A stretch of 64,000 nt of DNA from Micromonospora sp. WMMD1128 (GTDB lineage Bacteria > Actinomycetota > Actinomycetes > Mycobacteriales > Micromonosporaceae): NCBI RefSeq assembly GCF_027497235.1, contig NZ_CP114902.1:1935501-1999500 (forward strand), written 5' to 3'. This document shows positions 1-64,000 of this stretch, piece after piece (positions within the stretch are counted from its first letter, which is position 1; the number at the start of each line of letters is the position of its first letter). Under the pieces are notes generated by a model. The model was not told where the DNA came from and did no database searches. It saw only the letters and a program-made list of their open reading frames with translations. Both the position numbers and the translations under genes were made by a program.

Positions 1-2
1 TG

Positions 3-2681
3 CTGGAGTGCGCGTGGGAGGCGCTCGAGTACGCGGGCCACCCGCCGAGTCGGGAACCGGGCCGGATCGGCGTGTTCGTGGGCACCGGCGTCAACACCTA
101 CCTGGCGAACCACCTGCTCGGGCGGCCGGACCTGCTCGCCGAGCTCGGCCCGCTGCCGATCCTCATCGGCAACGAGAAGGACCACGCGGCGACCCGGATC
201 GCCTACCGGCTGGGCCTGCGCGGCGCCGCGATCGGCGTGCAGACGGCCTGCTCGACCTCGCTCGTCGCGGTGCACCTCGCCTGCGAGAGCCTGCGCAGCG
301 GGGACGCCGACATCGCCCTCGCGGGCGGCGCGACGGTCAGCACGCCCCAGCAGCGCGGCTACCGCCACGAGCCGAACGGCATCGGCGCGCCGGACGGGCA
401 CTGCCGGGCCTTCGCCGCCGACGCCGCCGGGACGGTGGCCGGCAACGGCGCCGGGATCGTCGTGCTGCGGCGCCTCCGGGACGCGGTGGCCGACGGCGAT
501 CCCGTCCTCGGGCTGGTGCTCGGCTCCGCGGTCAACAACGACGGGGCCGCGAAGGTGGGTTACACCGCGCCCGGGGTCGCCGGTCAGGCCGAGGTGATCG
601 GCATGGCCCTGGCCCGGGCCGGCGTCGACCCGGCGAGCGTCGACGTGGTGGAGGCACACGGCACGGGCACCGAGATCGGCGACGCCATCGAGGTCGCCGG
701 CCTCGGCGAGGCGCTGGGGCGGGGCGGCCCGGCGGGCGTACGCCTGCTGGGGTCGGTGAAGCCGAACCTCGGCCACCTCGACGCCGCCGCAGGCATCACC
801 GGGATGATCAAGATGCTGCTCGCCCTGCGCCACGGGATCGTGCCGCCCACCGTGAACCACGACCGGCCCCACCCCGACATCCCGTTCGCCGAGGCCGGCC
901 TGCGCGTCAACACGACGGCCGAGCCTTGGCCGGCGCGCGGCGGGCCGCGCCGGGGCTGCGTCAGCTCGTTCGGCATCGGCGGCACCAACGCCCACGTCGT
1001 CCTGCAGGAGGCGCCCCCGCCGCCGGTCACACCGAGGACGGCGGACGCCGATCTCGTCGTGCTGAGCGGGCGCACCCCACAGGCGGTACGGGTGGCGGCG
1101 CGGCGGCTCGGCGACCACCTCGCGAACACGCCCCGGTGGGAACTCGCCGACGTCGCGCACACCAGCCGCGCCGGCCGTACCGCCTGGCCGACCCGGCGGG
1201 CGATCGTCGCCACCGACCGCGCCGACCTGCTGCGGCAGCTCGGCACCGAGGCGGAGCCGGTCACCGCGCCCCGCCGGGCGACGCTCGCGTTCGCCTTCCC
1301 CGGGCAGGGCAGCCAGTTCCCCGGCATGGCCGCCGGCCTGCACACGCGGCTGCCCGGCGTCCGCGAGCGGATCGAGACGGGCCTGGACGCGCTGCCGGCG
1401 GGCCGCGCCGACCCGGTGCGCGCCGTGCTCCTCGACCCGTCCGCCGCGGCGCAGGCGGCCCGCCCCTCGATCGCCCAGCCCGCCCTGTTCCTGCTGGAGT
1501 ACGCTCTCGGCGGCCAACTCCTCGACTGGGGCCTGCGACCGCAGCGGCTGATCGGACACAGCGTCGGCGAGTACGCCGCGTTCTGCCTGGCCGGCGGCCT
1601 GCGCCCGGCCGACGCCCTGGCCCTGCTCACCGAACGCGGGCGGCTGGTGGAGCGCACCCCGCCCGGCCGGATGGCCGCCGTGCTGGCCGGCCGGGACCGG
1701 GTGGCCGCGCTGCTGACACCCGGCGTGCAGGTGGCCGCCGACAACGCTCCCGGCGTCACAGTGGTCTCCGGCCCGCCGGCCGGGGTGCGGGAGCTGTCCG
1801 ACCGGTGCGCCGCCGCCGGCATCCGGGTACGCCCCGTGCCCGCCGCGCACGGCTTCCACTCCCGCCTGCTCGACAGCATCCGCGACGACTTCCGGACGGC
1901 CGCCGCCTCGGTGCCGCACCACCCGGTCACCACCACCGTCCTCTGCGGACTGACCGGGCAACCGGTGGTCGAGGGCACGACCCGCCCCGCCGAGCACTGG
2001 GTGCGGCAGATGTGCGAGCCGGTCCGGTTCCGGGAGGCCGCCGCCGAGTTGCTGGCCGTGCGTCACCCGGTCGTCCTGGAGGTCGGACCGGGCCGGGCAC
2101 TGACCGCGCTGGTCCGCGCGGCGGGCGGCGGGCCTGTCCCGGTGGCGCCCACGATGCCGGCCACGGCGGGCCCCGACGCGCTGCCGGTGCTGCTGCGGGC
2201 GGTCGCGACGGCGTGGATTGCGGGCGTCGAGCCGGACTGGGCCGCGTTCCGGCTCGACCCGGCCGCCCGGCGGGTACCGCTGCCGGCGTACCCCTTCGAG
2301 CGCGTCCGGCACTGGGTCGACCTCACCCCGCCCGGGGCGGCGGCGGTGGCGGACAGCGCGGCGGTCCCGGCGGTCCCGGCCGCGCCGACCGCGCCGGGCG
2401 CGCCGACCGCGCCGGGCGCGCCGACCGAGCCCGAGACGTCCGCCGCCGCCGTGGAACGGGAGATCATCGCGGCGTGGCGGGACCTGCTCGGGGCGACCGA
2501 CGTGGTGCCCGAATCCGACTTCTTCGCGCTGGGCGGGGAGTCGTTGGTCGCCGTGCGGATGCTCAGCCGGCTGCGACAGCGCTGCGGCGTCCGCGTACCC
2601 CTGCGGATCCTGGCGCAGGACCCCACCGTGCGCGGGCTGACACGGGCGGCCCTCGACCGCCTGCCGGCCCGCGTCAACTAG
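3..2681 (+). CDS. Type I polyketide synthase, C-terminal part (KS-AT-ACP), 5' end outside window
   Basis: The reading frame is open from the first bases of the window, so the N-terminus lies upstream. A ketosynthase comes first: the active-site Cys in TACSTS is at nt 249-251, followed by the HGTGT box near nt 658 and a KPNLGH motif near nt 763. An acyltransferase follows, with FPGQGSQ near nt 1297, GHSVGEY near nt 1555 and an HGFH motif that resembles malonyl-type rather than methylmalonyl-type ATs. A Pro/Ala-rich linker with repeated APTAPG units leads to an acyl carrier domain with the phosphopantetheine serine in GGES (about nt 2542). No ketoreductase or dehydratase is present, so the module would leave a beta-keto group unless a trans enzyme acts. 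The KS motif SPDGHCRAF-like (APDGHCRAF here) is typical of KSs in NRPS/PKS hybrids. One malonate extension of an amino-acyl or aryl starter is the likely role. Confidence 0.93.
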   Translation: MECAWEALEYAGHPPSREPGRIGVFVGTGVNTYLANHLLGRPDLLAELGPLPILIGNEKDHAATRIAYRLGLRGAAIGVQTACSTSLVAVHLACESLRSGDADIALAGGATVSTPQQRGYRHEPNGIGAPDGHCRAFAADAAGTVAGNGAGIVVLRRLRDAVADGDPVLGLVLGSAVNNDGAAKVGYTAPGVAGQAEVIGMALARAGVDPASVDVVEAHGTGTEIGDAIEVAGLGEALGRGGPAGVRLLGSVKPNLGHLDAAAGITGMIKMLLALRHGIVPPTVNHDRPHPDIPFAEAGLRVNTTAEPWPARGGPRRGCVSSFGIGGTNAHVVLQEAPPPPVTPRTADADLVVLSGRTPQAVRVAARRLGDHLANTPRWELADVAHTSRAGRTAWPTRRAIVATDRADLLRQLGTEAEPVTAPRRATLAFAFPGQGSQFPGMAAGLHTRLPGVRERIETGLDALPAGRADPVRAVLLDPSAAAQAARPSIAQPALFLLEYALGGQLLDWGLRPQRLIGHSVGEYAAFCLAGGLRPADALALLTERGRLVERTPPGRMAAVLAGRDRVAALLTPGVQVAADNAPGVTVVSGPPAGVRELSDRCAAAGIRVRPVPAAHGFHSRLLDSIRDDFRTAAASVPHHPVTTTVLCGLTGQPVVEGTTRPAEHWVRQMCEPVRFREAAAELLAVRHPVVLEVGPGRALTALVRAAGGGPVPVAPTMPATAGPDALPVLLRAVATAWIAGVEPDWAAFRLDPAARRVPLPAYPFERVRHWVDLTPPGAAAVADSAAVPAVPAAPTAPGAPTAPGAPTEPETSAAAVEREIIAAWRDLLGATDVVPESDFFALGGESLVAVRMLSRLRQRCGVRVPLRILAQDPTVRGLTRAALDRLPARVN

Positions 2682-2699
2682 CGACACCTGGGAGAGACC

Positions 2700-3461
2700 G
2701 TGTCCGCATCGACGCCGGCCCTGGAAGTCCTCGCGGACGGCCCGGGCGCACCGCTCGTGATCATCGACTTCATCCGCATCTCCGCCGGCGCCGGGCTCGG
2801 CGAGCTGCTGGCCTCCGCGCCCGCCGACCGGCCCGTGTACCGCGCCGACCCGGTCGAGACGCTCCTGCGCGCCGACCGGTTCCGCAGCGCCACCGACCTC
2901 GCCGAGGAGTACGCCGCGGCCGTACACCGCCTGCCCGTGCGCCCGGCCCGGATCGTGGGTTACTGCAGCGCGACGCCGGTGGCCGTCCGCACCGCCGAGC
3001 TGACCGGGGTGCCGCTCGTCCTGGTCGAGCCGACCTGGCCCGACCGGGCCGCCGCGGCACACGACTTCCGCGGCTTCCGCGCCACCCTGCGCGAGGGCGA
3101 GCCGGCGGCGGTGCCACTCGACGCCGACCCGGCACGGGCCCTGTCCGTGATGGCGCGCACCCTGGACGGCGACCTCGACGTGTTCGCCCGCGCGAACGAT
3201 CTGCCCGACGACGAACGGCAGGACACCCGCGAGCAGCTCGTCGACAGGTACGTCGCCTGGCTGCACGTGCTGCTCTCGGCGTCCGCCGACCCGGTGCCGC
3301 CTCGGCCCGCCGACGTGGTGCTGGCCAGCCGCGACTACACGGCCGAGCACCCGGGCGTCGAGACGCTCCGGCTCGACCTTTCCGCCGGTGAGATGCCGAC
3401 CGCGCCGGTGACCCGGGCCGCCCTGATGGCGCTTGTCGACCCGACGGCGGCGCTCCGGTGA
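2700..3461 (+). CDS. Thioesterase-like alpha/beta-hydrolase with Cys at the nucleophile elbow
   Basis: A 253-residue protein starts at GTG 2700, with the purine-rich sequence GGGAGAG just upstream and 18 bp after the PKS stop. Length and position suggest a stand-alone thioesterase of PKS/NRPS systems. The only elbow-like motif is G87-Y-C89-S-A91, which places Cys rather than Ser as nucleophile. The C-terminal region that normally carries the catalytic His (GxH) reads AGEMPT here, so the His is not obvious. Some NRPS thioesterases use Cys, for example the beta-lactone-forming one of obafluorin synthesis. The fold assignment rests on overall pattern only. It may release, edit or merely bind an intermediate. 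It overlaps the downstream adenylation gene by 4 bp, so the two are translationally coupled. Confidence 0.55.
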   Translation: MSASTPALEVLADGPGAPLVIIDFIRISAGAGLGELLASAPADRPVYRADPVETLLRADRFRSATDLAEEYAAAVHRLPVRPARIVGYCSATPVAVRTAELTGVPLVLVEPTWPDRAAAAHDFRGFRATLREGEPAAVPLDADPARALSVMARTLDGDLDVFARANDLPDDERQDTREQLVDRYVAWLHVLLSASADPVPPRPADVVLASRDYTAEHPGVETLRLDLSAGEMPTAPVTRAALMALVDPTAALR

Positions 3462-4969
3462 CCGCGTACCTGTCCGAGCTGGTGCTGGCGCAGGCGGCCC
3501 GGACACCCGGCGCGTGCGCCGTCGTGGACGAGCGGGAGTCGCTGACGTACGCGGAACTGGTCCGGCAGGCCGGCGTGGTGGCCGGACTGCTGGTCGCGGC
3601 GGGGGTGGAGCGGGACGCCGTGGTGGCGGTCTGCGCCGAACGGTCGGTCCGCTTCCCGGTGCTGCTGCTCGGGGTGCTGCTGAGCGGGGCCGCATACCTG
3701 CCCCTGGAACCGGGCGACCCCGTGCCCCGCCTCGCCGGCATGCTCGACGACGCCGGCGCGGTTCTCGTCCTGACCGAGCCGGAGCTGAAGGCCGCCGCCG
3801 AGGCCGTCGCCGGGAGCCGTCGCGTGCTCGCCGTCTCCGCCGGTGAGCTGCGCGCGGGCGTCCCGGCGGCGCCGGTGCTGCCCGCCTCGGACCTGGGGTT
3901 GGCCTACGTCCTGTTCACCTCGGGCTCCACCGGGCGCCCCAAGGCCGTCGGCGTGGGGCACCGCGGCATCGTCAACCGGCTGCGCTGGATGCAGGACGAG
4001 TACGCCCTGACCAGCGCCGACGCCGTCCTGCAGAAGACACCCGCGACGTTCGACGTGTCGGTGTGGGAGCTGTTCTGGCCGCTCGCGCAGGGCGCCCGCC
4101 TGGTGCTGGCCCGGCCGGGCGGGCAGCGTGACCCGGAATACCTGATGGCCGTCCTGCGGCGGAAGCGGATCACCGTGGTTCATTTCGTGCCGTCCATGCT
4201 GGAGTCCGTCCTCGACGAGCCCGGTTGGGACGGGTACGACGCGCTGCGGCTCGTGGTCTGTAGCGGCGAGGCGCTCACACCGGCCGCCGTGCGCCGGTTC
4301 CGGGCGCGGAGCCGGGCGCGGATCGACAACCTGTACGGGCCTACCGAAGCCTCGATCGACGTCACCTGGTGGCCCTGCCGCCCGGTGGAGGACGGCGACT
4401 CGGTGCCGATCGGCCGGCCGATCGCGAACGTGGTGGTGCGGGTACTCGACGCGGACGGGAACCCGGTGCGCGAGGGCGTGCCGGGGGAGCTCCACCTCGG
4501 TGGCGACCACGCGCTGGCGCGGGGATATCTCGGCCGGCCGGGGCTCACCGCGGAGCGGTTCGTGCCGGACCCCTTCGCCGCCGGCGCCCGGTTGTACCGG
4601 ACCGGCGACCTCGTCCGGTGGCTGCCCGGCGGGGTGCTGGAGTTCCTCGGCCGCCTCGATCACCAGATCAAGCTGCGCGGGCAGCGGATCGAGCCGGGCG
4701 AGATCGAGGAGACGCTGCGCCGGCATCCGGGCGTGACCGGCGCCGTCGTCCTGTTGCGCCGCGACGAGGGACGCGCCGACCGCCTGGTCGGCTATGTGGT
4801 GGGGCCGCCCGACGGCCCCGGTGAGCGGGAGCTGCGGGCCCATCTGGCCGAACGGCTGCCCGCGCCGATGGTGCCGGCCCGGCTGGTACGCCTGGCGGCC
4901 TTCCCCCTCACCGCGAACGGCAAGCTGGACCGCGCGGCGCTGCCGGAGCCACCGCGACGCAGGCGGTAG
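3458..4969 (+). CDS. Stand-alone NRPS adenylation protein, predicted serine-activating
   Basis: The 503-residue protein starts with GTG overlapping the previous stop (GTGA). It contains the adenylation core motifs: TSGSTGRPK (about residues 154-162), FDVSVWE (198-204), NLYGPTE (291-297), YRTGDL, the LRGQRIEPGEIE region and NGKLDR near the end. Aligning by eye to the GrsA/EntF numbering gives the ten-residue specificity code D199-V200-W203-H242-V267-S269-L292-I300-D301-K. This is a classical L-serine code (compare DVWHLSLIDK). No thiolation or condensation domain is attached, so the seryl-adenylate must be passed to a carrier elsewhere, perhaps the ACP of the adjacent PKS or a carrier outside the window. 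The gene ends exactly one base before the stop of the convergent minus-strand operon, leaving no space for a terminator. Confidence 0.93.
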   Translation: MTAYLSELVLAQAARTPGACAVVDERESLTYAELVRQAGVVAGLLVAAGVERDAVVAVCAERSVRFPVLLLGVLLSGAAYLPLEPGDPVPRLAGMLDDAGAVLVLTEPELKAAAEAVAGSRRVLAVSAGELRAGVPAAPVLPASDLGLAYVLFTSGSTGRPKAVGVGHRGIVNRLRWMQDEYALTSADAVLQKTPATFDVSVWELFWPLAQGARLVLARPGGQRDPEYLMAVLRRKRITVVHFVPSMLESVLDEPGWDGYDALRLVVCSGEALTPAAVRRFRARSRARIDNLYGPTEASIDVTWWPCRPVEDGDSVPIGRPIANVVVRVLDADGNPVREGVPGELHLGGDHALARGYLGRPGLTAERFVPDPFAAGARLYRTGDLVRWLPGGVLEFLGRLDHQIKLRGQRIEPGEIEETLRRHPGVTGAVVLLRRDEGRADRLVGYVVGPPDGPGERELRAHLAERLPAPMVPARLVRLAAFPLTANGKLDRAALPEPPRRRR

Positions 4970-6256
4970 TCAGCGCACGAACCCGATGTGGGCGGTGGCC
5001 ATCAGCGAGCCGGGCTCGCAGAACGGCACCCGCTCGACGACGCGGCCCTCGTCGAGGTCCACGACGAACAGGGTGGAGGCGCCGGTCATGAAGACGTACC
5101 GGCCGGAGGGCTCGACCGCCAGGTAGAGCGGCGACTGGCTGTTCTTCGCGCACATGAAGGGCGGCCGGACCGGCTCGTGCGCGAACAGCTCCAGGTCGAG
5201 AATCGTGGACATGTCGGCCGGGTCGAGGACGAACAGCCGGTTCGGGAAGCCGGTGACCGCGATGAGCTGCCGACCGTCGCGGTGGAACAGTTGCTGCGAG
5301 GTGATGCGCAGGAAGGTCGGCCCGGTGTGGGTGGCCTCCCGGACCGCGTGACCGCCCTGGTAGCGCCACCGTTCGAGCACACCCGGCCCGTGCACGACGA
5401 CGTTGTTCTGCCACTTCGAGATGTTGTTGCAGGAGACGTAGAAGACGTCCGGATCGTCCAGGTCGACGTCGACGTGCGCGGAGCAGCTCGCGCCGGTGGT
5501 GTGCACCGAGGCGCGGGTCAGCTTCTCGTCCGCCACGACGAACCGGCCGGTGGGGAACTCGTTGGCCGCGTACCGGGCGACGTCGAGGCTGTCCCCGTCG
5601 GTGCCCAGCACCCGGCCGTCGGCGCCGGGGCGCACCGACAGGTCCATGTCGACGCCGACCATGAACCCGTTCGGCGACGCCTCCAGCTCGTGGATGGTGT
5701 CGAAGGCGAACTCGGGCAGGTCGCCCAGCCGGGTCGCCGCGCCGGTGCGCAGGTCGTAGCGCCAGGCGCTGCTGCGCAACGGCTGGTCCGGGTCGTGGTA
5801 GCGGCGCAGGCGGTCCTCGGCGTCGGTCATCGCGAAGGCGATCACGCCGGGCTCGACCTCGCACTTGGTGGAACTCTGCATCGCCGCGAAGTCGAGCTCG
5901 GCCGCCGGCGGCCACAGGTGCGAGCCGCCGTCGCGGCCGAGGCGACGCAGGTAGGGCGCCTGTTTGAAGGAGACGACGACCTCGCCGTCGTCGGTCTGCA
6001 CGAAGCTGTGCGGGTGCAGGAAGTACGGGAGCAGGTCCTCCAGCCGGCCCAGCCCGTACGGCACCGGGTTGTCGCCGAGCCGCTCCCGCAGCACCGCCAA
6101 CTGGCGGGACCGCAGGTCACCGATGTCGATCGTGGTCTCCCGCACGGTCCGGGAGCCCACGTCGAGGAAAAGGTACCGCTCGTGGGTGCCGCCCGCGGAC
6201 AACCCGCAGACCAGGATCGTCAGGTCGCCGTACCCCGCCGACATCGGCAGGCTCAT
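4970..6256 (-). CDS. Unrecognised beta-propeller-like protein, last gene of the chorismate operon
   Basis: The 428-residue start is set at ATG 6256 because it overlaps the upstream stop as ATGA. An in-frame ATG at 6268 is also possible. The protein has no signal peptide or membrane segment. It is built of repeated beta-strand-rich segments with recurring Asp/Gly turns (for example FLDVGS, VVADEK, YVSCNN, IAVTGFPNRLFVLDP, LAVEPSGRYVFMTG, LFVVDLDEGRV), the usual look of a seven-bladed propeller. Conserved-looking His pairs (HPHSF near residue 83, and HVDVD) could bind metal, as in carotenoid-oxygenase-type propellers, but I cannot show a four-His site. As the last gene of an operon devoted to amino-chorismate chemistry, it is probably an enzyme or scaffold of the pathway. 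No family is claimed. Confidence 0.6.
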   Translation of the reverse strand: MSLPMSAGYGDLTILVCGLSAGGTHERYLFLDVGSRTVRETTIDIGDLRSRQLAVLRERLGDNPVPYGLGRLEDLLPYFLHPHSFVQTDDGEVVVSFKQAPYLRRLGRDGGSHLWPPAAELDFAAMQSSTKCEVEPGVIAFAMTDAEDRLRRYHDPDQPLRSSAWRYDLRTGAATRLGDLPEFAFDTIHELEASPNGFMVGVDMDLSVRPGADGRVLGTDGDSLDVARYAANEFPTGRFVVADEKLTRASVHTTGASCSAHVDVDLDDPDVFYVSCNNISKWQNNVVVHGPGVLERWRYQGGHAVREATHTGPTFLRITSQQLFHRDGRQLIAVTGFPNRLFVLDPADMSTILDLELFAHEPVRPPFMCAKNSQSPLYLAVEPSGRYVFMTGASTLFVVDLDEGRVVERVPFCEPGSLMATAHIGFVR

Positions 6257-8052
6257 TTCAACAGCCACAACAGCGCCTCCCGGAGGATGGTGATGCAGTT
6301 GGTGGTGAGGACGGACTCGACATGGAACTGGAAGCTGGTGAACCGTTCGGAACGCAGCGCCACCACCCGGCCGTCGGGCTCCACGGCCACGGTCACCCCG
6401 GCGGGGGCCTCGGCCGGGGCGTCGGCGAAGAAGGTGTTGTAGAAGCCGACCGGCTCGGCCCGGCCGAACAGGTCGACGGTCTCCTGCACGCCCTGCAACG
6501 GCGGGTCCACCGGGCGCACGGTCATGCCGAGCAGACGGCAGAGGATCTGGTGGCCGAGGCAGACGGCGAGGAACGGCGTGCCGGTCTTCATCAGCTCGCC
6601 CACGATGCGGTGCAGTTGGGCGATCTTCGGGTCGTTCATCTCGTTCGGGTCGCCGGGACCGGGCCCGACGAGCACCAGGTCGTAACCGGTGAGGCCGATG
6701 CCGGACTCCCGGTAGTCGCGCATGGTGACCTTGAACCCGAGGTGTTCGAGGATGTGCTTGAGCATCTCGGTGAACTGGTCCTCGTTGTCGACGATCAGCA
6801 CCGAGCGGCCGATGAGTTCGGGCGCGGCGTACCTGTCGTCGACCTGCCTGTTGATCCAGAACCGGGACAGGTAGCGGTTCCGCCCGTTCAGCACCTCGAG
6901 GACCTTGTCGTCCACGAACCGGTCGAGGAAGGGACCGGGCGGTTCGGCGGTGGTGATCGCCTTCAGCAGCCCCTCGGCCTTGGTGCGCACCTCACGGCAC
7001 TCCTTGGCGGGCACCGAGTCGCGGACGACGCTGGCGCCGCTGCGGATCACGGCGTGCCCGTCGGCGTCCACCGCCATCGTCCGGATCGTGATGGCGCTGT
7101 CCAGCCACTCCTGCCCGTCGTCCTCCAGGCCGCGGATCATCAGGGCGGACGAGTAGTAGCCGCGGGACTCGGACTCGTGGCGGTGGATGACCCGGGCGGC
7201 GTTCTCCAGTGGGCTGCCGACCATCGTCGCGGCGAACATCGACTCCCGGAACGCGTCGAGCGGGCTCATGGTGGCGCTGCCCTCGAGCACGTACTCGGTG
7301 TGGACGAGCGCGCTCATCTCCTTGAGGTACGGTCCGCGCACGACGCCGCCCTCGCCGCAGATCCGCGACATCATCTTGAGCTCCTCGTCGACCACCTGGA
7401 AGAGCTCGTTCACCTCCTTGCGGTCGGAGAGGAACTCGATGAGGTCGGCCCGCTTCTGCAACGCGGCGCGCGGCAGCGTGCCGCAGATCGGGTTCATCGT
7501 GACCGTGCCGCGGCGGTAGGTCAGGTGCCGTTCTGGCGAGGACCCGATGAAGTAGCGCTCCCCGTCGAAGAAGCAGAAGGTGAGGTACGCCCCGATCTCG
7601 TTACGGGCGAGCCGGGCGAAGATCGTGTGCGCGACCTCGGGCCCGAAGTCACCGATGGTGACGTCGCACCGCCGCGAGATGAGGAAGTTGGAGCCCTCAC
7701 CGCGCTGGATCTCCTCCTTGATGACCCGGTCGATACGGGCGGCGAACTCCTCGTCGTCCGGAGTGTGCACGGGCTCGGAGACCACTCGGACGTCGGCGCG
7801 CACGTCGGCGAACGACTCCAGCTCGACCTCACGGAACTCGCTGGGCACCAACGAGATGAGCGGCTCGTTGTCGTCGTGGCAGACGTAACCGCGCTCACGC
7901 AACTGCGCGTAGGGCACCATGGTCAGCACCGGGTGGGCGGCCGGGCGAGGCACCTCGGCGAGCGACCAGGACCGCACGGTCTCCCCGCGAGCGTAGTTGA
8001 CCCGACCCTCGGAATGGACGAGGCAATAGGGGCTAGCGAAGTCAAGACTCAC
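6253..8052 (-). CDS. PhzE-like 2-amino-2-deoxyisochorismate synthase (fused chorismate-binding and glutamine amidotransferase domains)
   Basis: The 599-residue protein has an N-terminal chorismate-binding (TrpE/MST) domain over about the first 390 residues, with the conserved stretches TMNPICGTLPRA, FQVVDEELKMM and MVGSPLENAARV. A class I glutamine amidotransferase domain follows over the last 190 residues, with GPGPGDP, the Cys nucleophile in AVCLGHQ and the FQFHVES His/Glu pair. This order (synthase first, amidotransferase second) is that of PhzE and some fused anthranilate synthases. Such enzymes aminate chorismate at C2 to give ADIC. PhzE- and SgcD-type enzymes stop there, whereas anthranilate synthases also expel pyruvate. 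The residues that decide this were not resolved by eye. It starts 11 bp inside the upstream carbamoyltransferase gene and overlaps the downstream gene by 4 bp. Confidence 0.88.
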   Translation of the reverse strand: MSLDFASPYCLVHSEGRVNYARGETVRSWSLAEVPRPAAHPVLTMVPYAQLRERGYVCHDDNEPLISLVPSEFREVELESFADVRADVRVVSEPVHTPDDEEFAARIDRVIKEEIQRGEGSNFLISRRCDVTIGDFGPEVAHTIFARLARNEIGAYLTFCFFDGERYFIGSSPERHLTYRRGTVTMNPICGTLPRAALQKRADLIEFLSDRKEVNELFQVVDEELKMMSRICGEGGVVRGPYLKEMSALVHTEYVLEGSATMSPLDAFRESMFAATMVGSPLENAARVIHRHESESRGYYSSALMIRGLEDDGQEWLDSAITIRTMAVDADGHAVIRSGASVVRDSVPAKECREVRTKAEGLLKAITTAEPPGPFLDRFVDDKVLEVLNGRNRYLSRFWINRQVDDRYAAPELIGRSVLIVDNEDQFTEMLKHILEHLGFKVTMRDYRESGIGLTGYDLVLVGPGPGDPNEMNDPKIAQLHRIVGELMKTGTPFLAVCLGHQILCRLLGMTVRPVDPPLQGVQETVDLFGRAEPVGFYNTFFADAPAEAPAGVTVAVEPDGRVVALRSERFTSFQFHVESVLTTNCITILREALLWLLK

Positions 8053-9838
8053 CGGAGGCCACCTTGCTGATCAGAAAGTGGTGTAACACCAGGTAATCGA
8101 TTTCCGTATCGAGGAAGCAGCTTAGCCCATCGGCGGGTGACCCGACGATTGGCTGTCCCGCGACGTTGAAGGAAGTGTTGATCAGGCAGGGCACGCCGGT
8201 GACCTGCTCGAAGGCTCGAAGCAGGCCCGCCAGCAGGGGATTGTCCGCCTCGTCGACCGTCTGGGCCCGGGCGGTGCCGTCGACGTGGACGGCGCCCGGA
8301 ACGAGCTTCTGGTATTCGGATCGTACCGGGAAGACGAATGTCATGTAGGGCGAGGACGTCTTCTTCCCCATTTCGAGGACCACCTGCGCCGATGCCGCGG
8401 GCAGCACCGGCGCGAAAGGCCGGAACGGCTCCCGCCGCTTGACGCGGATGTTGATGACGTCCTGAATATCGGGAAACGCGGGGTTGGCCAGGATGCTGCG
8501 ATTGCCGAGAGCGCGCGGGCCGTACTCGACGGCGCCCTGGAACCAGCCGATCACCACCGGGTCGACGAGCAGCTTGGCCACCTCGGTGAGCAGCTCGTCC
8601 TCGGCCAGCTCGCGCCACTCGACCCGGTCACCCACCGCGGCGAGGGCCGCGCGGACGTCGTCGTCGGTGTAACTCGGTCCCAGGTACGGGCCGGGCGACG
8701 GGCGCACCGGGCGGCCCAGCTCGCGTGACGCGTACACCGCCGCGCCGATCGTCACGCCCGGGTCGCTCGCGCCGAAGCTGACCGACGCGTCCTCGAACCG
8801 GGAGCCCTCCAGCAGCTTGGTGTTGTTCACGCAGTTCAGCGCCAGGCCACCCTCGATGATCAGATTCCGCGCGGATGTGCGCCGTTCCAGCACCGACACC
8901 TGGTGCCGGGTGACCACCTCGACCGCGTCCTGGACCGCCCGGGCCACCCGGCACCGGAAGTCCCAGTCCGTGCGGTCGCCGGTGCGCCCGAAGATCTCGT
9001 CGAAGTAGGAGTAGTACGCCTGGGTGTCCAGCAGCGGGTTGCCGACCCGCAGCCGATAGCCGCCGGCCTCCTCCAGCGTGATCACCTCGCGCAGGAGCGG
9101 GTTGTCCGCGCCGAGCGGCGGATGGAAACCGCTGAGCCCCATCACCTTGTACTCGTCGTTGTTCGGCACGAAGCCGAGGTAGCGGGTGACCTTGCTGTAG
9201 AGCAGCGCGAGACTGTTGGTGATGTCGACGGTGGCGTCTTCCAGGATCGTCACCTCGCCGTCGCGGACCTCGCCCATGATCGACGAGTAGCGCTCCGCGC
9301 GGCCGTCGCTGACCAGGAACGCCGCGTCCCGCCAGCCGGCCGTGTGGTAGCCGCACGACAGGTGGGCGAGGTGGTGCGGGACGAGCCGGAGCCGGTCGGC
9401 CGGGATGGTGAAACCGGTGCGCGCGGCGAAGTCCGCCCGGATCGCCTCCGGCGTGAGCAGCGTCGTGCGTAGCTCCTCCAGCCGGGCCAGGCGGTCGGCC
9501 CGCTCCGGCTCCGGCACCGCCGATCGGGCGATCCCGGCCCGCTCCGCCGCCCAGACCTCCGCGGTGAAACTCCAGGGGAAGGCGAAGCAGTCGACGTCGG
9601 CCAGCCCGACGCCCGCCTCCCCGAGCGCCCAGCGCAGCGCGTTGACCGGCAGGTCGGACGTCTTCTTGACCCGGCTGAGCCGTTCCTCCTCCACGGCGGC
9701 GACCAGCTCGCCGTCGACCACCACGGCGACGGCCGCGTCGTGCCCCAGCACCCGGTGCCGGTCGAGGCCCGAACGCCGGTACAGGCGCCCGAACAGCTCC
9801 GCGGACCGCGTGAAACCGTTGAAACCGACGACGATCAT
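8042..9838 (-). CDS. Carbamoyltransferase of the NodU/TobZ/CmcH family (first copy)
   Basis: About 598 residues. I chose ATG 9838 because it gives the family's N-terminus (MIVVGFNGF, compare M-x-V-L-G-L-N), with GGGG about 8 nt upstream; ATG 9844 and GTG 9847 are alternatives. The Kae1-like domain shows GHDAAVAVVVDG and AVEEERLSRVKK near the N-terminus, the metal/nucleotide region VPHHLAH, and EGGLALNCVNN. The C-terminal YrdC-like part has YGPRALGNRS. The family makes carbamoyl-adenylate from carbamoyl phosphate and ATP and transfers the carbamoyl group to a hydroxyl of an antibiotic, as in tobramycin, cephamycin, novobiocin and saxitoxin. It is a cytoplasmic tailoring enzyme within the chorismate operon. 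The second copy at 26.2 kb is clearly divergent in sequence, so the two probably carbamoylate different positions. Confidence 0.93.
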   Translation of the reverse strand: MIVVGFNGFTRSAELFGRLYRRSGLDRHRVLGHDAAVAVVVDGELVAAVEEERLSRVKKTSDLPVNALRWALGEAGVGLADVDCFAFPWSFTAEVWAAERAGIARSAVPEPERADRLARLEELRTTLLTPEAIRADFAARTGFTIPADRLRLVPHHLAHLSCGYHTAGWRDAAFLVSDGRAERYSSIMGEVRDGEVTILEDATVDITNSLALLYSKVTRYLGFVPNNDEYKVMGLSGFHPPLGADNPLLREVITLEEAGGYRLRVGNPLLDTQAYYSYFDEIFGRTGDRTDWDFRCRVARAVQDAVEVVTRHQVSVLERRTSARNLIIEGGLALNCVNNTKLLEGSRFEDASVSFGASDPGVTIGAAVYASRELGRPVRPSPGPYLGPSYTDDDVRAALAAVGDRVEWRELAEDELLTEVAKLLVDPVVIGWFQGAVEYGPRALGNRSILANPAFPDIQDVINIRVKRREPFRPFAPVLPAASAQVVLEMGKKTSSPYMTFVFPVRSEYQKLVPGAVHVDGTARAQTVDEADNPLLAGLLRAFEQVTGVPCLINTSFNVAGQPIVGSPADGLSCFLDTEIDYLVLHHFLISKVASGES

Positions 9839-9851
9839 GCCCATCACCCCG

Positions 9852-11174
9852 CTATCGCAGATACCGCAGTTTGAGGTCCAACTCCGCCAGCTCCTGCGTG
9901 ACGTCCGAACCCGCGACCACGCCGCCGCCGCAGCGCAGCAGCACGTCCGGCCCGTCCCGCTCGGCGCAGGTGACGATCGTGTTGGAGGTCAGCGCGTCGC
10001 GGGCCGCGTCGTAGAACCCCACCGCGCCCGCGAAGAACCCGCGCGGCTCGCCCTCGAGGTCGGCCAGCACCTCCTGGGCGCGCAGCTTCGGCGCGCCGAC
10101 CACCACCCCGCGCGGGAAACTCGCCAGCACGACACCGCCGAGCCCGCGCGCCGTGTCGTACGCGCCCGAGACGTCGCTGGCGAGATACGTCGTGGGACCG
10201 ATCACCAGCGGCTCGCACAACCGGTCGACCACCACCGTGCCGGGCTCGCAGTACGAGCCGAGGTCGTTGCGTTCCAGGTCGACGAGCATGATGTGCTCGG
10301 CGAAGTATTTCGGGTCGGCGCGCAGCAACGCGCCCCGTTCCTGCCGTTCCCGCTCGTCCCGCGCGGCCGGCTGGGTGCCGGCGAAGACGCGGCTGCGCAC
10401 CCGCCCGTCGCGCGCCAGCACGTGCGGCAGGGAACAGTTGCCGAACACCGTGGCCCCGTCGAGGCTGAACCAGTAGGAGTAGTCGGCCGTGGCGTACCGG
10501 TGGGCGACGTCGGCGTAGTAGCGCGGCAGCGACGTGCGTGGGCGTACCCGCACCGGCACCGAGAGGACGACCTGGTAGATGTCGCCGGCCAGCAGGTGCT
10601 CGCGCGCTCGGGCGAGCTGGTCGGCGTACCGGTGCGGGTCGATGTCGGTCACGACCTCGGTCAGCGGGGCGGTCGGCGGCGGCGCGGCCCGGGCGGCGGT
10701 GCGGGCGCAGGCCGACATGACGTTGGCCCGGTCCTCCCCGGCGCAGCTCAGGGTGCCGGTGGCGGGGTCGTGGACCACCGCGCGGCGCAGCGGCCCGGCG
10801 AAGCCGAGCAGCCGTCCGGGGGCCGCGGTCGGCCACGGCCCGCCCGGGATGCCGGCCTCCGCCCGCAGCCGCAGGGACAGGTCGTAGGAGAGGGCGAACG
10901 CGACGTCGGCGCCCGGACCGCGCCGGGCCTCGGCCAGTAGGTGGTCGAGCAGGGCGGCGACGTCGCCGTCGAAGCGTTCGCCGCCCCGCTCGATCCCGTC
11001 GGTCGTGATCCGCCACACGTCGGCGAGCGACGCGAGGAGGGTGCGCCGTTCCCGCCCCGGCAGGCGGTAGCAGAACAGCGGTCCGAACAGCTCCGCGAAG
11101 GGCTCGACGAGGTCGTGCGGGTCGCCGGCGAAGGGTACGCGGGCGGTGGTGGCGGTGGGTGCGGGCGCCGACAT
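9852..11174 (-). CDS. PabB/TrpE-like aminodeoxychorismate or aminodeoxyisochorismate synthase subunit
   Basis: The 440-residue start is ATG 11174, which follows the stop of the upstream radical SAM gene by 7 bp; the open frame continues further back only through that gene. The C-terminal half has the chorismate-binding signature: EHIMLVDLERNDLG, LASFPRGVVVGAPKLRAQEV and the late GGGVVAGSD. The motif that reads PIKGT in E. coli PabB (with the covalent Lys) and PIAGT in TrpE reads VFAGT here, so the Lys position is Ala. By that criterion the enzyme looks more like a C2-aminating (TrpE-like) synthase than a Lys-dependent PabB, although some PabB proteins lack the Lys. Ammonia would come from the separate amidotransferase at 12.6-13.2 kb, in the same operon. 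Confidence 0.85.
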   Translation of the reverse strand: MSAPAPTATTARVPFAGDPHDLVEPFAELFGPLFCYRLPGRERRTLLASLADVWRITTDGIERGGERFDGDVAALLDHLLAEARRGPGADVAFALSYDLSLRLRAEAGIPGGPWPTAAPGRLLGFAGPLRRAVVHDPATGTLSCAGEDRANVMSACARTAARAAPPPTAPLTEVVTDIDPHRYADQLARAREHLLAGDIYQVVLSVPVRVRPRTSLPRYYADVAHRYATADYSYWFSLDGATVFGNCSLPHVLARDGRVRSRVFAGTQPAARDERERQERGALLRADPKYFAEHIMLVDLERNDLGSYCEPGTVVVDRLCEPLVIGPTTYLASDVSGAYDTARGLGGVVLASFPRGVVVGAPKLRAQEVLADLEGEPRGFFAGAVGFYDAARDALTSNTIVTCAERDGPDVLLRCGGGVVAGSDVTQELAELDLKLRYLR

Positions 11175-11181
11175 CGACGTC

Positions 11182-12588
11182 CTAGAGGGTGAAGTTGAAG
11201 GCGTTGCTGCCGGCCCCGGTGAGCTGCCCGACGCCGCGCCTGACCGCGTCGCTGACCCCGTCGGAGTAGAACAGCCGGGTGTAGCGGTCGCTGACGTCGG
11301 CATGGTCCTCCGTGTACGCGATCCGCCCGTCCTCGACGGTGACGATGCCCATCGCGGCGAGCGCGTCGAAGACCGACTGGAACTGCCGCAGCGGCTCGGA
11401 GCCCGCCGGATAGAAGGAGTTGAAACGCGCGACGTCCAGCTCGCGGTGCTTCATGGCGAGCACGAGGTGCCGGCGCAGCGACTCGTCCGCCGAGAGCGGG
11501 AATGCCTTCTCCACCGCCGACCCGCCCGCCTGGATCCGGCGCATGTACTCCCGGAAGGTGAACGCGTTGCTGTACGTGTAGCCGTGCGAGTGGCTGTAGG
11601 AGCTGGCGCCGAGCCCGAGGACGTAACCGTTGTTGCCCCAGTGGTTGTCCTGGTAGTGGAAGATCCAGTTCTCGCGCGGGAAGAGGTTGCGGGAGTACTG
11701 CCAGTAGCCGTTCTCCCGCATCCGGCGCTTGGCGTACCGGAACAGCGCGAGGCTGCGCCGGAAGAGCTTGGCGTGGTCCTCCTCGCGCAACGTGGTGTTG
11801 TTGATCGCGCCCTTGCGCACCGAGAGCGTGAAGAGGGTGATCTGGGTGGGCATCGGCTCCAGCGCGGTGACCGCGTCCATGGTCCGCTGCATGTTGTCGA
11901 ACGCCTCACGCTCGATGCCCGCGATGAGGTCGATGTTGACGTTCGGCACGCCGCTGTCGGCCATGTTGTAGTAGGTGCGCACCACGCTGGACGGCGTGTC
12001 GGAGCGGCGCGACTTGCGCAGGATCTCCGGGTCGAGCGACTGCACACCCATGGACAGGCGGTTCGTCCCGTTGGCCGCCATCACCGCGATGCGGTCCTCG
12101 GTCGCCGAGTCCGGCGAACACTCGTAGGTGATCTCGCGGCACTCGGAGAGGTCGAAGCGTCGGATGACCCGCTCGAAGAGGAACTCGATCTGTGCCGGGT
12201 TGAGCCGGCTGGGTGTGCCCCCACCGATGAACACGGTCTCGATCTTCTTGCTCCGCATCATCGGCAGGTACTGCAGCGCCTCCTTCTCGAGGCAGTGCAG
12301 GTAGTCCCAGATCACCTGGGTGTCGTCCTGGACGACGGCCACGCTGTAGTAGCAGAAGCTGCACTTCTGGCGGCAGAACGGGATGTGGATGTAGAGGTTG
12401 TGCGAGAAGGTGTCGCTGCCGGCCCAGAGGGTGTCGGGGTCGGAGGCGGTGGCGTCCCGCGGCTCCCAGAGGGAGATCGGCGGATAGGTGAACACCAGCC
12501 CCGGTATGTGGTCGTCGGCCTCGATGAGCTGGTCGACGACGTCCGACCGGCCGGCGTCTGCCAGATCGAAGATGAATTCCTCAGCCAC
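11182..12588 (-). CDS. HemN/HemW-like radical SAM enzyme (first copy)
   Basis: The 468-residue protein begins with GTG 12588, overlapping the upstream amidotransferase gene by 8 bp. It has the radical SAM cluster motif C72-RQK-C76-SF-C79 in the HemN-family context NLYIHIPFC, followed by FIGGGTPSRLNPAQ and a HemN-like C-terminal region. The family includes coproporphyrinogen dehydrogenase, the haem chaperone HemW and the class C methyltransferases and cyclopropanases of natural-product pathways (NosN, C10P, Jaw5), which use two SAM molecules. Its place between pabA- and pabB-like genes points to a secondary-metabolic role on an aryl, polyketide or amino-acid carbon. Radical methylation or methylene transfer is the leading guess. 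No porphyrin genes are nearby. Confidence 0.88.
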   Translation of the reverse strand: MAEEFIFDLADAGRSDVVDQLIEADDHIPGLVFTYPPISLWEPRDATASDPDTLWAGSDTFSHNLYIHIPFCRQKCSFCYYSVAVVQDDTQVIWDYLHCLEKEALQYLPMMRSKKIETVFIGGGTPSRLNPAQIEFLFERVIRRFDLSECREITYECSPDSATEDRIAVMAANGTNRLSMGVQSLDPEILRKSRRSDTPSSVVRTYYNMADSGVPNVNIDLIAGIEREAFDNMQRTMDAVTALEPMPTQITLFTLSVRKGAINNTTLREEDHAKLFRRSLALFRYAKRRMRENGYWQYSRNLFPRENWIFHYQDNHWGNNGYVLGLGASSYSHSHGYTYSNAFTFREYMRRIQAGGSAVEKAFPLSADESLRRHLVLAMKHRELDVARFNSFYPAGSEPLRQFQSVFDALAAMGIVTVEDGRIAYTEDHADVSDRYTRLFYSDGVSDAVRRGVGQLTGAGSNAFNFTL

Positions 12589-13189
12589 TGTCGCTCCTCG
12601 AACCTGTCACGGACAGGAAGTTGTCGATGATCAGCTGCCCGGCCGGCGTGCCGATCGACTCCGGATGGAACTGGACTCCGTACACCGGCTGCCTGGCGTG
12701 CTCGACGGCCATCACGCACTCGTCGTCGTCGGCACTCGCCACGAGCCGCAGGTCGTCCGGGAGGGTGGCCGCGGTGACCGCCAGGCTGTGGTAGCGCATG
12801 GCGGGGAAGCCGCTGGGCACCCCGGCGAAGATCCGGCTGCTGCGGCGCAGCCGGATCGTCGACACGTGGCCGTGCCGCACGCTCGCGAGTCGTGCCGTGC
12901 GCGCCCCGTAGAACCGGCCGATGGCCTGGTGCCCGAGACAGACGCCCAGCACCGGGATCCGGCCGGCGTAGTGGGCGAGGGCGGCGAGGCAGACGCCGTA
13001 GGAACCGGGATTCTCGACGGAGCCCGGACCGGGCGACAGCACCAGGTGGGTGGGGTGCTGTGCGGCGATCTCGTCGAGCTCCGCGGTGTTGCGCAGGACC
13101 GTCGGTCGCGCGCCGGCGACCGCCAGGTACTGCACCAGGTTGTAGGTGAACGAGTCGAAGTTGTCCAGCACGACGACGCGACGGCTCAT
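12581..13189 (-). CDS. PabA/TrpG glutamine amidotransferase subunit
   Basis: The 202-residue stand-alone class I glutamine amidotransferase has DNFDSFTYNLVQ at the N-terminus, SPGPGS, the Cys nucleophile in GVCLGHQ and the FHPES His/Glu pair near residue 175. It supplies ammonia to a chorismate-aminating synthase, most simply the PabB/TrpE-like protein encoded two genes downstream, because the PhzE-like protein has its own amidotransferase domain. It starts within the stop of the chorismatase gene (ATGA) and its end overlaps the radical SAM gene, so it belongs to the same transcript. The primary-metabolism copy is presumably elsewhere on the chromosome. Confidence 0.93.
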   Translation of the reverse strand: MSRRVVVLDNFDSFTYNLVQYLAVAGARPTVLRNTAELDEIAAQHPTHLVLSPGPGSVENPGSYGVCLAALAHYAGRIPVLGVCLGHQAIGRFYGARTARLASVRHGHVSTIRLRRSSRIFAGVPSGFPAMRYHSLAVTAATLPDDLRLVASADDDECVMAVEHARQPVYGVQFHPESIGTPAGQLIIDNFLSVTGSRSDSG

Positions 13190-14244
13190 GCCGGCTTCCT
13201 CCGCACGGCCCGGCCCTCGATCTCGAAGCGCAGTTCCGGACGGCAGACGTCCACGGTGTTCAACAGGTACGGCACGGTGAAGCCGCCGTCGGAACAGTGC
13301 GCCTCGAAGGCGCTTCTCGCCTCCGCGTCCTTGCAGTAGACGTAGCAGCTCACCACGTCCTCGGGGGTGAGGTCCGCGCCGGCGAGCAGGTCGGTGAAGC
13401 TGGCCATCGCGTAGGCCACGGCGGCCCGCACGTCATCCTGCGGCAGGGATTCGCCGCGCTTGTCGATGCTGGAGATGCCGGAGACGTGCACCGCCTCGCA
13501 GCCGTTGCGGTGCGACCGGTTGGCGCGCACGAAGCGGGGGCCGTAGTCGTAGGGCGCGCACTGCAGGTCGGTGCCGAACGGGGTCGCCGCCGGCGCACCG
13601 TCCCGCGCGACCGCCTCGGCCATCACGGCCACCGCCTGGCCGGGCGGCAGTCCGGCGCCGATGCCGGTGCTGGCCGGGTAGGTGGTGAGCTTCCACCTGT
13701 CGAAGGTGGCGTCCCGCGCCTTGTTCAGCTCGGCGTAGGTCTCCTCGATGTCGGCGAGGAAATACCAGGTGCGGTCGAGGTGGCGGGGCTCCATGCCGGC
13801 CTGGGTGAGCGCCGCCTCCAGCCCGTGCAGGGCCGCCATCGACTGCTCGAACGTGGACCCCTCGCGGCTGGGCGCGGCGACGTGCGCCAGCCGCCGGACC
13901 TCGGCGCCGTCCTCGTGGGTGCGGACCAGGCGGGTGCCGGGGCCGAGCGCCACGACCTCCACCTCCGCACCGGGCAGCGGGACGATCGCGGTGACCTCGA
14001 CGCCGGGCCGTCCGGTGGCCGCGTACTGGCGCCCGGCGGTCAGCGGGCGCAGCGGGCGGTCCCCGTCGGGCGCCAGATCGACGTCGCCGAAGACCACGAC
14101 GCGCAGGCACTCGGCGCCCGGTTCCCTCGTGACCTGTTCGACGACGGCGTCGACATCGGCCTGCGTGATGACATCTCCGGTCGCCGGCCAGCAGGCCTGG
14201 ACCTCGTCGTACCGGATTCCGCGGACACGTCGAATGACGATGAC
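13186..14244 (-). CDS. Chorismatase-family protein (FkbO/Hyg5/XanB2-like)
   Basis: About 350 residues, matching the usual 330-350 of chorismatases. The C-terminal half carries the family pattern: RTWYFLADI, YAELNKARDATF, YPASTGIGAG and a RidA-like end (VVSCYVYCKD). Chorismatases hydrolyse the enolpyruvyl ether of chorismate, giving a dihydroxy-cyclohexadiene acid or 3-/4-hydroxybenzoate depending on subtype. With two aminating synthases downstream, the substrate here could be amino-deoxychorismate or amino-deoxyisochorismate instead. The start is uncertain. No ATG, GTG or TTG lies between GTG 14400 and the conserved N-terminal region (IRRVRGIRY). A GGGGAGGG ribosome-binding-like stretch at about 14245-14252 would favour a non-standard start (ATC 14241 or ATT 14235). 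First gene of the seven-gene minus-strand operon. Confidence 0.82.
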   Translation of the reverse strand, partial: VIVIRRVRGIRYDEVQACWPATGDVITQADVDAVVEQVTREPGAECLRVVVFGDVDLAPDGDRPLRPLTAGRQYAATGRPGVEVTAIVPLPGAEVEVVALGPGTRLVRTHEDGAEVRRLAHVAAPSREGSTFEQSMAALHGLEAALTQAGMEPRHLDRTWYFLADIEETYAELNKARDATFDRWKLTTYPASTGIGAGLPPGQAVAVMAEAVARDGAPAATPFGTDLQCAPYDYGPRFVRANRSHRNGCEAVHVSGISSIDKRGESLPQDDVRAAVAYAMASFTDLLAGADLTPEDVVSCYVYCKDAEARSAFEAHCSDGGFTVPYLLNTVDVCRPELRFEIEGRAVRRKPA

Positions 14245-14494
14245 GCCCTCCCCGTGGTGACTGTCGCGTTCGGCGACAGGGCTGGCCGCCGGAACGAGGA
14301 ATCTGGCTCTGCGGAACCGGGGGGAACGTCCTTGTGTCCCACGCCGGTCCGACGCCGCGAAGACTCGCTCATCCTGACACGCACGGGCATCGCCGTCCAC
14401 CCTGATAGGCGTGGGCCAGTTAGTCGTTGATCTATGCAAAAGTGATATGCGCAGCTCAGGGCGGCCAGGTCGGTGCCGGTTGGCTCTCGCTTGA

Positions 14495-14507
14495 GTGATC
14501 GGATCAC
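14495..14507. promoter_or_regulatory. Perfect 13-bp palindrome, candidate operator between divergent operons
   Basis: GTGATC-G-GATCAC is a perfect inverted repeat. It lies in the 250-400 bp, relatively A/T-rich gap between the minus-strand chorismate operon and the plus-strand acyltransferase/MFS pair. A divergent control region is expected here. TTGACA at 14583-14588 is a possible -35 box for the plus strand, but no convincing -10 box follows it. No cluster-situated regulator gene is present in the window, so the protein that would bind is unknown. Confidence 0.35.
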
Positions 14508-14653
14508 CCCGCCTGGTGAGCGCGAAAGAACCATAAAAGCCGATATAGCCGTTGTTCTCGGGTGCGCGGGTCGGCGTGCGGTTTGACATCATGGGGCGCG
14601 GGACAGGTGGCGGGGGCGTCACGGAAAAGCGTGCGGGAAAGGGAAGTTCGACC

Positions 14654-15664
14654 ATGTGGAAAACGGCCGAGGCGACGTTCCAGGAAATGTTCTGCAGGAT
14701 GTACGAGGTCGCCGAGCCGGCGGTGCCGCTCAGCAGGATAATTCACTGGCGAGCCGTCACCGCCGACGTCGGAATGCAGGATGACGACTGCAATCTCGGC
14801 ACGGCTTTCGTGCCGGCCGGACACTTCTACGAGATGCACATCCCGGTGCCCGCCGACGAACGGCGCCGGGCCGACCGCGAGCGCGCCCGGCGGGCCGGCG
14901 CGGACTGGTTGCTCTACCCGCAGATCCGCACCACCGGCGACACCGCCGCGCTCGCCGTGGACGGCTTCCTCGACCTGCCCTGGTTCATCGAGGCGCAGTA
15001 CCGGGTGCGCGCCGGCGTCGACGACGACCTGCGGGCCCACCTGGGCAACTCCCGCTACCGCGACCTGCGCCGGTTGGTGCGCCGCGCGGCCGGCGAGTAC
15101 GACTACCGCGTCCTCGACGGCGCCGAGGCGGCGGCCGACCCCGCGGCGCTCAAGGACTTCGACCGGTTGCACGCGCTCAACCTGGCCAAGTACGGACACC
15201 GCTACAACCACCTGTCGGCCACCGCCCTCGACCTGGTCCTGGACTCGCCGCTGCGCGACCGGATGCGGCTCTTCCTGCGGCAGTCGCGTGCCGACGGCGC
15301 GACCGTGCAGGTCGTGCTCTGCTTCCTCGACCCGACCGGGACCGAGCTGACCATCCTCGCCCAGGGCATCGACCCCGCCCTGGTGTCGCCCGGTCAGAAC
15401 GTCTACCGCGCCGCGTTCTACGAGCTGTACCGCTGGGGCGAGGACCACGGCGTGGGCGCCTTCAGCCTCGGGCGCGGCAACGAGGTCAAGAAGCTCGACG
15501 TCGGGGCGAACACCTACCACCTGCTGGCCAACCACATCGGTGGCGTGTCCGGAGCCGACCCCGCCGTGTTCGCGCCGATGCGCGCCGCGCTGCGCGGCTT
15601 CTTCGACCGGGTGATCGGCGAGCTCGAGTCCACCGGCGGCCACCGGGTGACCGTGCGGCGATGA
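14654..15664 (+). CDS. GNAT-superfamily N-acyltransferase (BioF2/Acetyltransf_6, FemX-like)
   Basis: The 336-residue start is ATG 14654, preceded by GGGAAAGGGAAG at 14635-14646. The second half shows the pattern of the BioF2-like acetyltransferases: a substrate region (LGNSRYRDLRRLVRR), FDRLHALNLAKYGHRY, VYRAAFYELYRWGEDHGV and the terminal FSLGRGNEVKKLDVGA, equivalent to the GRGxExYKxxxG motif. Members transfer acyl groups to amines. Related FemX proteins take aminoacyl groups from tRNA, as in pacidamycin synthesis. The nearby tRNA deacylase makes a tRNA-linked role worth considering, but an acyl-CoA or acyl-ACP donor is equally possible. The stop overlaps the MFS gene start (ATGA). Confidence 0.78.
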   Translation: MWKTAEATFQEMFCRMYEVAEPAVPLSRIIHWRAVTADVGMQDDDCNLGTAFVPAGHFYEMHIPVPADERRRADRERARRAGADWLLYPQIRTTGDTAALAVDGFLDLPWFIEAQYRVRAGVDDDLRAHLGNSRYRDLRRLVRRAAGEYDYRVLDGAEAAADPAALKDFDRLHALNLAKYGHRYNHLSATALDLVLDSPLRDRMRLFLRQSRADGATVQVVLCFLDPTGTELTILAQGIDPALVSPGQNVYRAAFYELYRWGEDHGVGAFSLGRGNEVKKLDVGANTYHLLANHIGGVSGADPAVFAPMRAALRGFFDRVIGELESTGGHRVTVRR

Positions 15665-16869
15665 CGGATCTGATCCAGGAGAGTTCCGCCACCGGGCGGC
15701 AGCGGATGCCGCGCGCCTTCTGGGCGCTGTGGACCGGCAGCCTGCTGAACCGGCTCGGCTACCTGATCCAACCGTTCCTCGCGCTGTTCCTGTCGGGTCG
15801 ATGGCACCTGTCACCCGGCACCGTCGGTCTGGTCCTGGCGAGCTTCGGCGCCGGGGCCGTGGTGTCGCAGCCGCTCGGCGGCTGGCTGGCGGACCGGTGG
15901 GGCGGGCGGCGCACGCTCGTCGCCGGCCTGCTGGCCACCGCGGCGACGGCGATGACCATTCCCTGGGCCGGCACCCTGCCCACCCTGGTCGGGGCGGTGG
16001 TGCTCTACGGCCTCGCCGTCGACCTCTACCGGCCCGCCCTGGCCGCTCTCGTCGTCGCCACGGTCCCCGGCGAGCAGCGGGCGCGGGCCTTCGGCCTGAT
16101 CTTCTGGGCGGTCAACCTGGGCAGCGCGGTCGCGGGGCTGGCCGGCGGCGTCATGGCGGAGCGTGGCTTCGTGCTGCTGTTCGCGGCCGACGCGGCAACG
16201 TGCGTGATCTTCGCGCTGGTCGCGGTGCGGCTTCTGCCGCCCGACCGGCGGGCGGGTGTCCGCGACGGCGGCCGGGGTGGCGCGGGCCCGGTTTCCGACG
16301 CCCTGTTGTGGGCGGTGACCGGCACGTTCCTCGTCTTCGCGGTGCTGCTCGTGCAGGCGTACGTGACCATGCCCCTGATCATGCTCGACCAGGGGCTGCC
16401 GGCAACGGCGTACGGGCTGGTCATCGCGGTGAACCCGATCGTGATCCTGGTGGTGCAGCCGGTGCTCGTCGGGCGGCTGGCCGGCTGGCCGCGGATGCCC
16501 GTCTACGCCGGCAGCCTGGCGGTCACGGGGGTGGGCTTCGGGCTGCTCGCCGCCGCGCGGGACGTGCCCGTCTACGTGCTCGCGGTCCTGATCTGGACGG
16601 TGGGGGAGATCGGCGTGGCGACGGTCGGGCCGACCCTGGTGACCGAGATCGCGAAGCCGGGGTCCGAGGGGCGCTACAGCGGCCTGTTCGGCATGGCGTA
16701 CGGGGCTTCCAGCCTGGTCGGGCCGCTCGTCGGCGCCGCGGTGCTGGACGCGGCGGGGCCGACGACGCTCTGGGTGGTCTGCGCCGCGGCCGGCGTCGCG
16801 GCGGCTGCCGCGGCCTTCGCTCTGCGGGGCGCGGTGGCCCGGCGGACGGCTTCCGCCCGGCCCGGGTGA
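15661..16869 (+). CDS. MFS transporter, probable product exporter (first copy)
   Basis: The 402-residue protein has about 12 hydrophobic membrane segments. It begins with a short cytosolic N-terminus and carries the MFS loop-2 motif GGWLADRWGGRRT near residue 77. The central loop (about residues 198-217) is hydrophilic and Arg/Gly-rich, dividing two sets of six helices. Translationally coupled to the acyltransferase gene. By position it most likely exports the cluster product and gives self-protection. It ends 2 bp before the stop of the convergent deacylase gene. Confidence 0.9.
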   Translation: MTDLIQESSATGRQRMPRAFWALWTGSLLNRLGYLIQPFLALFLSGRWHLSPGTVGLVLASFGAGAVVSQPLGGWLADRWGGRRTLVAGLLATAATAMTIPWAGTLPTLVGAVVLYGLAVDLYRPALAALVVATVPGEQRARAFGLIFWAVNLGSAVAGLAGGVMAERGFVLLFAADAATCVIFALVAVRLLPPDRRAGVRDGGRGGAGPVSDALLWAVTGTFLVFAVLLVQAYVTMPLIMLDQGLPATAYGLVIAVNPIVILVVQPVLVGRLAGWPRMPVYAGSLAVTGVGFGLLAAARDVPVYVLAVLIWTVGEIGVATVGPTLVTEIAKPGSEGRYSGLFGMAYGASSLVGPLVGAAVLDAAGPTTLWVVCAAAGVAAAAAAFALRGAVARRTASARPG

Positions 16870-16871
16870 GG

Positions 16872-17363
16872 TCAGCCCGCCGGGCGGGCGATGCGTGCCT
16901 CGCGGGGGTTGCGGGCGAGCCGGAGCAGGTCCCGACCGTCGACTTGGAGGGTGCGGTCGTTACGGCCGCTGCCACAGTAGACGGGGCCCATGCCGGCTAC
17001 CGTGACGTCGAAGACGGTGACGACGCCCTCGGCGTCGCTGAGCGGGCTGGCGCCGCCCGGCTCCATGTCGAGCACGTCGAGCGCGGCCGGGTCCGCGGGG
17101 CGCAGCCGCGAGCGGGAGGTGCCGACCGCCTCGGCGAGGCCCCGGTAGTCGAGCCGGGCGGGCCCGGGCAGCACCGCCAGCACCAGCCCGTCCCGCGCGC
17201 CCTCGAAGGCCAGGGTCTTCACCGATCGCTCCACCGGCAGGTCGAGCCACGTCGTCACGTCGTCAGCGGTGCGGATGGCCCGGTGCACGGTCACCGCATA
17301 GGCCGCTCCGGCCCGGTCGAGAATGCGCATCGGGGTGGGCAACGCATCGCGCGACTCTGTCAT
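16872..17363 (-). CDS. YbaK/ProX-domain aminoacyl-tRNA deacylase
   Basis: The 163-residue single-domain protein resembles the YbaK/EbsC/prolyl-tRNA-synthetase editing domain: an N-terminal AxYxVTVH segment, VKTLAFEGARDGLVLAVLPG with the Lys typical of the domain (near residue 49), and the SPLSDAEGVVTVFDV and GSGRNDRTLQVDGRDLL blocks. Such proteins free tRNA from mischarged amino acids. In a cluster that makes serine- and Dap-derived amino acids, it may protect the host's translation from a toxic non-protein amino acid, or control a tRNA-dependent step with the GNAT protein. It is transcribed convergently to the MFS gene, and its upstream region (17364-17782) is shared with the large plus-strand operon. 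Confidence 0.85.
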   Translation of the reverse strand: MTESRDALPTPMRILDRAGAAYAVTVHRAIRTADDVTTWLDLPVERSVKTLAFEGARDGLVLAVLPGPARLDYRGLAEAVGTSRSRLRPADPAALDVLDMEPGGASPLSDAEGVVTVFDVTVAGMGPVYCGSGRNDRTLQVDGRDLLRLARNPREARIARPAG

Positions 17364-17486
17364 TCCGCCGACACTACCGGCCCAGGACCGGCGCTCATGA
17401 CAATGTCCGACGTGGATGGCGTGGTGGGGTGCGCCGCGCCGCGTGGCGCCGTGCCACCGTCCACAGGGATGATCTTGAGAGTTCCA

Positions 17487-17516
17487 TTGACATCACCCCT
17501 CGGGCATGAGTTAACT
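17487..17516 (+). promoter_or_regulatory. Candidate promoter for the 17.8-29.2 kb operon
   Basis: TTGACA (17487-17492) is followed after 18 bp by TTAACT (17511-17516), a partial -10 match. It lies in the 419-bp gap (17364-17782) between the divergent deacylase gene and the second radical SAM gene, and would give a leader of about 260 nt. Two very short reading frames lie in that leader: a 12-codon one on the plus strand (17595-17633, ending in Cys) and a 19-codon one on the minus strand (17585-17644) containing VDLVRRVA. Nothing else recognisable is in the gap. Confidence 0.3.
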
Positions 17517-17782
17517 GTTTCACGGCCACAAAGAGTGATCCGCTGAACCCTCGCGGTAACTCGACGCAGCGCTGACACGGGGAGTTAATCGCGCATGAGC
17601 CACGCCACTCGGCGGACCAGATCCACCTGTTGACCTGCTGACATCACCCTGCGCCACGCCGTGGCGGCAGGCTGTTTCCGCTGCTCCGTGCGCACGGCCG
17701 CCACATCGCGGTGGTGGCATCCGCACGCCCGCAGCCGCCACACATGCCGTTCGCCCGCCCCGGGACCACTGGAGGCTGACTC

Positions 17783-19291
17783 ATGGCTCAATCCTTTCCG
17801 CCCTTCGGGGAAATTCTCGCCGAGGCCCAGAAAAGCCTGGACGCGATGCCGATCACCGCGCTCGCCGAGATCGGCATTCTGCAACCGGTGGAGAACTACT
17901 ATCTGGTCGGCACGTACCCGCCCCTCAAGGCGATGGCGGAGATCACGCCGGCCGAGACCTTCGCCGGCCTGACCCGGAACGCGAATGTCTACCTGCACCT
18001 GCCGTTCTGCGAACAGCGCTGCACGTTCTGCCACTTCGCCAAGGAGATCCGGCCGGACTCCCCGCGGGTGGCCCGCTACCTCGCCGCGCTGCACCGCGAG
18101 ATCGCGCTCGTGACCGGGATGCTCCCGCACCCGGTCAGCGCGGAAACCGTGTACTTCGGCGGCGGCACCCCGTCCTACCTGTCCGCCCCGCAGATCACGG
18201 CGCTCTTCGCCCAGCTCCGGCGGCACATCGACCTCCCGGAGACCGCCGAGGTCACCTTCGAGCTGCACCCGTCGGTCATCGACGCCCCCGACTACACCGA
18301 CCGGCTCGACGCGCTGCGCGACTCCGGCGTGAACCGGTGGGTCTTCGGCGTGCAGTCCATGGACGACCGGGTGCTGCGCAAGCTCAACCGCGGGCACGAG
18401 TCGTCCCACGTCTACCGGCTGCTCGACCTGCTGCACGAGCGGGGCCTGGACAACCACTCGGTCGACCTGATCTTCGGTCTGCCGTACCAGACCGAGGAGA
18501 ACTGGTACACGACGCTGACCAGCCTGATCGAGTACGGCGTCGAGAAGTTCAACATCTTCCCGCTGATGTTCAAGCAGGCCGACCCGATCTCGGCGCACTA
18601 CCGCAACGAGCCCGGGATCTTCCCCGACCTGCGGCGTCGGCTGCTCATGCACTTCATGACCGAGGCGCTGACCCGCAGACTCGGCTTCCGGCGGGGCCCT
18701 CTCTTCTACTACTCGAAGGCGTCCACCCACTCGCGCCAGCAGGAGAACAAGTACGACTCCATCGAGGACACCAACCTGCTGCCGTTCGGGGTCTCCGGCT
18801 TCGGCTACGTCGGGAACACGCAGTACTACAACGACTGCACCATGGACGGCTACATGCAGCGCGTGGAGGCGGGCCAACCCTCGGTCTGGCACGGCGTGCA
18901 CCTGTCGACCGACGAACGAATGCGCCGCGCGGTCATGTTCAACCTGCGCTCGCGCGGCGTCGGGCGGGAGGACTTCCGCCGCCGCTACGGCGTCGACCCC
19001 GCCGAGCACTTCGCCGCGGAGCTGGCGCCCTACCGGGAGCACGGTCTGATCCGGATCGACGACGACGCCATCCGACTGACCGACAACGGTGTGCCGGTGG
19101 CCGACAGCATCGCCCTGCGGATGGTGAGCCCGCAGGTCCTGGCCCGGGTCCAGGACGCCAACTCCCGGATCGTCGACCTCAAGCGGGACCCGCTCGACAG
19201 GTACGACTTCTCACCACTGGAACGCGATCCCGTCGGCGCCGGAGTGTCCGCCGCCGGCCGCCGCCCACTGCCGCTGACGGTCGAGCACTAG
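17783..19291 (+). CDS. HemN/HemW-like radical SAM enzyme (second copy)
   Basis: The 502-residue protein starts with ATG 17783 after a strong GGAGG. The motif C76-EQR-C80-TF-C83 sits in the HemN-type context VYLHLPFC and is followed by YFGGGTPSYLSAPQ and a long HemN-type C-terminal half. It is only distantly similar to the first copy and has a 60-residue N-terminal extension before the cluster motif. It heads a ten-gene operon that includes Dap synthesis, N-oxygenation and carbamoylation. As with the first copy, a class C-type radical methyl or methylene transfer is the best guess. No partner SAM methyltransferase, such as C10Q in CC-1065 synthesis, is encoded in the window. Confidence 0.88.
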   Translation: MAQSFPPFGEILAEAQKSLDAMPITALAEIGILQPVENYYLVGTYPPLKAMAEITPAETFAGLTRNANVYLHLPFCEQRCTFCHFAKEIRPDSPRVARYLAALHREIALVTGMLPHPVSAETVYFGGGTPSYLSAPQITALFAQLRRHIDLPETAEVTFELHPSVIDAPDYTDRLDALRDSGVNRWVFGVQSMDDRVLRKLNRGHESSHVYRLLDLLHERGLDNHSVDLIFGLPYQTEENWYTTLTSLIEYGVEKFNIFPLMFKQADPISAHYRNEPGIFPDLRRRLLMHFMTEALTRRLGFRRGPLFYYSKASTHSRQQENKYDSIEDTNLLPFGVSGFGYVGNTQYYNDCTMDGYMQRVEAGQPSVWHGVHLSTDERMRRAVMFNLRSRGVGREDFRRRYGVDPAEHFAAELAPYREHGLIRIDDDAIRLTDNGVPVADSIALRMVSPQVLARVQDANSRIVDLKRDPLDRYDFSPLERDPVGAGVSAAGRRPLPLTVEH

Positions 19292-19294
19292 GCC

Positions 19295-20698
19295 ATGGCC
19301 ACCCCATCCCCGACCGGCGGCGCATCGCTGCGCCGGGACCTCTCCGGACGCCAGCTGAGAATGATCGGCCTCGGCGGCGCGATCGGCACCGGGCTCTTTC
19401 TCGGATCCGGACAGGCGATCTCGACCGCCGGCCCGGCGGTCACCATCGCCTACGCGATCGGTGGCGCCGTCGCCGTGACCCTCGCCTACGCGCTCGCCCG
19501 CATGATCGCCGCGCATCCCGAGGTGGGCGGATTCGGTGGGATGGCCGAGCGGTACCTGGGCCGGGGCCCCGCCTTCGCCCAGCGCTGGTGGTACTGGATC
19601 GCCCAGGTCGTGAACATCGGCGGTGAGGCGCTCGCGGTCGGCATCTACCTGAAGCTGTGGTGGCCGGAGTTGCCCCTGTGGGTGCCCGCGGTGCTGTTCG
19701 CGACGCTCGTGCTGGTGGTCAACTCGTTCACGGTCGGCGTGTTCGGCGAGTTCGAGTACTGGTTCGCGATGATCAAGGTGATCGCGATCGTGGTCTTCGT
19801 CGGCCTGGGCGCCGTCGCCGTCTTCGTCGGCCTCGGCGGTCGGCCGGCGACCGGGTTGTCGGCCTGGACCGACCATGGCGGCTTCGCGCCGCACGGCATG
19901 AGCGGCATCTGGCTCGGCATGGTGCTGGTGACCTTCAGCTACATGGGCACCGAGGCGCTCGCCGTGGCCGCGGGCGAGGCGCGCACCGCCGGCCGGGACG
20001 TCGTCTCCGCCACCCGCGGCGTGGTGCTGCGGCTGCTGCTGTTCTACGTCCTCGGCACCGCCGTCGTCGTCTCGATCGTGCCGTGGACCGAGGCGGCGGC
20101 GGGCGGCTCGGTCGACGCCAGCCCGTTCGTCCGGCTGTTCGACATCGCCGGGGTGCCGGCCGCGGTGCACGTCATGAACCTCGTGGTGCTGACCGCCGCG
20201 CTGTCCGCGATGAACACGAACGTCTACGTCGCCAGCCGCACGCTGTACGGACTGGCCGGCAGCGGCCAGGCCCCGCGGGTGTTCGGCCGGGTCAACAGGC
20301 GCGGCGTTCCGCTCCCCGCGCTGCTGGTCTCCGGCGCCGGGCTGCTGTTGGCCGCTCTGCTCGCGGCGGTCGTCCCGGAGCGGGCCTTCCTCGCGCTGGT
20401 CGGGCTCTCCCTGTCGGGGGCGGTGCTGACCTGGATCCTCATCCTCGCCACCTACCTCGCCTACCGCCGTGCGGAACGCCCGGCGGACCCCGTGCTGGCC
20501 GGGGCCGTGGTGCTGGCCATCGTCGTCCTGGCCGCGGTGCTGGTGACCATGGCGGTCAGCGACACCTTCAGCGTGCCGGTGCTCAGCGGGGCGCCGCTGC
20601 TGCTGGCGGTCCTGGTGGCGTACGCGGTCCACGCCCGGCATCGCCGGTCGGTCGGGGTGCCGGAGCCGGACGCCGCCGAGCCCGTCGGGGCACGGTGA
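19295..20698 (+). CDS. Amino acid permease of the APC superfamily
   Basis: The 467-residue protein has about 12 membrane helices. The N-terminal signature is RQLRMIGLGGAIGTGLFLGSG, the substrate/sodium-site region of AAT-family permeases (GABA, proline and aromatic amino-acid permeases), and a consensus VTFSYMGTEALAVAAGEA segment lies near residue 220. It starts 3 bp after the radical SAM stop. Within this operon it could import a precursor amino acid such as serine, reimport a shunt amino acid, or export one. The direction cannot be told from sequence. Confidence 0.9.
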   Translation: MATPSPTGGASLRRDLSGRQLRMIGLGGAIGTGLFLGSGQAISTAGPAVTIAYAIGGAVAVTLAYALARMIAAHPEVGGFGGMAERYLGRGPAFAQRWWYWIAQVVNIGGEALAVGIYLKLWWPELPLWVPAVLFATLVLVVNSFTVGVFGEFEYWFAMIKVIAIVVFVGLGAVAVFVGLGGRPATGLSAWTDHGGFAPHGMSGIWLGMVLVTFSYMGTEALAVAAGEARTAGRDVVSATRGVVLRLLLFYVLGTAVVVSIVPWTEAAAGGSVDASPFVRLFDIAGVPAAVHVMNLVVLTAALSAMNTNVYVASRTLYGLAGSGQAPRVFGRVNRRGVPLPALLVSGAGLLLAALLAAVVPERAFLALVGLSLSGAVLTWILILATYLAYRRAERPADPVLAGAVVLAIVVLAAVLVTMAVSDTFSVPVLSGAPLLLAVLVAYAVHARHRRSVGVPEPDAAEPVGAR

Positions 20699-20701
20699 CC
20701 G

Positions 20702-21712
20702 ATGACCGGTCCCGGCCTCGCCACCCCGCCACCACGTGCCGCGTTGGTCTCGCTGCTGGTGGGCGACACCCCCGTGGCCTCCGTGCCGGTGACGGCCGGC
20801 GGCCGTGAGGGGATGCTGCGGCTCAAACTCGAGTCGTTCAACCCGTGCGGATCGATCAAGGACCGCACCGCCGTCGCCCTGTTCGACTCCGTCACCGACC
20901 AGCTCGACCCGGTCAGCGGCATCGTCGAGTCCACGTCGGGCAATCTCGGCGTGGCCCTGGCCGCGCTGTCGTCGGCCGCGAACGTGCCGTTCACCGCGGT
21001 CGTCGACCCGCGCACCCCGGCCTACGCGGTCCGCCAGCTGCACCGCCTCGGCGCCTCGGTGGTGGTGGCCACCGACGAGGACGGCCGGGGCGGCTACCTG
21101 CTCAGCCGACTTGAGACGGTCGAACGGATGCTCGCCGAGCGGCCCACCCTGCGCTGGACCAACCAGTACGAGAATCCCGCCAACCCGGGCGCGCACGAGG
21201 GCGGCACCGCGCCGGAACTGGCCCGGCAGGTTCCCGCCGACACCGTCGTCCTGGTCGCCGTCTCCACCGGCGGCACCCTGGCCGGGATGCGCAGCTACGC
21301 CGCCCGCGCGACGAAGTGGACGGTCGTCGGTGTCGACGTGCCGGGCTCGTACGCGGTCGGGCACACCGAGGGGCCGCGGCTGCTGTCCGGCATCGGCTCC
21401 AGCAAACACTCCGGTTTCGTCGCCGCGGGCGACGGTCCGATCGAACGGGTCCGTCCCGCCGACGCGGTCGCCGCCTGTGTCTGGCTGCTGGAGCAGACCG
21501 GCATCGGGGTGGGCGCCAGCTCGGGCGCCCTGGTGGCGGCGGCCCTGCGGCTGATCGAGCGGGACCGGCTGAGCGACGTCGTCTGCGTCTGCGCCGACGG
21601 CGCCGGCAACTACCTGGACACGGTCTACTCACCGGCCTGGCGGGCGGTGCACGGGCTCGGCGCGGAACCGCCGGCCGCCGCCTGCGGTCCGGTGGAATGG
21701 AGTAGCGCGTGA
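20702..21712 (+). CDS. SbnA-like PLP-dependent Dap-forming synthase (cysteine synthase family)
   Basis: The 336-residue protein is of the cysteine synthase/cystathionine beta-synthase fold. The PLP-binding Lys is in NPCGSIK53DRTA, the substrate loop STSGNLG is at 78-84, and a phosphate-binding STGGTLAG loop lies near residue 187. In the SbnA reaction O-phosphoserine and glutamate are joined to give N-(1-amino-1-carboxy-2-ethyl)-glutamate. Its neighbour two genes downstream is the matching SbnB-type dehydrogenase, and together they make L-2,3-diaminopropionate. Homologous pairs occur in staphyloferrin B, viomycin and zwittermicin clusters. It starts 3 bp after the permease stop and overlaps the next gene (GTGA). 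Confidence 0.88.
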   Translation: MTGPGLATPPPRAALVSLLVGDTPVASVPVTAGGREGMLRLKLESFNPCGSIKDRTAVALFDSVTDQLDPVSGIVESTSGNLGVALAALSSAANVPFTAVVDPRTPAYAVRQLHRLGASVVVATDEDGRGGYLLSRLETVERMLAERPTLRWTNQYENPANPGAHEGGTAPELARQVPADTVVLVAVSTGGTLAGMRSYAARATKWTVVGVDVPGSYAVGHTEGPRLLSGIGSSKHSGFVAAGDGPIERVRPADAVAACVWLLEQTGIGVGASSGALVAAALRLIERDRLSDVVCVCADGAGNYLDTVYSPAWRAVHGLGAEPPAAACGPVEWSSA

Positions 21713-22629
21713 CCGCGGAACCGATGCGGGACTGGTTCGACCGCGCGGGCGTGCGGGTGGATCCGCGCCGGGTGCTCACCGACGAGCTGGACGGCGGGAA
21801 GGTGCTCTTCCCGGCCCGGCTGATCCCCTACCTCGGCCACCGACTGGTGGACCGCCTGGACGACGAGGCCCGGGCGGCGTTGGTCGCCCGGCACACCTAC
21901 CACTACTTCGCGTTCACGGCCCACTTCGAGACGAGGGTCGTCAACCGGGCCACGGAGATGCTCGCGAACGGCCGGGCGGACGTGCCGTTGCGCCGGGACG
22001 TCCGGTTCGACGCCTACAAGATCTACTGCGACGAGGCGTACCACGCGCTCTACTCGTTCGACGTGGTGCGACAGTTGGAGTCGGCGAACCGGGTCGCGGC
22101 ACTGCCGTACGACTTCACCCCGTTCCTGAACCGTCTCGACGGCATCTCGTCCGACGTCATGCCGCGCCGCGGGACGCTGCCGCAACTGTTGCAGGTCGTC
22201 GTCTTCGAGACGCTGGTGACCACCCTGCTGGCCGAGTTGCCGAACGACCCCGACCTGGTCGGGCTGGTTCGCGAGACGGTCCGCGACCACGCCCGGGACG
22301 AGGGTAGGCACCACGCCTTCTTCGCCCACCTGTTCCGCGAGTTGTGGGCGGGGCTCGACCCGGCCGCACGCCGGGAGACCGCCAGATGTCTGCCCCGGTT
22401 GATCGGGCACAGCCTGCGGCCGGACCTGCGGCCCGCACGGGCCAACCTGGCCGCCGCGGGACTCACCCCCGCGCAGGTCGAAGAGGTGGTACGTGACGTC
22501 TACCACCCGGATTCCGTGCGGCGGGGCGCACGCGAGCAGGCCGTCCAATCCGTCAAACTGTTCCGCTCCTGCGGTGTGCTCGACCTGCCCGAGGGGCTCG
22601 ACGCCTTCCACGAGGAGGGACTCCTGTGA
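21709..22629 (+). CDS. AurF-type diiron N-oxygenase
   Basis: The 306-residue protein shows the complete ligand set of AurF (p-aminobenzoate N-oxygenase) with matching spacing: E74, E109-xx-H112 (in DEAYH), E167, H194, E198-xx-H201 (in HARDEGRHH). In AurF the ligands are E101, E136, H139, E196, H223, E227 and H230. The family oxidises an amine to hydroxylamine, nitroso or nitro in several steps (AurF, CmlI) or makes N-N/N-oxide groups in small peptides. The substrate here could be the beta-amine of Dap, since the gene is wedged between the two Dap-synthesis genes, or the arylamine from the chorismate branch. It is translationally coupled on both sides (GTG starts overlapping stops by 4 bp). 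Confidence 0.9.
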   Translation: MTAEPMRDWFDRAGVRVDPRRVLTDELDGGKVLFPARLIPYLGHRLVDRLDDEARAALVARHTYHYFAFTAHFETRVVNRATEMLANGRADVPLRRDVRFDAYKIYCDEAYHALYSFDVVRQLESANRVAALPYDFTPFLNRLDGISSDVMPRRGTLPQLLQVVVFETLVTTLLAELPNDPDLVGLVRETVRDHARDEGRHHAFFAHLFRELWAGLDPAARRETARCLPRLIGHSLRPDLRPARANLAAAGLTPAQVEEVVRDVYHPDSVRRGAREQAVQSVKLFRSCGVLDLPEGLDAFHEEGLL

Positions 22630-23684
22630 CCACCTCAGTCGGCCGATGGTTCACGGCCGGACTGCCCGGGCTGCGCGGGCCGGGCGGCGTCGCGGTGCTG
22701 TCCCGCGCGGACGTCCTGCGCTGCCTCGACGCGCTCGACGTGGTGGCGCTGGTCCGGCGCACCCTCGCCGACCACGACGCGGGGCGCTGCGTGCTGCCCG
22801 GCGAGGCATACCTGCGCTGGAACAACGGCCGGGGCGCGTACACCCGGTCGATCGGGATGCCCGCGGCGGTGCCGGGCGCCTACGGGATGAAGATCATCAA
22901 CGCCAGCGTCTCGAACCCGGCGGTCGGGCTGGAGCGCGCGAGCGGGGTGGGGCTCTGCTTCGACCCGGAGACCGCCCGGATCACGGCCGTCGTGGAGGTC
23001 GGGATCATCAGCGCCGTACGCACCGCCGCCGTCTCCGCCGTCGCCGTCGACCTCACCGGGCACACGGACGCGGAGAGCCTGACCGTGCTCGGCTGCGGAG
23101 CGCAGGGCGGCACCCACGCGGCCCTGTTCCTCGAGACCCTTCCGTGCCTGTCCCGGGTCACGCTCCACGACCGCGTCGGCGCCTCCGCCCGCGGCCTCGC
23201 GGAACGCCTGCGCCGGCTCCGCCCCGGGCTGGACGTACGCATCACCGCCGAGGCGGCCCCGGCCGTCGCGGCCGGGCAGGTGATCATCGCCACGACCACG
23301 GCGGACGAGGGCTATCTGCCGCCGGAGTGGATTCCCGCCGGCGCCCTGGTCGTCAACGTGTCGCTGGCGGACCTGACCGCCGAGGCGCTGCTCGCCGCCG
23401 GCGCCCTCTACGTCGACGACGTCGATCTGGTCGCGGAGAACCCCAGACGCCCGCTCGGCGGACTCATGGCGCACGGTCGGGTGACCCGCCCCGGCTCGAC
23501 GACCGGCCGGGCGATCGACGGCACGATCGGCGGCCTGATCACCGGCCGGCACCAGCGCGTACCGACACGTTCCTACGCCGTGGTGAATCCGTTCGGCATG
23601 GGCGTGCTCGACGTCGCCCTGATCGAGGAGGTACGCCGCCACGCCGCCGCCGCGGGCCTCGGGTCGACGGTGGACCTCGGATGA
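22626..23684 (+). CDS. SbnB-like Dap-forming dehydrogenase (ornithine cyclodeaminase family)
   Basis: The 352-residue protein of the ornithine cyclodeaminase/mu-crystallin family has an N-terminal dimerisation/substrate region with KIINASVSNP near residue 89, and a Rossmann NAD site GCGAQGG (156-162). In SbnB this enzyme oxidatively cleaves the SbnA product to 2,3-diaminopropionate and 2-oxoglutarate. The pairing with the SbnA homologue in one operon supports that reaction over cyclodeamination to proline. GTG start inside the previous stop; its stop overlaps the next gene as ATGA. Confidence 0.88.
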   Translation: MTTSVGRWFTAGLPGLRGPGGVAVLSRADVLRCLDALDVVALVRRTLADHDAGRCVLPGEAYLRWNNGRGAYTRSIGMPAAVPGAYGMKIINASVSNPAVGLERASGVGLCFDPETARITAVVEVGIISAVRTAAVSAVAVDLTGHTDAESLTVLGCGAQGGTHAALFLETLPCLSRVTLHDRVGASARGLAERLRRLRPGLDVRITAEAAPAVAAGQVIIATTTADEGYLPPEWIPAGALVVNVSLADLTAEALLAAGALYVDDVDLVAENPRRPLGGLMAHGRVTRPGSTTGRAIDGTIGGLITGRHQRVPTRSYAVVNPFGMGVLDVALIEEVRRHAAAAGLGSTVDLG

Positions 23685-24616
23685 CCGGGACCCGGCGCAG
23701 CCTCATCTCCCTGCGCGATCTCACCGCCGCCCAGCTCACCTGCCTGGTCGAGGCCGCCGTCCGGGTCGCCGACGACCCGGGCGCGGTGCCGCCGACCCTG
23801 ACCGGCACGGTGGTGGCGACACTCTTCGAACGCACGTCGACCCGGACCCGCACCGCGTTCGGCGTGGCGGCGCTCCGACTCGGCGCGCAGGTGCTCGACT
23901 ACGGGCCGGCGAGCCTGCAGACGAACACCGGCGAGTCCGCCGAGGACACCGCGCGGATCCTCGGCCTGATGCTCGACGGGGTGGTGATCCGCAGCACCCG
24001 CACCGTCGCCGAGCTGGCCCGGATGCGGGACGCCGGAAACCTGCCGCTGATCAACGCGATGGCCCGGGAGGAACACCCCACGCAGGCGGTGTGCGACCTG
24101 GCGACGCTGCGACGGCATCGCGGCACCCTGGACGGCATCCGGGTGCTGTACGTCGGCGAGGGCAACAACACCGCCTCCGCGCTGGCGTACGCGCTGGCCC
24201 GGATCCCGGGCGCCGAGCTGACCCTCTACACCCCGCCGGGCTACGGCCTCGACGCCGCGAGCCTGGCCGCGGCGGAGAAGGACGCCGTGCCGGGCGCCCG
24301 CGTGCGCCAGACCCACGAACGGGACGAACTCCCGGACACCGCCGACTGTGTTTACACCACACGGTGGCAGACCACCGGAACCGTCAAGGAGGACCCGCTG
24401 TGGCGCCAGACCTTCCGGCCCTTCCACATCGACGAGGACTTTCTGAGTCGCTGGCCGCAAGCGGTGTTCCTGCACGATCTGCCGGCGCACCGAGGGGAGG
24501 AGGTGTCCGCGGCCGTCCTCGACTCGCCGCGGAGCCTGGTGTGGCAGCAGGCGCGGATGAAACTGGACAGCGCGACGGCGGTCCTGCAGACCTTCTGGGG
24601 CACCTCAACCACCTGA
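23681..24616 (+). CDS. Variant ornithine-carbamoyltransferase homologue, probable Dap N-carbamoyltransferase
   Basis: The 311-residue protein keeps the carbamoyl-phosphate site: S53-TRTR57 and H132-PTQ135. The amine-acceptor motifs differ from true ornithine transcarbamylases. HCLP is H265-D-L-P268 here (Cys replaced by Asp 266), and the usual DxxxSMG loop reads TTRWQTTGT. Homologues of this type accompany Dap genes in viomycin and zwittermicin clusters, where a beta-ureido group is made. The simplest reading is conversion of Dap, free or carrier-bound, to beta-ureidoalanine. Housekeeping arginine genes (argBCDJ) are not adjacent, which also argues against arginine synthesis. Confidence 0.85.
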   Translation: MTGTRRSLISLRDLTAAQLTCLVEAAVRVADDPGAVPPTLTGTVVATLFERTSTRTRTAFGVAALRLGAQVLDYGPASLQTNTGESAEDTARILGLMLDGVVIRSTRTVAELARMRDAGNLPLINAMAREEHPTQAVCDLATLRRHRGTLDGIRVLYVGEGNNTASALAYALARIPGAELTLYTPPGYGLDAASLAAAEKDAVPGARVRQTHERDELPDTADCVYTTRWQTTGTVKEDPLWRQTFRPFHIDEDFLSRWPQAVFLHDLPAHRGEEVSAAVLDSPRSLVWQQARMKLDSATAVLQTFWGTSTT

Positions 24617-24624
24617 CCGTCGCG

Positions 24625-24849
24625 GTGAACGCCGGGCCGGCCACCGCCGAGCGGGACGCGGTGCTGTGCCTGCTGGAAGCGGTGGAGGTACTGCTGCCCC
24701 TGCTCGGGCCGGCGCCGCGGCGTCCCACCCGCGACGACCTCGACGCCATCGACGGGCAACTGCGCGCCATGCGCATGTCCCTGCGTACCTACCTATGGCA
24801 GACCCCGGCCGGCAGACACCGACCGGCCTTCCGCGAACAGGAGCGATGA
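24625..24849 (+). CDS. Small hypothetical protein (74 residues)
   Basis: An open frame from GTG 24625 to TGA 24849 exactly fills the space between the carbamoyltransferase stop (24616) and the ATP-grasp start (24853). The product is mostly helical by composition, with a hydrophobic stretch (residues about 14-27, rich in Leu/Val/Glu), a central RPTRDDLD turn and a basic C-terminus. It has no Ser in a carrier-like DSL motif and is not MbtH-like. Its length, the matching gap and the GC-rich third positions support a real gene. No function is proposed. Confidence 0.6.
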   Translation: MNAGPATAERDAVLCLLEAVEVLLPLLGPAPRRPTRDDLDAIDGQLRAMRMSLRTYLWQTPAGRHRPAFREQER

Positions 24850-24852
24850 CGC

Positions 24853-26211
24853 ATGCAACCGGTGACCCTGCTGGTGTACGGCAAGGGCGGGCCCGCGCTG
24901 GAATACCTGCTGCCGAGACTCACCAGCCGTGCCGTCGTCGACGTCCTGCTGGTCGGCGAGCCCTTGCCCTGGCAGCGCGAACTCCTGTTCCGCCTGTGCC
25001 GACAACTGCGCCACGCCCGGCCCGACGCCCCACTGGCCGACGAGATCGTCGAGCACGCCACCGCCGTACGCGCCGACGCCGTGCTCACCTTCTCCGAGTT
25101 CTGCGTCGTGCCCACCGCGGCGGCCTGCCTGCGACTCGGCCTGCCCGGGCCCGGCCCGGGCGCGGCGACCTCCCGCAACAAGCTGCTCATGCGGCGCGCC
25201 TGGGAGGCGGCGGGCGTACCGAATCCGGCGTTCCGTCCGGTCGACTCGCTCGACGACCTGGCCGCGGCCTGCGCCGAGCTGGACGGTCCCGTGATCGTCA
25301 AGTCGGTCCTCGGCGCGGGTTCGATCGGGCAGGCCACGATCCAGCCCGGCGACGACCCCGAGCCGGTGTGGCGGGAACTCGCGGCGGCCGTCGACGCCGC
25401 GCGGGAGTCGGGCATGTCCGAGCACGGCAGCGCCGGCGGACCCCGCTTCCTGGCCGAGGAGGTCATCGACGCGAGCACGGAGGGCTGGTACACCGAGCCC
25501 GGCTTCGGCGACTACCTCAGCGTGGAGGGGCTGGTGGCGGGCGGCACCTACCACCCGCTGGCGATCACCGCACGGCTGCCCACGATCCCGGTGTACGTGG
25601 AGCTGAGCAACCAGGCGCCGTGTGTGCTGGCGCCGGCGCTGCAACAGCGCATCGCCGACGTCGCCCGCCGTGCCGTCGACGCGCTCGATCTGGACACCTG
25701 CGCCACGCACACCGAGTTCAAGCTGATGGCCGACGGCTCGGTGCGGCTCCTGGAGTCGGCGGCCCGCGCCGGTGGTGCGGCCGTCACCCGCGAACTGCTG
25801 GAGGTCTACGGCGTCGACCTCATCGCCCTCCAGCACGCCGCCGCGCTCGACGAGGCGCCCGACGTGCCGGGTCGGCTGCTGCTGCCCGCGGACGCCACCT
25901 GCGCCGCCGCGTCCCTCTCGGTCATCGCGTCCGACTCGTCGGGCAAGCCCTGGCCGGTGCTGCCCCCGTTCGATCCCGACCATGTCGACTGGTCGTCCCT
26001 GGTGTCGCCCGCCACCACGGTCGAACTGGTGCGCGGTCAGTCTCAGGAGCCGGGCACGCCGATGCCCCGTTACCACCCGAACACCGGCGTGCTCGGCTAC
26101 GCCGGCCTGCTCTTCCTGCGGACCACCGACCCGCTGACGCTGCGCGACGACGCGCTCCGGATCCTCGACGGCCTCGCCGAGGCGATGGACCGGGCCCGGA
26201 GGACGCCCTGA
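24853..26211 (+). CDS. ATP-grasp ligase (amino-acid/peptide ligase type)
   Basis: The 452-residue protein has the ATP-grasp layout. An N-terminal Rossmann-like domain ends near residue 105 (RNKLLMRRAWEAAGVPNP, where the ATP-grasp domain begins). The nucleotide Lys is in VIVKSVLGAGSIG near residue 150, with an EEV hinge near 199 and THTEFKL...LLESAARAGG as the metal/ATP end of the fold near 290-310. Such enzymes couple a carboxylate to an amine through an acyl phosphate (BacD, DdaF, carnosine synthase-like). Here it probably forms an amide between two of the cluster's building blocks, for example ureidoalanine and another amino acid. AGGAG at 24839-24843 is its ribosome site. Confidence 0.85.
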   Translation: MQPVTLLVYGKGGPALEYLLPRLTSRAVVDVLLVGEPLPWQRELLFRLCRQLRHARPDAPLADEIVEHATAVRADAVLTFSEFCVVPTAAACLRLGLPGPGPGAATSRNKLLMRRAWEAAGVPNPAFRPVDSLDDLAAACAELDGPVIVKSVLGAGSIGQATIQPGDDPEPVWRELAAAVDAARESGMSEHGSAGGPRFLAEEVIDASTEGWYTEPGFGDYLSVEGLVAGGTYHPLAITARLPTIPVYVELSNQAPCVLAPALQQRIADVARRAVDALDLDTCATHTEFKLMADGSVRLLESAARAGGAAVTRELLEVYGVDLIALQHAAALDEAPDVPGRLLLPADATCAAASLSVIASDSSGKPWPVLPPFDPDHVDWSSLVSPATTVELVRGQSQEPGTPMPRYHPNTGVLGYAGLLFLRTTDPLTLRDDALRILDGLAEAMDRARRTP

Positions 26212-26248
26212 CCCGCCCGTACCGCTCCGACGAAGGAAATGGAGTCCG

Positions 26249-28012
26249 ATGTCTCTCGTGCTCGGCCTGAACCTCAGCCACGACCGCTCTGCCTGCCTGG
26301 TGCGCGACGGCGAGATCGCCGTTGCCGTCGAAGAGGAGCGCCTGGACCGCATCAAGCACTCCGAGGGTTTCCTCGTGCAGGGACACTTCGAGCGCATCAC
26401 CAAGACCCTGCCGATGAAGGCGGTCACCTACTGCCTCGACGCGGTCGGCGCCGGCATCGACGACGTGGACCTGGTGGTCGGCAACCGCCCCCTGGGCGAC
26501 GGGGCGGTCCGCCGCATCCTGCGCGAGCTGCCCATCAAGGACAAGACCAAGGTCCGCGCGCTGCCGCTGCCCGGCCACCACCGCGCACACGCCGCCGTCG
26601 CCTACTACCCCTCCGGGTACGACGAGGCGGCCGTCCTCGTCGTGGACCAGGCCGGCGCCCGGTTCCCGGACAGCACCATCGAGAAGCACACCCTGTTCCG
26701 GGGGACCGGCGACCGGTTGGAACCGGTGGCCGCCTGCCGCTACCCGGCCGACTACTCCGACCTGAGCCTCGGCCTGTTCTACGACTTCTTCACCACCAGG
26801 TTGGGCTTCGTCACCAGGTACGGCACCCCGGACTTCGGCGTGTTCGGCTGCGGGGGCTATCCGGAGGCGGGCAAGACCATGGGGCTGGCACCCTACGGCC
26901 GGCCGCGTCCCGACTGGGGTGACTGGCTCACGTTCGACGGCTTCGACATCCGCTCGGCCCAGAAGGACCTCGAGGACATCTGGCAACGGCTGCTCGCCGA
27001 GGAGGGCGCCGGCTACGACCCGGCGGACCCGCTGCGCTGGCAGTCGCCGTTCGCGGAGGACGTCGCCTATCACGTGCAGGCCGAGCTGGAGCGGGCGATG
27101 CTGCACCTCGCCGGGGTGGCGCACGAGCTGACCGGCTCGGACCACCTCTGCATGGCCGGCGGCGTCATGCTCAACTCGGTCGCCAACGAGCGGGTGCGCG
27201 CCGAGTCACCGTTCCGGGAGGTCTTCATCCCGCCGGCGGCCGGCGACTCGGGTGTCGCGATCGGCGCGGCCCTCCACGGCAGCGTCGAGCTGCTCGGCGC
27301 CCGGCGTCCCGCGGTGATGCGGACGGCGTCCTTCGGCCGGGCGTACACGCGGGACGAGGTGCTGGACGCGCTGCGCACGGTCGTCGACCACACGGGAGTG
27401 GAGCTGACCTGGCGGGAGGCCGGCCCCCGCGACGTCGCCGAGCTGCTCGCCGCGCACCGGGTCGTCGGATGGTTCAGCGGCGGTTCCGAGATCGGCCCGC
27501 GGGCGCTCGGCAACCGCAGCATGCTGGCGGACCCGCGGCACCCCGCGATGCGCGACTACCTGAACACCGTGGTCAAGCATCGGGAGCCGTTCCGCCCGTA
27601 CGCTCCGTCCGCGCTCGTCGAGCACGCGGACAGCTGGTTCGACTTCACCGGCGAGAGCCCGTTCATGCTGCTCGTCCCGCAGGTGAGCGCGGCCCATCGG
27701 GAGAGCGTCCCGAGCATCACCCATGTCGACGGCACCGCCCGCCTGCAGACGGTCTCGGCGGCCGACAATCCGGCCTACCACGCGGTGATCTCCGCGTTCC
27801 ACGAGTTGACCGGGGTGCCGATCGTGCTGAACACGTCGTACAACGACGCCGGCGAGCCGATCGTCGAGACACCGCTGCACGCCCTCTGCACGTTCGTCCG
27901 CACCGAACTCGACCACCTCTACCTTGACGGGATCCTGGTGACCAAGTCCGGGCGGGAACTCGGCGCGTCCCATCCCGCGCGCACGCCGCTCACCGGAGAC
28001 AACGCCCGGTGA
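26249..28012 (+). CDS. Carbamoyltransferase of the NodU/TobZ/CmcH family (second copy)
   Basis: The 587-residue protein starts at ATG 26249 with GAAGGAAATGGAG upstream. The N-terminus LVLGLNLSHDRSACLVRDG and AVEEERLDRIKHSEG are family hallmarks, as are GHHRAHAAVA near residue 110, CMAGGVMLNSVAN near 302 and IGPRALGNRSMLADP near 416. The Kae1-like domain makes carbamoyl-adenylate and the YrdC-like part handles transfer, as known for TobZ. This second O-carbamoyltransferase of the cluster lies in the Dap operon. The stop overlaps the MFS gene start (GTGA). Confidence 0.93.
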   Translation: MSLVLGLNLSHDRSACLVRDGEIAVAVEEERLDRIKHSEGFLVQGHFERITKTLPMKAVTYCLDAVGAGIDDVDLVVGNRPLGDGAVRRILRELPIKDKTKVRALPLPGHHRAHAAVAYYPSGYDEAAVLVVDQAGARFPDSTIEKHTLFRGTGDRLEPVAACRYPADYSDLSLGLFYDFFTTRLGFVTRYGTPDFGVFGCGGYPEAGKTMGLAPYGRPRPDWGDWLTFDGFDIRSAQKDLEDIWQRLLAEEGAGYDPADPLRWQSPFAEDVAYHVQAELERAMLHLAGVAHELTGSDHLCMAGGVMLNSVANERVRAESPFREVFIPPAAGDSGVAIGAALHGSVELLGARRPAVMRTASFGRAYTRDEVLDALRTVVDHTGVELTWREAGPRDVAELLAAHRVVGWFSGGSEIGPRALGNRSMLADPRHPAMRDYLNTVVKHREPFRPYAPSALVEHADSWFDFTGESPFMLLVPQVSAAHRESVPSITHVDGTARLQTVSAADNPAYHAVISAFHELTGVPIVLNTSYNDAGEPIVETPLHALCTFVRTELDHLYLDGILVTKSGRELGASHPARTPLTGDNAR

Positions 28013-29235
28013 CTCTGCTTCCGGACCTCGGTTCCGCGACCCGCCGTGAGCACCACCTGCGGCGGGTCCGCACCGGCTTCGTGCTCAGCCAGGTCTTCTT
28101 CGGCCTGGCGACCAGCCTGTTCGACATGTACTACGCGTTGTTCCTCGGGCAGGTGGGCATCTCGCCGGCCGGCGCCGGCCAGGTCTTCTCGGTCGGCTTC
28201 ACCGTCATGGCGGTGATCGTGCTGCCGCTGAGCGCGTTCACCGACCGGCTCGGCCTCGAACCGATGATGTTGCTCAGCAGCTTCGGCTTCGCCGGCACGA
28301 TGCTGGCGATCCCGTTCGTCGACAGCCTCTCCGCCCACCTGGTGCTGTTCGGCCTCAACAGCGTCTGCTCCGCGCTGATGCTGGTGAGCGTCAACGCCGT
28401 GCTCGCCTCGGCCATCGACGACGAGCAGGCGCGCTTCGCGGTGTTCCGCACCGGCTTCGTCGCCTTCCTCACCGCTTCCGCGGTCGGCAACGTGGCCGGC
28501 GTGTTGCTCGCCCGGGTCGGCGACGAGAGCGCCGGCTGGTACCGCTTCGATCTGCTGTGCTCAGCCGTGCTGGCCCTGCTGATCGGGATCTCCCGGACAG
28601 CCATGTGGCGTCGCGGCGCCCGGCCGGCCCGCGCGCCCGGCGAGTCCCGCCCGCCGGTCCTGCCGGCGCTGCGCGCCGACGCCGCTCACCTCACCGGCCT
28701 GTTCGCCCTGGCCGTCCTCGTCGGTGGCGCCGGCGTCCTCGCCATCCGCTTCATCAACCTGGTGGCCGTCAACTACCTGCACCTGGCCACCGAGTCGCTG
28801 GGCTGGCTCCTGGTCGCGGACCGCCTGGCCAGCGTCCTGGGCATCTTCGTCCTGTTCCCCCTGATGAAGCGCGGCGGGGCTCTCCGCGTGGCCGGCCTCG
28901 CCATGATCGCGGCGCTGTTCCTCCAGTTCCTGAGCGCCACCGCCGGCACGGCCAGCCTCTTCGTCCTCTGGTATCTGCTGCGCCAGGGGGCCCATTACGC
29001 CCAGATGCCGGTCCTTGACAGTTTCGCCAACAGTCGGGCCGCGCACGGCACCCGCGCCTTCGTGAACGGTGTCCAGCGGATGGGCATCTTCACCGGAAGC
29101 GCCGTGGCCTCCCTCGCCTACGGCACCCTGATGGCGGCCGGTCGCTACCCGGCCGCCATCGTCCTCTCCGGTGTCCTGTCCCTCCTGGCCGGCGTGTTGT
29201 ATCTGGTCCAGTCCCGCCACGGGCTTCGCCGTTGA
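28009..29235 (+). CDS. MFS transporter, probable product exporter (second copy)
   Basis: The 408-residue protein has about 12 membrane helices. A short N-terminal Arg/His-rich stretch precedes the first helix (TGFVLSQVFFGLATSLFDMYY), and a hydrophilic loop at about residues 195-220 separates the halves. The classic loop-2 motif is degenerate (SAFTDRLGLEPM). Last gene of the ten-gene operon, coupled to the carbamoyltransferase by GTGA. Likely export or self-resistance. It is not closely similar to the MFS at 15.7 kb, so the two may move different compounds. Confidence 0.88.
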   Translation: MTLLPDLGSATRREHHLRRVRTGFVLSQVFFGLATSLFDMYYALFLGQVGISPAGAGQVFSVGFTVMAVIVLPLSAFTDRLGLEPMMLLSSFGFAGTMLAIPFVDSLSAHLVLFGLNSVCSALMLVSVNAVLASAIDDEQARFAVFRTGFVAFLTASAVGNVAGVLLARVGDESAGWYRFDLLCSAVLALLIGISRTAMWRRGARPARAPGESRPPVLPALRADAAHLTGLFALAVLVGGAGVLAIRFINLVAVNYLHLATESLGWLLVADRLASVLGIFVLFPLMKRGGALRVAGLAMIAALFLQFLSATAGTASLFVLWYLLRQGAHYAQMPVLDSFANSRAAHGTRAFVNGVQRMGIFTGSAVASLAYGTLMAAGRYPAAIVLSGVLSLLAGVLYLVQSRHGLRR

Positions 29236-29326
29236 CAGCGGATCCGGTCCGCGCCGTGCGTCCGGTGCAGGCCGGTGCCGGCCACCGTGTGCGGTGCGGT
29301 GACCCGCCCGGGCCGGCGCCTGCCGA

Positions 29327-29364
29327 CGCCGGAACCCCCGGCCGATCCGCCAGGGGTTCCGGCG
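29327..29364. terminator. Bidirectional hairpin between convergent genes
   Basis: A perfect 12-bp stem (CGCCGGAACCCC at 29327-29338 against GGGGTTCCGGCG at 29353-29364) with a 14-nt loop. It sits in the 137-bp gap between the end of the biosynthetic operon (29235) and the end of the convergent PIG-L gene (29373). No U-tract follows, as is common in high-GC actinobacteria. The rest of the gap shows nothing. Confidence 0.65.
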
Positions 29365-29372
29365 CGCCCGGG

Positions 29373-32069
29373 TCAGGTCAACGGGACCCGGCGGGCGAGG
29401 GCGGCGCCGCCGCTCTCGAAGGCGGCCAGGACGGAGGTGGGTGTGCCTCCGGTCACCGGCACCACGACGGTCGTCGCGCGTCCGCGGCGTAGCTGCACCG
29501 AGCGCTCACCGAGCGATCGGTCGCCGTCGTAGCTGTGCAGGTACACCGTCCCGGCGCGGTCGGCGCGGACGGTCACCCGCACCCCGCCGGTCACCCGTCG
29601 TGGTCCGGTCAGTCGCAGCGCCCGCTCGGGCAGCCGGGCCACGGCGGCCGGAGCGACGCCGTCCACCGCCGACTGCGCGATGGTCTGCGCGCTGTGCACG
29701 CTGCGCGCGGCGGTGTCCGGGAAGACGGGGGTGCTGGGCTGCCGAGACGCCGGGGTGAGCCCGGGCAGGGTGACGAGACCGTAGCGGTACGGGTCGGCCC
29801 GGACGCCGGTGAACGTGGACCAGCCCAGCCGGGACTGGGAGCTGAGGTCCTGGGTGTCCGAGTCGTAGACCAGCACGTTGAAGCCCATCCGGGCCGGGTC
29901 GATCGCGTCGGGCAGCACCGCGTACGGAATGCGTGCCTCGATGGTGTAGCCGGTGTACGGCGCGGTGACCTTGCTGACCACGGTCATCCCCGGGGCGGTC
30001 GTGGCGCCCGGTCCCTGCCGGTTGTCGGCGTCCCGCTGCCAGCACGGCGGGTCGCCGTTGGCGGGGTCGTCGGTGACCGGGAAGATACCCGCCTTGAACA
30101 CGGTGGAGGTGTCGCTCGAGTTCCCCTTCGGGTCGACGATGATCTCCACACTGTCGGTACGCCGCTGCCGCTTGCAGTCCTGCGGCACCACCTTCTTACC
30201 GAGCACGTCGTCGGTGACCTGGACGAAGACGAGCAGGGAGTCCTCGGTCCAGGCGATCCGCCCCTTGGCCGAGGCATCCTGCTCGGTGGTGGCCGCTCCC
30301 TCCCAGATGCGGGACAGGTCCAGTTCCTCGCCGGGGTACTCGCCGGGGCTGGCCACCCCGTCGACGGCGTGGTCCTGCCCGGCGCGCGGCACCACGCTCG
30401 TCGGCACGATCTCCAGGGCGCCGGTCTCCACGGTGCTGCCGGTGCCGCTGGTGGTGGTGATGGTGACGCCGTAGTCGCCTCCGTCGCCGCCCTCGTTGGC
30501 GGTCGGCAGGCCGGTGTCGCTGTTGGTGACGGTGAAGGTGACCGCTCCGGTGGCGCCCGGTGCGAGGCCGGTGTAGCTCTTGGTCGCCGCGTCCGCGGTG
30601 AAGCCGGCCGGCAGGCCGAGGGTGACGGTGCCGCTCTGCGGCTTCCTGCCGTGGTTGCGCAGGTCGATCCGGACGGACCGGCTCTTGCCGGAGCCGATGG
30701 TCAGCACCGGCTTGATCAGGGTGTCCAGCTGCGGGTAGCCGCTGTCGCCGGCCCAGGTGCGGAACAGCCCGACCTCGGGCAGCGGCTCCAGGGTGCCGCG
30801 CACGTCGGCGACCACCCGGACGGCGCGGTCCGTGCGTCCGGTGCCCTGGCGGGTGGTCAGGGTGCCGCCGAGGAGTTGCTGGGCATTGGTGCCGGCGTCG
30901 GCGGGGACGGTCACGGTGAAGGTCGCCGTGCGTTCCTTGCCGGCCGGTACGGCGCCGCGCAGCGCGCCGGAGCCGGTGGCGGTCCAGCCCGCGGGCAGTC
31001 GCAGCGCGACCCGGGGCGCGGTCAGCGCCCGGTTCCGGGGCGCCCGCACGTGGGCGGTGACCTTGACGCTCTGCCCGGGGGTGACGTCGAACCGGTCGGT
31101 GGTCAGGTGGAACTCGGTGCCGCCGGGCAGGCCGCCGGCCGCCGGGGGCAGCACCGAGCCGCGCAGGATCGCCTCAGGGGAGGTGTCCGACGGGTCGTAC
31201 GGGACGCGGCTGTCGACCAGGGTGTAGAAGTCGCAGCGGATCTTGGACGGGTCGGTGGGGGCGGCGGCGGTGTTCGCCCAGCCCTGGGTGACGTACTGCC
31301 GGCGGGCCTCGACCTCGATCTCGGCCCAGGTCCGGCCGTCGGCGGCGCGAGCGCCCTCCCAGACGCCGAACACCTGGTCGGTCGGGACGGCCGGCACGAA
31401 GCTGGAGGCGCACTGCGGCCCGGTGGACGAGGTGCCGGTGCCGCCGGTACGCAGGAGCTTCGCCGCCCGGAACGGCTTGAGTCCTTCCCGGCGGATCTGC
31501 TCGGGGAAGGCCTTCGGGTCGGCGGCGGCCTGGAACGCCTCGGCGGCGAACCGGGCGGCCTGCTGGTGGTTGCCGTGGTTGCCGGGGGTGGGGGACGGGT
31601 TCATCGTCATCAGGATCTCGGGCCGGGTCTGCCGGATCACCCGGACGATCTGGCCCAGCGTCTCGTCGTGTCCCCAGATCTGTTCCGACAGGGGTGCCGA
31701 GGCCGTGTACCAGAAGTCGACGTGGTCGAGGTTGTAGAGGTTCTCCACCCCGGCCTTGCCGATCGCGGTGCGCTCCTCGCGCTCCCGGATGATGCCCAGC
31801 GGTGGTCCCTCCTCCAGGCCCACCGCGTTGCCTCCCCCCTCTCCACGGGTGATCGTGACGACGCCGGCCTTGGCGCCGTAATTCTGTTTCCACTGGCCGA
31901 GGGTGGCGAGGCTGCCGGCCTCGTCGTCGGGGTGCGCGCTGACGAAGAGAACATCCAGGTCGACGGCGTGGGCCGGTTGGTTGTGGGTGGGGGTGGCGTG
32001 AGCCATGGCCGGTGTCCCGGACAGGGCCAGGGCGAGCGCCGTGGGTAGCAGGAACGCCTTGATGCGCAT
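29373..32069 (-). CDS. Secreted PIG-L family deacetylase with NEW3-like and CBM9-like domains
   Basis: The 898-residue start is ATG 32069, giving a clear Sec signal peptide (MRIKAFLLPTALALALSG, cleavage after AMA near residue 23). The PIG-L/LmbE zinc deacetylase domain follows directly, with SAHPDDE near residues 44-50 and the GNHGNHQQAA motif near 162. The middle third has Ig-like repeats with the NEW3 pattern (alternating Thr-rich strands such as LPAGWTATGSG and LPAGFTADAATKSYTGLAPGATG). The C-terminal third looks like a family 9-type carbohydrate-binding/DOMON-like domain (EGAATTEQDASAKGRIAW, LLVFVQVTDD, TDSVEIIVDP). Likely an extracellular N-deacetylase acting on an amino sugar or polysaccharide. 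Confidence 0.87.
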   Translation of the reverse strand: MRIKAFLLPTALALALSGTPAMAHATPTHNQPAHAVDLDVLFVSAHPDDEAGSLATLGQWKQNYGAKAGVVTITRGEGGGNAVGLEEGPPLGIIREREERTAIGKAGVENLYNLDHVDFWYTASAPLSEQIWGHDETLGQIVRVIRQTRPEILMTMNPSPTPGNHGNHQQAARFAAEAFQAAADPKAFPEQIRREGLKPFRAAKLLRTGGTGTSSTGPQCASSFVPAVPTDQVFGVWEGARAADGRTWAEIEVEARRQYVTQGWANTAAAPTDPSKIRCDFYTLVDSRVPYDPSDTSPEAILRGSVLPPAAGGLPGGTEFHLTTDRFDVTPGQSVKVTAHVRAPRNRALTAPRVALRLPAGWTATGSGALRGAVPAGKERTATFTVTVPADAGTNAQQLLGGTLTTRQGTGRTDRAVRVVADVRGTLEPLPEVGLFRTWAGDSGYPQLDTLIKPVLTIGSGKSRSVRIDLRNHGRKPQSGTVTLGLPAGFTADAATKSYTGLAPGATGAVTFTVTNSDTGLPTANEGGDGGDYGVTITTTSGTGSTVETGALEIVPTSVVPRAGQDHAVDGVASPGEYPGEELDLSRIWEGAATTEQDASAKGRIAWTEDSLLVFVQVTDDVLGKKVVPQDCKRQRRTDSVEIIVDPKGNSSDTSTVFKAGIFPVTDDPANGDPPCWQRDADNRQGPGATTAPGMTVVSKVTAPYTGYTIEARIPYAVLPDAIDPARMGFNVLVYDSDTQDLSSQSRLGWSTFTGVRADPYRYGLVTLPGLTPASRQPSTPVFPDTAARSVHSAQTIAQSAVDGVAPAAVARLPERALRLTGPRRVTGGVRVTVRADRAGTVYLHSYDGDRSLGERSVQLRRGRATTVVVPVTGGTPTSVLAAFESGGAALARRVPLT

Positions 32070-32283
32070 GTGGATCCTTTCGCGTGACGCGAGGTCCGCG
32101 CAGCGGCCGGCGACGTCGGGCGCGGCTGCGCCGACGTCGGGGTCGCGGAGTGGACGGTGGTGAGTGGGGTCGCGGGTGGACGGCGGGTGAGGCGCCGGCG
32201 TCGCCGGGTCCGTACACACTGGAAGGCCTTCGTTCGGTGACGCTAAGGACCGACGCGACGGCCCGTCAATGCTTTGGAAGGAG

Positions 32284-32304
32284 TTTCTTCATTTGCAGAA
32301 GAAA
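32284..32304. repeat. Inverted repeat TTTCTTC-N7-GAAGAAA
   Basis: A perfect 7-bp inverted repeat, arms 32284-32290 and 32298-32304, in an A/T-rich island unusual for this DNA. It lies 215 bp upstream of the PIG-L gene start (minus strand) and 420 bp upstream of ureA. It may be an operator or part of a promoter region for the PIG-L gene. Confidence 0.3.
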
Positions 32305-32376
32305 ACAAGTCGGCGTTCTGCGGGTCTCGGGGTGCGGCGGTGGCACCCGAGCGGTGGACCGTGAGTGCGTGGCGGC

Positions 32377-32388
32377 TGAAACGTTTCC
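32377..32388. promoter_or_regulatory. LacI-family-like palindrome (core GAAACGTTTC)
   Basis: A 10-bp perfect palindrome at 32378-32387, with a T before and a C after, resembles the central-CG operators bound by many LacI-family repressors. It lies in the gap between the divergent PIG-L and urease operons. A sugar-responsive LacI protein controlling the secreted deacetylase would fit, but no such regulator gene is adjacent. Confidence 0.3.
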
Positions 32389-32432
32389 GCTGCCAGTCGA
32401 GCTAGCGTCCGGATGATGGGCCGTTCGGCCGC

Positions 32433-32462
32433 TTGACGATTTAATTCGCTCGCCGTAATAAT
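32433..32462 (+). promoter_or_regulatory. Candidate promoter of the urease operon
   Basis: TTGACG (32433-32438) is followed after 18 bp by AATAAT (32457-32462), which matches five of six -10 positions (TAATAA with a 17-bp spacer is an alternative). It faces ureA and would give a leader of about 260 nt. The leader (32470-32725) shows no other recognisable element. Confidence 0.45.
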
Positions 32463-32725
32463 CGCCCTCATCCCGAGCACACTGTTGCCCCCGCCGGTGG
32501 CGATCCTCTACGGTCTGCTCAAGCGGTGGGCGGTGCGGTCCGCATCCGACCGACACCGCCGGGTGCCCGTCGCGCGGGCCGGGACGGTGGAGTCCCGGGC
32601 CACTCCGTCGACGGTCGTCGCGGCGGTCGTGTGACTCCAGCTCGTCCTCCGGGTGGTGCTGCCCGGCGCGGCTCCGCGCGGAGCCGACAGCGAGCGGGCC
32701 ACGCCGATCCCCACCGGAGAATCCC

Positions 32726-33028
32726 GTGTTCCTCAGCCCGCACGAGCAGGACCGCCTGCTCGTCCACGTCGCGGCCGACGTCGCTCGCCGCCGCCGCGAG
32801 CGCGGCCTGCGACTCAACTATCCCGAAGCCGTCGCGATCATCACCGCCTTCCTGCTCGAAGGGGCCCGCGACGGACGGTCGGTGGTCGACCTCACGTCGG
32901 CCGGCCGGACGGTGCTCGGCCGCGAGGACGTGCAGGACGGCATCCCCGAGTTGCTGAGGGAGGTGCAGGTGGAGGCGACGTTCCCGGACGGTACCAAGCT
33001 CGTGACGGTGCACCACCCGATCCCGTGA
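32726..33028 (+). CDS. ureA: Urease gamma subunit
   Basis: The 100-residue protein is full length for UreA, with the conserved [32 protein letters not shown] and [12 protein letters not shown] stretches. It is a structural subunit of the nickel enzyme that hydrolyses urea to ammonia and carbamate in the cytoplasm. First gene of ureABCFGD. Its stop overlaps the ureB GTG start by 4 bp. Confidence 0.97.
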
Positions 33029-33405
33029 TCCCCGGGGAGATCCTGCCGGCGGCCGGCCCGGTCGAGATCAACGTGGGTCGGCCGGTGACCACCCTGGTCG
33101 TGGTCAACACCGCCGACCGTCCGGTGCAGGTCGGCTCGCACTACCACTTCGCCGAGGCCAACCCGGCCCTGATGTTCGACCGGGCGGTCGCCTGGGGCCA
33201 GCGTCTCGCCGTTCCGGCGGGTACCTCGGTCCGGTTCGAGCCGGGCGTGAGCCGCACCGTCGAGCTGGTCCCGTTCGGCGGCGCACGCGTCGTGCCCGGG
33301 CTGCGCGGCGAGTGCGCCGGGCCGCTCGACGTAGCCGCACCGACCGCGCCCGGAACGGACGCGCCGGCAAGCGGGGCGCCGGCGGGCGACGGGCCGGCGC
33401 GGTGA
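33025..33405 (+). CDS. ureB: Urease beta subunit
   Basis: The 126-residue protein starts at GTG 33025 (GTGA overlap). The core [31 protein letters not shown] and GTSVRFEPG motifs are typical of UreB. The last 25 residues are a Pro/Ala/Gly-rich low-complexity tail ([15 protein letters not shown]) beyond the usual end, a common variable feature. It assembles with UreA and UreC. Confidence 0.96.
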
Positions 33406-35105
33406 GCGCCGTGCGGCGGGACCGCTACATCGACCTGTACGGGCCGACCACCGGCGACCGTGTCCGGCTGGCCGACACGAGCCTGCTGATCGAGGTGGAG
33501 ACCGACCACTGCGTGGGCGGCGACGAGGCGGTCTTCGGCGGCGGGAAGGTGATCCGCGAGTCGATGGGCCAGTCCCGGGCGACCCGCGCCGAGGGCGCCC
33601 TCGACACCGTCATCACCGGCGCGGTGGTGCTCGACCACTGGGGCGTGGTCAAGGCCGACGTGGGTCTGCGCGACGGGCGGATCGTCGCCCTGGGCCGGGC
33701 CGGCAACCCGGACACCATGCCCGGCGTCCACCCCGAGCTGGTCATCGGCCCGGCCACCGAGGTCATCGCCGGGAACGGCCGGATCCTCACCGCCGGCGCC
33801 GTCGACACCCACGTGCACTTCATCTGCCCGCAGATCGTCACCGAGGCCCTGGCCAGCGGCATCACCACACTCGTCGGCGGCGGCACCGGCCCCGCCGAGG
33901 GCACCCGGGCCACGACGGTCACCCCGAACGCCTGGCACCTGGCCCGCATGCACGAGGCGCTGGACACGCTGCCGGTCAACGTGCTGCTGCTCGGCAAGGG
34001 CAACACCGTCTCGCCGGAGGCGCTGTGGGAGCAGTTGCGCGCCGGCGCGGGCGGTTTCAAGCTGCACGAGGACTGGGGCACCACCCCGGCGGCGATCGAC
34101 GCCTGCCTGCGGGTGGCGGACGCCTCCGGGGTGCAGGTGTCCATCCACACCGACACCCTCAACGAGGCCGGTTTCGTGGCCGACACGCTGCGGGCGATCG
34201 CCGGTCGGGCGATCCACTCGTACCACACCGAGGGCGCCGGGGGCGGGCACGCGCCGGACATCATCACGGTGGCCGGCGAGCCCAACGTGCTGCCGTCGTC
34301 GACCAACCCGACCCGGCCGTACACCGCCAACACCCTCGCCGAGCACCTGGACATGCTGATGGTCTGCCACCATCTCAACCCGTCCGTGCCGGAGGACCTG
34401 GCCTTCGCCGAGAGCCGCATCCGACCGTCCACCATGGCCGCCGAGGACCTGCTGCACGACCTCGGCGCGATCTCCATCATCGGCTCCGACGCCCAGGCGA
34501 TGGGCCGGGTCGGTGAGGTGATCCTGCGCACCTGGCAGAGCGCGCACGTGATGAAGGAGCGGGTCGGCGCGCTACCCGGCGACGGCGCGGCCGACAACCA
34601 CCGGGCCCGCCGGTACGTGGCGAAGTACACCATCTGCGCGGCGATGGCGAACGGGCTGGACGCCGAGATCGGCTCGGTCGAGCCGGGCAAGCTGGCCGAC
34701 CTGGTGCTGTGGGATCCGGCGTTCTTCGGCGTACGACCGCACCTGGTGCTCAAGGGCGGCATGATCGCGTACGCCCAGATGGGTGACGCGAACGCGTCCA
34801 TCCCGACGCCGCAGCCGATGCTGCCGCGCCCGATGTTCGGGGCGTACGGCGCCGCGGCGGCGGCCACCAGCCTGGCGTTCGTCGCGCCGGCCGCGCTCGA
34901 CGCCGGGCTGCGCCTGGACGTGCGGCGACGGGTGGTGCCCGTCGCGGACGTGCGCTCGCGGGGCAAGGCCGACCTGCCGGAGAACGACGCGATGCCCCGG
35001 ATCGAGGTGGACCCGGACACGTTCACCGTGCGGATCGACGGTCAGGTGGTGGAGCCGGATCCGGTGCCACGCCTGCCGATGGCCCAGCGGTACTTCCTGT
35101 TCTGA
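33402..35105 (+). CDS. ureC: Urease alpha (catalytic) subunit
   Basis: The 567-residue start is GTG 33402, overlapping the ureB stop; further upstream in-frame codons lie inside ureB. All catalytic features are present: the nickel HVHF pair, the carbamylated Lys in [10 protein letters not shown], His residues in [12 protein letters not shown] and [15 protein letters not shown], the flap Cys-His in MVCHHLNP and the nickel Asp in GSDAQAMGR. Expected to be active once nickel is loaded by UreFGD. ureE is absent, as in many actinobacterial operons. Confidence 0.97.
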
Positions 35106-35797
35106 TGGCGACGTCGAGCCTGCTCCTGCTGCTGGCCGACGGTCGTTTCCCGGCCGGCGCGCACGCCCACTCCAACGGCCTGGAGGCGGCCGTCGCCGCC
35201 GGCCGGGTCACCGATCTGGCCTCGTTGGAGGCGTTCCTGGCCGGCCGGCTGGCCACCGCCGGGCTGGTCGGCGCGGCGTTCGCGGCGGCGGCGCACCGGG
35301 CGGTGACCTCGGCCGGCTCCGCCGACCGCGGGGCCACGCTGGCGTTGCTCGACGCGGAGCTGGACGCCCGGACGGCGGCGCCGGCGCTGCGCGCGGTGTC
35401 CCGTCGCCAGGGCCGGGCCCTGCTGCGCGCGGGCCGGGCCATCTGGCCGGCGGCGTCCTTCGACGGCCTGCCCGCCACACCCGGCGGAGCACACCAGCCG
35501 TTGGTGCTCGGGCTGCTCTGCGCCGCCGCCGGCCTGAGCCGCGCCGAGACCGCCACGGTCGCCGTCCACGGGACGGTGACCGGTGCGGCAAGTGCGGGCG
35601 TACGCCTGCTCGGCCTCGACCCGTACCGGGTCCAGGCCCTGCTCGTCGGTCTCGCCGACCGATGCGACGGCACCGCCGCCGAGGCGGCCCGGGCCGCCGA
35701 CGACCCACCCGAGCGGCTGCCCGCGGCAGCCGCGCCCCTCGCCGACATCCACGCCGAAGCTCATGCCACCTGGGAGGTGCGTCTCTTTGCGTCCTGA
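35105..35797 (+). CDS. ureF: Urease accessory protein UreF
   Basis: The 230-residue, almost all-helical protein has the family's N-terminal [19 protein letters not shown]. It overlaps the ureC stop by one base (TGATG). UreF docks on apo-urease and regulates the UreG GTPase during nickel insertion. The sequence is Ala-rich and divergent in its centre but is of the expected length. Confidence 0.92.
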
Positions 35798-36557
35798 CAC
35801 CGTTGGGCCGACCGCTGCGCCCACTGCCGAGAAGAATCCCGCCCCGCACGACGAGACCGTTCCGCACACCCACCCCGAACCGGGGGTGGACCCGCATCCG
35901 CCGCTGGCACTCCCCGGCCGGGCGCTGCGCGTCGGCATCGGCGGGCCTGTCGGGTCCGGCAAGACCGCCCTGGTGGCGGCCCTGTGCCGGGCCTTCGCCG
36001 GCGAGCTGCGACTCGGCGTGGTCACCAACGACATCTACACGACCGAGGACGCCGACTTCCTCAAGCGGGCCGGCGTGCTGGACCCGACCCGGATCCGCGC
36101 CGTGGAGACCGGTTGCTGCCCGCACACCGCCATCCGGGACGACATCGGGGCCAACCTCGACGCCGTGGACGAGTTGGCGGAGGCGGTCGGCCCGCTGGAC
36201 CTGGTGCTGATCGAGAGCGGCGGGGACAACCTGACCGCCACGTTCAGTCGGGGCCTGGTGGACCGGCAGATCTTCGTGGTCGACGTGGCCGGCGGGGACA
36301 AGGTGCCGCGCAAGGGCGGACCCGGGGTGACGTCCGCCGACCTGCTCGTGATCAACAAGACCGACCTGGCCCCGATGGTGGGCGCGGACCTGGCCGTCAT
36401 GGACCGGGACGCGCGGGCCCGGCGCGGCGACCTGCCGACCGTGTTCCTGTCGATCGTCGGCGACCAGACCGCGGGGCGGGTCGCCGACTGGATCCGCCAC
36501 GAACTGGCCCACCACGCGGCCCGGCACCCGATCGCCGCGCGGGTCGGCCCGACCTGA
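35787..36557 (+). CDS. ureG: Urease accessory GTPase UreG
   Basis: I chose TTG 35787 as start, giving 256 residues. GGGAGG at 35772-35777 fits it, and upstream codons lie in ureF. The protein has the P-loop [26 protein letters not shown], the CPH metal motif in [13 protein letters not shown], the ESGGDNL stretch and NKTDLAP. Before the P-loop is a His/Pro-rich segment (about residues 15-40) that may bind nickel and could compensate for the missing UreE. It couples GTP hydrolysis to nickel delivery. Confidence 0.95.
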
Positions 36558-37303
36558 TGCGCGCGTACGCCCGGCTGGTGGCGCGGGCCGACGGCCGGGG
36601 CGGCACGGTCCTCGCCGAGCTGCGCGGCGAGACGCCGCTGCTGCTGCGACAGACCCCCGGCAGCGGTCGGGTCGTGACCGTGTACGTCGTCGGCGGGGCG
36701 GCCGGCCCGCTCGCCGGCGACGACCTGCGGCTGGAGATCGAGGTGGGACCGGGGGCGGCGGTGCGGGTACACAGCGTCGCCGCCTCGGTCGCCCTGCCCG
36801 GCCGCCCCGACGCGGTGTCGCGGATGGCGGTCCGCGCCGTGGTGCACGACGGCGGCGCGCTGCACTGGCTGCCGGAGCAACTGGTCGCGGCGGCCGGCTG
36901 CGCCCACCTCGCCGAGTCCCGGGTCGAGCTGGCCGCCGGGGCGAGGTTGACCTGGCGCGACGAGGTGATCTGCGGCCGGTACGGCGAGGCGCCCGGCGGC
37001 GCGGTCGTGCACACCCGGGTCGACTACGACGGCCGCCCGCTGCTGCGCCAGTCGCTGGCCGTGGGACCGGGCGCGCCCGGCTGGGCCGGCCCCGCGGTGC
37101 TCGGCGGCGCTTCGGCCACGGGGTCGTTGCTGGTGGTGGACCCGTCGCTGCCCCACGAGCGCGCGACGGTCGAGGGCACCCTCGCCCGGCTGCCCCTGGC
37201 CGGTGGTCCGGCGACACTGTGGACCGCGACCGCGCCCGACGCGCACACGTTGCGCGCCCAGCTCGACGTGGCGGTCGCGCCGCTGGGCGCCGAGGTGGGG
37301 TGA
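36557..37303 (+). CDS. ureD: Urease accessory protein UreD (UreH)
   Basis: The 248-residue protein overlaps the ureG stop by one base (TGATG). Typical UreD features are the beta-rich scaffold, LLLRQTPGSG, GPGAAVRVHSVAASVALPG and the central WRDEVICGRYGEAPGG motif. UreD is the scaffold linking urease to UreFG for nickel loading. Last gene of the operon. It ends 8 bp before the convergent MarR gene. Confidence 0.92.
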   Translation: MRAYARLVARADGRGGTVLAELRGETPLLLRQTPGSGRVVTVYVVGGAAGPLAGDDLRLEIEVGPGAAVRVHSVAASVALPGRPDAVSRMAVRAVVHDGGALHWLPEQLVAAAGCAHLAESRVELAAGARLTWRDEVICGRYGEAPGGAVVHTRVDYDGRPLLRQSLAVGPGAPGWAGPAVLGGASATGSLLVVDPSLPHERATVEGTLARLPLAGGPATLWTATAPDAHTLRAQLDVAVAPLGAEVG

Positions 37304-37311
37304 GGCGGGGG

Positions 37312-37776
37312 TCAGCGGCGCGGGCCGGCCGCCTCGGCGTGGTCGCGGCGACCCGCCGGGTCGAGTCGGGCGATCAGGTCGCTGAGGTGGTCGAGCAGGG
37401 CGGTGTCGGCGGGTACGCCCGCCTCGGCGAGGCTGGTCCGGACCCGCTCGTCGAGGCGGGCGTGCTCGCGGCGGCCCCGGGTGGTCAGGTAGGCCCGGAT
37501 CCGTCGGCGGTCCAGCGGGTCGATCCGCCGGAACACCAAATTGCGGTCGACGAGCTGGTCGACCAGCTTGGTGAGGGTCCCCGGCGGCAGCGACGCCTCG
37601 GCGGACACCTCGCTCATCGGATGGCCCTGACCGTCGGCGAGCAGGCAGAGCACCCGCCACGCCTCGGTGGTCAGGTCGTCGTCGGCAAGCACGGCGGCCA
37701 ACCGGCGGGAGAGCAGCCGTTCGGCGCGGGCGAGCGAGCGCAGCAGATCGGCTGGCGCCCCGGGCACGTCTGACAT
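37312..37776 (-). CDS. MarR-family transcriptional regulator
   Basis: The 154-residue start is ATG 37776. A winged helix-turn-helix spans about residues 36-105: WRVLCLLADGQGHPMSEVSAEASLPPGTLTKLVDQLVDRNLVFR followed by the wing DPLDRRRIRAYLT. Terminal helices for dimerisation flank it. It is divergent from the binding-protein gene at 37873 across a 96-bp gap and convergent with ureD. It may control the urease/urea-transport island or the neighbouring sensor-like gene. The ligand is unknown. Confidence 0.92.
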   Translation of the reverse strand: MSDVPGAPADLLRSLARAERLLSRRLAAVLADDDLTTEAWRVLCLLADGQGHPMSEVSAEASLPPGTLTKLVDQLVDRNLVFRRIDPLDRRRIRAYLTTRGRREHARLDERVRTSLAEAGVPADTALLDHLSDLIARLDPAGRRDHAEAAGPRR

Positions 37777-37872
37777 AAAGCTCCCTGGGCCGGTGGCCCT
37801 GTCATCGTAGCGACTCGTCCCGCTCCGTGGTGAGCTGTGGTTTTCCCCCGTCGACCGGGCAATCATGGGCTC

Positions 37873-38955
37873 ATGTCCGCGCCGGCACCGCCGTGGCTCA
37901 CCGTCGATCGGGCCGTGGTCAGCATCGCGCTTGTCTACCCGATGCGCGGGCCGGCGGGAATGTTCGGCCCGACCTGCGAACTCTGCGCCCAGCTCGCGGT
38001 CGAGGAGATCAACGCCGGTGGTGGGGTGCTGGGCCGCGAGGTGCGGCTGGTGCCGGTCGACGGTGGCGCCCCGCCGGCCGAGGTGGCCGCCCAGGTGGAG
38101 GCGCTGGTGTCGGTGGGCGCCGTGCAGGGCGTGACCGGTTGGCACATCTCCTCGGTGCGGCAGGCGCTGGCGCCGCGGGTCGCGCACCGGGTGCCGTACG
38201 TCTACACCGCCCTGTACGAGGGCGGCGAGCGTACCGAGGGGGTCTATCTGACGAGCGAGACGCCGGATGCCCAGCTGTGGCCCGCGATGCGGCTGCTCGC
38301 GGGGGAGCAGGGCGTGCGCCGCTGGTTCGTGGTCGGCAACGACTACGTGTGGCCCCGGCGCACCGCGCGGGCGGCCCAGCGGTACGCGCTGCGCGGCGGC
38401 GGTCGGGTGGTGGGGCAGGCGTTCCTGCCGCTGGAGACGTACGACTTCGACGACGTGTTACGCCGGATCGAGCGCAGCGGGGCCGACGCGGTGGTGATGC
38501 TGCTCGTCGGCGCGGACGCGGTGCGGTTCAACCGGGCGTTCGCGCGTGCCGGGATGGACCAGCGTTGCCTGCGGCTGAGCACCCTGATGGACGAGAACAT
38601 GCTGCTGGCGAGCGGGGCGGGCGCGACGCGGCGGCTCTACAGCACGGCGGGTTTCTTCGCCGGCCTCGGGACGCAGGAGAACCTCGACTTCCACGGGGAG
38701 TTCGCCCGCCGGTTCGGGGTGGAGGCGCCGCCGCTGGGCAGCCTGGGGGAGTCCTGCTACGAGGGCGTCATGCTGCTCGCCGCCCTGATCGGGCAGGCCC
38801 GCACCCTCGACGTACGGGCGATCGAGACGGCTGCCGACACGGTGGCCTACCACGGGCCGCGCGGTCGGCTGCGGCTGCGTCGTCGGCACGTGCGTCAGCG
38901 GATCTACCTCGCCGAGGCCGACGGTCTCGACTTCACCGTGCTCGCCCAGCTCTGA
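37873..38955 (+). CDS. Periplasmic-binding-fold protein without signal peptide (AmiC/UrtA-like amide or urea sensor)
   Basis: The 360-residue protein of the type I periplasmic-binding fold for amides, urea and branched-chain amino acids starts at ATG 37873. Blocks shared with UrtA are IALVYPMRGPAGMFG, AVEEINAGGGVLGREV, VVGNDYVWPRRT and FNRAFARAGM. Unlike UrtA it has no signal peptide or lipobox, so it is cytosolic. This is the situation of AmiC, the ligand-sensing negative regulator of the Pseudomonas amidase operon. No AmiR-type antiterminator gene is in the window. A direct sensor of urea or short amides for this island is the best guess. Confidence 0.75.
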   Translation: MSAPAPPWLTVDRAVVSIALVYPMRGPAGMFGPTCELCAQLAVEEINAGGGVLGREVRLVPVDGGAPPAEVAAQVEALVSVGAVQGVTGWHISSVRQALAPRVAHRVPYVYTALYEGGERTEGVYLTSETPDAQLWPAMRLLAGEQGVRRWFVVGNDYVWPRRTARAAQRYALRGGGRVVGQAFLPLETYDFDDVLRRIERSGADAVVMLLVGADAVRFNRAFARAGMDQRCLRLSTLMDENMLLASGAGATRRLYSTAGFFAGLGTQENLDFHGEFARRFGVEAPPLGSLGESCYEGVMLLAALIGQARTLDVRAIETAADTVAYHGPRGRLRLRRRHVRQRIYLAEADGLDFTVLAQL

Positions 38956-38969
38956 CGCCCGGCACACCC

Positions 38970-39000
38970 TTGACACGTCCACCCGACCCGGCCCTAAAAT
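38970..39000 (+). promoter_or_regulatory. Candidate promoter upstream of urtA
   Basis: TTGACA (38970-38975) and TAAAAT (38995-39000) are separated by 19 bp, slightly longer than ideal but with near-consensus boxes. It begins 15 bp after the stop of the sensor-like gene and faces urtA (start 39361), which would give a leader of roughly 350 nt. The -10 box touches the inverted repeat at 38999-39018. Confidence 0.5.
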
Positions 39001-39018
39001 ACTTCCTGCGTGAAGTAT
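38999..39018. promoter_or_regulatory. Operator-like inverted repeat ATACTTC-N6-GAAGTAT
   Basis: Perfect 7-bp arms (38999-39005 and 39012-39018) separated by 6 bp, overlapping the last bases of a -10 box and the presumed transcription start. Size and A/T-rich arms fit MarR- or TetR-type operators. The MarR gene 1.2 kb upstream is a candidate to bind it. Confidence 0.45.
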
Positions 39019-39113
39019 CTGGCCGCGGCCGGATACCGCGATTGTGCGTCCACCGTCGGCGGAAATCTGTCCGCCGACCATTGTGGTGACCTTTTTCTCG
39101 CCGAAACAATCAC

Positions 39114-39146
39114 TGCCGGCATCATCTTGAGAAGGTGATGCCGGCA
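39114..39146 (+). terminator. Strong hairpin in the urtA leader region
   Basis: A perfect 11-bp stem (TGCCGGCATCA, 39114-39124, against TGATGCCGGCA, 39136-39146) with an 11-nt loop. It lies downstream of the candidate promoter at 38970 and 215 bp before urtA. It could end the upstream sensor transcript or act as an attenuator in the urtA leader. There is no U-tract. The remaining sequence to 39360 holds the GlnR-like box and nothing else recognisable. Confidence 0.5.
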
Positions 39147-39166
39147 TTGTGACGTGCGCTCTCTCC

Positions 39167-39204
39167 AGGGCGCGCGGGAAACAGTCAATTAAGGACTGGG
39201 AAAC
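39167..39204 (+). promoter_or_regulatory. GlnR-like binding box upstream of urtA
   Basis: Two perfect GAAAC half-sites at 39178-39182 and 39200-39204 are exactly 22 bp apart. Between them at 39189-39193 is TTAAG, with the T and A of the gTnAc half-site in register (6-bp spacers on both sides). This follows the actinobacterial GlnR box geometry gTnAc-n6-GaAAc-n6-gTnAc-n6-GaAAc, with the first half-site (39167-39171) not conserved. GlnR activates urea and ammonium uptake genes under nitrogen limitation. Confidence 0.5.
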
Positions 39205-39360
39205 GTCCGCGCAATCATGCCGGTCGACGCTTTGCGTGCCCGTAGCCGATGCGATGACCACAGGCGACGTCCACCCGTCGACCTCGGCATCGCCAACCTC
39301 AGCTCCACCGGACCGCACCGACCGTCCTTTCGTCACCTGACTGCACCGCAGGGAGAATAG

Positions 39361-40605
39361 ATGTCACTTGTTTGGAGCCGCCGCATCCTGGCGGGCGCCA
39401 TGACCCTCGTCGCCGCGGCGGCCATGACCGCGTGCGGCAGCAAGACCAGTGACGAGGGCGGCGGGGCCGGCGTCACCGCCGACGTCTCCGGCGACACCGT
39501 CAAGGTGGGCCTGCTCAACTCGCTCTCCGGCACCATGGCCATCAGCGAGGTCACCGTCCGCGACTCCATCATGCTCGCCGTCGAGGAGATCAACGCGGCC
39601 GGCGGCGTCCTCGGCAAGAAGATCCAACCGATCGGGGAGGACGGCGCCTCGGACTGGCCCACCTTCGCGGAGAAGGCCGAGAAGCTCATCTCCGAGGACC
39701 GGGTCGCCGCCGTTTTCGGCTGCTGGACGTCGGCCAGCCGCAAGGCGGTCAAGCCGGTGTTCGAGAAGAACAAGGCGCTGCTGTTCTACCCGGTGCAGTA
39801 CGAGGGTCTGGAACAGTCGCCCTACATCTTCTACACCGGCGCGACGACCAACCAGCAGATCGTCCCCGGACTCGACTACCTCAAGGCTCAGGGAACGAAA
39901 TCGGTCTACCTGGTCGGCAGCGACTACGTCTTCCCCCGGACGGCCAACAAAATCATCAAGGCGTACGCGGCGGCGAACGGGATGACAGTGGTCGGTGAGG
40001 ATTACGCGCCGCTCGGGTCCACCGAATTCGGCACGATCGTCAACAAGGTCAAGTCGTCCGGCGCGAAGGCGGTCTTCAACACCCTGAACGGCGACAGCAA
40101 CGTGGCGTTCTTCAAGGAGTACAAGTCGGCCGGGCTGACCGCCGCCGCGATGCCCGTGGTGTCGGTGTCCATCGCCGAGGAGGAGGTCAAGGGCATCGGC
40201 ACCCAGTACCTGGAGGGTCAGCTGACCGCCTGGAACTACTACCAGACCACGCCCGGCGCGGCGAACGGCAAGTTCGTGGCCGCGTACAAGGCGAAGTACG
40301 GCGCGGACAAGCCGACGAGCGACCCGATGGAGGCCGCCTACGTCAGCGTCTACCTGTGGAAGGCGATGGTCGAGAAGGCCGGCGCGTTCGACGTCGAGAA
40401 GGTCCGCGGCGCCTCCGACGGCATCACCTTCGACGCGCCGGAGGGCCTGGTCACGGTCGACGGCAAGACCCAGCACATCGCCAAGACCGCCCGCATCGGC
40501 AAGATCGGCGCGGACGGCCTGATCACCGAGGTGTGGAACTCCGGCAAGCCGGTCGCGCCGGACCCGTACCTCAAGACCTATCCGTGGGCGAGCGGCCTGA
40601 GCTGA
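39361..40605 (+). CDS. urtA: Urea ABC transporter substrate-binding lipoprotein
   Basis: The 414-residue protein has a lipoprotein signal ([16 protein letters not shown], lipid-anchored Cys near residue 25). It is of the branched-chain/amide-type binding fold: [67 protein letters not shown] and [14 protein letters not shown] match UrtA proteins closely. It captures urea outside the membrane for UrtBCDE. RBS GGAGAA lies just upstream. First gene of urtABCDE. Confidence 0.95.
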
Positions 40606-40680
40606 CGACGCCGGCCCGGGCGGGCGCCGCGACGACGCGCCCCGCCCGGGCCCCCGACCAGCAGTACGGGAGTACCCACC

Positions 40681-41568
40681 GTGACAGTCCTCTTCGGTCA
40701 ACTCTTCACCGGCATCAGCATCGGCGCCGTGCTGCTGCTCATCGCGCTCGGGCTGGCGCTGACCTTCGGGCAGATGAACGTCATCAACATGGCGCACGGC
40801 GAGTTCATCATGGCCGGCGCCTACACCACGTACGTGCTGCAACAGAGCATCACCGGCGCCGGCCTGTCGCTGCTCGTCGCGCTGCCGGTGGCGTTCGGGG
40901 TCGCCGGCACGATGGGGGTGCTGCTGGAGTTCCTGCTGATCCGCCGGCTCTACGCCCGTCCCCTGGACACCCTGCTGGTGACCTGGGGTGTGTCCCTGAT
41001 GCTGCAACAGCTCGCCCGGGACATCTTCGGCAGTCCGAACGTGCAGACCCGCGCGCCGGACCTGCTCACCGGCAACGTGGCGGTGCCCGGCGGGCTGACG
41101 GTCGCCAACAACCGGCTGTTCATCCTGGCGCTGGCCCTGGCCGCCGTCGCCGCCCTCACCCTGGCGCTGCGGCTCACCCCGTTGGGGCGGCGGATCCGCG
41201 CGGTGGTGCAGAACCGCGACCTCGCCGCGGTCTCCGGCATCCCCACCGCCCGGGTCGACCGGACGACCTTCTTCCTCGGCTCGGGCCTGGCCGGGCTCGC
41301 CGGGGTGGCGCTCACCCTCCTCGGACCGATCGGCCCGACCATGGGCACCAACCTGATCATCGATGCCTTCCTGGTCGTCGTGGTCGGCGGGATCGGCCAA
41401 CTCAAGGGCAGCGTGATCGTCGCCTTCGCCCTCGGGGTCCTCCAGGCCACCGGGGAGTACCTCACCACCCTCAGCGTCGCCAAGGTGATCGTCTTCGTGG
41501 CGATCGTCGCGTTCCTCCAGTGGCGGCCACAGGGCCTGTTCACCCTGCGGACCAGGAGCCTCGCATGA
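40681..41568 (+). CDS. urtB: Urea ABC transporter permease UrtB
   Basis: The 295-residue LivH-like permease starts at GTG 40681, 75 bp after urtA. About eight membrane helices. The N-terminal GLALTFGQMNVINMAHGEFIMAGAYT and the EAA-like region AVVQNRDLAAVSGI contact the ATPases. Stop overlaps urtC (ATGA). Confidence 0.95.
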   Translation: MTVLFGQLFTGISIGAVLLLIALGLALTFGQMNVINMAHGEFIMAGAYTTYVLQQSITGAGLSLLVALPVAFGVAGTMGVLLEFLLIRRLYARPLDTLLVTWGVSLMLQQLARDIFGSPNVQTRAPDLLTGNVAVPGGLTVANNRLFILALALAAVAALTLALRLTPLGRRIRAVVQNRDLAAVSGIPTARVDRTTFFLGSGLAGLAGVALTLLGPIGPTMGTNLIIDAFLVVVVGGIGQLKGSVIVAFALGVLQATGEYLTTLSVAKVIVFVAIVAFLQWRPQGLFTLRTRSLA

Positions 41569-42695
41569 CCGCCGTGACACCCGCGCCACCGAGCACCGCC
41601 GGCGCGCCGGCCCCGGCCGGGACCGCGCCTCCGGACCGGTCCGGTGGCCGGTCCCGGCTGCGCGCGGCGGCCGGGTTCGCGTTCGGCGCGGCGCTGCTGT
41701 TCGCCGTCGCGCCGTTGGCGCTGTCGGACTTCCGGCTGGCCCTGCTCGCCAAGTACCTCTGCGTCGCCATGGTGGCCGTCGGCATCGGCATCGCCTGGGG
41801 GCGCGGCGGCATGCTCACCCTCGGCCAGGGCGTCTTCTTCGGCCTGGGCGGCTACGCGATGGCCATGCACCTCAAGCTCGCCGACGCGGGTCCCGGTGGG
41901 ATGCCCGACTTCATGCAGTTGTACGGGCAGCTCGACGAACTGCCCGTCTGGTGGCGGCCGTTCGCCAGCCCGTGGTTCGCGCTGCCGGCCACGGTGCTGC
42001 TGCCGATGGCCGTCGCCTTCGGGCTCGGCTCGCTCGTGTTCCGCCGCCGGGTGCGGGGCGCGTACTTCGCCATCCTCAGCCAGGCTCTCGCCGCCGCCAT
42101 GGTGATCCTGCTGATCGGCCAGCAGGGGACCACCGGCGGCACCAACGGGCTCACCGACATCGAGGGCTTCTTCGGTTACGACCTGGACGACCCGGTCAAC
42201 CAGCGGATGGTCTACTTCATCATCGCCGGCGTCCTGCTCGCGCTGCTCGCGCTGACCCGCCAGCTCATCCACAGCCGCTACGGGGAACTGCTGGTGGCGG
42301 TGCGGGACAGCGAGGAGCGGGTCCGTTTCCTCGGCTACGACCCGGCGTCGGTCAAGCTCGTCGCCTACGTGGTGGCGGCGGGTACGGCGGGTCTCGCCGG
42401 CGCGCTGTTCGTGCCGGCGGTGGGCATCATCTCGCCCGCCCTCATCGGCATCGTCCCGTCGATCGAGTTCGTCATCGGGGTGGCGGTGGGCGGCCGGGCC
42501 ACGCTGCTCGGGCCGGTGCTCGGCGCGGTGGCGGTCGCCTGGGCGCGTACCGCCCTCTCCGAACGTTTCCCGGGCACCTGGACGTACCTCCAGGGTCTGC
42601 TCTTCGTGGTGGTGGTGGCGTTCCTTCCCGGCGGCCTGGCGTCGTTGTGGGCGCTGGCCCGTCGCCGCGCCCAGCGGACGGAGGTGCATCCATGA
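41565..42695 (+). CDS. urtC: Urea ABC transporter permease UrtC
   Basis: The 376-residue LivM-like permease has an extended Pro/Ala-rich cytosolic N-terminus (about 30 residues) before the first helix. Typical UrtC motifs are GRGGMLTLGQGVFFGLGGYAMAMHLKL, GTTGGTNGLTDIEGFFGYDL and AVRDSEERVRFLGYDP, the last being the ATPase-contact loop. Translationally coupled on both sides. Confidence 0.95.
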   Translation: MTAVTPAPPSTAGAPAPAGTAPPDRSGGRSRLRAAAGFAFGAALLFAVAPLALSDFRLALLAKYLCVAMVAVGIGIAWGRGGMLTLGQGVFFGLGGYAMAMHLKLADAGPGGMPDFMQLYGQLDELPVWWRPFASPWFALPATVLLPMAVAFGLGSLVFRRRVRGAYFAILSQALAAAMVILLIGQQGTTGGTNGLTDIEGFFGYDLDDPVNQRMVYFIIAGVLLALLALTRQLIHSRYGELLVAVRDSEERVRFLGYDPASVKLVAYVVAAGTAGLAGALFVPAVGIISPALIGIVPSIEFVIGVAVGGRATLLGPVLGAVAVAWARTALSERFPGTWTYLQGLLFVVVVAFLPGGLASLWALARRRAQRTEVHP

Positions 42696-43468
42696 GCGAC
42701 GACCGACTCGACGGGCTGTCCGTCCGTGACGTGCGGGTCAGCTTCGACGGCTTCACCGCCGTCGACGGCGTCTCGCTCGAGGTGCCCGCCGGTGACATCC
42801 GGTTCCTGATCGGACCGAACGGCGCCGGCAAGACCACCCTGGTCGACGCGATCACCGGTCTGGTGCGGGCCACCGGCTCGGTGTGCTTCGGCGACCAGGA
42901 GCTGCTGGGTCGCCCGGTGCACCGGATCAGCCGGCTGGGCATCGGCCGGACGTTCCAGACGTCGACGATCTTCGAGGAGCTGTCGGTCGTGCAGAACCTC
43001 GACATCGCGGCGGGCGCCCGCCGGAGCTGGGCCACCCTGGCCCGGCGCCGGCGGGGGATCCCCGACGAGGTGGCCGCCGCGCTGGCGACCATCGGGCTGA
43101 CCGGCCGGGCCGACCAACTCGCCGGCACCCTCGCGCACGGCCAGAAACAGTGGTTGGAGATCGGCATGCTGCTGGTGCAGGACGCGCGGCTGCTGCTGCT
43201 CGACGAGCCGGTCGCCGGGATGAGCCACGAGGAGCGCGACGCCACGGGCGCCCTGCTGGAGACGGTGAGCCGGGACCGCACGGTGGTGGTGATCGAGCAC
43301 GACATGGACTTCCTGCGTCGCTTCGCGCGCAGCGTCACCGTGCTGCACGCGGGGAAGGTGCTCAGCGAGGGCACGGTGGCGCAGGTCCAGGCGGACCCGC
43401 GCGTACAGGAGGTCTACCTTGGCCACCCGGTCGACGCCGGGTCGGTCCCCAGCGGTCTGGAGGCATGA
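42692..43468 (+). CDS. urtD: Urea ABC transporter ATP-binding protein UrtD
   Basis: The 258-residue LivG-type ATPase has Walker A GPNGAGKTT, a Q-loop in GRTFQT, Walker B LLLLDEPVAGM and the H-loop in VVIEHDM. The signature region reads LAHGQKQWLEIGM, the Q-variant (LxxGxKQ) usual in UrtD rather than LSGGQ. Start overlaps the urtC stop (ATGA). Confidence 0.95.
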   Translation: MSDDRLDGLSVRDVRVSFDGFTAVDGVSLEVPAGDIRFLIGPNGAGKTTLVDAITGLVRATGSVCFGDQELLGRPVHRISRLGIGRTFQTSTIFEELSVVQNLDIAAGARRSWATLARRRRGIPDEVAAALATIGLTGRADQLAGTLAHGQKQWLEIGMLLVQDARLLLLDEPVAGMSHEERDATGALLETVSRDRTVVVIEHDMDFLRRFARSVTVLHAGKVLSEGTVAQVQADPRVQEVYLGHPVDAGSVPSGLEA

Positions 43469-44160
43469 TGCTGACCCTGCGTGGGGTGCACGCCGGATAC
43501 GGGCGGTCCCGGGTGCTGCACGGCGTGGACCTCGCCGTCCCGCCCGACGGGGTGGCCGCGGTGCTCGGGCACAACGGCGCCGGTAAGAGCACCCTGCTGC
43601 GGGTCGCGGCGGGCCTGCTGCGCCCGACCGCCGGCACCGTCGAGCTGGACGGCGAGGACGTCACCCGGCTCGCGCCGCACGAGCGGGTGGCGCGCGGCAT
43701 GGCGTACGTTCCGCAGGGCCAGCAGTGCTTCCCGCACCTGACGGCGGCGGAGAACCTGCGCCTCGTCGCCGACGGCCGGCGCGACGGCGCGGTGGCGACG
43801 GCGGAGGTGCTGGACCTGTTCCCGGCGCTGCGTCCGTTGCTGCGGCGGCGGGCCGGGCTGCTCTCCGGTGGTCAGCGCCAGCAACTCGCCGTCGCCCGCG
43901 CGTTGATCACCCGGCCGCGGCTGCTCATGCTCGACGAGCCGACCGAGGGCATCCAGCCGTCGGTGGTCGCCGAGATCCAGGAGCGGATCGTCGAGCTGAC
44001 CCGGCAGTCCGGCTTCAGCGTGCTGCTCGTCGAGCAGCACCTCGGGTTCGCGCTGCGGGTGGCGAACCGCTACCACGTCCTCGAATCCGGCCGGGTCACC
44101 TCGCACGGCGACGGGGGAGTCACGGCGGAGCGGGAGGTGCGCGCGGCCCTCGCGGTCTGA
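43465..44160 (+). CDS. urtE: Urea ABC transporter ATP-binding protein UrtE
   Basis: The 231-residue LivF-type ATPase starts at ATG 43465 (ATGA overlap; a second ATG at 43468 is possible). Walker A GHNGAGKST, signature LLSGGQRQQLAVARAL, Walker B LLMLDEPTEGIQPSVV and H-loop VEQH are all present. TEGIQPSVV is characteristic of UrtE. It completes the transporter. Confidence 0.95.
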   Translation: MMLTLRGVHAGYGRSRVLHGVDLAVPPDGVAAVLGHNGAGKSTLLRVAAGLLRPTAGTVELDGEDVTRLAPHERVARGMAYVPQGQQCFPHLTAAENLRLVADGRRDGAVATAEVLDLFPALRPLLRRRAGLLSGGQRQQLAVARALITRPRLLMLDEPTEGIQPSVVAEIQERIVELTRQSGFSVLLVEQHLGFALRVANRYHVLESGRVTSHGDGGVTAEREVRAALAV

Positions 44161-44213
44161 CGATGAGCGCGGGCACCGTTCGGAGCGGCTGCCGTCCACC
44201 CTAGACTGCGCCG

Positions 44214-44744
44214 ATGGATGCTGAATTCGCCGCCAACGCCGCCGCCACCGCCGCGATCTTCGGAGTCTTCGGGATCGTCTGGTTCGGCTGGGCGCAGGAG
44301 GCGCCGCCCAGGGCGTGGCGCCCCTGGCTCGGCATCGGCTCGGTGCTGTCCCTGGTCGCCGCGATCATCGGCGGCATCGTCACGGCACGCACCTGGGACG
44401 AGGGCAACTCCGTGGACGAGCGGACGGGGCCGGTCTTCGGGGTGATCGTCCTGATCGAGGTGGTCCTCTGTGCCGCCGGCGCGATCTGGCTCCGGCGGAT
44501 CGGCCGCACGTCCCTGGTTCCGGTCTGGATCGCCCTGATCGTCGGCCTGCACTTCTTCCCCCTGGCGCCACTTCTGGACTATCCGGTCCTCGCGGTCTGG
44601 GCCGCGCTCGTCACCCTGGTCGCGCTCGTCAGCGTCCCCGTCGCCCGACGGTTCCACCTCACCCCCAGCGCCGTCGTCGGTGCCGGCACGGGCGTGGCTC
44701 TCCTGGCCGGAGCGGCGACCGCACTGGTGCACGCGCTCACGTAG
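44214..44744 (+). CDS. Small integral membrane protein, function unknown
   Basis: The 176-residue protein has five or six hydrophobic helices and an Asp/Glu-rich loop after the second helix (TWDEGNSVDERTG). It starts 53 bp after urtE. It resembles the generic small hypothetical membrane proteins common in actinobacteria. No motif gives a function. Confidence 0.75.
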   Translation: MDAEFAANAAATAAIFGVFGIVWFGWAQEAPPRAWRPWLGIGSVLSLVAAIIGGIVTARTWDEGNSVDERTGPVFGVIVLIEVVLCAAGAIWLRRIGRTSLVPVWIALIVGLHFFPLAPLLDYPVLAVWAALVTLVALVSVPVARRFHLTPSAVVGAGTGVALLAGAATALVHALT

Positions 44745-44745
44745 G

Positions 44746-44767
44746 TGCTCGCCGCGGATCGCGAGCA
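44746..44767 (+). terminator. Short hairpin after the membrane-protein gene
   Basis: The arms TGCTCGC (44746-44752) and GCGAGCA (44761-44767) form a perfect 7-bp stem with an 8-nt loop, starting 2 bp after the stop codon. No U-tract. The remaining bases to 44934 show only a GGGAGAA ribosome site before the next gene. Confidence 0.4.
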
Positions 44768-44934
44768 ATGACATCGACGTCCGTCTAATTCGTCGTTCCT
44801 CGCTCCATCTGACCGTCACCGCTCCCACCGGGCGTATCAGCCCCGCCGCGCCGCGCTCCTGAACAACGTCATCGCGTCGGCCGGGTAGGCGACAACGCCG
44901 GTCGGCGGTTTCTCGACGATGGGAGAAGCCTGTC

Positions 44935-45963
44935 ATGGGCAACGTAGGAAGACGCGTCCGCCGCTCGGCGCTGGCCGTGCTCACCGGCACGGCGCTGGCC
45001 GCCCTGCTGGCGGTCACCACGGCCGCCGCCGCGCCGGTCGTGGCGCGGCCGGACAATGCCGCGGCGGCCCGCACCGACGTCTACATCCGGGACGTCACCG
45101 CCGATGTCGGCGTCCAGCCCCACTCGCTCAACCCGCTGTGGGCCAGCCCCGACATCAAGGTCTGCCCGACCGCCGTCGAGTGTGCCGTCAGCCAGAACCC
45201 GATCGTCGGCGTCACCAACTACATCTTCGTCAAGCTGCGTAACCCCGGCCCGTACGGCACCGGCACCAGCGGCGGCGTGCTGCGGGTCTACCGGACGACG
45301 CCGGGTGGCGGTGCCGTCTGGCCGATGCACTGGACCCAGATCGGCGCGATGAACGTGACCGCCTTCGCCGGCACCACGACCGTGACGATCCCGTGGACCG
45401 GGGTGCCCGGGCCGGGCCACTTCTGCCTGCTGGCCAGGTGGGTGTCGGCCACCGATCCGATGACCTTCGAGGGCCCGGACATCGGCACCAACACCCGCAA
45501 CAACAACAACATCGCCTGGCGCAACGTCGACTCGGTGCGGCTCGTCGCGGGCGGGCCGGCGATCGTACGGCCGTTCGCCATCGGCAACTCGCTCAAGGTG
45601 GAGACCAAGAACGACCTGGTCTTCACGCAGCCGGGCGAGCCGATCCAGCGTGTCGGCGGCCGGGTCGTCGTCGACCTCGGGCCGACCCTGTTCGAGCGGT
45701 GGCAGGCCGGTGGCAAGGTCGGCACCGGCGTACGCGAGGTCGGCAAGAACCAGGTGGAGGTCGTCGAGCCGGCGAAGGCCAGCCTCGGCAACCTGGTGCT
45801 GAAACCGGGTGAGCGGGTCGAGTTCTCCCTCACCTTCGCGGCCGAGGCCGCCTCGGACAAGGAGTTCGCGCTCGACGTGACCCAGTTCGGCCCGGACACG
45901 AGCGGTGCGGAGCGGACCGACCTCGGTGGGGTGGAGTACCTGATCAGCGTCGGGCGGCAGTAG
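44935..45963 (+). CDS. Secreted protein, function unknown
   Basis: The 342-residue protein has a Sec signal peptide (VRRSALAVLTGTALAALLAVTTAAAA, cleavage near residue 33). The mature part is beta-rich with immunoglobulin/CARDB-like spacing (TDVYIRDVTADVGVQ, NYIFVKLRNPGPYGTG, GGVLRVYRTTPGGG, CLLARWVS) and a final adhesion-like strand block. There are four Cys in the mature chain. CARDB-like domains usually present surfaces for binding, so an extracellular binding role is plausible, but no partner is indicated. Confidence 0.75.
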   Translation: MGNVGRRVRRSALAVLTGTALAALLAVTTAAAAPVVARPDNAAAARTDVYIRDVTADVGVQPHSLNPLWASPDIKVCPTAVECAVSQNPIVGVTNYIFVKLRNPGPYGTGTSGGVLRVYRTTPGGGAVWPMHWTQIGAMNVTAFAGTTTVTIPWTGVPGPGHFCLLARWVSATDPMTFEGPDIGTNTRNNNNIAWRNVDSVRLVAGGPAIVRPFAIGNSLKVETKNDLVFTQPGEPIQRVGGRVVVDLGPTLFERWQAGGKVGTGVREVGKNQVEVVEPAKASLGNLVLKPGERVEFSLTFAAEAASDKEFALDVTQFGPDTSGAERTDLGGVEYLISVGRQ

Positions 45964-46016
45964 CCCGGCCAACAGCGGGGGTCGCGGGCCCGGGCAGCCC
46001 GCGGCCCCGTCGCCGG

Positions 46017-46051
46017 GCGCTCGCGGGACGGTCCGGGCGTCCCGCGAGCGC
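46017..46051. terminator. Bidirectional terminator hairpin
   Basis: A perfect 14-bp G/C-rich stem (GCGCTCGCGGGACG, 46017-46030, against CGTCCCGCGAGCGC, 46038-46051) with a 7-nt loop, between two convergent genes. A second, slightly imperfect hairpin lies just before it (about 45977-46008). Confidence 0.7.
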
Positions 46052-46073
46052 CGTCGTCCCGGCCGGCGGTGGG

Positions 46074-46544
46074 TCAGCGTAGCGAGACCCAGGTGGTGGC
46101 CACCGCGTAGCCGTCGGTGTGGGCGCGCAGCCGGACCGGGCCGGGCGGGGGCGCGCCGAGCGAGAAGAAGCCCACCGCGTCGACCGGCGCCTCCGCGTAC
46201 GTGCCCGAGGCGGTCTGCGCGGACACCCGCCCACCTCGGGGCGGGGAGAGTTGACCGACGATGCCGGCGTCGGTCACCTCGATCTCCAGCACCACCGCCG
46301 CACTGCGGAACGACAGCGTCCGCGTCGACCCGGCCGACCGGGTCAGCGCCGGCGCCGCGTCGCACGCCGAGTCGAACGTCAGCTCGGCGAGGGTCACCTC
46401 CGTGTCGACGCCCCGCCAGGCGAACGCCGCCAGTGCGGCGGTCAGGAACTCCTCCGGGACCGCCCCGACCTCCCGCAGCGCCGCACCCAGCTCGGCGGCC
46501 AGGGTTACGTCATCGGCCGGCGGCAACGGCTCCATCGCGTTCAC
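46074..46544 (-). CDS. Hypothetical protein coupled to the sigma factor gene
   Basis: The 156-residue protein starts at GTG 46544 (ATG 46535 also possible), overlapping the end of the sigma factor gene by about 35 bp. The N-terminal part is helical (VTLAAELGAALREVGAVPEEFLTAALAAFAW). The rest is beta-rich with WRGVD and RSAGSTRTLSFRSAAVVLEIEVTD strands. The shared transcript with the sigma factor suggests an anti-sigma, sensor or accessory function. No named family is recognised. Confidence 0.7.
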   Translation of the reverse strand: MNAMEPLPPADDVTLAAELGAALREVGAVPEEFLTAALAAFAWRGVDTEVTLAELTFDSACDAAPALTRSAGSTRTLSFRSAAVVLEIEVTDAGIVGQLSPPRGGRVSAQTASGTYAEAPVDAVGFFSLGAPPPGPVRLRAHTDGYAVATTWVSLR

Positions 46545-47205
46545 CTCCGTTCGTCCGGGTCGCGGCCGTCCCGAGGAACGGGGCGAGCGCCGGGCAGTCC
46601 CGTAGCCGGCGCAGGCATCTGGCCTGGGTCGGCCCGATGCTGCCGATCGGCATGCGCAACCGTTCGGCGATCTCCCGGTAGCTGGCCGGCGGGTCGGTGG
46701 TCAACAGGGCCAGCAGCTGCTGGCAGCGCGGCGGCAACTGCGCGAAGCCCTCCCGCAGCGCCTGCCGCCGCTCCGCGCGTAGCAGTTCCTCGTCGGGGGC
46801 CGCGACCTCCGCCGAGCGGGAGAAGCCATGGTAGGCGTCCAGCGCGTCGTCGTACGGGTCGAAGAGCTGGGTGCGGCGGCCGAGGCGGGACAGCCGGTAG
46901 CACTCGCGCCGGGCCGTGGTCGCCAGCCAGGAGGCGAGGGCCTGCGGGTCGCGTACCCGGCCCAGATGCTCGACGAGACGCAGCCACACGGTCTGGTTGA
47001 CGTCGGCGGCGTCGGCGCGGCTCAGGTCGTACGACCGGATCACCGAGTAGACGAGCGGGGTGTACCGGCGGACCAGCTCCACCCACGCCGACTCGTCCCC
47101 GCCCGCCGCGGCGGTGACCAGGTCGGTCGCGCTCGGGTCGGTCACGGCGACGCCGTCCGCCGGCTGGTGGGGCGCTGCTCCGTTGCTCACGGCCCGCCCG
47201 CTCAT
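46510..47205 (-). CDS. ECF-like RNA polymerase sigma factor
   Basis: The 231-residue start is ATG 47205, overlapping the stop of the upstream peptidase gene (ATGA). Sigma region 2 spans about residues 35-100 (YTPLVYSVIRSYDLSRADAADVNQTVWLRLVEHL, with RDPQALASWLATTARRECYRLSR). Region 4 spans about 150-205 (LPPRCQQLLALL, ASYREIAERLRMPIGSIGPTQARCLRRLR). It presumably directs transcription of the adjacent peptidase/CHAT module. Confidence 0.9.
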   Translation of the reverse strand: MSGRAVSNGAAPHQPADGVAVTDPSATDLVTAAAGGDESAWVELVRRYTPLVYSVIRSYDLSRADAADVNQTVWLRLVEHLGRVRDPQALASWLATTARRECYRLSRLGRRTQLFDPYDDALDAYHGFSRSAEVAAPDEELLRAERRQALREGFAQLPPRCQQLLALLTTDPPASYREIAERLRMPIGSIGPTQARCLRRLRDCPALAPFLGTAATRTNGGERDGAVAAGR

Positions 47206-48512
47206 CCGACGAGCACGCCGTAGTCGGGGTGCCAGCGCGGCGCCGCGAGCAGCGCCAGCCGGGCCGCGTCGGCGGTCAGGCCGCCGGCGGTCATCAGGGC
47301 GGCGAGCCGACCGGAGACGTGCGCCGTGGCGAACGAGGTGCCCGCCCAGGCGGCGAAGCCGTGGAACACCCGGGTCGGCCGGCCCGGCAGCGGCAACTGC
47401 CCCTCGACGTACGTGCTGTGGCGCTCGCCGACGGCGCAGACGTCGACCCATGGCCCGTAGCCGCTGTAGGTGGCCGGCACCACGCCACCGGAGCCCTGGC
47501 TGACCGCCGCCACCGCGACGACCCGGTCCAGCGCGGCGGGCCAGGTCGGCCGGCTGGTGCCGGCGTTGCCCGCCGCCGCGACCACGGCGCTCGTCCCGGG
47601 TAGCGCGGCCACGGCGTTGGCCAGAGGCAGCGACGGCTGGTCGTCCTGGGTGAACCCGCCCAGGGACAGGTTGACCACGGACACGGCCGGCGCGAGTCGG
47701 GCCATCGCGGCCACCACCGACGCCTCGTCGCCGAGGCCGGTGGCGGTCAGCGCCTGCTCCGGGTCGACCCGGACCCCCGGCGCGGCCTGCCGCACCACCC
47801 CGGCGACGAAGGTGCCGTGCCCGCCCTGCGGGGCGAGCACGTCGGTGTGCACGTAGAGCGGGTCCTCGTCGTCGACCTCCGGCAGGTACGCCCCGCCGAG
47901 CCACTGCGGGTGGTAGCTGCCGGCCTGCCGCCACATGCCGGTGTCGCAGACCCCGACGGTCACCCCGGCGCCCTCGCCCAGCCGGGCCGGGTCCGGCGGC
48001 GACAGCGCGGCGACCGTCGCGGGCGGGCCGCCCGGGTTGCCCATGATGTTGCCGAAGCCCAGCAGCACGTGGTGCGGCTGCACCTTCGGCACCGGCTGCC
48101 CCGGCCACTGCTGGGGGTCGCGCAGCTTGGTGACGATCGCGGGAACGTCGGTCTCCCGGTCGAAGAGCAGCCGGGTGACCCCGGCGAAGCCGCCGCCCCC
48201 GGCCACCGCCTGGCCGCGGGCGCGCAGCCAGGCGGTGACCCGCTGGGCGTCGGCGTCGGCGGCGAGCAACTGCCGTGGCCGGTAGAGGAACTCCCGGCCC
48301 GGCGTGGTGTGCCGGCGGACGTTCTTGTCGGCAGCCAGCGCCTCGTCGAAGGCGCGCTGGTAGGCGACGTCGTCCGCGCCCTCCGCGCGGGCCGGGGCCG
48401 CACGGGATGCGGTGGCGAACGACGCTGCGGCGGCCAGCGCGGCCGTGGCCAGCAGTCGCCGTCGGGACAGTTGGCCGGCCGGGGGCGGCTCGGCGGGACG
48501 GTCAGGCGACAC
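47202..48512 (-). CDS. Tat-exported S8 (subtilisin-like) serine peptidase
   Basis: I chose GTG 48512, giving 436 residues; GGAGG sits 5-6 nt upstream. A twin-arginine signal ([18 protein letters not shown]) is followed by a prodomain-like stretch. The catalytic triad is intact: D190 in VCDTG, H232 in GGHGTFVAG and S393 in AGTSFATAHVSG, with the oxyanion Asn in AAAGNAG. It is divergent from the CHAT gene and co-transcribed with the sigma factor, so a protease-sigma-CHAT pathway is likely. The substrate is unknown. Confidence 0.9.
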   Translation of the reverse strand: MSPDRPAEPPPAGQLSRRRLLATAALAAAASFATASRAAPARAEGADDVAYQRAFDEALAADKNVRRHTTPGREFLYRPRQLLAADADAQRVTAWLRARGQAVAGGGGFAGVTRLLFDRETDVPAIVTKLRDPQQWPGQPVPKVQPHHVLLGFGNIMGNPGGPPATVAALSPPDPARLGEGAGVTVGVCDTGMWRQAGSYHPQWLGGAYLPEVDDEDPLYVHTDVLAPQGGHGTFVAGVVRQAAPGVRVDPEQALTATGLGDEASVVAAMARLAPAVSVVNLSLGGFTQDDQPSLPLANAVAALPGTSAVVAAAGNAGTSRPTWPAALDRVVAVAAVSQGSGGVVPATYSGYGPWVDVCAVGERHSTYVEGQLPLPGRPTRVFHGFAAWAGTSFATAHVSGRLAALMTAGGLTADAARLALLAAPRWHPDYGVLVG

Positions 48513-48690
48513 GGGTCCTCCATGCGGTCGGCAGAAGCGCCCGCCACTGGCCGGCGTGGCCATGTTTCCCGGGTGTCGCCGATTCTTCCAAAGCATGGTC
48601 GTATGTCAATGACGTTAAGGGTTGGTGCGGATTCCCGACATGCCCCGAAGACATTGACGGCCGGGTACCGGTTCGGGGACTCTGTGGGGC

Positions 48691-51300
48691 ATGCCCGACA
48701 GCACCGGTTCCGGTGCCGGTACGGCCCAGGCGGCGCTCGACGCCGTGCAGCGCTACCCGCACGAGGCGATCGCCATCGCCCAGCGGGTGCTGGCCGCCGG
48801 GTCCGCGGCCGGGGCCGACGAGCGCTCCACCGCCGAGCGGGCCGTCGGCCTGGCCCTGCGGGAGCTCAACGACCTGCCCGGCGCGCTGCGCCACCTGCGC
48901 CGCGCGGTCCGGGCCGCCGGCACGCCCCGGACCCGGGCGTTGGCCCGGATGAGCCAGGGCTACGTGCTGGCCAACGCCGGCCACACCGCCGCCGCGCTGC
49001 GCGCGGTGACCGCCGCGCTGCCGCAGCTCGTCGGCGCCGACGCGGGGCGGGCCCGGATGCAGCGGGGCGTGGTGCTGCACTACCGGGGTCGCTACGACGA
49101 GGCGGTCCGCGACTACGGCCTGGCCGTCGACATCGCCCTGCGCGAGGATGATCTGTTGCTGGAGGCGCGGGCGCGCAACAACCGGGGGCTGCTCAACGCC
49201 CACCGGGGCGCCGCCGGTGGCACCCACGACGACCTGTCCCGCGCGGCAGCCGCGTTCCAACGGCTGGGCCTCGACCTCGCGGCGGCCGACGCCCGGTGGA
49301 ACTGCGGCATCGCGGCCGGCCGGCGCGGCGACATCGCCGGCGCGCTGCGCTGCTTCGCCACCGTCGACGAGGAGTACCGGCGGCTCGCCGTGCCCCGGCC
49401 GGCGCTGCTGCTGGACCGCGTCGAGCTGCTGCTGTCGGTGCCGCTCGTCGACGAGGCGGTGGTGGTGGCGACGGCGGCGGTCCGGGAACTGGGGCGCCGG
49501 GGCATGGCCTCCGACTTCGCCGAGGCGCTGCTGGCCCGGGCCCGCGCTGCGCTGCTCGCCGCGGACCTGGACACCGCGACCGAGGCCGCCGCCGCGGCCC
49601 GGGCCCGGTTCCGTCGCCAGGGCCGGCGCACCTGGGCCGTCTTCGCCCGGCACGTCGAGCTGCGCGCCGAGTACCGCCGGGGCACCCGCTCGGCGCCTTT
49701 GCTCACCGCCATGGCCCGTACCGCCGACCAGCTCGACGCCACCGGGTGGCCGGGTCCGGCGCTGACCACCCGGATCGAGGCCGGCCTGGTGGCCGCCGCG
49801 CTGGGGCGGCCAGGCCGGGCCCGGAACTTGCTGGCGGTGGCCGCCCGGGCCCGCCGTCGCGGCACCGCCGACCGGCGGGCACAGGGCTGGTACGCCCTGG
49901 CCCTCTCGCGCCGCCTCGGCGGGGACGAACCCGGGGCCGCCCGGGCGCTGCGCCGCGGGCTGGCCGTGCTCGACCGGCACCGCATGTCGCTCGGCGCCAC
50001 CGAGCTGCGTGCCCACAGTGGAGCGTACGGTCAGGAACTGGCGGCCGAGGGCCTCGACATCGCGGTCCGGGCGGGCGCGCCGGCACGGGTCCTGGCATGG
50101 GCGGAGCGGTGGCGGGCCAACGCGCTGCGGGCCCGGCCGGCCCGCCCCCCGGCCGACCCCGAACTGGTGGCGGCGCTCGCTGAGCTCCGACTGGTCAGCA
50201 GCCTGCTCGAAGACGAGGTGCTGGCCGGCCGCCCGGCAACCGCCCTGCGCGGCCGGCAGGCCCGGCTGGAACAGCGTATCCGGGACCTCGCCCGGCGGGT
50301 GCCCGGTGAGGGCGCCGTGCTGGCCCCGCCCGGGGTGGGCGCGCTGGCCGCGCGGCTCGGTTCCCGGGTGCTGGTCGAGCTGGTGGCCCACGGCGACCGG
50401 ATCCGGGCGGTAATGGTCCGCGACGGCCGGGCCAGCCTGCACGACCTGGGCCCGCTCGCCGCCGCGGCGGACCTGGCCCGCCGGCACCGGTTCGCCCTGC
50501 GCCGGCTGGTCACCACCGGCGACACGGCCGCCGCGCGGACGGGGGCCGCCCACGCCGCAGCCGCCCTGGATCGGCTGCTGTTCGCCCCGCTGCGGCTGGC
50601 CGACCGGGCCCTGGTGATCGTCCCGGTCGGGGCGCTGCACGCGGTGCCCTGGTCGGCGCTGCCCACCTGCGCGGGGCGTCCGGTGACCGTCGCCCCCTCG
50701 GCCACCGCCTGGCTCGGGGCGGACCGGCGGGAACTGCCGGCCGGGCCGCCGGTCCTGGCCGCCGGCCCGCGCCTGCCGGCCGGGCACGCCGAGGTGTGCC
50801 GGCTCGCCCAGGTCCTGCCCGGGGCGCGTCGACTCACCGGGCCGGACGCCACCGCCGCGGCGTTGACCGCCGCGCTGGACGGGGCGGGGCTGGTGCACAT
50901 CGCCGCCCACGGCACATTCCGCGCGGACAACCCCCAGTTCTCCAGCCTGGAACTGGCCGACGGGCCGCTGTTCGCCCACGAGTGGGAGGCGGTCGCCCGG
51001 CCGCCCGGCTGCGTGGTGCTCTCCGCCTGTGACTCCGGCCTGACCGGGCTCCGCCCCGGCGACGAGGTCATGGGGTTCACCGCGGTGCTCCTGGCGCTCG
51101 GCACGCGGTGTCTGATCGCGACCGTGTTGCCCGTGCCGGCCGAGCCCACCACGGCACTGATGCTGGACCTGCACGCGCGGATGCGGGCGGGTGCCGGCCC
51201 GGCGGGTGCCCTCGCCGAGGCGCAGCGGGCGTTCGGCGCGACGGGCGACGGTGCCGCCCGGGCCACCGCGGCGGCCTTCGTCTGCTTCGGGGCCGGCTGA
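48691..51300 (+). CDS. TPR-CHAT caspase-like protease
   Basis: The 869-residue protein has an N-terminal half of tandem TPR-like helix pairs (for example ERAVGLALRELNDLPGALRHL, RGVVLHYRGRYDEAVRDYGLAVDIAL, NRGLLNAHRGAAGGTHDDLSRAA). A long helical connector leads to a C-terminal CHAT domain from about residue 590. The caspase-like dyad is H740 in HIAAHGTF and C780 in SACDSG, and EVMGFTAVLLALG and TAAAFVCFG complete the fold. No signal peptide, so cytosolic. CHAT proteases are activated by partner binding to the TPRs in several prokaryotic conflict systems. It is divergent from the S8 peptidase/sigma operon. Confidence 0.92.
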   Translation: MPDSTGSGAGTAQAALDAVQRYPHEAIAIAQRVLAAGSAAGADERSTAERAVGLALRELNDLPGALRHLRRAVRAAGTPRTRALARMSQGYVLANAGHTAAALRAVTAALPQLVGADAGRARMQRGVVLHYRGRYDEAVRDYGLAVDIALREDDLLLEARARNNRGLLNAHRGAAGGTHDDLSRAAAAFQRLGLDLAAADARWNCGIAAGRRGDIAGALRCFATVDEEYRRLAVPRPALLLDRVELLLSVPLVDEAVVVATAAVRELGRRGMASDFAEALLARARAALLAADLDTATEAAAAARARFRRQGRRTWAVFARHVELRAEYRRGTRSAPLLTAMARTADQLDATGWPGPALTTRIEAGLVAAALGRPGRARNLLAVAARARRRGTADRRAQGWYALALSRRLGGDEPGAARALRRGLAVLDRHRMSLGATELRAHSGAYGQELAAEGLDIAVRAGAPARVLAWAERWRANALRARPARPPADPELVAALAELRLVSSLLEDEVLAGRPATALRGRQARLEQRIRDLARRVPGEGAVLAPPGVGALAARLGSRVLVELVAHGDRIRAVMVRDGRASLHDLGPLAAAADLARRHRFALRRLVTTGDTAAARTGAAHAAAALDRLLFAPLRLADRALVIVPVGALHAVPWSALPTCAGRPVTVAPSATAWLGADRRELPAGPPVLAAGPRLPAGHAEVCRLAQVLPGARRLTGPDATAAALTAALDGAGLVHIAAHGTFRADNPQFSSLELADGPLFAHEWEAVARPPGCVVLSACDSGLTGLRPGDEVMGFTAVLLALGTRCLIATVLPVPAEPTTALMLDLHARMRAGAGPAGALAEAQRAFGATGDGAARATAAAFVCFGAG

Positions 51301-51403
51301 CGGTGGCGTCCCGCAGGCCCGGCGGATGCCGCGGTATTGACAGGCCGTGTCCCGACCGTTGACGCTGTGTTAAGCGACAACTGTCGATACTAACGGGGGC
51401 ACG

Positions 51404-53095
51404 ATGCGACGCAGGATCTTCGCGCTGGCCACGACCGCCGCGGTCGTCGTCGGCGGGGCCATGACGATGGTGCTACCGCCGGCCTACGCCGCGGCGGCGT
51501 GCACGGTGGACTACACGATCACCCGGGAGTGGTCCGGCGGCTTCTGGGCCGAACTCACCGTCACCAACCTGGGCTCTTCCGTCACCGACTGGTGGCTGCG
51601 GTTCCGGCAGGTCTACGGTCAAGTGATCACCATGGGTTACGACCGGCTGCCGGACGGATACACGCTCGGCAGCGGCGAGTTGTACCCGGTGACCACGCTC
51701 CGCGCACCGGCGGGGTCCACGCTGGCGACCGGCGCCTCGGTGACGGTGCGGTTCGGCGGCAACTACTGGGGCCCGGACCCCGAGCCGACCGACTGGGTGT
51801 TGAGCGGCCAGCCGTGCGACGGGGACGTCGCCAGCCCGCCCCCCTCGTCGCCGCCGGCCTCCTCGCCGCCGCCATCCTCGCCCCCGCCCCCCTCGTCGCC
51901 GCCGGTCTCGGGGAGCCCGCGGCCGAGCCCCACCCCCAGCCCGCTGCCGGGCGGGCCGTCGGTGGCGCTCACCTCGCCCCTGCCCGACGACTTCTTCGCC
52001 GCGCCGGGCGTCATCCCGATCCGTGCCGAGGCCACGGCGGCGACGGCCGGCCGGCGGATCGAGCGGGTCGAGTTCCGGGAGCGCGGCACGTTGCTCGCCG
52101 TGGACACCACCGCGCCGTACGCGTTCGACTGGCGCGGCGTGCCGCCGAACACCGGCACCCGCATCACCGCCACCGCCTACGACAGCAGCGGCGCCCAGGC
52201 CACCGCCGAGGTCCGCGGCATCCGGGTGCTCCCGCCGCAGGTGCCCGGCGCCGCGCCCGCGCTGAAGGCGTTCGGCAACCGCATCCGCACGGTCACAACC
52301 GACCCGAGGCCGTACCGGCCACGCGGAATCATCCGGTCGGCCGTGCCCGGCGAGTGCGCGTGGGGACCGATCCGCTGGGACGGCCCGGTCGACGACGCGT
52401 CCGTAGCCGCGCTGCGGGCCCGCGGCGTCGACGCGGTGCGGGTCGTGCTGAGCGACACCTGCTACACGTACACCGGCAGCCCCACCGACAGGGCGAACCG
52501 CGTCGGCTACCTCGACGAGGCGGCCCGGTACGTCGACCGGCTCGCCCGGGCCGGCATCACACCCATCGTGTCGCTGCGCCAGAGCGACGAATCCGCCGCC
52601 CGCAATTTCTGGGGCGCGGTGGCGGAGGTGTTCGGCGACGACAACGCGGTGGTCCTCGACATCTCGCCCGACAGCTTCCCGGCGCTCGGCGGCGCCGATC
52701 CCGGGGTGGTCTGGACCTGCTGGCGCGACGGCGGTCCCGCGTGCCTGGGCACCGGCCTACCGACCTTCGGCGTGCAGGAGCAGATCCGCCTGCTCCGCGT
52801 CCGGGGCGCGTTCAACCTGGTCCTCGCCGCCGGGATCGACGGCGGCAACGACCTGAGCCGGTGGCTGGAATACCGCCCGGCCGACCCGGGCGGCCGCAGC
52901 GTGGCCGCCGCCTGGCGCGTCGACGACCGCTCGGCCTGCGCCACGCCGGCCTGCTGGCAGTCCACCCTGCTCCCGGTCGCCGCCCAGGTGCCGCTGGTCG
53001 CCACCGACGTCAGCGCCGGCCCGGCGGCGCCGACGTTCGTGCGGCGGACCGTCACCTGGCTCGACCGGCACGGCATCGGCCACCTGCGCCGGTGA
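51404..53095 (+). CDS. Secreted CBM2 protein with a degenerate GH5-like domain
   Basis: The 563-residue protein has a signal peptide (cleavage after AYAA near residue 30). A CBM2 cellulose-binding domain spans about 33-145, with Cys at both ends and the aromatic residues W47, W52 and W66-W67, followed by a Pro/Ser linker (145-185), an Ig-like domain (185-285) and a GH5-type (beta/alpha)8-like region. In the last, the strand-4 acid/base position where GH5 has NEP reads DISPDS, and the strand-7 nucleophile position (usual GEF/GEW) reads ATDVSAG. Both catalytic glutamates therefore appear to be missing. It probably binds polysaccharide without hydrolysing it in the GH5 manner. Confidence 0.75.
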   Translation: MRRRIFALATTAAVVVGGAMTMVLPPAYAAAACTVDYTITREWSGGFWAELTVTNLGSSVTDWWLRFRQVYGQVITMGYDRLPDGYTLGSGELYPVTTLRAPAGSTLATGASVTVRFGGNYWGPDPEPTDWVLSGQPCDGDVASPPPSSPPASSPPPSSPPPPSSPPVSGSPRPSPTPSPLPGGPSVALTSPLPDDFFAAPGVIPIRAEATAATAGRRIERVEFRERGTLLAVDTTAPYAFDWRGVPPNTGTRITATAYDSSGAQATAEVRGIRVLPPQVPGAAPALKAFGNRIRTVTTDPRPYRPRGIIRSAVPGECAWGPIRWDGPVDDASVAALRARGVDAVRVVLSDTCYTYTGSPTDRANRVGYLDEAARYVDRLARAGITPIVSLRQSDESAARNFWGAVAEVFGDDNAVVLDISPDSFPALGGADPGVVWTCWRDGGPACLGTGLPTFGVQEQIRLLRVRGAFNLVLAAGIDGGNDLSRWLEYRPADPGGRSVAAAWRVDDRSACATPACWQSTLLPVAAQVPLVATDVSAGPAAPTFVRRTVTWLDRHGIGHLRR

Positions 53096-53156
53096 CCGGG
53101 GAGGGGCAGACCACCTGACCTACCTGTTCCGGTCCACGCCACCCGGCCGCCCGACA

Positions 53157-53545
53157 TCAGGTCAGCCGGGCGTGGTGGGGCGGCGAGATCGCGCCTCGGA
53201 CGCATTCGGCTAGCAGGGTACGCCGTCGGTTGTGGTCCTCGGCGGGCTCAGCGGCGGTGGCGGTATAGAAGACGCTGGCGGCTGACCAGGCGAATGCCAT
53301 GCTCAGGACCAGAGCGAACAGGTCGGAGGGGTCGCCTGCACGTACTCGCCCGGCGGCTTGCGCGCGCGATCTCGGCGAGTTTCGGCTCGTGGTTGGCGGC
53401 CTGGCCAAGGTCGCCTTCGGGCTGCCGTTCCAGGCGCAGCCAGGTCAGCAGCCGGACCAGCTGAGGATTGCGCAGGTTCTCGTCGTACATCGCCTCGAGC
53501 GCGGCGATGTCCGCTACCGTTTCGTGCTCGACCTCGCCGACCTCG
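53157..53545 (-). pseudogene. TetR-family regulator remnant, frameshifted and lacking its DNA-binding domain
   Basis: Two overlapping minus-strand frames together read as the ligand-binding half of a TetR regulator. ADIAALEAMYDENLRNPQL and EPKLAEIARA lie in one frame, then QAAGRVRAGDPSDLFALVL and MAFAWSAASVFYTATA in another. The switch is in a CGCGCGC run at about 53362-53374, consistent with a one-base slip. No helix-turn-helix is found upstream in any frame. The rest of the 53096-53784 gap holds nothing else recognisable. Confidence 0.65.
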
Positions 53546-53784
53546 ACCTGCCCGGAAACGCGCCGCTGTCACCCGCCATGCCTCGAAAGTCCTGACCAGG
53601 CTCCGACCCGTCGCCGGACCACCCGTCCTGCCAGGGCGCGGTACGCCGGACGCTGTCACCTGATCGTCACTGTCCAGGCACGGACAGTGTTCGCGTTCCG
53701 GCGTCCGGGCCGGTCGATGATGGACCCGTCGACGTGCCGCCGCGACCGGCCGGCGGGCGCGGCACTCCGGTCAGGGGGTTGGAC

Positions 53785-54204
53785 ATGTCGTTCGAGGTGG
53801 ACTTCAACTGGGCGTCGCAGGCCGTCATCGAGACGGTCGCGGTGCCGTTCCCGTCCCTGGAGACGCCACCCGGCGTGGTCGTCGCCGATCCTCCGGTCCC
53901 GCAGTTGGCCTTTCAGCACTCGGGGCCGGTCACGGTCACGATGCTCGGCTGCGGCCGGTGGAACCGGGACTCCAGCTACCGGTTCAACGCCGGCTGCAAC
54001 CCGGAGCCGCACCACGCGGCTGAGGTGGGGGAGGTCGGGGTGCTCGCCGACGCCGAGGCGCACCGGTTGGAAGCGTGGTTCCTCCAGCGCTACCCGACGT
54101 CCAACCCGGTCGTGCTCAAGAACGGCGGGAAATGGAACCTCGTCCTCACCCGCAACGGCGCGGTCTTCAACTTCCACGTCGCCGTCCAGCCGGCCCGCGG
54201 CTAG
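53785..54204 (+). CDS. Hypothetical protein (139 residues)
   Basis: The start is ATG 53785 with GGGGGTTGGAC upstream. No signal peptide or membrane helix. Beta-rich with a Pro-rich first half, two Cys (GCGRWN, NAGCNPE) and the C-terminal strands LKNGGKWNLVLTRNGAVFNFHVAV. Its end overlaps the xylosidase gene on the other strand by 4 bp. I recognise no family. Confidence 0.65.
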   Translation: MSFEVDFNWASQAVIETVAVPFPSLETPPGVVVADPPVPQLAFQHSGPVTVTMLGCGRWNRDSSYRFNAGCNPEPHHAAEVGEVGVLADAEAHRLEAWFLQRYPTSNPVVLKNGGKWNLVLTRNGAVFNFHVAVQPARG

Positions 54205-56456
54205 CCCGCGAGACGGGCGGGGCGCGGGGCGGCCGTAACGGCCACCACGCAGCGGTACGCCGACGACTCGCCCGCCACCAGTTCGGCGGTCCCCACCCCG
54301 TCGCGGAAGCTCACCTCGAACTCGGCGCCCGGCCCCGCGTCGGGGGCCGGGATCCGCACCCGCTGCCGCTGCCCCTCCGTCGGGGCGTAGAGGCGCAGTT
54401 CCACCCCGTCGGGCCAGTGGTAGTCGGGCCGGTCGGAGCGCGCCCCGAACCCGATGACCGCGCCGGGCCGGGCGAGCACCGGCAGGCTGTCGTAGCCGTG
54501 CTTCTCGGTCACCCACGCCGGGCCGGTGAGCTGCGCGCCGGTCACCAGGTGGGTCCACGTGCCGGTGGGCACGTAGAAGGTGACCTGCCCGTCGGCGCTG
54601 AGCACCGGCGCGACGAGCACGTCCGGGCCGAGCATGTACTGCCGGTCGAGGTGCGCCACGGCCGGATCGTCCGGGAACTCCACGATCATCGGGCGCATCA
54701 TCGGGATGCCGTCGCGGTGCGCCTCCTCGGCCGTCGCCGCCAGATAGGGCATGAGGCGCAGCTTCAGCCGGGTGAAGTGGCGCAGCACGTCCACGGCCTC
54801 CTCGTCGTACGCCCACGGCACCCGGTACGAGCCGGAGCCGTGCAGCCGCGAGTGCGAGGAGAGCAGGCCGAACGCGATCCACCGCTTGAACACCGCCGGG
54901 TCGGGGGTGCCCTCGAAGCCGCCGATGTCGTGACTCCAGTAGCCGAAGCCGGAGGACGCCAGGGACAGCCCGCCGCGCAGCGACTCGGCCATCGCGACGA
55001 ACGTCGACTCGCAGTCGCCGCCCCAGTGCACCGGGAACTGCTGGCCGCCGGCGGTGGCCGAGCGGGCGAACAGCACCGCCTCACCCTCGCCACGCTCGGC
55101 CTCCAGCAGCTCGAAGACCACCTTGTTGTAGAGGTAGGAGTAGTAGTTGTGCATGCGCTGCGGGTCCGACCCGTCGTGCCACACCACGTCGGTCGGGATG
55201 CGCTCACCGAAGTCGGTCTTGAAGCAGTCGACGCCCATGTCCAGCAGCGCCTTGAGCTTGCCGGTGAACCAGGCCACCGCGTCCGGGTCGGTGAAGTCGA
55301 CGAGCGCCATGCCGGCCTGCCACTTGTCCCACTGCCACACCGATCCGTCCGGGTTGCGCACCAGGTAGCCGGCCTGGCGGCCCTCCTCGAAGAGATAGGA
55401 GCGCTGCGCGATGTACGGGTTGATCCATACGCACACCTTCAGGCCCCGCTCGTGCAGCCGGCGGAGCATCCCCTCCGGGTCGGGGAACGTCGTCGGGTCC
55501 CAGACGAAGTCGACCCAGTGGAACTGGCGCATCCAGAAGCAGTCGAAGTGGAACACCGACAGCGGCAGGTTCCGCTCGGCCATCCCGTCGACGAACTCGG
55601 CCACCGTCTTCTCGTCGTACGACGTGGTGAACGACGTGGACAGCCACAGCCCGTACGACCAGGCGGGCACCCGGGCCGGCCGGCCGGTCAACGCCGTGTA
55701 GCGGCGCAGGACGTCCTTCGGGGTGGGCCCGTCGACGACGTGGTAGGTGAGTGACTGGCCCTCGACGCTGAACTGGGTCTGCGTGACGACCTCCGAGCCG
55801 ACCTCGAACGACACGTGCTCCGGGTGGTCCACGAACACGCCGTAGCCGGCGCTGCTGAGGTAGAACGGCACGTTCTTGTACGCCTGCTCGCTGGCGGTGC
55901 CGCCGTCGGCGTTCCAGACGTCGACCGTCTGACCGTTCTTGACGAACGGGCCGAACCGTTCGCCCAACCCGTACAGCGTCTCGCCGACGCCGAGGGCGAG
56001 CCGTTCGTGCACGTACCGGCGCCCCGCGCGGTCGGTGACGATCCCGACGCTGCGTCCGGTGGACGCGGTGACGAGCCGGTCGCCGTGCCGGAACTCGACC
56101 CGCCAGCCGTCGACGAGCGCGACCCGGACGGTCAGTTCGCCGGTGGTCAGGGACGCGCTGAGGCCGGTGATGTCGACGGTGACCGGATGCGTGTCGTCGG
56201 TGTGCAGCCCGAAGTGGGGTTCGCGGGGCAGCCCGCCGCTGTGGTGGCCGATGGTGACCCCGACCACGCCGGGTGCGGGGGAGAAGAAGCGGACGGTGAC
56301 GACGGGCCGGTTGAGCGTGTCGCCCCGACCGTTGATCTGACCGGCCGGTGCGAAGACGGTGAAGCCGCGGTCGTCCGGCTCGACCGATTCCACCGTGCCG
56401 GGGCGCAGGACGCTGACCCCCGGGCGCAGTTGCCAGTATCCGTCGGTGAATTTCAC
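54201..56456 (-). CDS. GH31 alpha-xylosidase (YicI type)
   Basis: The 751-residue protein is close to the 770 of YicI. The nucleophile Asp is D415 in CFKTDFGER and the acid/base is D481 in HWGGDCES; YicI has D416 and D482. The loops SHDIGGFEG and SSHSRLHGSGSYRVPW are typical of alpha-xylosidases, which remove alpha-1,6-xylose from xyloglucan oligosaccharides such as isoprimeverose. It has no signal peptide, so it acts in the cytosol on imported sugar. Last gene of the operon, coupled to the permease by ATGA. Confidence 0.92.
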   Translation of the reverse strand: MKFTDGYWQLRPGVSVLRPGTVESVEPDDRGFTVFAPAGQINGRGDTLNRPVVTVRFFSPAPGVVGVTIGHHSGGLPREPHFGLHTDDTHPVTVDITGLSASLTTGELTVRVALVDGWRVEFRHGDRLVTASTGRSVGIVTDRAGRRYVHERLALGVGETLYGLGERFGPFVKNGQTVDVWNADGGTASEQAYKNVPFYLSSAGYGVFVDHPEHVSFEVGSEVVTQTQFSVEGQSLTYHVVDGPTPKDVLRRYTALTGRPARVPAWSYGLWLSTSFTTSYDEKTVAEFVDGMAERNLPLSVFHFDCFWMRQFHWVDFVWDPTTFPDPEGMLRRLHERGLKVCVWINPYIAQRSYLFEEGRQAGYLVRNPDGSVWQWDKWQAGMALVDFTDPDAVAWFTGKLKALLDMGVDCFKTDFGERIPTDVVWHDGSDPQRMHNYYSYLYNKVVFELLEAERGEGEAVLFARSATAGGQQFPVHWGGDCESTFVAMAESLRGGLSLASSGFGYWSHDIGGFEGTPDPAVFKRWIAFGLLSSHSRLHGSGSYRVPWAYDEEAVDVLRHFTRLKLRLMPYLAATAEEAHRDGIPMMRPMIVEFPDDPAVAHLDRQYMLGPDVLVAPVLSADGQVTFYVPTGTWTHLVTGAQLTGPAWVTEKHGYDSLPVLARPGAVIGFGARSDRPDYHWPDGVELRLYAPTEGQRQRVRIPAPDAGPGAEFEVSFRDGVGTAELVAGESSAYRCVVAVTAAPRPARLAG

Positions 56457-57328
56457 TTCTCGGCTCCTGCGGTGATGCCGCGCGCCAGGGTGCGCTGGAA
56501 GATGAGGAAGAACAGGATGGCCGGCACCAGGCTGAGCAACGCGCCGGCGTTCGTCGTCGGGGCGTCCATCAGGCGGTCACCCTGCAACGACGCGAGTGCG
56601 ACCGGGATGGTCTGCGTCTGGTTGTCGATCAGCATGACGAGCGGGATGAGGAACTCGTTCCAGGTCCAGATGAAGAAGAAGATGAGCAGGACGGCGAGGG
56701 TCGGCCGCAGGTTGGGGAAGACCACCCGCCACAGCACCGTCCACTTGCCGGCGCCGTCGAGCGCCGCGGCCTCCAGCAGCGAGCGCGGGAACGTGCCGAG
56801 CACCGAGGCGAGCAGGTACGTGCCGAACGCGCTCTGGACGACGGTGAAGATGATGATCACCGACAGGCGGGTGTTGTAGAGGCCGATCTCCTTGGCGACG
56901 TAGTAGAGCGGGTAGATCAACGCCTCCTGCGGCAACATGTTCGCCAGCAGGAACACACCGACGATCCACAACCGGCCGCGGACCCGGCCGACACCCAGGG
57001 CGTACGCGTTGAGCAACGACACGACGACGCCGAGGACCGCCACCGAGCCGGCGATGAGCGCCGAGTTCCACAGCTTGAGCGGGAAGTTCACCTCGGACCA
57101 GTACGTCGTCAGACCTCGGGTGTAGAAGTCCGTCGGCCAGCTCAGCGGCCCGGCCGACGAGTAGTCACCCGGCGATTTGAACGCGTTGAGCAGCATGAAC
57201 GCGAACGGCACGAGCATGGCGAGCGCGCCGGCGGTGACTCCGACGAGCACCAGCCATCGGCTGACGCCACGGTGGTGCCGGTCGCGCACCGGCCGGCGGA
57301 CCGGAGCGTCGGTGATCGTGACGGCCAT
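56453..57328 (-). CDS. Sugar ABC transporter permease (MalG type)
   Basis: The 291-residue protein has six membrane helices and the EAA loop LEAAALDGAGKWTVLWRVVFPNLRP near residue 190. This is the CUT1 subfamily for oligosaccharides. No ATPase gene is in the operon, so a shared MsiK-type ATPase is expected, as in Streptomyces. It starts 1 bp after the stop of the MalF-type permease. Confidence 0.93.
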   Translation of the reverse strand: MAVTITDAPVRRPVRDRHHRGVSRWLVLVGVTAGALAMLVPFAFMLLNAFKSPGDYSSAGPLSWPTDFYTRGLTTYWSEVNFPLKLWNSALIAGSVAVLGVVVSLLNAYALGVGRVRGRLWIVGVFLLANMLPQEALIYPLYYVAKEIGLYNTRLSVIIIFTVVQSAFGTYLLASVLGTFPRSLLEAAALDGAGKWTVLWRVVFPNLRPTLAVLLIFFFIWTWNEFLIPLVMLIDNQTQTIPVALASLQGDRLMDAPTTNAGALLSLVPAILFFLIFQRTLARGITAGAEK

Positions 57329-57329
57329 C

Positions 57330-58301
57330 TCAGATCCCCCGGTCCCGGCGCTCGCTTCGGGCCTGCGCCCAGATGAAGACCACGGCCACCACGACGATGA
57401 TCACCGTGAGCACGGTGGAGATCGCGGAGCCGTACCCGACCTGGAGCTTCTTGAAGAACGTGTAGTACGCGAAGTACGACGGCACGTTCGTGGCGTTCGC
57501 CGGGCCGCCCCGGGTCAGCGCGAAGATCGGCCCGAACACCTTCAACGCGGCGATGGTGCAGGTCAGGGCCACCACGAAGGTCTCCGGCCGGATCTGCGGC
57601 AGCGTGATCGCCCGGAACCGGTGCAGCCAGTTCGCCCCGTCGACCTCGGCCGCCTCGTACAGCTCCGGGTCGACCCGCTGCAACGCCGCCATGAACACGA
57701 CCACCGGATAGCCGATCTGCACCCAGATCATCACCGCCATCACCGCCGGCAGCGCGGTGTCCGGGTCGCCCAGCCAGTCGTGGCGCAGCGCGCCGAGACC
57801 GACCGCGTCGAGCAGGCTGTTGAACGCGCCGTCGGGGCGCAGGATCCAGCCCCAGACGATGCCGGCCACCACCACGGGCAGCACCTGCGGCAGATAGAAC
57901 GCGGCCCGCAGCGCCGCCGCCGTCCGTGGTTTGAACCGACGCCCGATGACGTCGAAGAGCACCGAGGCGAGCAGCAGCCCGAGCAGGGTCGGCACCACCA
58001 CCATCGCGACGATCATGGCCACGGTGTTGCGGAACGACGCCCAGAACACCTCGTCGTGCAGCAACCGCTGGTAGTTGTCCAGCCCGACGAAGGTGGGGTC
58101 GCCGACGCCCGACCACCGGGTCAGCGACAGGTAGCCGGTGCCGACCAGTGGCGCGCCGATGACCAGGATGAACAGCGCCGCTCCGGGGAGCAGGTAGAGC
58201 CAGTACGCCGCGTCGCGGCCACGCGGCCGGCGGCGGGACGGGGACGCGGGGGAGGAGGGTTCGGCCGACGGTGTGGCGGCGACGGTGTCGGAGACTGCCA
58301 T
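57330..58301 (-). CDS. Sugar ABC transporter permease (MalF type)
   Basis: The 323-residue protein has six membrane helices after an Arg/Pro-rich N-terminus (RRRPRGRDAAYWLYLLPGAALF) and the EAA loop LYEAAEVDGANWLHRFRAITLPQIRP near residue 225. It is the CUT1 partner of the MalG-type permease. GGAAGG precedes the ATG. Confidence 0.93.
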   Translation of the reverse strand: MAVSDTVAATPSAEPSSPASPSRRRPRGRDAAYWLYLLPGAALFILVIGAPLVGTGYLSLTRWSGVGDPTFVGLDNYQRLLHDEVFWASFRNTVAMIVAMVVVPTLLGLLLASVLFDVIGRRFKPRTAAALRAAFYLPQVLPVVVAGIVWGWILRPDGAFNSLLDAVGLGALRHDWLGDPDTALPAVMAVMIWVQIGYPVVVFMAALQRVDPELYEAAEVDGANWLHRFRAITLPQIRPETFVVALTCTIAALKVFGPIFALTRGGPANATNVPSYFAYYTFFKKLQVGYGSAISTVLTVIIVVVAVVFIWAQARSERRDRGI

Positions 58302-58321
58302 GGAAGATCCTTCCCGGCGGG

Positions 58322-58355
58322 GGCGGGCGCGCCTGTCGTACCGGCCGCGCCCGCC
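58322..58355 (-). terminator. Intercistronic hairpin in the xylo-oligosaccharide operon
   Basis: The 10-bp perfect stem GGCGGGCGCG (58322-58331) against CGCGCCCGCC (58346-58355) has a 14-nt loop. It lies between the binding-protein gene and the permease genes. Such hairpins often give partial termination or mRNA stabilisation, so that the binding protein is made in excess. Confidence 0.5.
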
Positions 58356-58365
58356 GCTCGCCGCA

Positions 58366-59670
58366 TCACTTGCCGGTGATCTCCTTGACGCCGTCGGCGT
58401 ACGGCTTGGCGATCGTGTCGAGCACCTGGTCGGGGGACTTGGAGCCGTTGATCAGGCTCTGGAATCCGCCGACCAGCACGTCGTAGTAGCCGGGCACCGG
58501 CCAGTCCGGATAGAAGGCAAGGCCGTCCTGCTTGCTCACCGTGTTGAAGTCCTCGATCAGCTTGCGATCCTTCGCGTCCTTGATCTTGGCGGGGTCGCCG
58601 GCCACCGGGACCCCACCGTTGTTACCGATGAGATCCTGGATCTCCGGGCGCAGGGTGATGTCGATGAAGTCGGACGCCAGGCTCTTGGCCTTGCTGTTCG
58701 TCGGGACGACCCAGATGTTGCCGGACGATCCGGCGTTCAGGGTGTTGCCCGGGAACAGGAAGGTGTCCCAGTTGGCCTTCATCTCGGCCTTGAAACGGCC
58801 GTACCACCAACTGCCCGAGACGATCATCGGCGTCTTGCCCGCGATGAACGCCGTACCCATGTCCTCGGCCTTGAGACTCGCCGAGTTCTTGGCCACGTAA
58901 CCCTTCTTCACCCAGTCGGCGAAGGTGTCCGCGCCGTACTTCAGCGGGTCGGCGTGGAAGTCGACCGGGTTCTTGTAGAGCTGGTAGTTGTCGACGAACT
59001 GGCGGTCGGCCTTCGACAGGGCCAACTGGTAGAAGAGCTGCCCGGCGGGGTACTCGGCGCCGGCCATGCCCAGCGGGGTGATGTCCTTGCCGACGAAGGT
59101 GTCCATCGCGGCGGTCATCTCCGCCATGGTGGTGGGCACCTTGACGCCGTTGCGGTCGAACAGGTCCTTGTTGTAGTAGACCGTGACGTACTCGCCGTAG
59201 TTCGGCACGCCGAACCAGTTGCCCGACCCCATCACGCCCTTCTCGCTGTAGCGGGCGGTGGTCTGGAGGCTGGGGCTGAGCTTGTCGGCCCAACCGCGCT
59301 TCTCGGCCTCCTCGCTGAGGTCGGTGAGCAGGCCCTGGGACGACAGCAGGCCGGCCGTCGCGTTGCCCTTGTTGTACTCCATGATGTCCGGGCCCTCGGA
59401 CGAGTTGATGATCATACCGGCGTTCTGCTGGATCTGCTCGAACGCCTTGCGCTCGAAGCGCACCTCGACGCCCGGGTGCTCGTCCTTGAAAATCTCGATG
59501 GCCCGGTCCCAACCGATCCCCATCGCGCTGTTCTCGCTCTCGTAGTGCCAGAGCTTGAGGGTCTTGGCCCCGCTGCCGTCACCGCTGTCGTCGCCGCCGC
59601 AGGCGGCTACGGTGGTCGTCGCGGTCGCCGCCAGGGCGATCGCGGCGACGATCCGGCGGAATCGCTGCAT
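58366..59670 (-). CDS. Sugar ABC transporter substrate-binding lipoprotein
   Basis: The 434-residue start is ATG 59670 with GAGGAGG upstream. A lipoprotein signal ends in TVAAC (Cys near residue 23). It is a type 1 extracellular solute-binding protein of the CUT1 group: LKLWHYESENSAMGIGWDRAIEIFKDEHPGVEV, FGVPNYGEYVTVYYNKDLFDRNG and GSSGNIWVVPTNSKA are typical blocks. With the alpha-xylosidase it suggests xylose-containing oligosaccharides as ligand. Confidence 0.93.
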   Translation of the reverse strand: MQRFRRIVAAIALAATATTTVAACGGDDSGDGSGAKTLKLWHYESENSAMGIGWDRAIEIFKDEHPGVEVRFERKAFEQIQQNAGMIINSSEGPDIMEYNKGNATAGLLSSQGLLTDLSEEAEKRGWADKLSPSLQTTARYSEKGVMGSGNWFGVPNYGEYVTVYYNKDLFDRNGVKVPTTMAEMTAAMDTFVGKDITPLGMAGAEYPAGQLFYQLALSKADRQFVDNYQLYKNPVDFHADPLKYGADTFADWVKKGYVAKNSASLKAEDMGTAFIAGKTPMIVSGSWWYGRFKAEMKANWDTFLFPGNTLNAGSSGNIWVVPTNSKAKSLASDFIDITLRPEIQDLIGNNGGVPVAGDPAKIKDAKDRKLIEDFNTVSKQDGLAFYPDWPVPGYYDVLVGGFQSLINGSKSPDQVLDTIAKPYADGVKEITGK

Positions 59671-59710
59671 TGCTATCCTCCTCGTCGAGTATCGTGCCCG
59701 GTACTTCATT

Positions 59711-59744
59711 GGCCCGTCGTCGCGTTGCCGCGCGACGGCGGGCC
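59711..59744 (-). terminator. Hairpin terminator downstream of the LacI gene
   Basis: A 14-bp stem (59711-59724 against 59731-59744, one G-T pair) with a 6-nt loop, five bases beyond the lacI-type gene end. It separates regulator and transporter transcripts. The transporter promoter is not obvious in the remaining 40 bp, so read-through from the regulator promoter may also feed the operon. Confidence 0.55.
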
Positions 59745-59748
59745 GTTC

Positions 59749-60792
59749 CTACTGGTCAGCCGCCATCGGTTGGCGGCCTCGTGGTGCTGCGGTCGATCCC
59801 CGGATCTCCAGCGCGCACGGCAGCAGTTGCTGGTGGCGCTCGTCCCCGGCCCCGTCCAGGTGGCGTACCAGCGCCTCGACGGCGATCCGGCCCATCGCCG
59901 AGCCGGGCGACGTCATCGCGGTCAGCGCCGGGGTGGCCAGCTCGGCGACCTGCGGCGAGGTGACCATCGACACCACCGAGACGTCGTCGGGCACGGACCG
60001 CCCGCGCGCGGTCAGCTCGCCGAGGATGCCGAAGGTCGCCGCCTCGTTCATGGCCAGTACGGCGGTCAGGCCCGGCGCCCGCGTGACGGCGGTGGCAAGC
60101 GCCGCCCGGCCGCCGGCGGCGCTGTCCTCGGCCGGGATCATGACCGGTTCCAGGCCGTGGCCGGTCATGGCCGTGACGAAGGCGTCCCGGGTACGCAGAG
60201 CCGGCCCGTAACCGCTGGCCAGGGTCTCGGCCGAGTGGTTGACGTAGACGATCTGCCGGTGCCCCAGGCCCACCAGGTGCGCCACCGCCTCCCGCACGGT
60301 CTGCTCGAAGTCGATGTCGACGTAGGAGAGCCCGCCGGTGTCCCCGGTGCGTCCGATCAGCACCAGCGGCACGCCGGCCTGCTGGAGCGCGGCGACCCGC
60401 TCGTCGGCGAGTTGAACCTCCATCAGCACGACGCCGTCGAACATGCGCTGGCTGGCCAGCCGGCGCAGGGCGTCGAGGTCGCCGCCCCCGCCGACGGGGG
60501 ACAGGACCAGGTGGTAGCCGACGGCGCTGGCCGCCGCGGCGGCCCCGGTGACGAACGCCGTCTCGGTCGCGCCGAGGCCGCGCTCGTCCATCGGCAGCAG
60601 CAGGCCCAGGATCCGGCTGCGCCGACTGGCCAGGCCACGGGCCATGGCATTGGGCTGGTAGTCGAGCTCGGTCATGGCGGCGAGCACCTTGGCCCGCGTG
60701 GCCCGGGAGATCGGCCTGGTGCCGGTGAGCACGTAGGAGACGGTGCTGACCGAGACCTGGGCCAGGCGGGCGACGTCATGCATGGTGGCCAC
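59749..60792 (-). CDS. LacI-family transcriptional regulator
   Basis: The 347-residue protein starts at GTG 60792 (GGGAGG upstream) with the LacI helix-turn-helix MHDVARLAQVSVSTVSYVLTG and hinge NAMARGLASRRSR. A periplasmic-binding-type sugar domain follows (VVLMEVQLADERVAALQQAGVPLVLIGRTG). It probably represses the downstream transporter and xylosidase genes and itself through the palindrome 45 bp upstream. Confidence 0.95.
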   Translation of the reverse strand: MATMHDVARLAQVSVSTVSYVLTGTRPISRATRAKVLAAMTELDYQPNAMARGLASRRSRILGLLLPMDERGLGATETAFVTGAAAAASAVGYHLVLSPVGGGGDLDALRRLASQRMFDGVVLMEVQLADERVAALQQAGVPLVLIGRTGDTGGLSYVDIDFEQTVREAVAHLVGLGHRQIVYVNHSAETLASGYGPALRTRDAFVTAMTGHGLEPVMIPAEDSAAGGRAALATAVTRAPGLTAVLAMNEAATFGILGELTARGRSVPDDVSVVSMVTSPQVAELATPALTAMTSPGSAMGRIAVEALVRHLDGAGDERHQQLLPCALEIRGSTAAPRGRQPMAADQ

Positions 60793-60836
60793 CGCGCACC
60801 TCCCTGGGGCCGGGCGGGAACGGATTCGACCGTTCG

Positions 60837-60863
60837 TCGAACCGCTTCGACGAAGCGGTTCGA
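60837..60863. promoter_or_regulatory. Perfect 27-bp palindrome, LacI-type operator
   Basis: The arms TCGAACCGCTTCG (60837-60849) and CGAAGCGGTTCGA (60851-60863) flank a single A. Each half also resembles a 14-bp LacI-family site (TCGAACCGCTTCGA and its complement), so it can be read as two overlapping operators. It lies directly upstream of the lacI-type gene. The sequence from 60864 to 60995 holds no other recognisable element. Confidence 0.75.
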
Positions 60864-60995
60864 CAGACGCTAGGCCCCCTGTTACGGCGGCGTCAATAGT
60901 TGATGTCGAAAAGACGTCCCGTCTCGTCGTGGTGGCCGTCGCGGAGGTGATCGACGGCGAGCCGCGCGGGCGCAGAGCGGCTCGCCGGCCCTGAC

Positions 60996-61316
60996 CTAGG
61001 GATGAATGGCGATCTCGGGTCCTGCGGACGCCCGTGGTGCCACGGGCTCTCGTGACGCGGCCTGGCGACAGATGACGTCGACCAGCTCGCCGACCGTGGC
61101 CACGGTGGACGCGCGGGGGTCGTTCAGCAGGTTGACGCGGAAGCGGGCCTCCAGCGCGATCAACAGCTCCAGCGCGGCAAGCGAATCGATGTCCAGGTCC
61201 TGGACCAGGTGGTCCTCCGGTCGTAGCTCCCGGCGGACCCGCTTGATCTCCAGGAAGATCGCATCGAGCGCCGACATGACGTCGGCCTCGGTCACCGGGA
61301 CGGCAGATGTGGTCAT
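60996..61316 (-). CDS. Acyl carrier protein
   Basis: The 106-residue start is set at ATG 61316, where AAAGGTG gives a suitable ribosome site; GTG 61325 is possible. The phosphopantetheine Ser is in LDIDSLAALELLIALE near residue 44. A 20-residue Pro/Ala tail follows the domain. Next to an acyl-CoA dehydrogenase and a fatty acyl-AMP ligase, it probably carries the lipid starter of a polyketide or lipopeptide. Confidence 0.92.
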   Translation of the reverse strand: MTTSAVPVTEADVMSALDAIFLEIKRVRRELRPEDHLVQDLDIDSLAALELLIALEARFRVNLLNDPRASTVATVGELVDVICRQAASREPVAPRASAGPEIAIHP

Positions 61317-61365
61317 GGTCTTCACCTTTCGGAGGTTGATGGTCGGGCGCGCAAGACGGACGTCC

Positions 61366-62610
61366 TCATCCGAGGTCGACCAGTTCGTCGTAGCCGACGA
61401 AGTCGGGAGTCATGCCGCTGGCCACCAACTCCCACATCATCTCGTCGGTGCCGGCGCCGATACGGCCCAGCCTGGTGTCCCGCCACATCCGGCTGAGCGG
61501 GGTCTCGTCCTCGAGGTAACCGGCGCCGCCGAACAGGTGCATGCACTCGCTCATCGCCTCTTCCGCGAAACGGGTGGCGGTGACCTTGAGCGCGGCGGTC
61601 TCCCGGGGGCCACAGGCGCCGGTGACGGATACGCCCTGCGCCGCCGAGTAGACGGCGAACCGCAACGACAGCAGCCGAGCGGACAGGTCGGCCAGCCGCA
61701 GCCGGAGCGCCTGGTGCTGGAGCAACGGCCGGCCGAACTGTTCCCGCCGGTGCAGGTGTGCGGCGGCGAGGCCGGTGGCCGCGGCGACCGCGCCGACGGT
61801 CTGCCCGGCGATGGACAGCCGTTCGTGGCTCAGCCCCCAGGTCGCCACGAGGAGACCCGCGCCGGGCCGACCGACGAGTGCCTCGTCCGGCACCACGGCG
61901 TCGATCGTCATCCAGGTGGTGTCGAGTGCCGCCGTGCCGACCTTGCGCAGCCGTTTGCGGACCGACAACGCCGAGGCGGGTACGGCGAACACACCGAGGC
62001 CGCCGTCGGCCTCGCCACTGTCGTTCTCGATCCGGCACAGCAGCAGCGCGAAGTCGCACACCAGGCCCAGCGACAGGTACCTCTTCTCGCCTGTCACCCG
62101 CCAGCCGCCGCCGGGCACCCGCCGGGCGGCGGTGCGCATGCCGGTGAGGTCGGAACCGCCGGTCGGCTCGGAGGCCCCGAAGCACCCGATCAGCCTCCCG
62201 TCGAGGAGCCCGTCGAGATATTCCTGCAACAGCGGTGAGTCGCCGTAGCGCACGAGGATCGAACCGACCGTCTCCAGGCAGAGACTCACACCGACCGACA
62301 GGCCCGCATGACCGTACCGGCCGCTCTCCTCCGCGATGAGCACGCCGAGACCGGTGTCGCCGAACGGGCCCGGGTGCCAGCGTTGCCGCAACAACCGACT
62401 GCGCCCGAGGTCGGCGAGCACCTCGCGGGGAAACACGCCGCGCTCGTCGGCCGCCGCGTGCGGGGCGAAAGCGGCGCCGATCGACTCCGCGACCCGGGCC
62501 CGGGCGGCGTCCACGCGCGGGCCGAAGGGACCATCCGCGAACAGCGGCCGGTTCGGCGCCTCGCCGGTCGGGGCGATGGCGGCGGGGGCGCTAGCGTACG
62601 ACTGGCTCAC
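61366..62610 (-). CDS. Acyl-CoA dehydrogenase family protein
   Basis: The 414-residue protein starts at GTG 62610, overlapping the ligase gene stop by 20 bp. Family features: GCFGASEPTGGSDLTGMRTAARR (FAD/substrate motif near residue 145), a VTGEKRYLSLG strand, FGRPLLQHQALRLRLADLSARL and the C-terminal MHLFGGAGYLEDETPLSRMWRDTR. Such enzymes desaturate acyl chains. In ACP-linked clusters they introduce an alpha,beta or terminal double bond on acyl-ACP. Whether the substrate is CoA- or ACP-bound cannot be told. Confidence 0.9.
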   Translation of the reverse strand: MSQSYASAPAAIAPTGEAPNRPLFADGPFGPRVDAARARVAESIGAAFAPHAAADERGVFPREVLADLGRSRLLRQRWHPGPFGDTGLGVLIAEESGRYGHAGLSVGVSLCLETVGSILVRYGDSPLLQEYLDGLLDGRLIGCFGASEPTGGSDLTGMRTAARRVPGGGWRVTGEKRYLSLGLVCDFALLLCRIENDSGEADGGLGVFAVPASALSVRKRLRKVGTAALDTTWMTIDAVVPDEALVGRPGAGLLVATWGLSHERLSIAGQTVGAVAAATGLAAAHLHRREQFGRPLLQHQALRLRLADLSARLLSLRFAVYSAAQGVSVTGACGPRETAALKVTATRFAEEAMSECMHLFGGAGYLEDETPLSRMWRDTRLGRIGAGTDEMMWELVASGMTPDFVGYDELVDLG

Positions 62611-64000
62611 GGCCTGCCTCCCGGTTCTGCTCGTCGGTGTCGGTGTCGGTGTCGGTGTGGCTGGGCGTCGGCGGGTCGCCGAGCCACTCTCCGGTCAACT
62701 GCCCGGCCAGGTGGCGGCGCCACAGCAGGCGCCGGCGGGGCTTGCCGCTGGAGGTCAGGGGGATGGTGCCGCGCCTGGCCCGCAGGATCAGCACCCGGAC
62801 GGCGGACCCGGTGAACGCGCGGACCGCCTCGACGACCACGTCGAGGTGGTCACCCAGATCCCGCTCCACCACCACCAGCAACGTCGGCCGGCCGTCGACG
62901 ATGCCGCCGGCCACGACGAGGTGGCGGGGCGCGATTCCGGTACGGGCGCGCAGGTCCAGCTCCACGTCCTCGACGAAGATGCTGCGCCCGCGGAGTTTGA
63001 CGCTGTCCCCGAGGCGGCCGACCACGTACAGGTCGCCGTCGTGGAAGAAGCCGGCGTCGCCCGTGCGTAGCCACCCGCCGACCAGCCGGGCGCCGTCCCG
63101 TGACGTGGCGTCGGCGTAGCCGGCGGTTATCGACGGTCCCCGTACGGAGATCTCCCCGAACACACCGTCCGGTTGGGGCCGCCCGTCCTCGTCGACCACG
63201 TCCACCCGCAGCCCGTCGAGCGGGCGACCGCAGCTCACCTGCCAGGCCCACGGCTCGGACACCAGGTCGGTGGTGAGGACCGCCTTCCCGGTCACCTCGA
63301 CCTTGTCGTCCAGGTTCCGGCCCGGAGCGTTGGTGCGGACCATCCGCACCGGCTCGTGTCGGGACACGCCGGTGACCGCGAGGGTACCTTCGGCGAGCCC
63401 GTAGGCGGGGGTCAGCGCGCGGCTGTCGAAGCCGTGCGGTTGCAGCAGCGCGGCGAATCGCGCCAGCGCCGCCGGGTTGATCCGTTCGGCCCCGCTGACC
63501 ACCGACGTGACGCCGGAGAAGTCGAGCCCGACCAGATCGTCCGGGGTGACCCGGTCGACGACCCGCTCGAAGCCGAAGTTCGGCATGAAGATCTGGGCGT
63601 ACCGGCCGCTGCCGTACTCGGCGAGCCAGCCCCGGGTGTCGCGGACGAACTGCTGGGGCCGCATCATCGCGTGTTCCGTCTGCAGGGTCACAAGCGTCAG
63701 CAGCCCGCCGACGAGACCCATGTCGTGATAGAGCGGCAGCCAGGAGACCCCGCCGCGGTCCGTGATGCCCAGCCAGCGTTGGATCATCCGGAGGTTCGCG
63801 GCCAGGTTGTCGACGGTGATCCGTACGCCCTGCGGGCGTCCCAGCGAGCCCGAGGTGAACTGCAGGACGGCCAGTTCGCCGTGCGCACGCGGCACCGCCC
63901 CGGCGTCGCCGTAGGCCGGCGCCAGCACGGTGGTCTGCTGGCCGGCCTGGCGCACGCCGGCCAGCAACACGTCGCGGTGGTCGTCCGACGCGATCGCGAA
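62591..64000 (-). CDS. Fatty acyl-AMP ligase (FAAL-like), N-terminal part outside window
   Basis: The frame is open to the last base, so the first part lies beyond the window; 469 residues are visible. ANL-superfamily motifs: LQFTSGSLGRPQGVRITVDNLAAN, SWLPLYHDMGLVGGLL (typical of FAALs), TPAYGLAEGTLAVTG, GWLRTGDAGFFHDGDLYVVGRLGDSVKLRG and the C-terminal LTSSGKPRRRLLW. FAALs adenylate fatty acids and load them on an ACP, here probably the small ACP two genes downstream. The C-terminus carries a Thr-Asp repeat. Confidence 0.92.
   Translation of the reverse strand, partial: FAIASDDHRDVLLAGVRQAGQQTTVLAPAYGDAGAVPRAHGELAVLQFTSGSLGRPQGVRITVDNLAANLRMIQRWLGITDRGGVSWLPLYHDMGLVGGLLTLVTLQTEHAMMRPQQFVRDTRGWLAEYGSGRYAQIFMPNFGFERVVDRVTPDDLVGLDFSGVTSVVSGAERINPAALARFAALLQPHGFDSRALTPAYGLAEGTLAVTGVSRHEPVRMVRTNAPGRNLDDKVEVTGKAVLTTDLVSEPWAWQVSCGRPLDGLRVDVVDEDGRPQPDGVFGEISVRGPSITAGYADATSRDGARLVGGWLRTGDAGFFHDGDLYVVGRLGDSVKLRGRSIFVEDVELDLRARTGIAPRHLVVAGGIVDGRPTLLVVVERDLGDHLDVVVEAVRAFTGSAVRVLILRARRGTIPLTSSGKPRRRLLWRRHLAGQLTGEWLGDPPTPSHTDTDTDTDEQNREAGREPVVR
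62635..62658. repeat. Hexanucleotide repeat (CGGTGT)4 inside the FAAL gene
   Basis: Four perfect tandem copies of CGGTGT encode a (Thr-Asp) repeat near the C-terminus of the ligase. Because the unit is six bases, slippage would change length without breaking the frame. The tail lies outside the catalytic fold. Confidence 0.8.

Follow-up and report, generated by a model that had tools for sequence, protein, structure and literature searches.

A modular orphan NRPS-PKS gene cluster of Micromonospora joining chorismate, Dap and carbamoylation genes

Results and discussion

Analysis of a 64,000-nucleotide stretch of the Micromonospora sp. WMMD1128 genome (the window; contig NZ_CP114902.1) revealed an orphan NRPS-PKS cluster of 35.6 kb and 25 genes. 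We consider it probable that this cluster is built of three modules, which would together furnish a carbamoylated, N-oxidised small peptide/polyketide. The three-module reading rests on colinearity in three genomes, occurrence of the core alone in Streptomyces fodineus, contigs of equal size in other bacteria, the partners of AurF loci and a match to PhzE, as well as on the chorismatase fold and residues, the changes in a PabB-like protein and the domain codes.

Extent of the cluster

Synteny between three Micromonospora-type genomes set the limits at window positions -6396 and 29235. All 25 genes occurred in the same order in the source genome and two further genomes, and the flanking genes differed between the three. 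Of 354 genomes of the family Micromonosporaceae, 3 contained the cluster, which is thus rare among these soil bacteria, and three core families were found on contigs of equal size in other bacteria. Taken together, the colinearity of 25 genes in two more genomes and the equal-sized contigs elsewhere argue for a grouping beyond chance. The gene types of the original prediction were all recovered at their positions by domain and family searches. Its right limit of 29235 proved exact by comparison with the two relatives, and its left limit, position 3, turned out to be merely the edge of the window. Inspection of the left flank, as had been proposed, uncovered the NRPS-PKS start, with PCP-TE at -6396, so that the cluster begins 6.4 kb further left.

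The prediction had also held that no described cluster carries this gene set. Indeed, no characterised cluster with this combination was found in our open-access literature search, as far as the accessible text of the papers goes, and terms of the ureidoalanine type retrieved no matching cluster among the papers listed. The claim of one hybrid cluster without a characterised match thus held for the papers searched. The NRPS-PKS domain order, by contrast, had already been published for an orphan cluster: the accessible part of PMC9967187 lists, for pks/nrps-7 of Micromonospora sp. AKA38, PCP-TE on the complement strand, C-A(Val)-PCP, KS-AT(malonyl)-ACP and A(Ser), which is the order observed here. 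The closest relatives of pks/nrps-7 are reported there in strain RP3T, and the present cluster lies on contig NZ_PYPS01000002 of that strain. We infer that pks/nrps-7 is the same cluster. That part of the paper combines it with an enediyne-type synthase and makes no mention of the genes for chorismate, Dap, radical SAM or carbamoylation functions.

Assembly line and accompanying genes

The first gene of the cluster, PCP-TE, lies outside the window (at -6396), followed by the MFS exporter gene MFSa and a T-C-A-T NRPS with a Val-type A-domain code. The gene of the KS-AT-ACP polyketide synthase begins about 0.5 kb before the window edge, its 3' part covering 1..2681 (+), and its AT shows a malonyl-type motif, as read from the sequence. 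A free-standing adenylation domain (3458..4969, +) exhibited the serine-type code DVWHVSLID; both the Val-type and the Ser-type call use what we take to be the A-domain code positions. A single free A domain does not account for the loading of two carriers, the first T domain and the PCP that is fused to TE. The core O-carbamoyltransferase CT1 (8042..9847, -; 61% in S. fodineus) matched Pfam Carbam_trans_N and Carbam_trans_C.

Several genes had been overlooked in the original prediction. Both exporters named there, MFSb (15661..16869, +) and MFSc (28009..29235, +), were present by family search, MFSc being placed as the last cluster gene by synteny as well; the third MFS gene had been missed. 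Further additions were u432 (see below), an amino-acid permease recognised by family search (19295..20698, +) and a YbaK-type aminoacyl-tRNA editing domain protein (16872..17363, -), which scored 81 bits to Pfam tRNA_edit and 48 of 153 bits against the YbaK model. Two proteins without family complete the set. One of them, u253 (2700..3461, +), occurs in both relatives and in S. fodineus (32%); it contains a GYCSA motif, appears hydrolase-like by eye only, and gave no family match in domain and family searches. The other, of 335 aa (14657..15664, +), is kept in both relatives. An impression by eye that it is an acyltransferase was backed by no search and was dropped.

Chorismate branch

The fused chorismate-binding/glutamine amidotransferase protein (6253..8052, -) scored 433 bits to PhzE 3r74 with residues 40-595 of 599 aligned, while the next solved chain reached 81 bits. 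It thus has in common with PhzE, the ADIC synthase, the fused domain order and a match over nearly the full length, and is by sequence likely an ADIC synthase itself. Unlike in PhzE systems, none of the annotated cluster genes was recognisable as a phenazine gene.

A second chorismate-aminating system had been predicted. Its genes are present, namely a PabA-like glutamine amidotransferase (12581..13189, -) with GVCLGHQ and HPE motifs and a PabB-like chorismate-binding protein (9852..11174, -; start chosen by comparison with a 440-aa relative), but the pair is altered at two near-universal residues. The clade of the PabB-like protein (n = 19, set by a score drop from 262 to 144 bits within the best 120 of 263 matches) has Leu for the conserved Glu of the SPE motif in all 19 members and Tyr for the His of HVxH in 18 of 19, whereas this Glu and this His were each kept in 100 of 101 of the other matches listed. 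One PabB alignment was used without its G064 row, which was out of frame. The clade shares with TrpE/PabB (anthranilate/aminodeoxychorismate synthases) the Pfam domain and three tested Glu positions, presumed to form the Mg site; the Glu and His usual in TrpE/PabB are the residues replaced. Since the two replacements extend across the clade, the PabA/PabB-like pair is probably not an ordinary second chorismate aminase.

The predicted chorismatase (13186..14211, -; exact start uncertain) proved to be a distant relative of FkbO/Hyg5 within the chorismatase fold. It reached only 29.3 bits against the FkbO/Hyg5 model TIGR04444 (cut-off 325). Its predicted model nevertheless retrieved chorismatases in the seven best Foldseek rows (E 1.8e-18 to 2.1e-14), with the next fold at 5.9e-7. 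Gly245, Cys323 and Glu330, which did not vary among 20 sequences compared, aligned to Gly240, Cys327 and the catalytic Glu334 of Hyg5, whose roles were taken from the accessible text of PMC7170507. Two signatures of the CH-II (Hyg5) chorismatases, which form 3-hydroxybenzoate from chorismate, could thus be mapped, namely Gly240 and Cys327, and the third, Gly164 of Nat-hyg5, had no secure alignment. Along with the two-domain fold, these Hyg5-type residues are common to both groups, which differ in that identity is 22% and that a PhzE-like ADIC synthase gene stands beside the cluster enzyme. PMC11888242, in its available part, deals with no chorismatase other than that of the FK family.

Radical SAM proteins and u432

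Two HemN-like radical SAM proteins are encoded, HemN1 (11182..12588, -; CRQKCSFC), whose closest solved chain was NocN, followed by HemN, and the core member HemN2 (17783..19291, +; CEQRCTFC). Such proteins also occur in the cyclopropanation of CC-1065/yatakemycin (C10P/C10Q). There the radical SAM protein has a SAM-methyltransferase partner; examined for a two-component cyclopropanase, the annotated cluster genes yielded no methyltransferase family, two cluster proteins being family-less.

The protein u432 (4970..6268, -) belongs to a new family without a Pfam or NCBIfam model and was predicted to be a beta-propeller with six invariant His. A profile search of the PDB yielded no relative at a significant level (best E 0.12), and a class-wide search found u432 in its own genome alone (1 of 394). 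Its predicted model was propeller-type; 6vcg and RPE65 were among the many propellers matched, with other propellers ranked first by VIA-align. Given the many propeller matches and the lack of a significant sequence hit, assignment of u432 to the carotenoid cleavage dioxygenases, which have a four-His metal site in a seven-bladed propeller, is at most tentative.

Accessory block

On the plus strand, an SbnA-like PLP enzyme (20702..21712, +; 245 of 350 bits, NCBIfam cut-off) and an SbnB-like dehydrogenase (22626..23684, +; 199 of 327 bits) were assigned to Dap synthesis. SbnA and SbnB were the best-scoring families, yet the scores lay under the cut-offs, so that Dap synthesis by this pair is likely but uncertified. 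Between them lies the gene of an AurF-like diiron N-oxygenase (21709..22629, +) with 91 bits to Pfam AurF and 39 of 620 bits to the NCBIfam AurF model. All seven diiron ligand positions, from a ligand list that we assume to be that of AurF, were kept in the alignment. The altered transcarbamylase noted originally was found again as an OTC-like protein (23681..24616, +; 219 of 281 bits) with the carbamoyl-phosphate motifs STRTR and HPxQ and with HDLP in place of HCLP, which we take to be the ornithine transcarbamylase motif; the out-of-frame G773 row was dropped from the alignment used. A BacD-like ATP-grasp ligase (24853..26211, +), which scored 161 of 850 bits against the BacD model, and the TobZ-like O-carbamoyltransferase CT2 (26249..28012, +) complete the block. 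As the SbnA, SbnB, OTC, AurF, BacD and chorismatase matches all missed the curated NCBIfam cut-offs, we regard these proteins as members of their families, equivalence being unproven.

Related gene groups were observed in Streptomyces. SbnA and/or OTC relatives adjoined 11 of 20 AurF loci (MFS matches left out of the count), and 8 of the 20 had no SbnA, SbnB, OTC or O-carbamoyltransferase relative within ~1.5 kb. SbnA/AurF/SbnB/OTC operons of Streptomyces carry their own MFS and methyltransferase genes, and in three that were annotated further the methyltransferase occupied the place of CT2. PMC11479980, in its accessible text, mentions S. scabies proteins similar to AurF, SbnB and a carbamoyltransferase, without such a cluster.

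Modularity and alternative assignments

In S. fodineus, the one cluster read outside Micromonospora, the chorismate/NRPS-PKS core was present, and genes for SbnA, SbnB, the AurF-like and OTC-like proteins and a second O-carbamoyltransferase were absent from the 55 kb read. The Dap block was seen in the Micromonospora clusters only. The cluster is therefore modular, and the single block originally described, though one hybrid cluster, consists of separable parts.

Modularity could also mean that two unrelated pathways are neighbours, the core leading to one compound and the Dap block to a separate N-oxidised ureido amino acid, as the S. fodineus core and the SbnA/AurF/SbnB/OTC operons of Streptomyces might suggest. 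We regard this as a minor possibility, given that each of the three Micromonospora clusters has the blocks side by side in the same gene order and that the core gene HemN2 heads the plus-strand run holding the Dap genes.

The genes might alternatively supply the peripheral groups of an enediyne, by analogy with the benzoxazolinate of C-1027, which derives from ADIC. In two of the three genomes, G064 and G102, the region ~9 kb to the left of PCP-TE holds an enediyne-type synthase with KS, AT, KR and DH domains and, after it, a thioesterase-like gene and a P450; in the accessible part of PMC9967187 the orphan cluster of AKA38 with the same NRPS-PKS domain order is of enediyne type. In the third genome, G000, however, the closest full-length synthase relative (58% identical) lies ~185 kb from the cluster, none of the 25 genes encodes a PksE-type synthase, and the S. 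fodineus genome contains the core yet gave no enediyne-type synthase match at E 1e-200 or better. With no adjacent synthase in G000 and no match at this threshold in S. fodineus, enediyne membership was rejected as the main reading and appears unlikely.

Kinship with a viomycin- or zwittermicin-type pathway with Dap as main building block, pathways which likewise combine Dap synthesis and a transcarbamylase, is highly improbable: SbnA/SbnB, a transcarbamylase, a Ser A-domain and KS-AT-ACP are present, but the cluster has just one NRPS and one PKS module, a chorismate branch, two radical SAM enzymes and an AurF-like oxygenase, dedicated dehydrogenases for aminomalonyl or hydroxymalonyl extenders were not recognised among its annotated genes (two without family), and its core occurs without Dap genes in S. 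fodineus.

Proposed pathway

For the favoured three-module cluster, the observed gene content suggests the following route. The PhzE-like enzyme would convert chorismate into ADIC. The chorismatase-fold enzyme would remove pyruvate by neighbouring-group attack, giving a benzoate or dihydrobenzoate with an amino or hydroxy substituent. A later intermediate would be the substrate of the PabA/PabB-like pair, HemN1, HemN2 and u432 would remodel the chorismate-derived unit, and CT1 would carbamoylate a hydroxyl. The Ser A-domain is expected to load a carrier, with extension by T-C-A(Val)-T and KS-AT(malonyl)-ACP and release by PCP-TE. In the accessory block, SbnA/SbnB would provide Dap, the side-chain nitrogen of which the AurF-like enzyme may oxidise, although an aminated ring could be its substrate instead. 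The OTC-like enzyme would then N-carbamoylate the N-oxidised Dap, CT2 would O-carbamoylate, and the ATP-grasp ligase may join the product of the block. The tRNA-editing protein may keep an unusual amino acid from being misused. As in the original prediction, we infer that the product is a peptide/polyketide of small size, carbamoylated and N-oxidised.

A more speculative extension, to which we give little credence, is that the accessory block lets bacteria make an amino acid of the quisqualate type. Dap would be N-hydroxylated, N-carbamoylated by the OTC-like enzyme and O-carbamoylated by CT2; the ring would then close under release of NH3 to give a 1,2,4-oxadiazolidine-3,5-dione. Ligation would join this unit to a ring from chorismate that two radical SAM enzymes, a His-rich propeller and a chorismate-binding enzyme no longer acting on chorismate have rebuilt. 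No bacterial quisqualate pathway appeared among the papers listed on the subject.

Conclusions

The cluster represents a family of unknown product with sharp limits in Micromonospora, a separable core in S. fodineus and signs of the core in Cellulosimicrobium. Several of its enzyme groups look uncharacterised; we single out the chorismatase-fold clade beside an ADIC synthase, the PabB-like clade without the usual His and Glu, and the six-His propeller family. Genes for SbnA, SbnB, an AurF-like and an OTC-like protein form a recurring group; in three Streptomyces operons a methyltransferase gene comes next, in the Micromonospora cluster those of an ATP-grasp ligase and an O-carbamoyltransferase. 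This recurrent grouping makes the formation of an N-oxidised ureido amino acid testable with few small enzymes. The product of the whole cluster is probably a small antibiotic-like compound.

Gene content and boundaries of the cluster

The genes listed in the original prediction, from the chorismatase and the SbnA/SbnB pair to two radical SAM proteins and two O-carbamoyltransferases (CT1 and CT2), were confirmed by codon-position composition and hmmscan. The flank left of position 1, where the original prediction proposed to look for the start of the assembly line, was read from the source genome, a single contig of 6.81 Mb that holds the window at G000:C1:1935501–1999500; the cluster begins with a PCP-TE gene at window position -6396. 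When 39 proteins were compared by tblastn with 72 kb from each of two Micromonospora relatives (G064 and G102), 25 genes proved colinear, from PCP-TE to an MFS gene ending at 29235. Identity across them was 82–96%, except for the chorismatase reading frame (69–73%), which carries a doubtful N-terminal extension. Twelve of 14 genes from beyond these limits had no match in the 72-kb stretches; the other two, encoding a KS-KR-ACP and an MFS protein, matched paralogues only (30–39%). On these limits, the cluster was set at about 35.6 kb. Strong relatives of the chorismatase-like gene occur in three of 151 genomes of the genus (the source genome, G064 and G102), with weak matches in two further ones (E 2.4e-4 and 8.5e-4), and the propeller family u432 (window 4970–6268, minus strand) is present in three of the 354 examined from the wider taxonomic family.

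Left of the cluster lie a KS-KR-ACP synthase (domains named by eye), a separate AT-like gene and a MATE exporter (L003:4420–8742, L001:15157–16350), none conserved beside the cluster in G064 or G102. The cluster's right edge adjoins a gene (window 29373–32219) whose 948-aa product combines PIG-L, NPCBM-associated and CBM9 domains. Further right, at 32653–45963, are genes for urease beta, urease alpha and UreG, which had no tblastn match in the stretches of the two relatives, together with transporter periplasmic-binding-protein and permease genes.

Assembly line and relation to enediyne synthases

The assembly line comprises a T-C-A-T NRPS with the Val-type code DAMWLGGVF (DALWLGGTF in the counterpart from Streptomyces fodineus), a KS-AT-ACP protein with a malonyl-type AT, a free A domain with the Ser-type code DVWHVSLID, and PCP-TE; codes were read at what we take to be the A-domain code positions. 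No characterised cluster with this gene combination was found in the open-licence PMC papers searched. According to PMC9967187, strain AKA38 has an orphan cluster in which this domain order, with the substrates Val, malonyl and Ser, is found next to an enediyne-type synthase. This pairing, and a KS, AT, KR, DH synthase about 9 kb left of PCP-TE in G064 and G102, would fit a cluster that belongs with an enediyne pathway, which we nevertheless consider improbable. Since the nearest full-length relative of the G064 synthase in the source genome (58% identical) is some 185 kb distant, and no match at E 1e-200 was found in S. fodineus, we treat the cluster as independent of enediyne biosynthesis. 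This relative in the source genome, an enediyne-type PKS, is located at G000:C1:2149276–2155020 (L023).

Chorismate branch

The fused protein is PhzE-like, scoring 433 bits to PhzE (3r74) versus 81 for the next solved chain. The chorismatase-like protein matched the FkbO/Hyg5 family at 29 bits and, as a single sequence, found no solved relative; a profile from 20 of its relatives picks up Hyg5 and FkbO, and chorismatases are the top structural matches of its predicted model (mean pLDDT 87). In the profile alignment its Gly245, Cys323 and Glu330 correspond to Gly240, Cys327 and Glu334 of Hyg5, whereas FkbO has Ala, Ala and Glu. In PMC7170507, the Gly and Cys are described as signature residues of CH-II, with the Glu acting as catalytic acid; for the third signature Gly, no confident equivalent was mapped in the chorismatase-like protein. 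Given the synthase alongside, expected to form ADIC, an aminated substrate is plausible for this enzyme.

The PabB-like alignment covered 120 listed of 263 matches (19 clade members and 101 others). The SPE-motif Glu is Leu in all 19 clade members and Glu in 100 of the 101 others listed; the HVxH-motif His is Tyr in 18 of the 19 and His in 100 of the 101. The ADC-synthase Lys is also missing from the clade, at a position where Ala is the common state (89 of the 101 others listed). Three Glu positions, taken for the metal site, are retained in all 19 clade members. If the SPE Glu, HVxH His and metal-site Glu have the roles that we assume from chorismate-utilising enzymes, the reaction of the clade would be changed.

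Radical SAM proteins, carbamoyltransferases and u432

Among solved proteins, the HemN-like HemN1 is closest to NocN, followed by HemN, and HemN2 to HemN, followed by NocN; both contain CxxxCxxC. CT2 is TobZ-like (259 bits) and, across the relatives, shows about 33% similarity to CT1. The protein u432, in which His85, 87, 193, 265, 293 and 427 are invariant (22 aligned sequences), matched no family of Pfam or NCBIfam. It is modelled with confidence as an all-beta fold (mean pLDDT 90.9) that matches many kinds of beta-propeller, among them a carotenoid cleavage dioxygenase at rank 6 and RPE65 at rank 31. In 50 VIA-align rows, the longest alignment was with 2ece, a selenium-binding-protein homologue, and vitamin-B12-binding and lactonase-like propellers ranked high. 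From the invariant His residues, we would guess at a metalloenzyme.

Modularity of core and Dap block

Among 392 Streptomyces genomes, u432 was found only in S. fodineus. There, 55 kb hold relatives of HemN2, the tRNA-editing protein, chorismatase-like protein, PabA, HemN1, PabB-like protein, CT1, PhzE-like protein, u432, PCP-TE, the exporter MFSa, NRPS, KS-AT-ACP, u253 (a protein without family, window 2700–3461; 32%) and Ser-A, together with an ATP-grasp gene (28%) and an MFS gene (33%). SbnA, AurF, SbnB, OTC, the permease, the 335-aa protein (window 14657–15664) and the exporter MFSc had no match at E 1e-5 in these 55 kb, and CT2 matched the CT1 gene only. Left of this core (L020:2589–13767) are a C-A-T NRPS, fatty-acid desaturase, class-III aminotransferase, AMP ligase, amidohydrolase and shikimate-dehydrogenase-like genes, possibly the core's own accessory module. 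Among database proteins, members of the chorismatase-like, u432 and PabB-like families all occur on contigs of equal length at 30595, 23474 and 4631595 (Cellulosimicrobium protaetiae), and two of the three, among the matches listed, at 9222, 9320089, 498463, 9698948 (S. fodineus), 4637, 13208 and 10178; equal length is indirect evidence that they share one contig.

The AurF-like protein retains, in the alignment, all seven of what we take to be the diiron ligand positions. Of 295 Streptomyces genomes, 30 encode a relative of it at E 1e-15 or better. Of 38 matches listed, 20 had loci of up to 3.9 kb, and six genomes were also read over longer distances. SbnA and/or OTC relatives were present in 11 of the 20 loci, an O-carbamoyltransferase-like gene in one, and none of these in eight. 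Gene orders were MFS-SbnA-AurF-SbnB-OTC-methyltransferase (G629), SbnA-AurF-SbnB-OTC-methyltransferase (G773), MFS-SbnA-AurF-OTC-methyltransferase-aldehyde dehydrogenase (G558) and AurF-OTC-SbnA (loci L027–L031). The OTC-like proteins read in frame share STRTRTAF, HP(S/T)Q, TTRWQTTGT and HDLPAHRG in the alignment; ordinary OTCs have a Cys in the motif matching the last. As for every reaction and product of the cluster, we infer the route, here from gene content and order: Dap, the expected SbnA/SbnB product, would undergo N-oxidation, N-carbamoylation and capping with a methyl or carbamoyl group.

A different type of AurF cluster (L053/L054, G548:C1:9556001–9596000) combines two AurF-like genes with SbnA/SbnB-like and OTC-like ones and also encodes a haem-oxygenase-like protein (PF14518), a DAP-epimerase-like protein (PF01678) and a 2OG oxygenase (PF10014). 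At L056 (G547:C7:590001–610000), an AurF relative adjoins an O-carbamoyltransferase-like gene, and the 35 kb read there contain no relative of SbnA, SbnB or OTC.

The genes and limits of the cluster, its modular build and the altered residues are established. It is a real, compact, rare and orphan cluster, and several of its enzyme groups are apparently uncharacterised.
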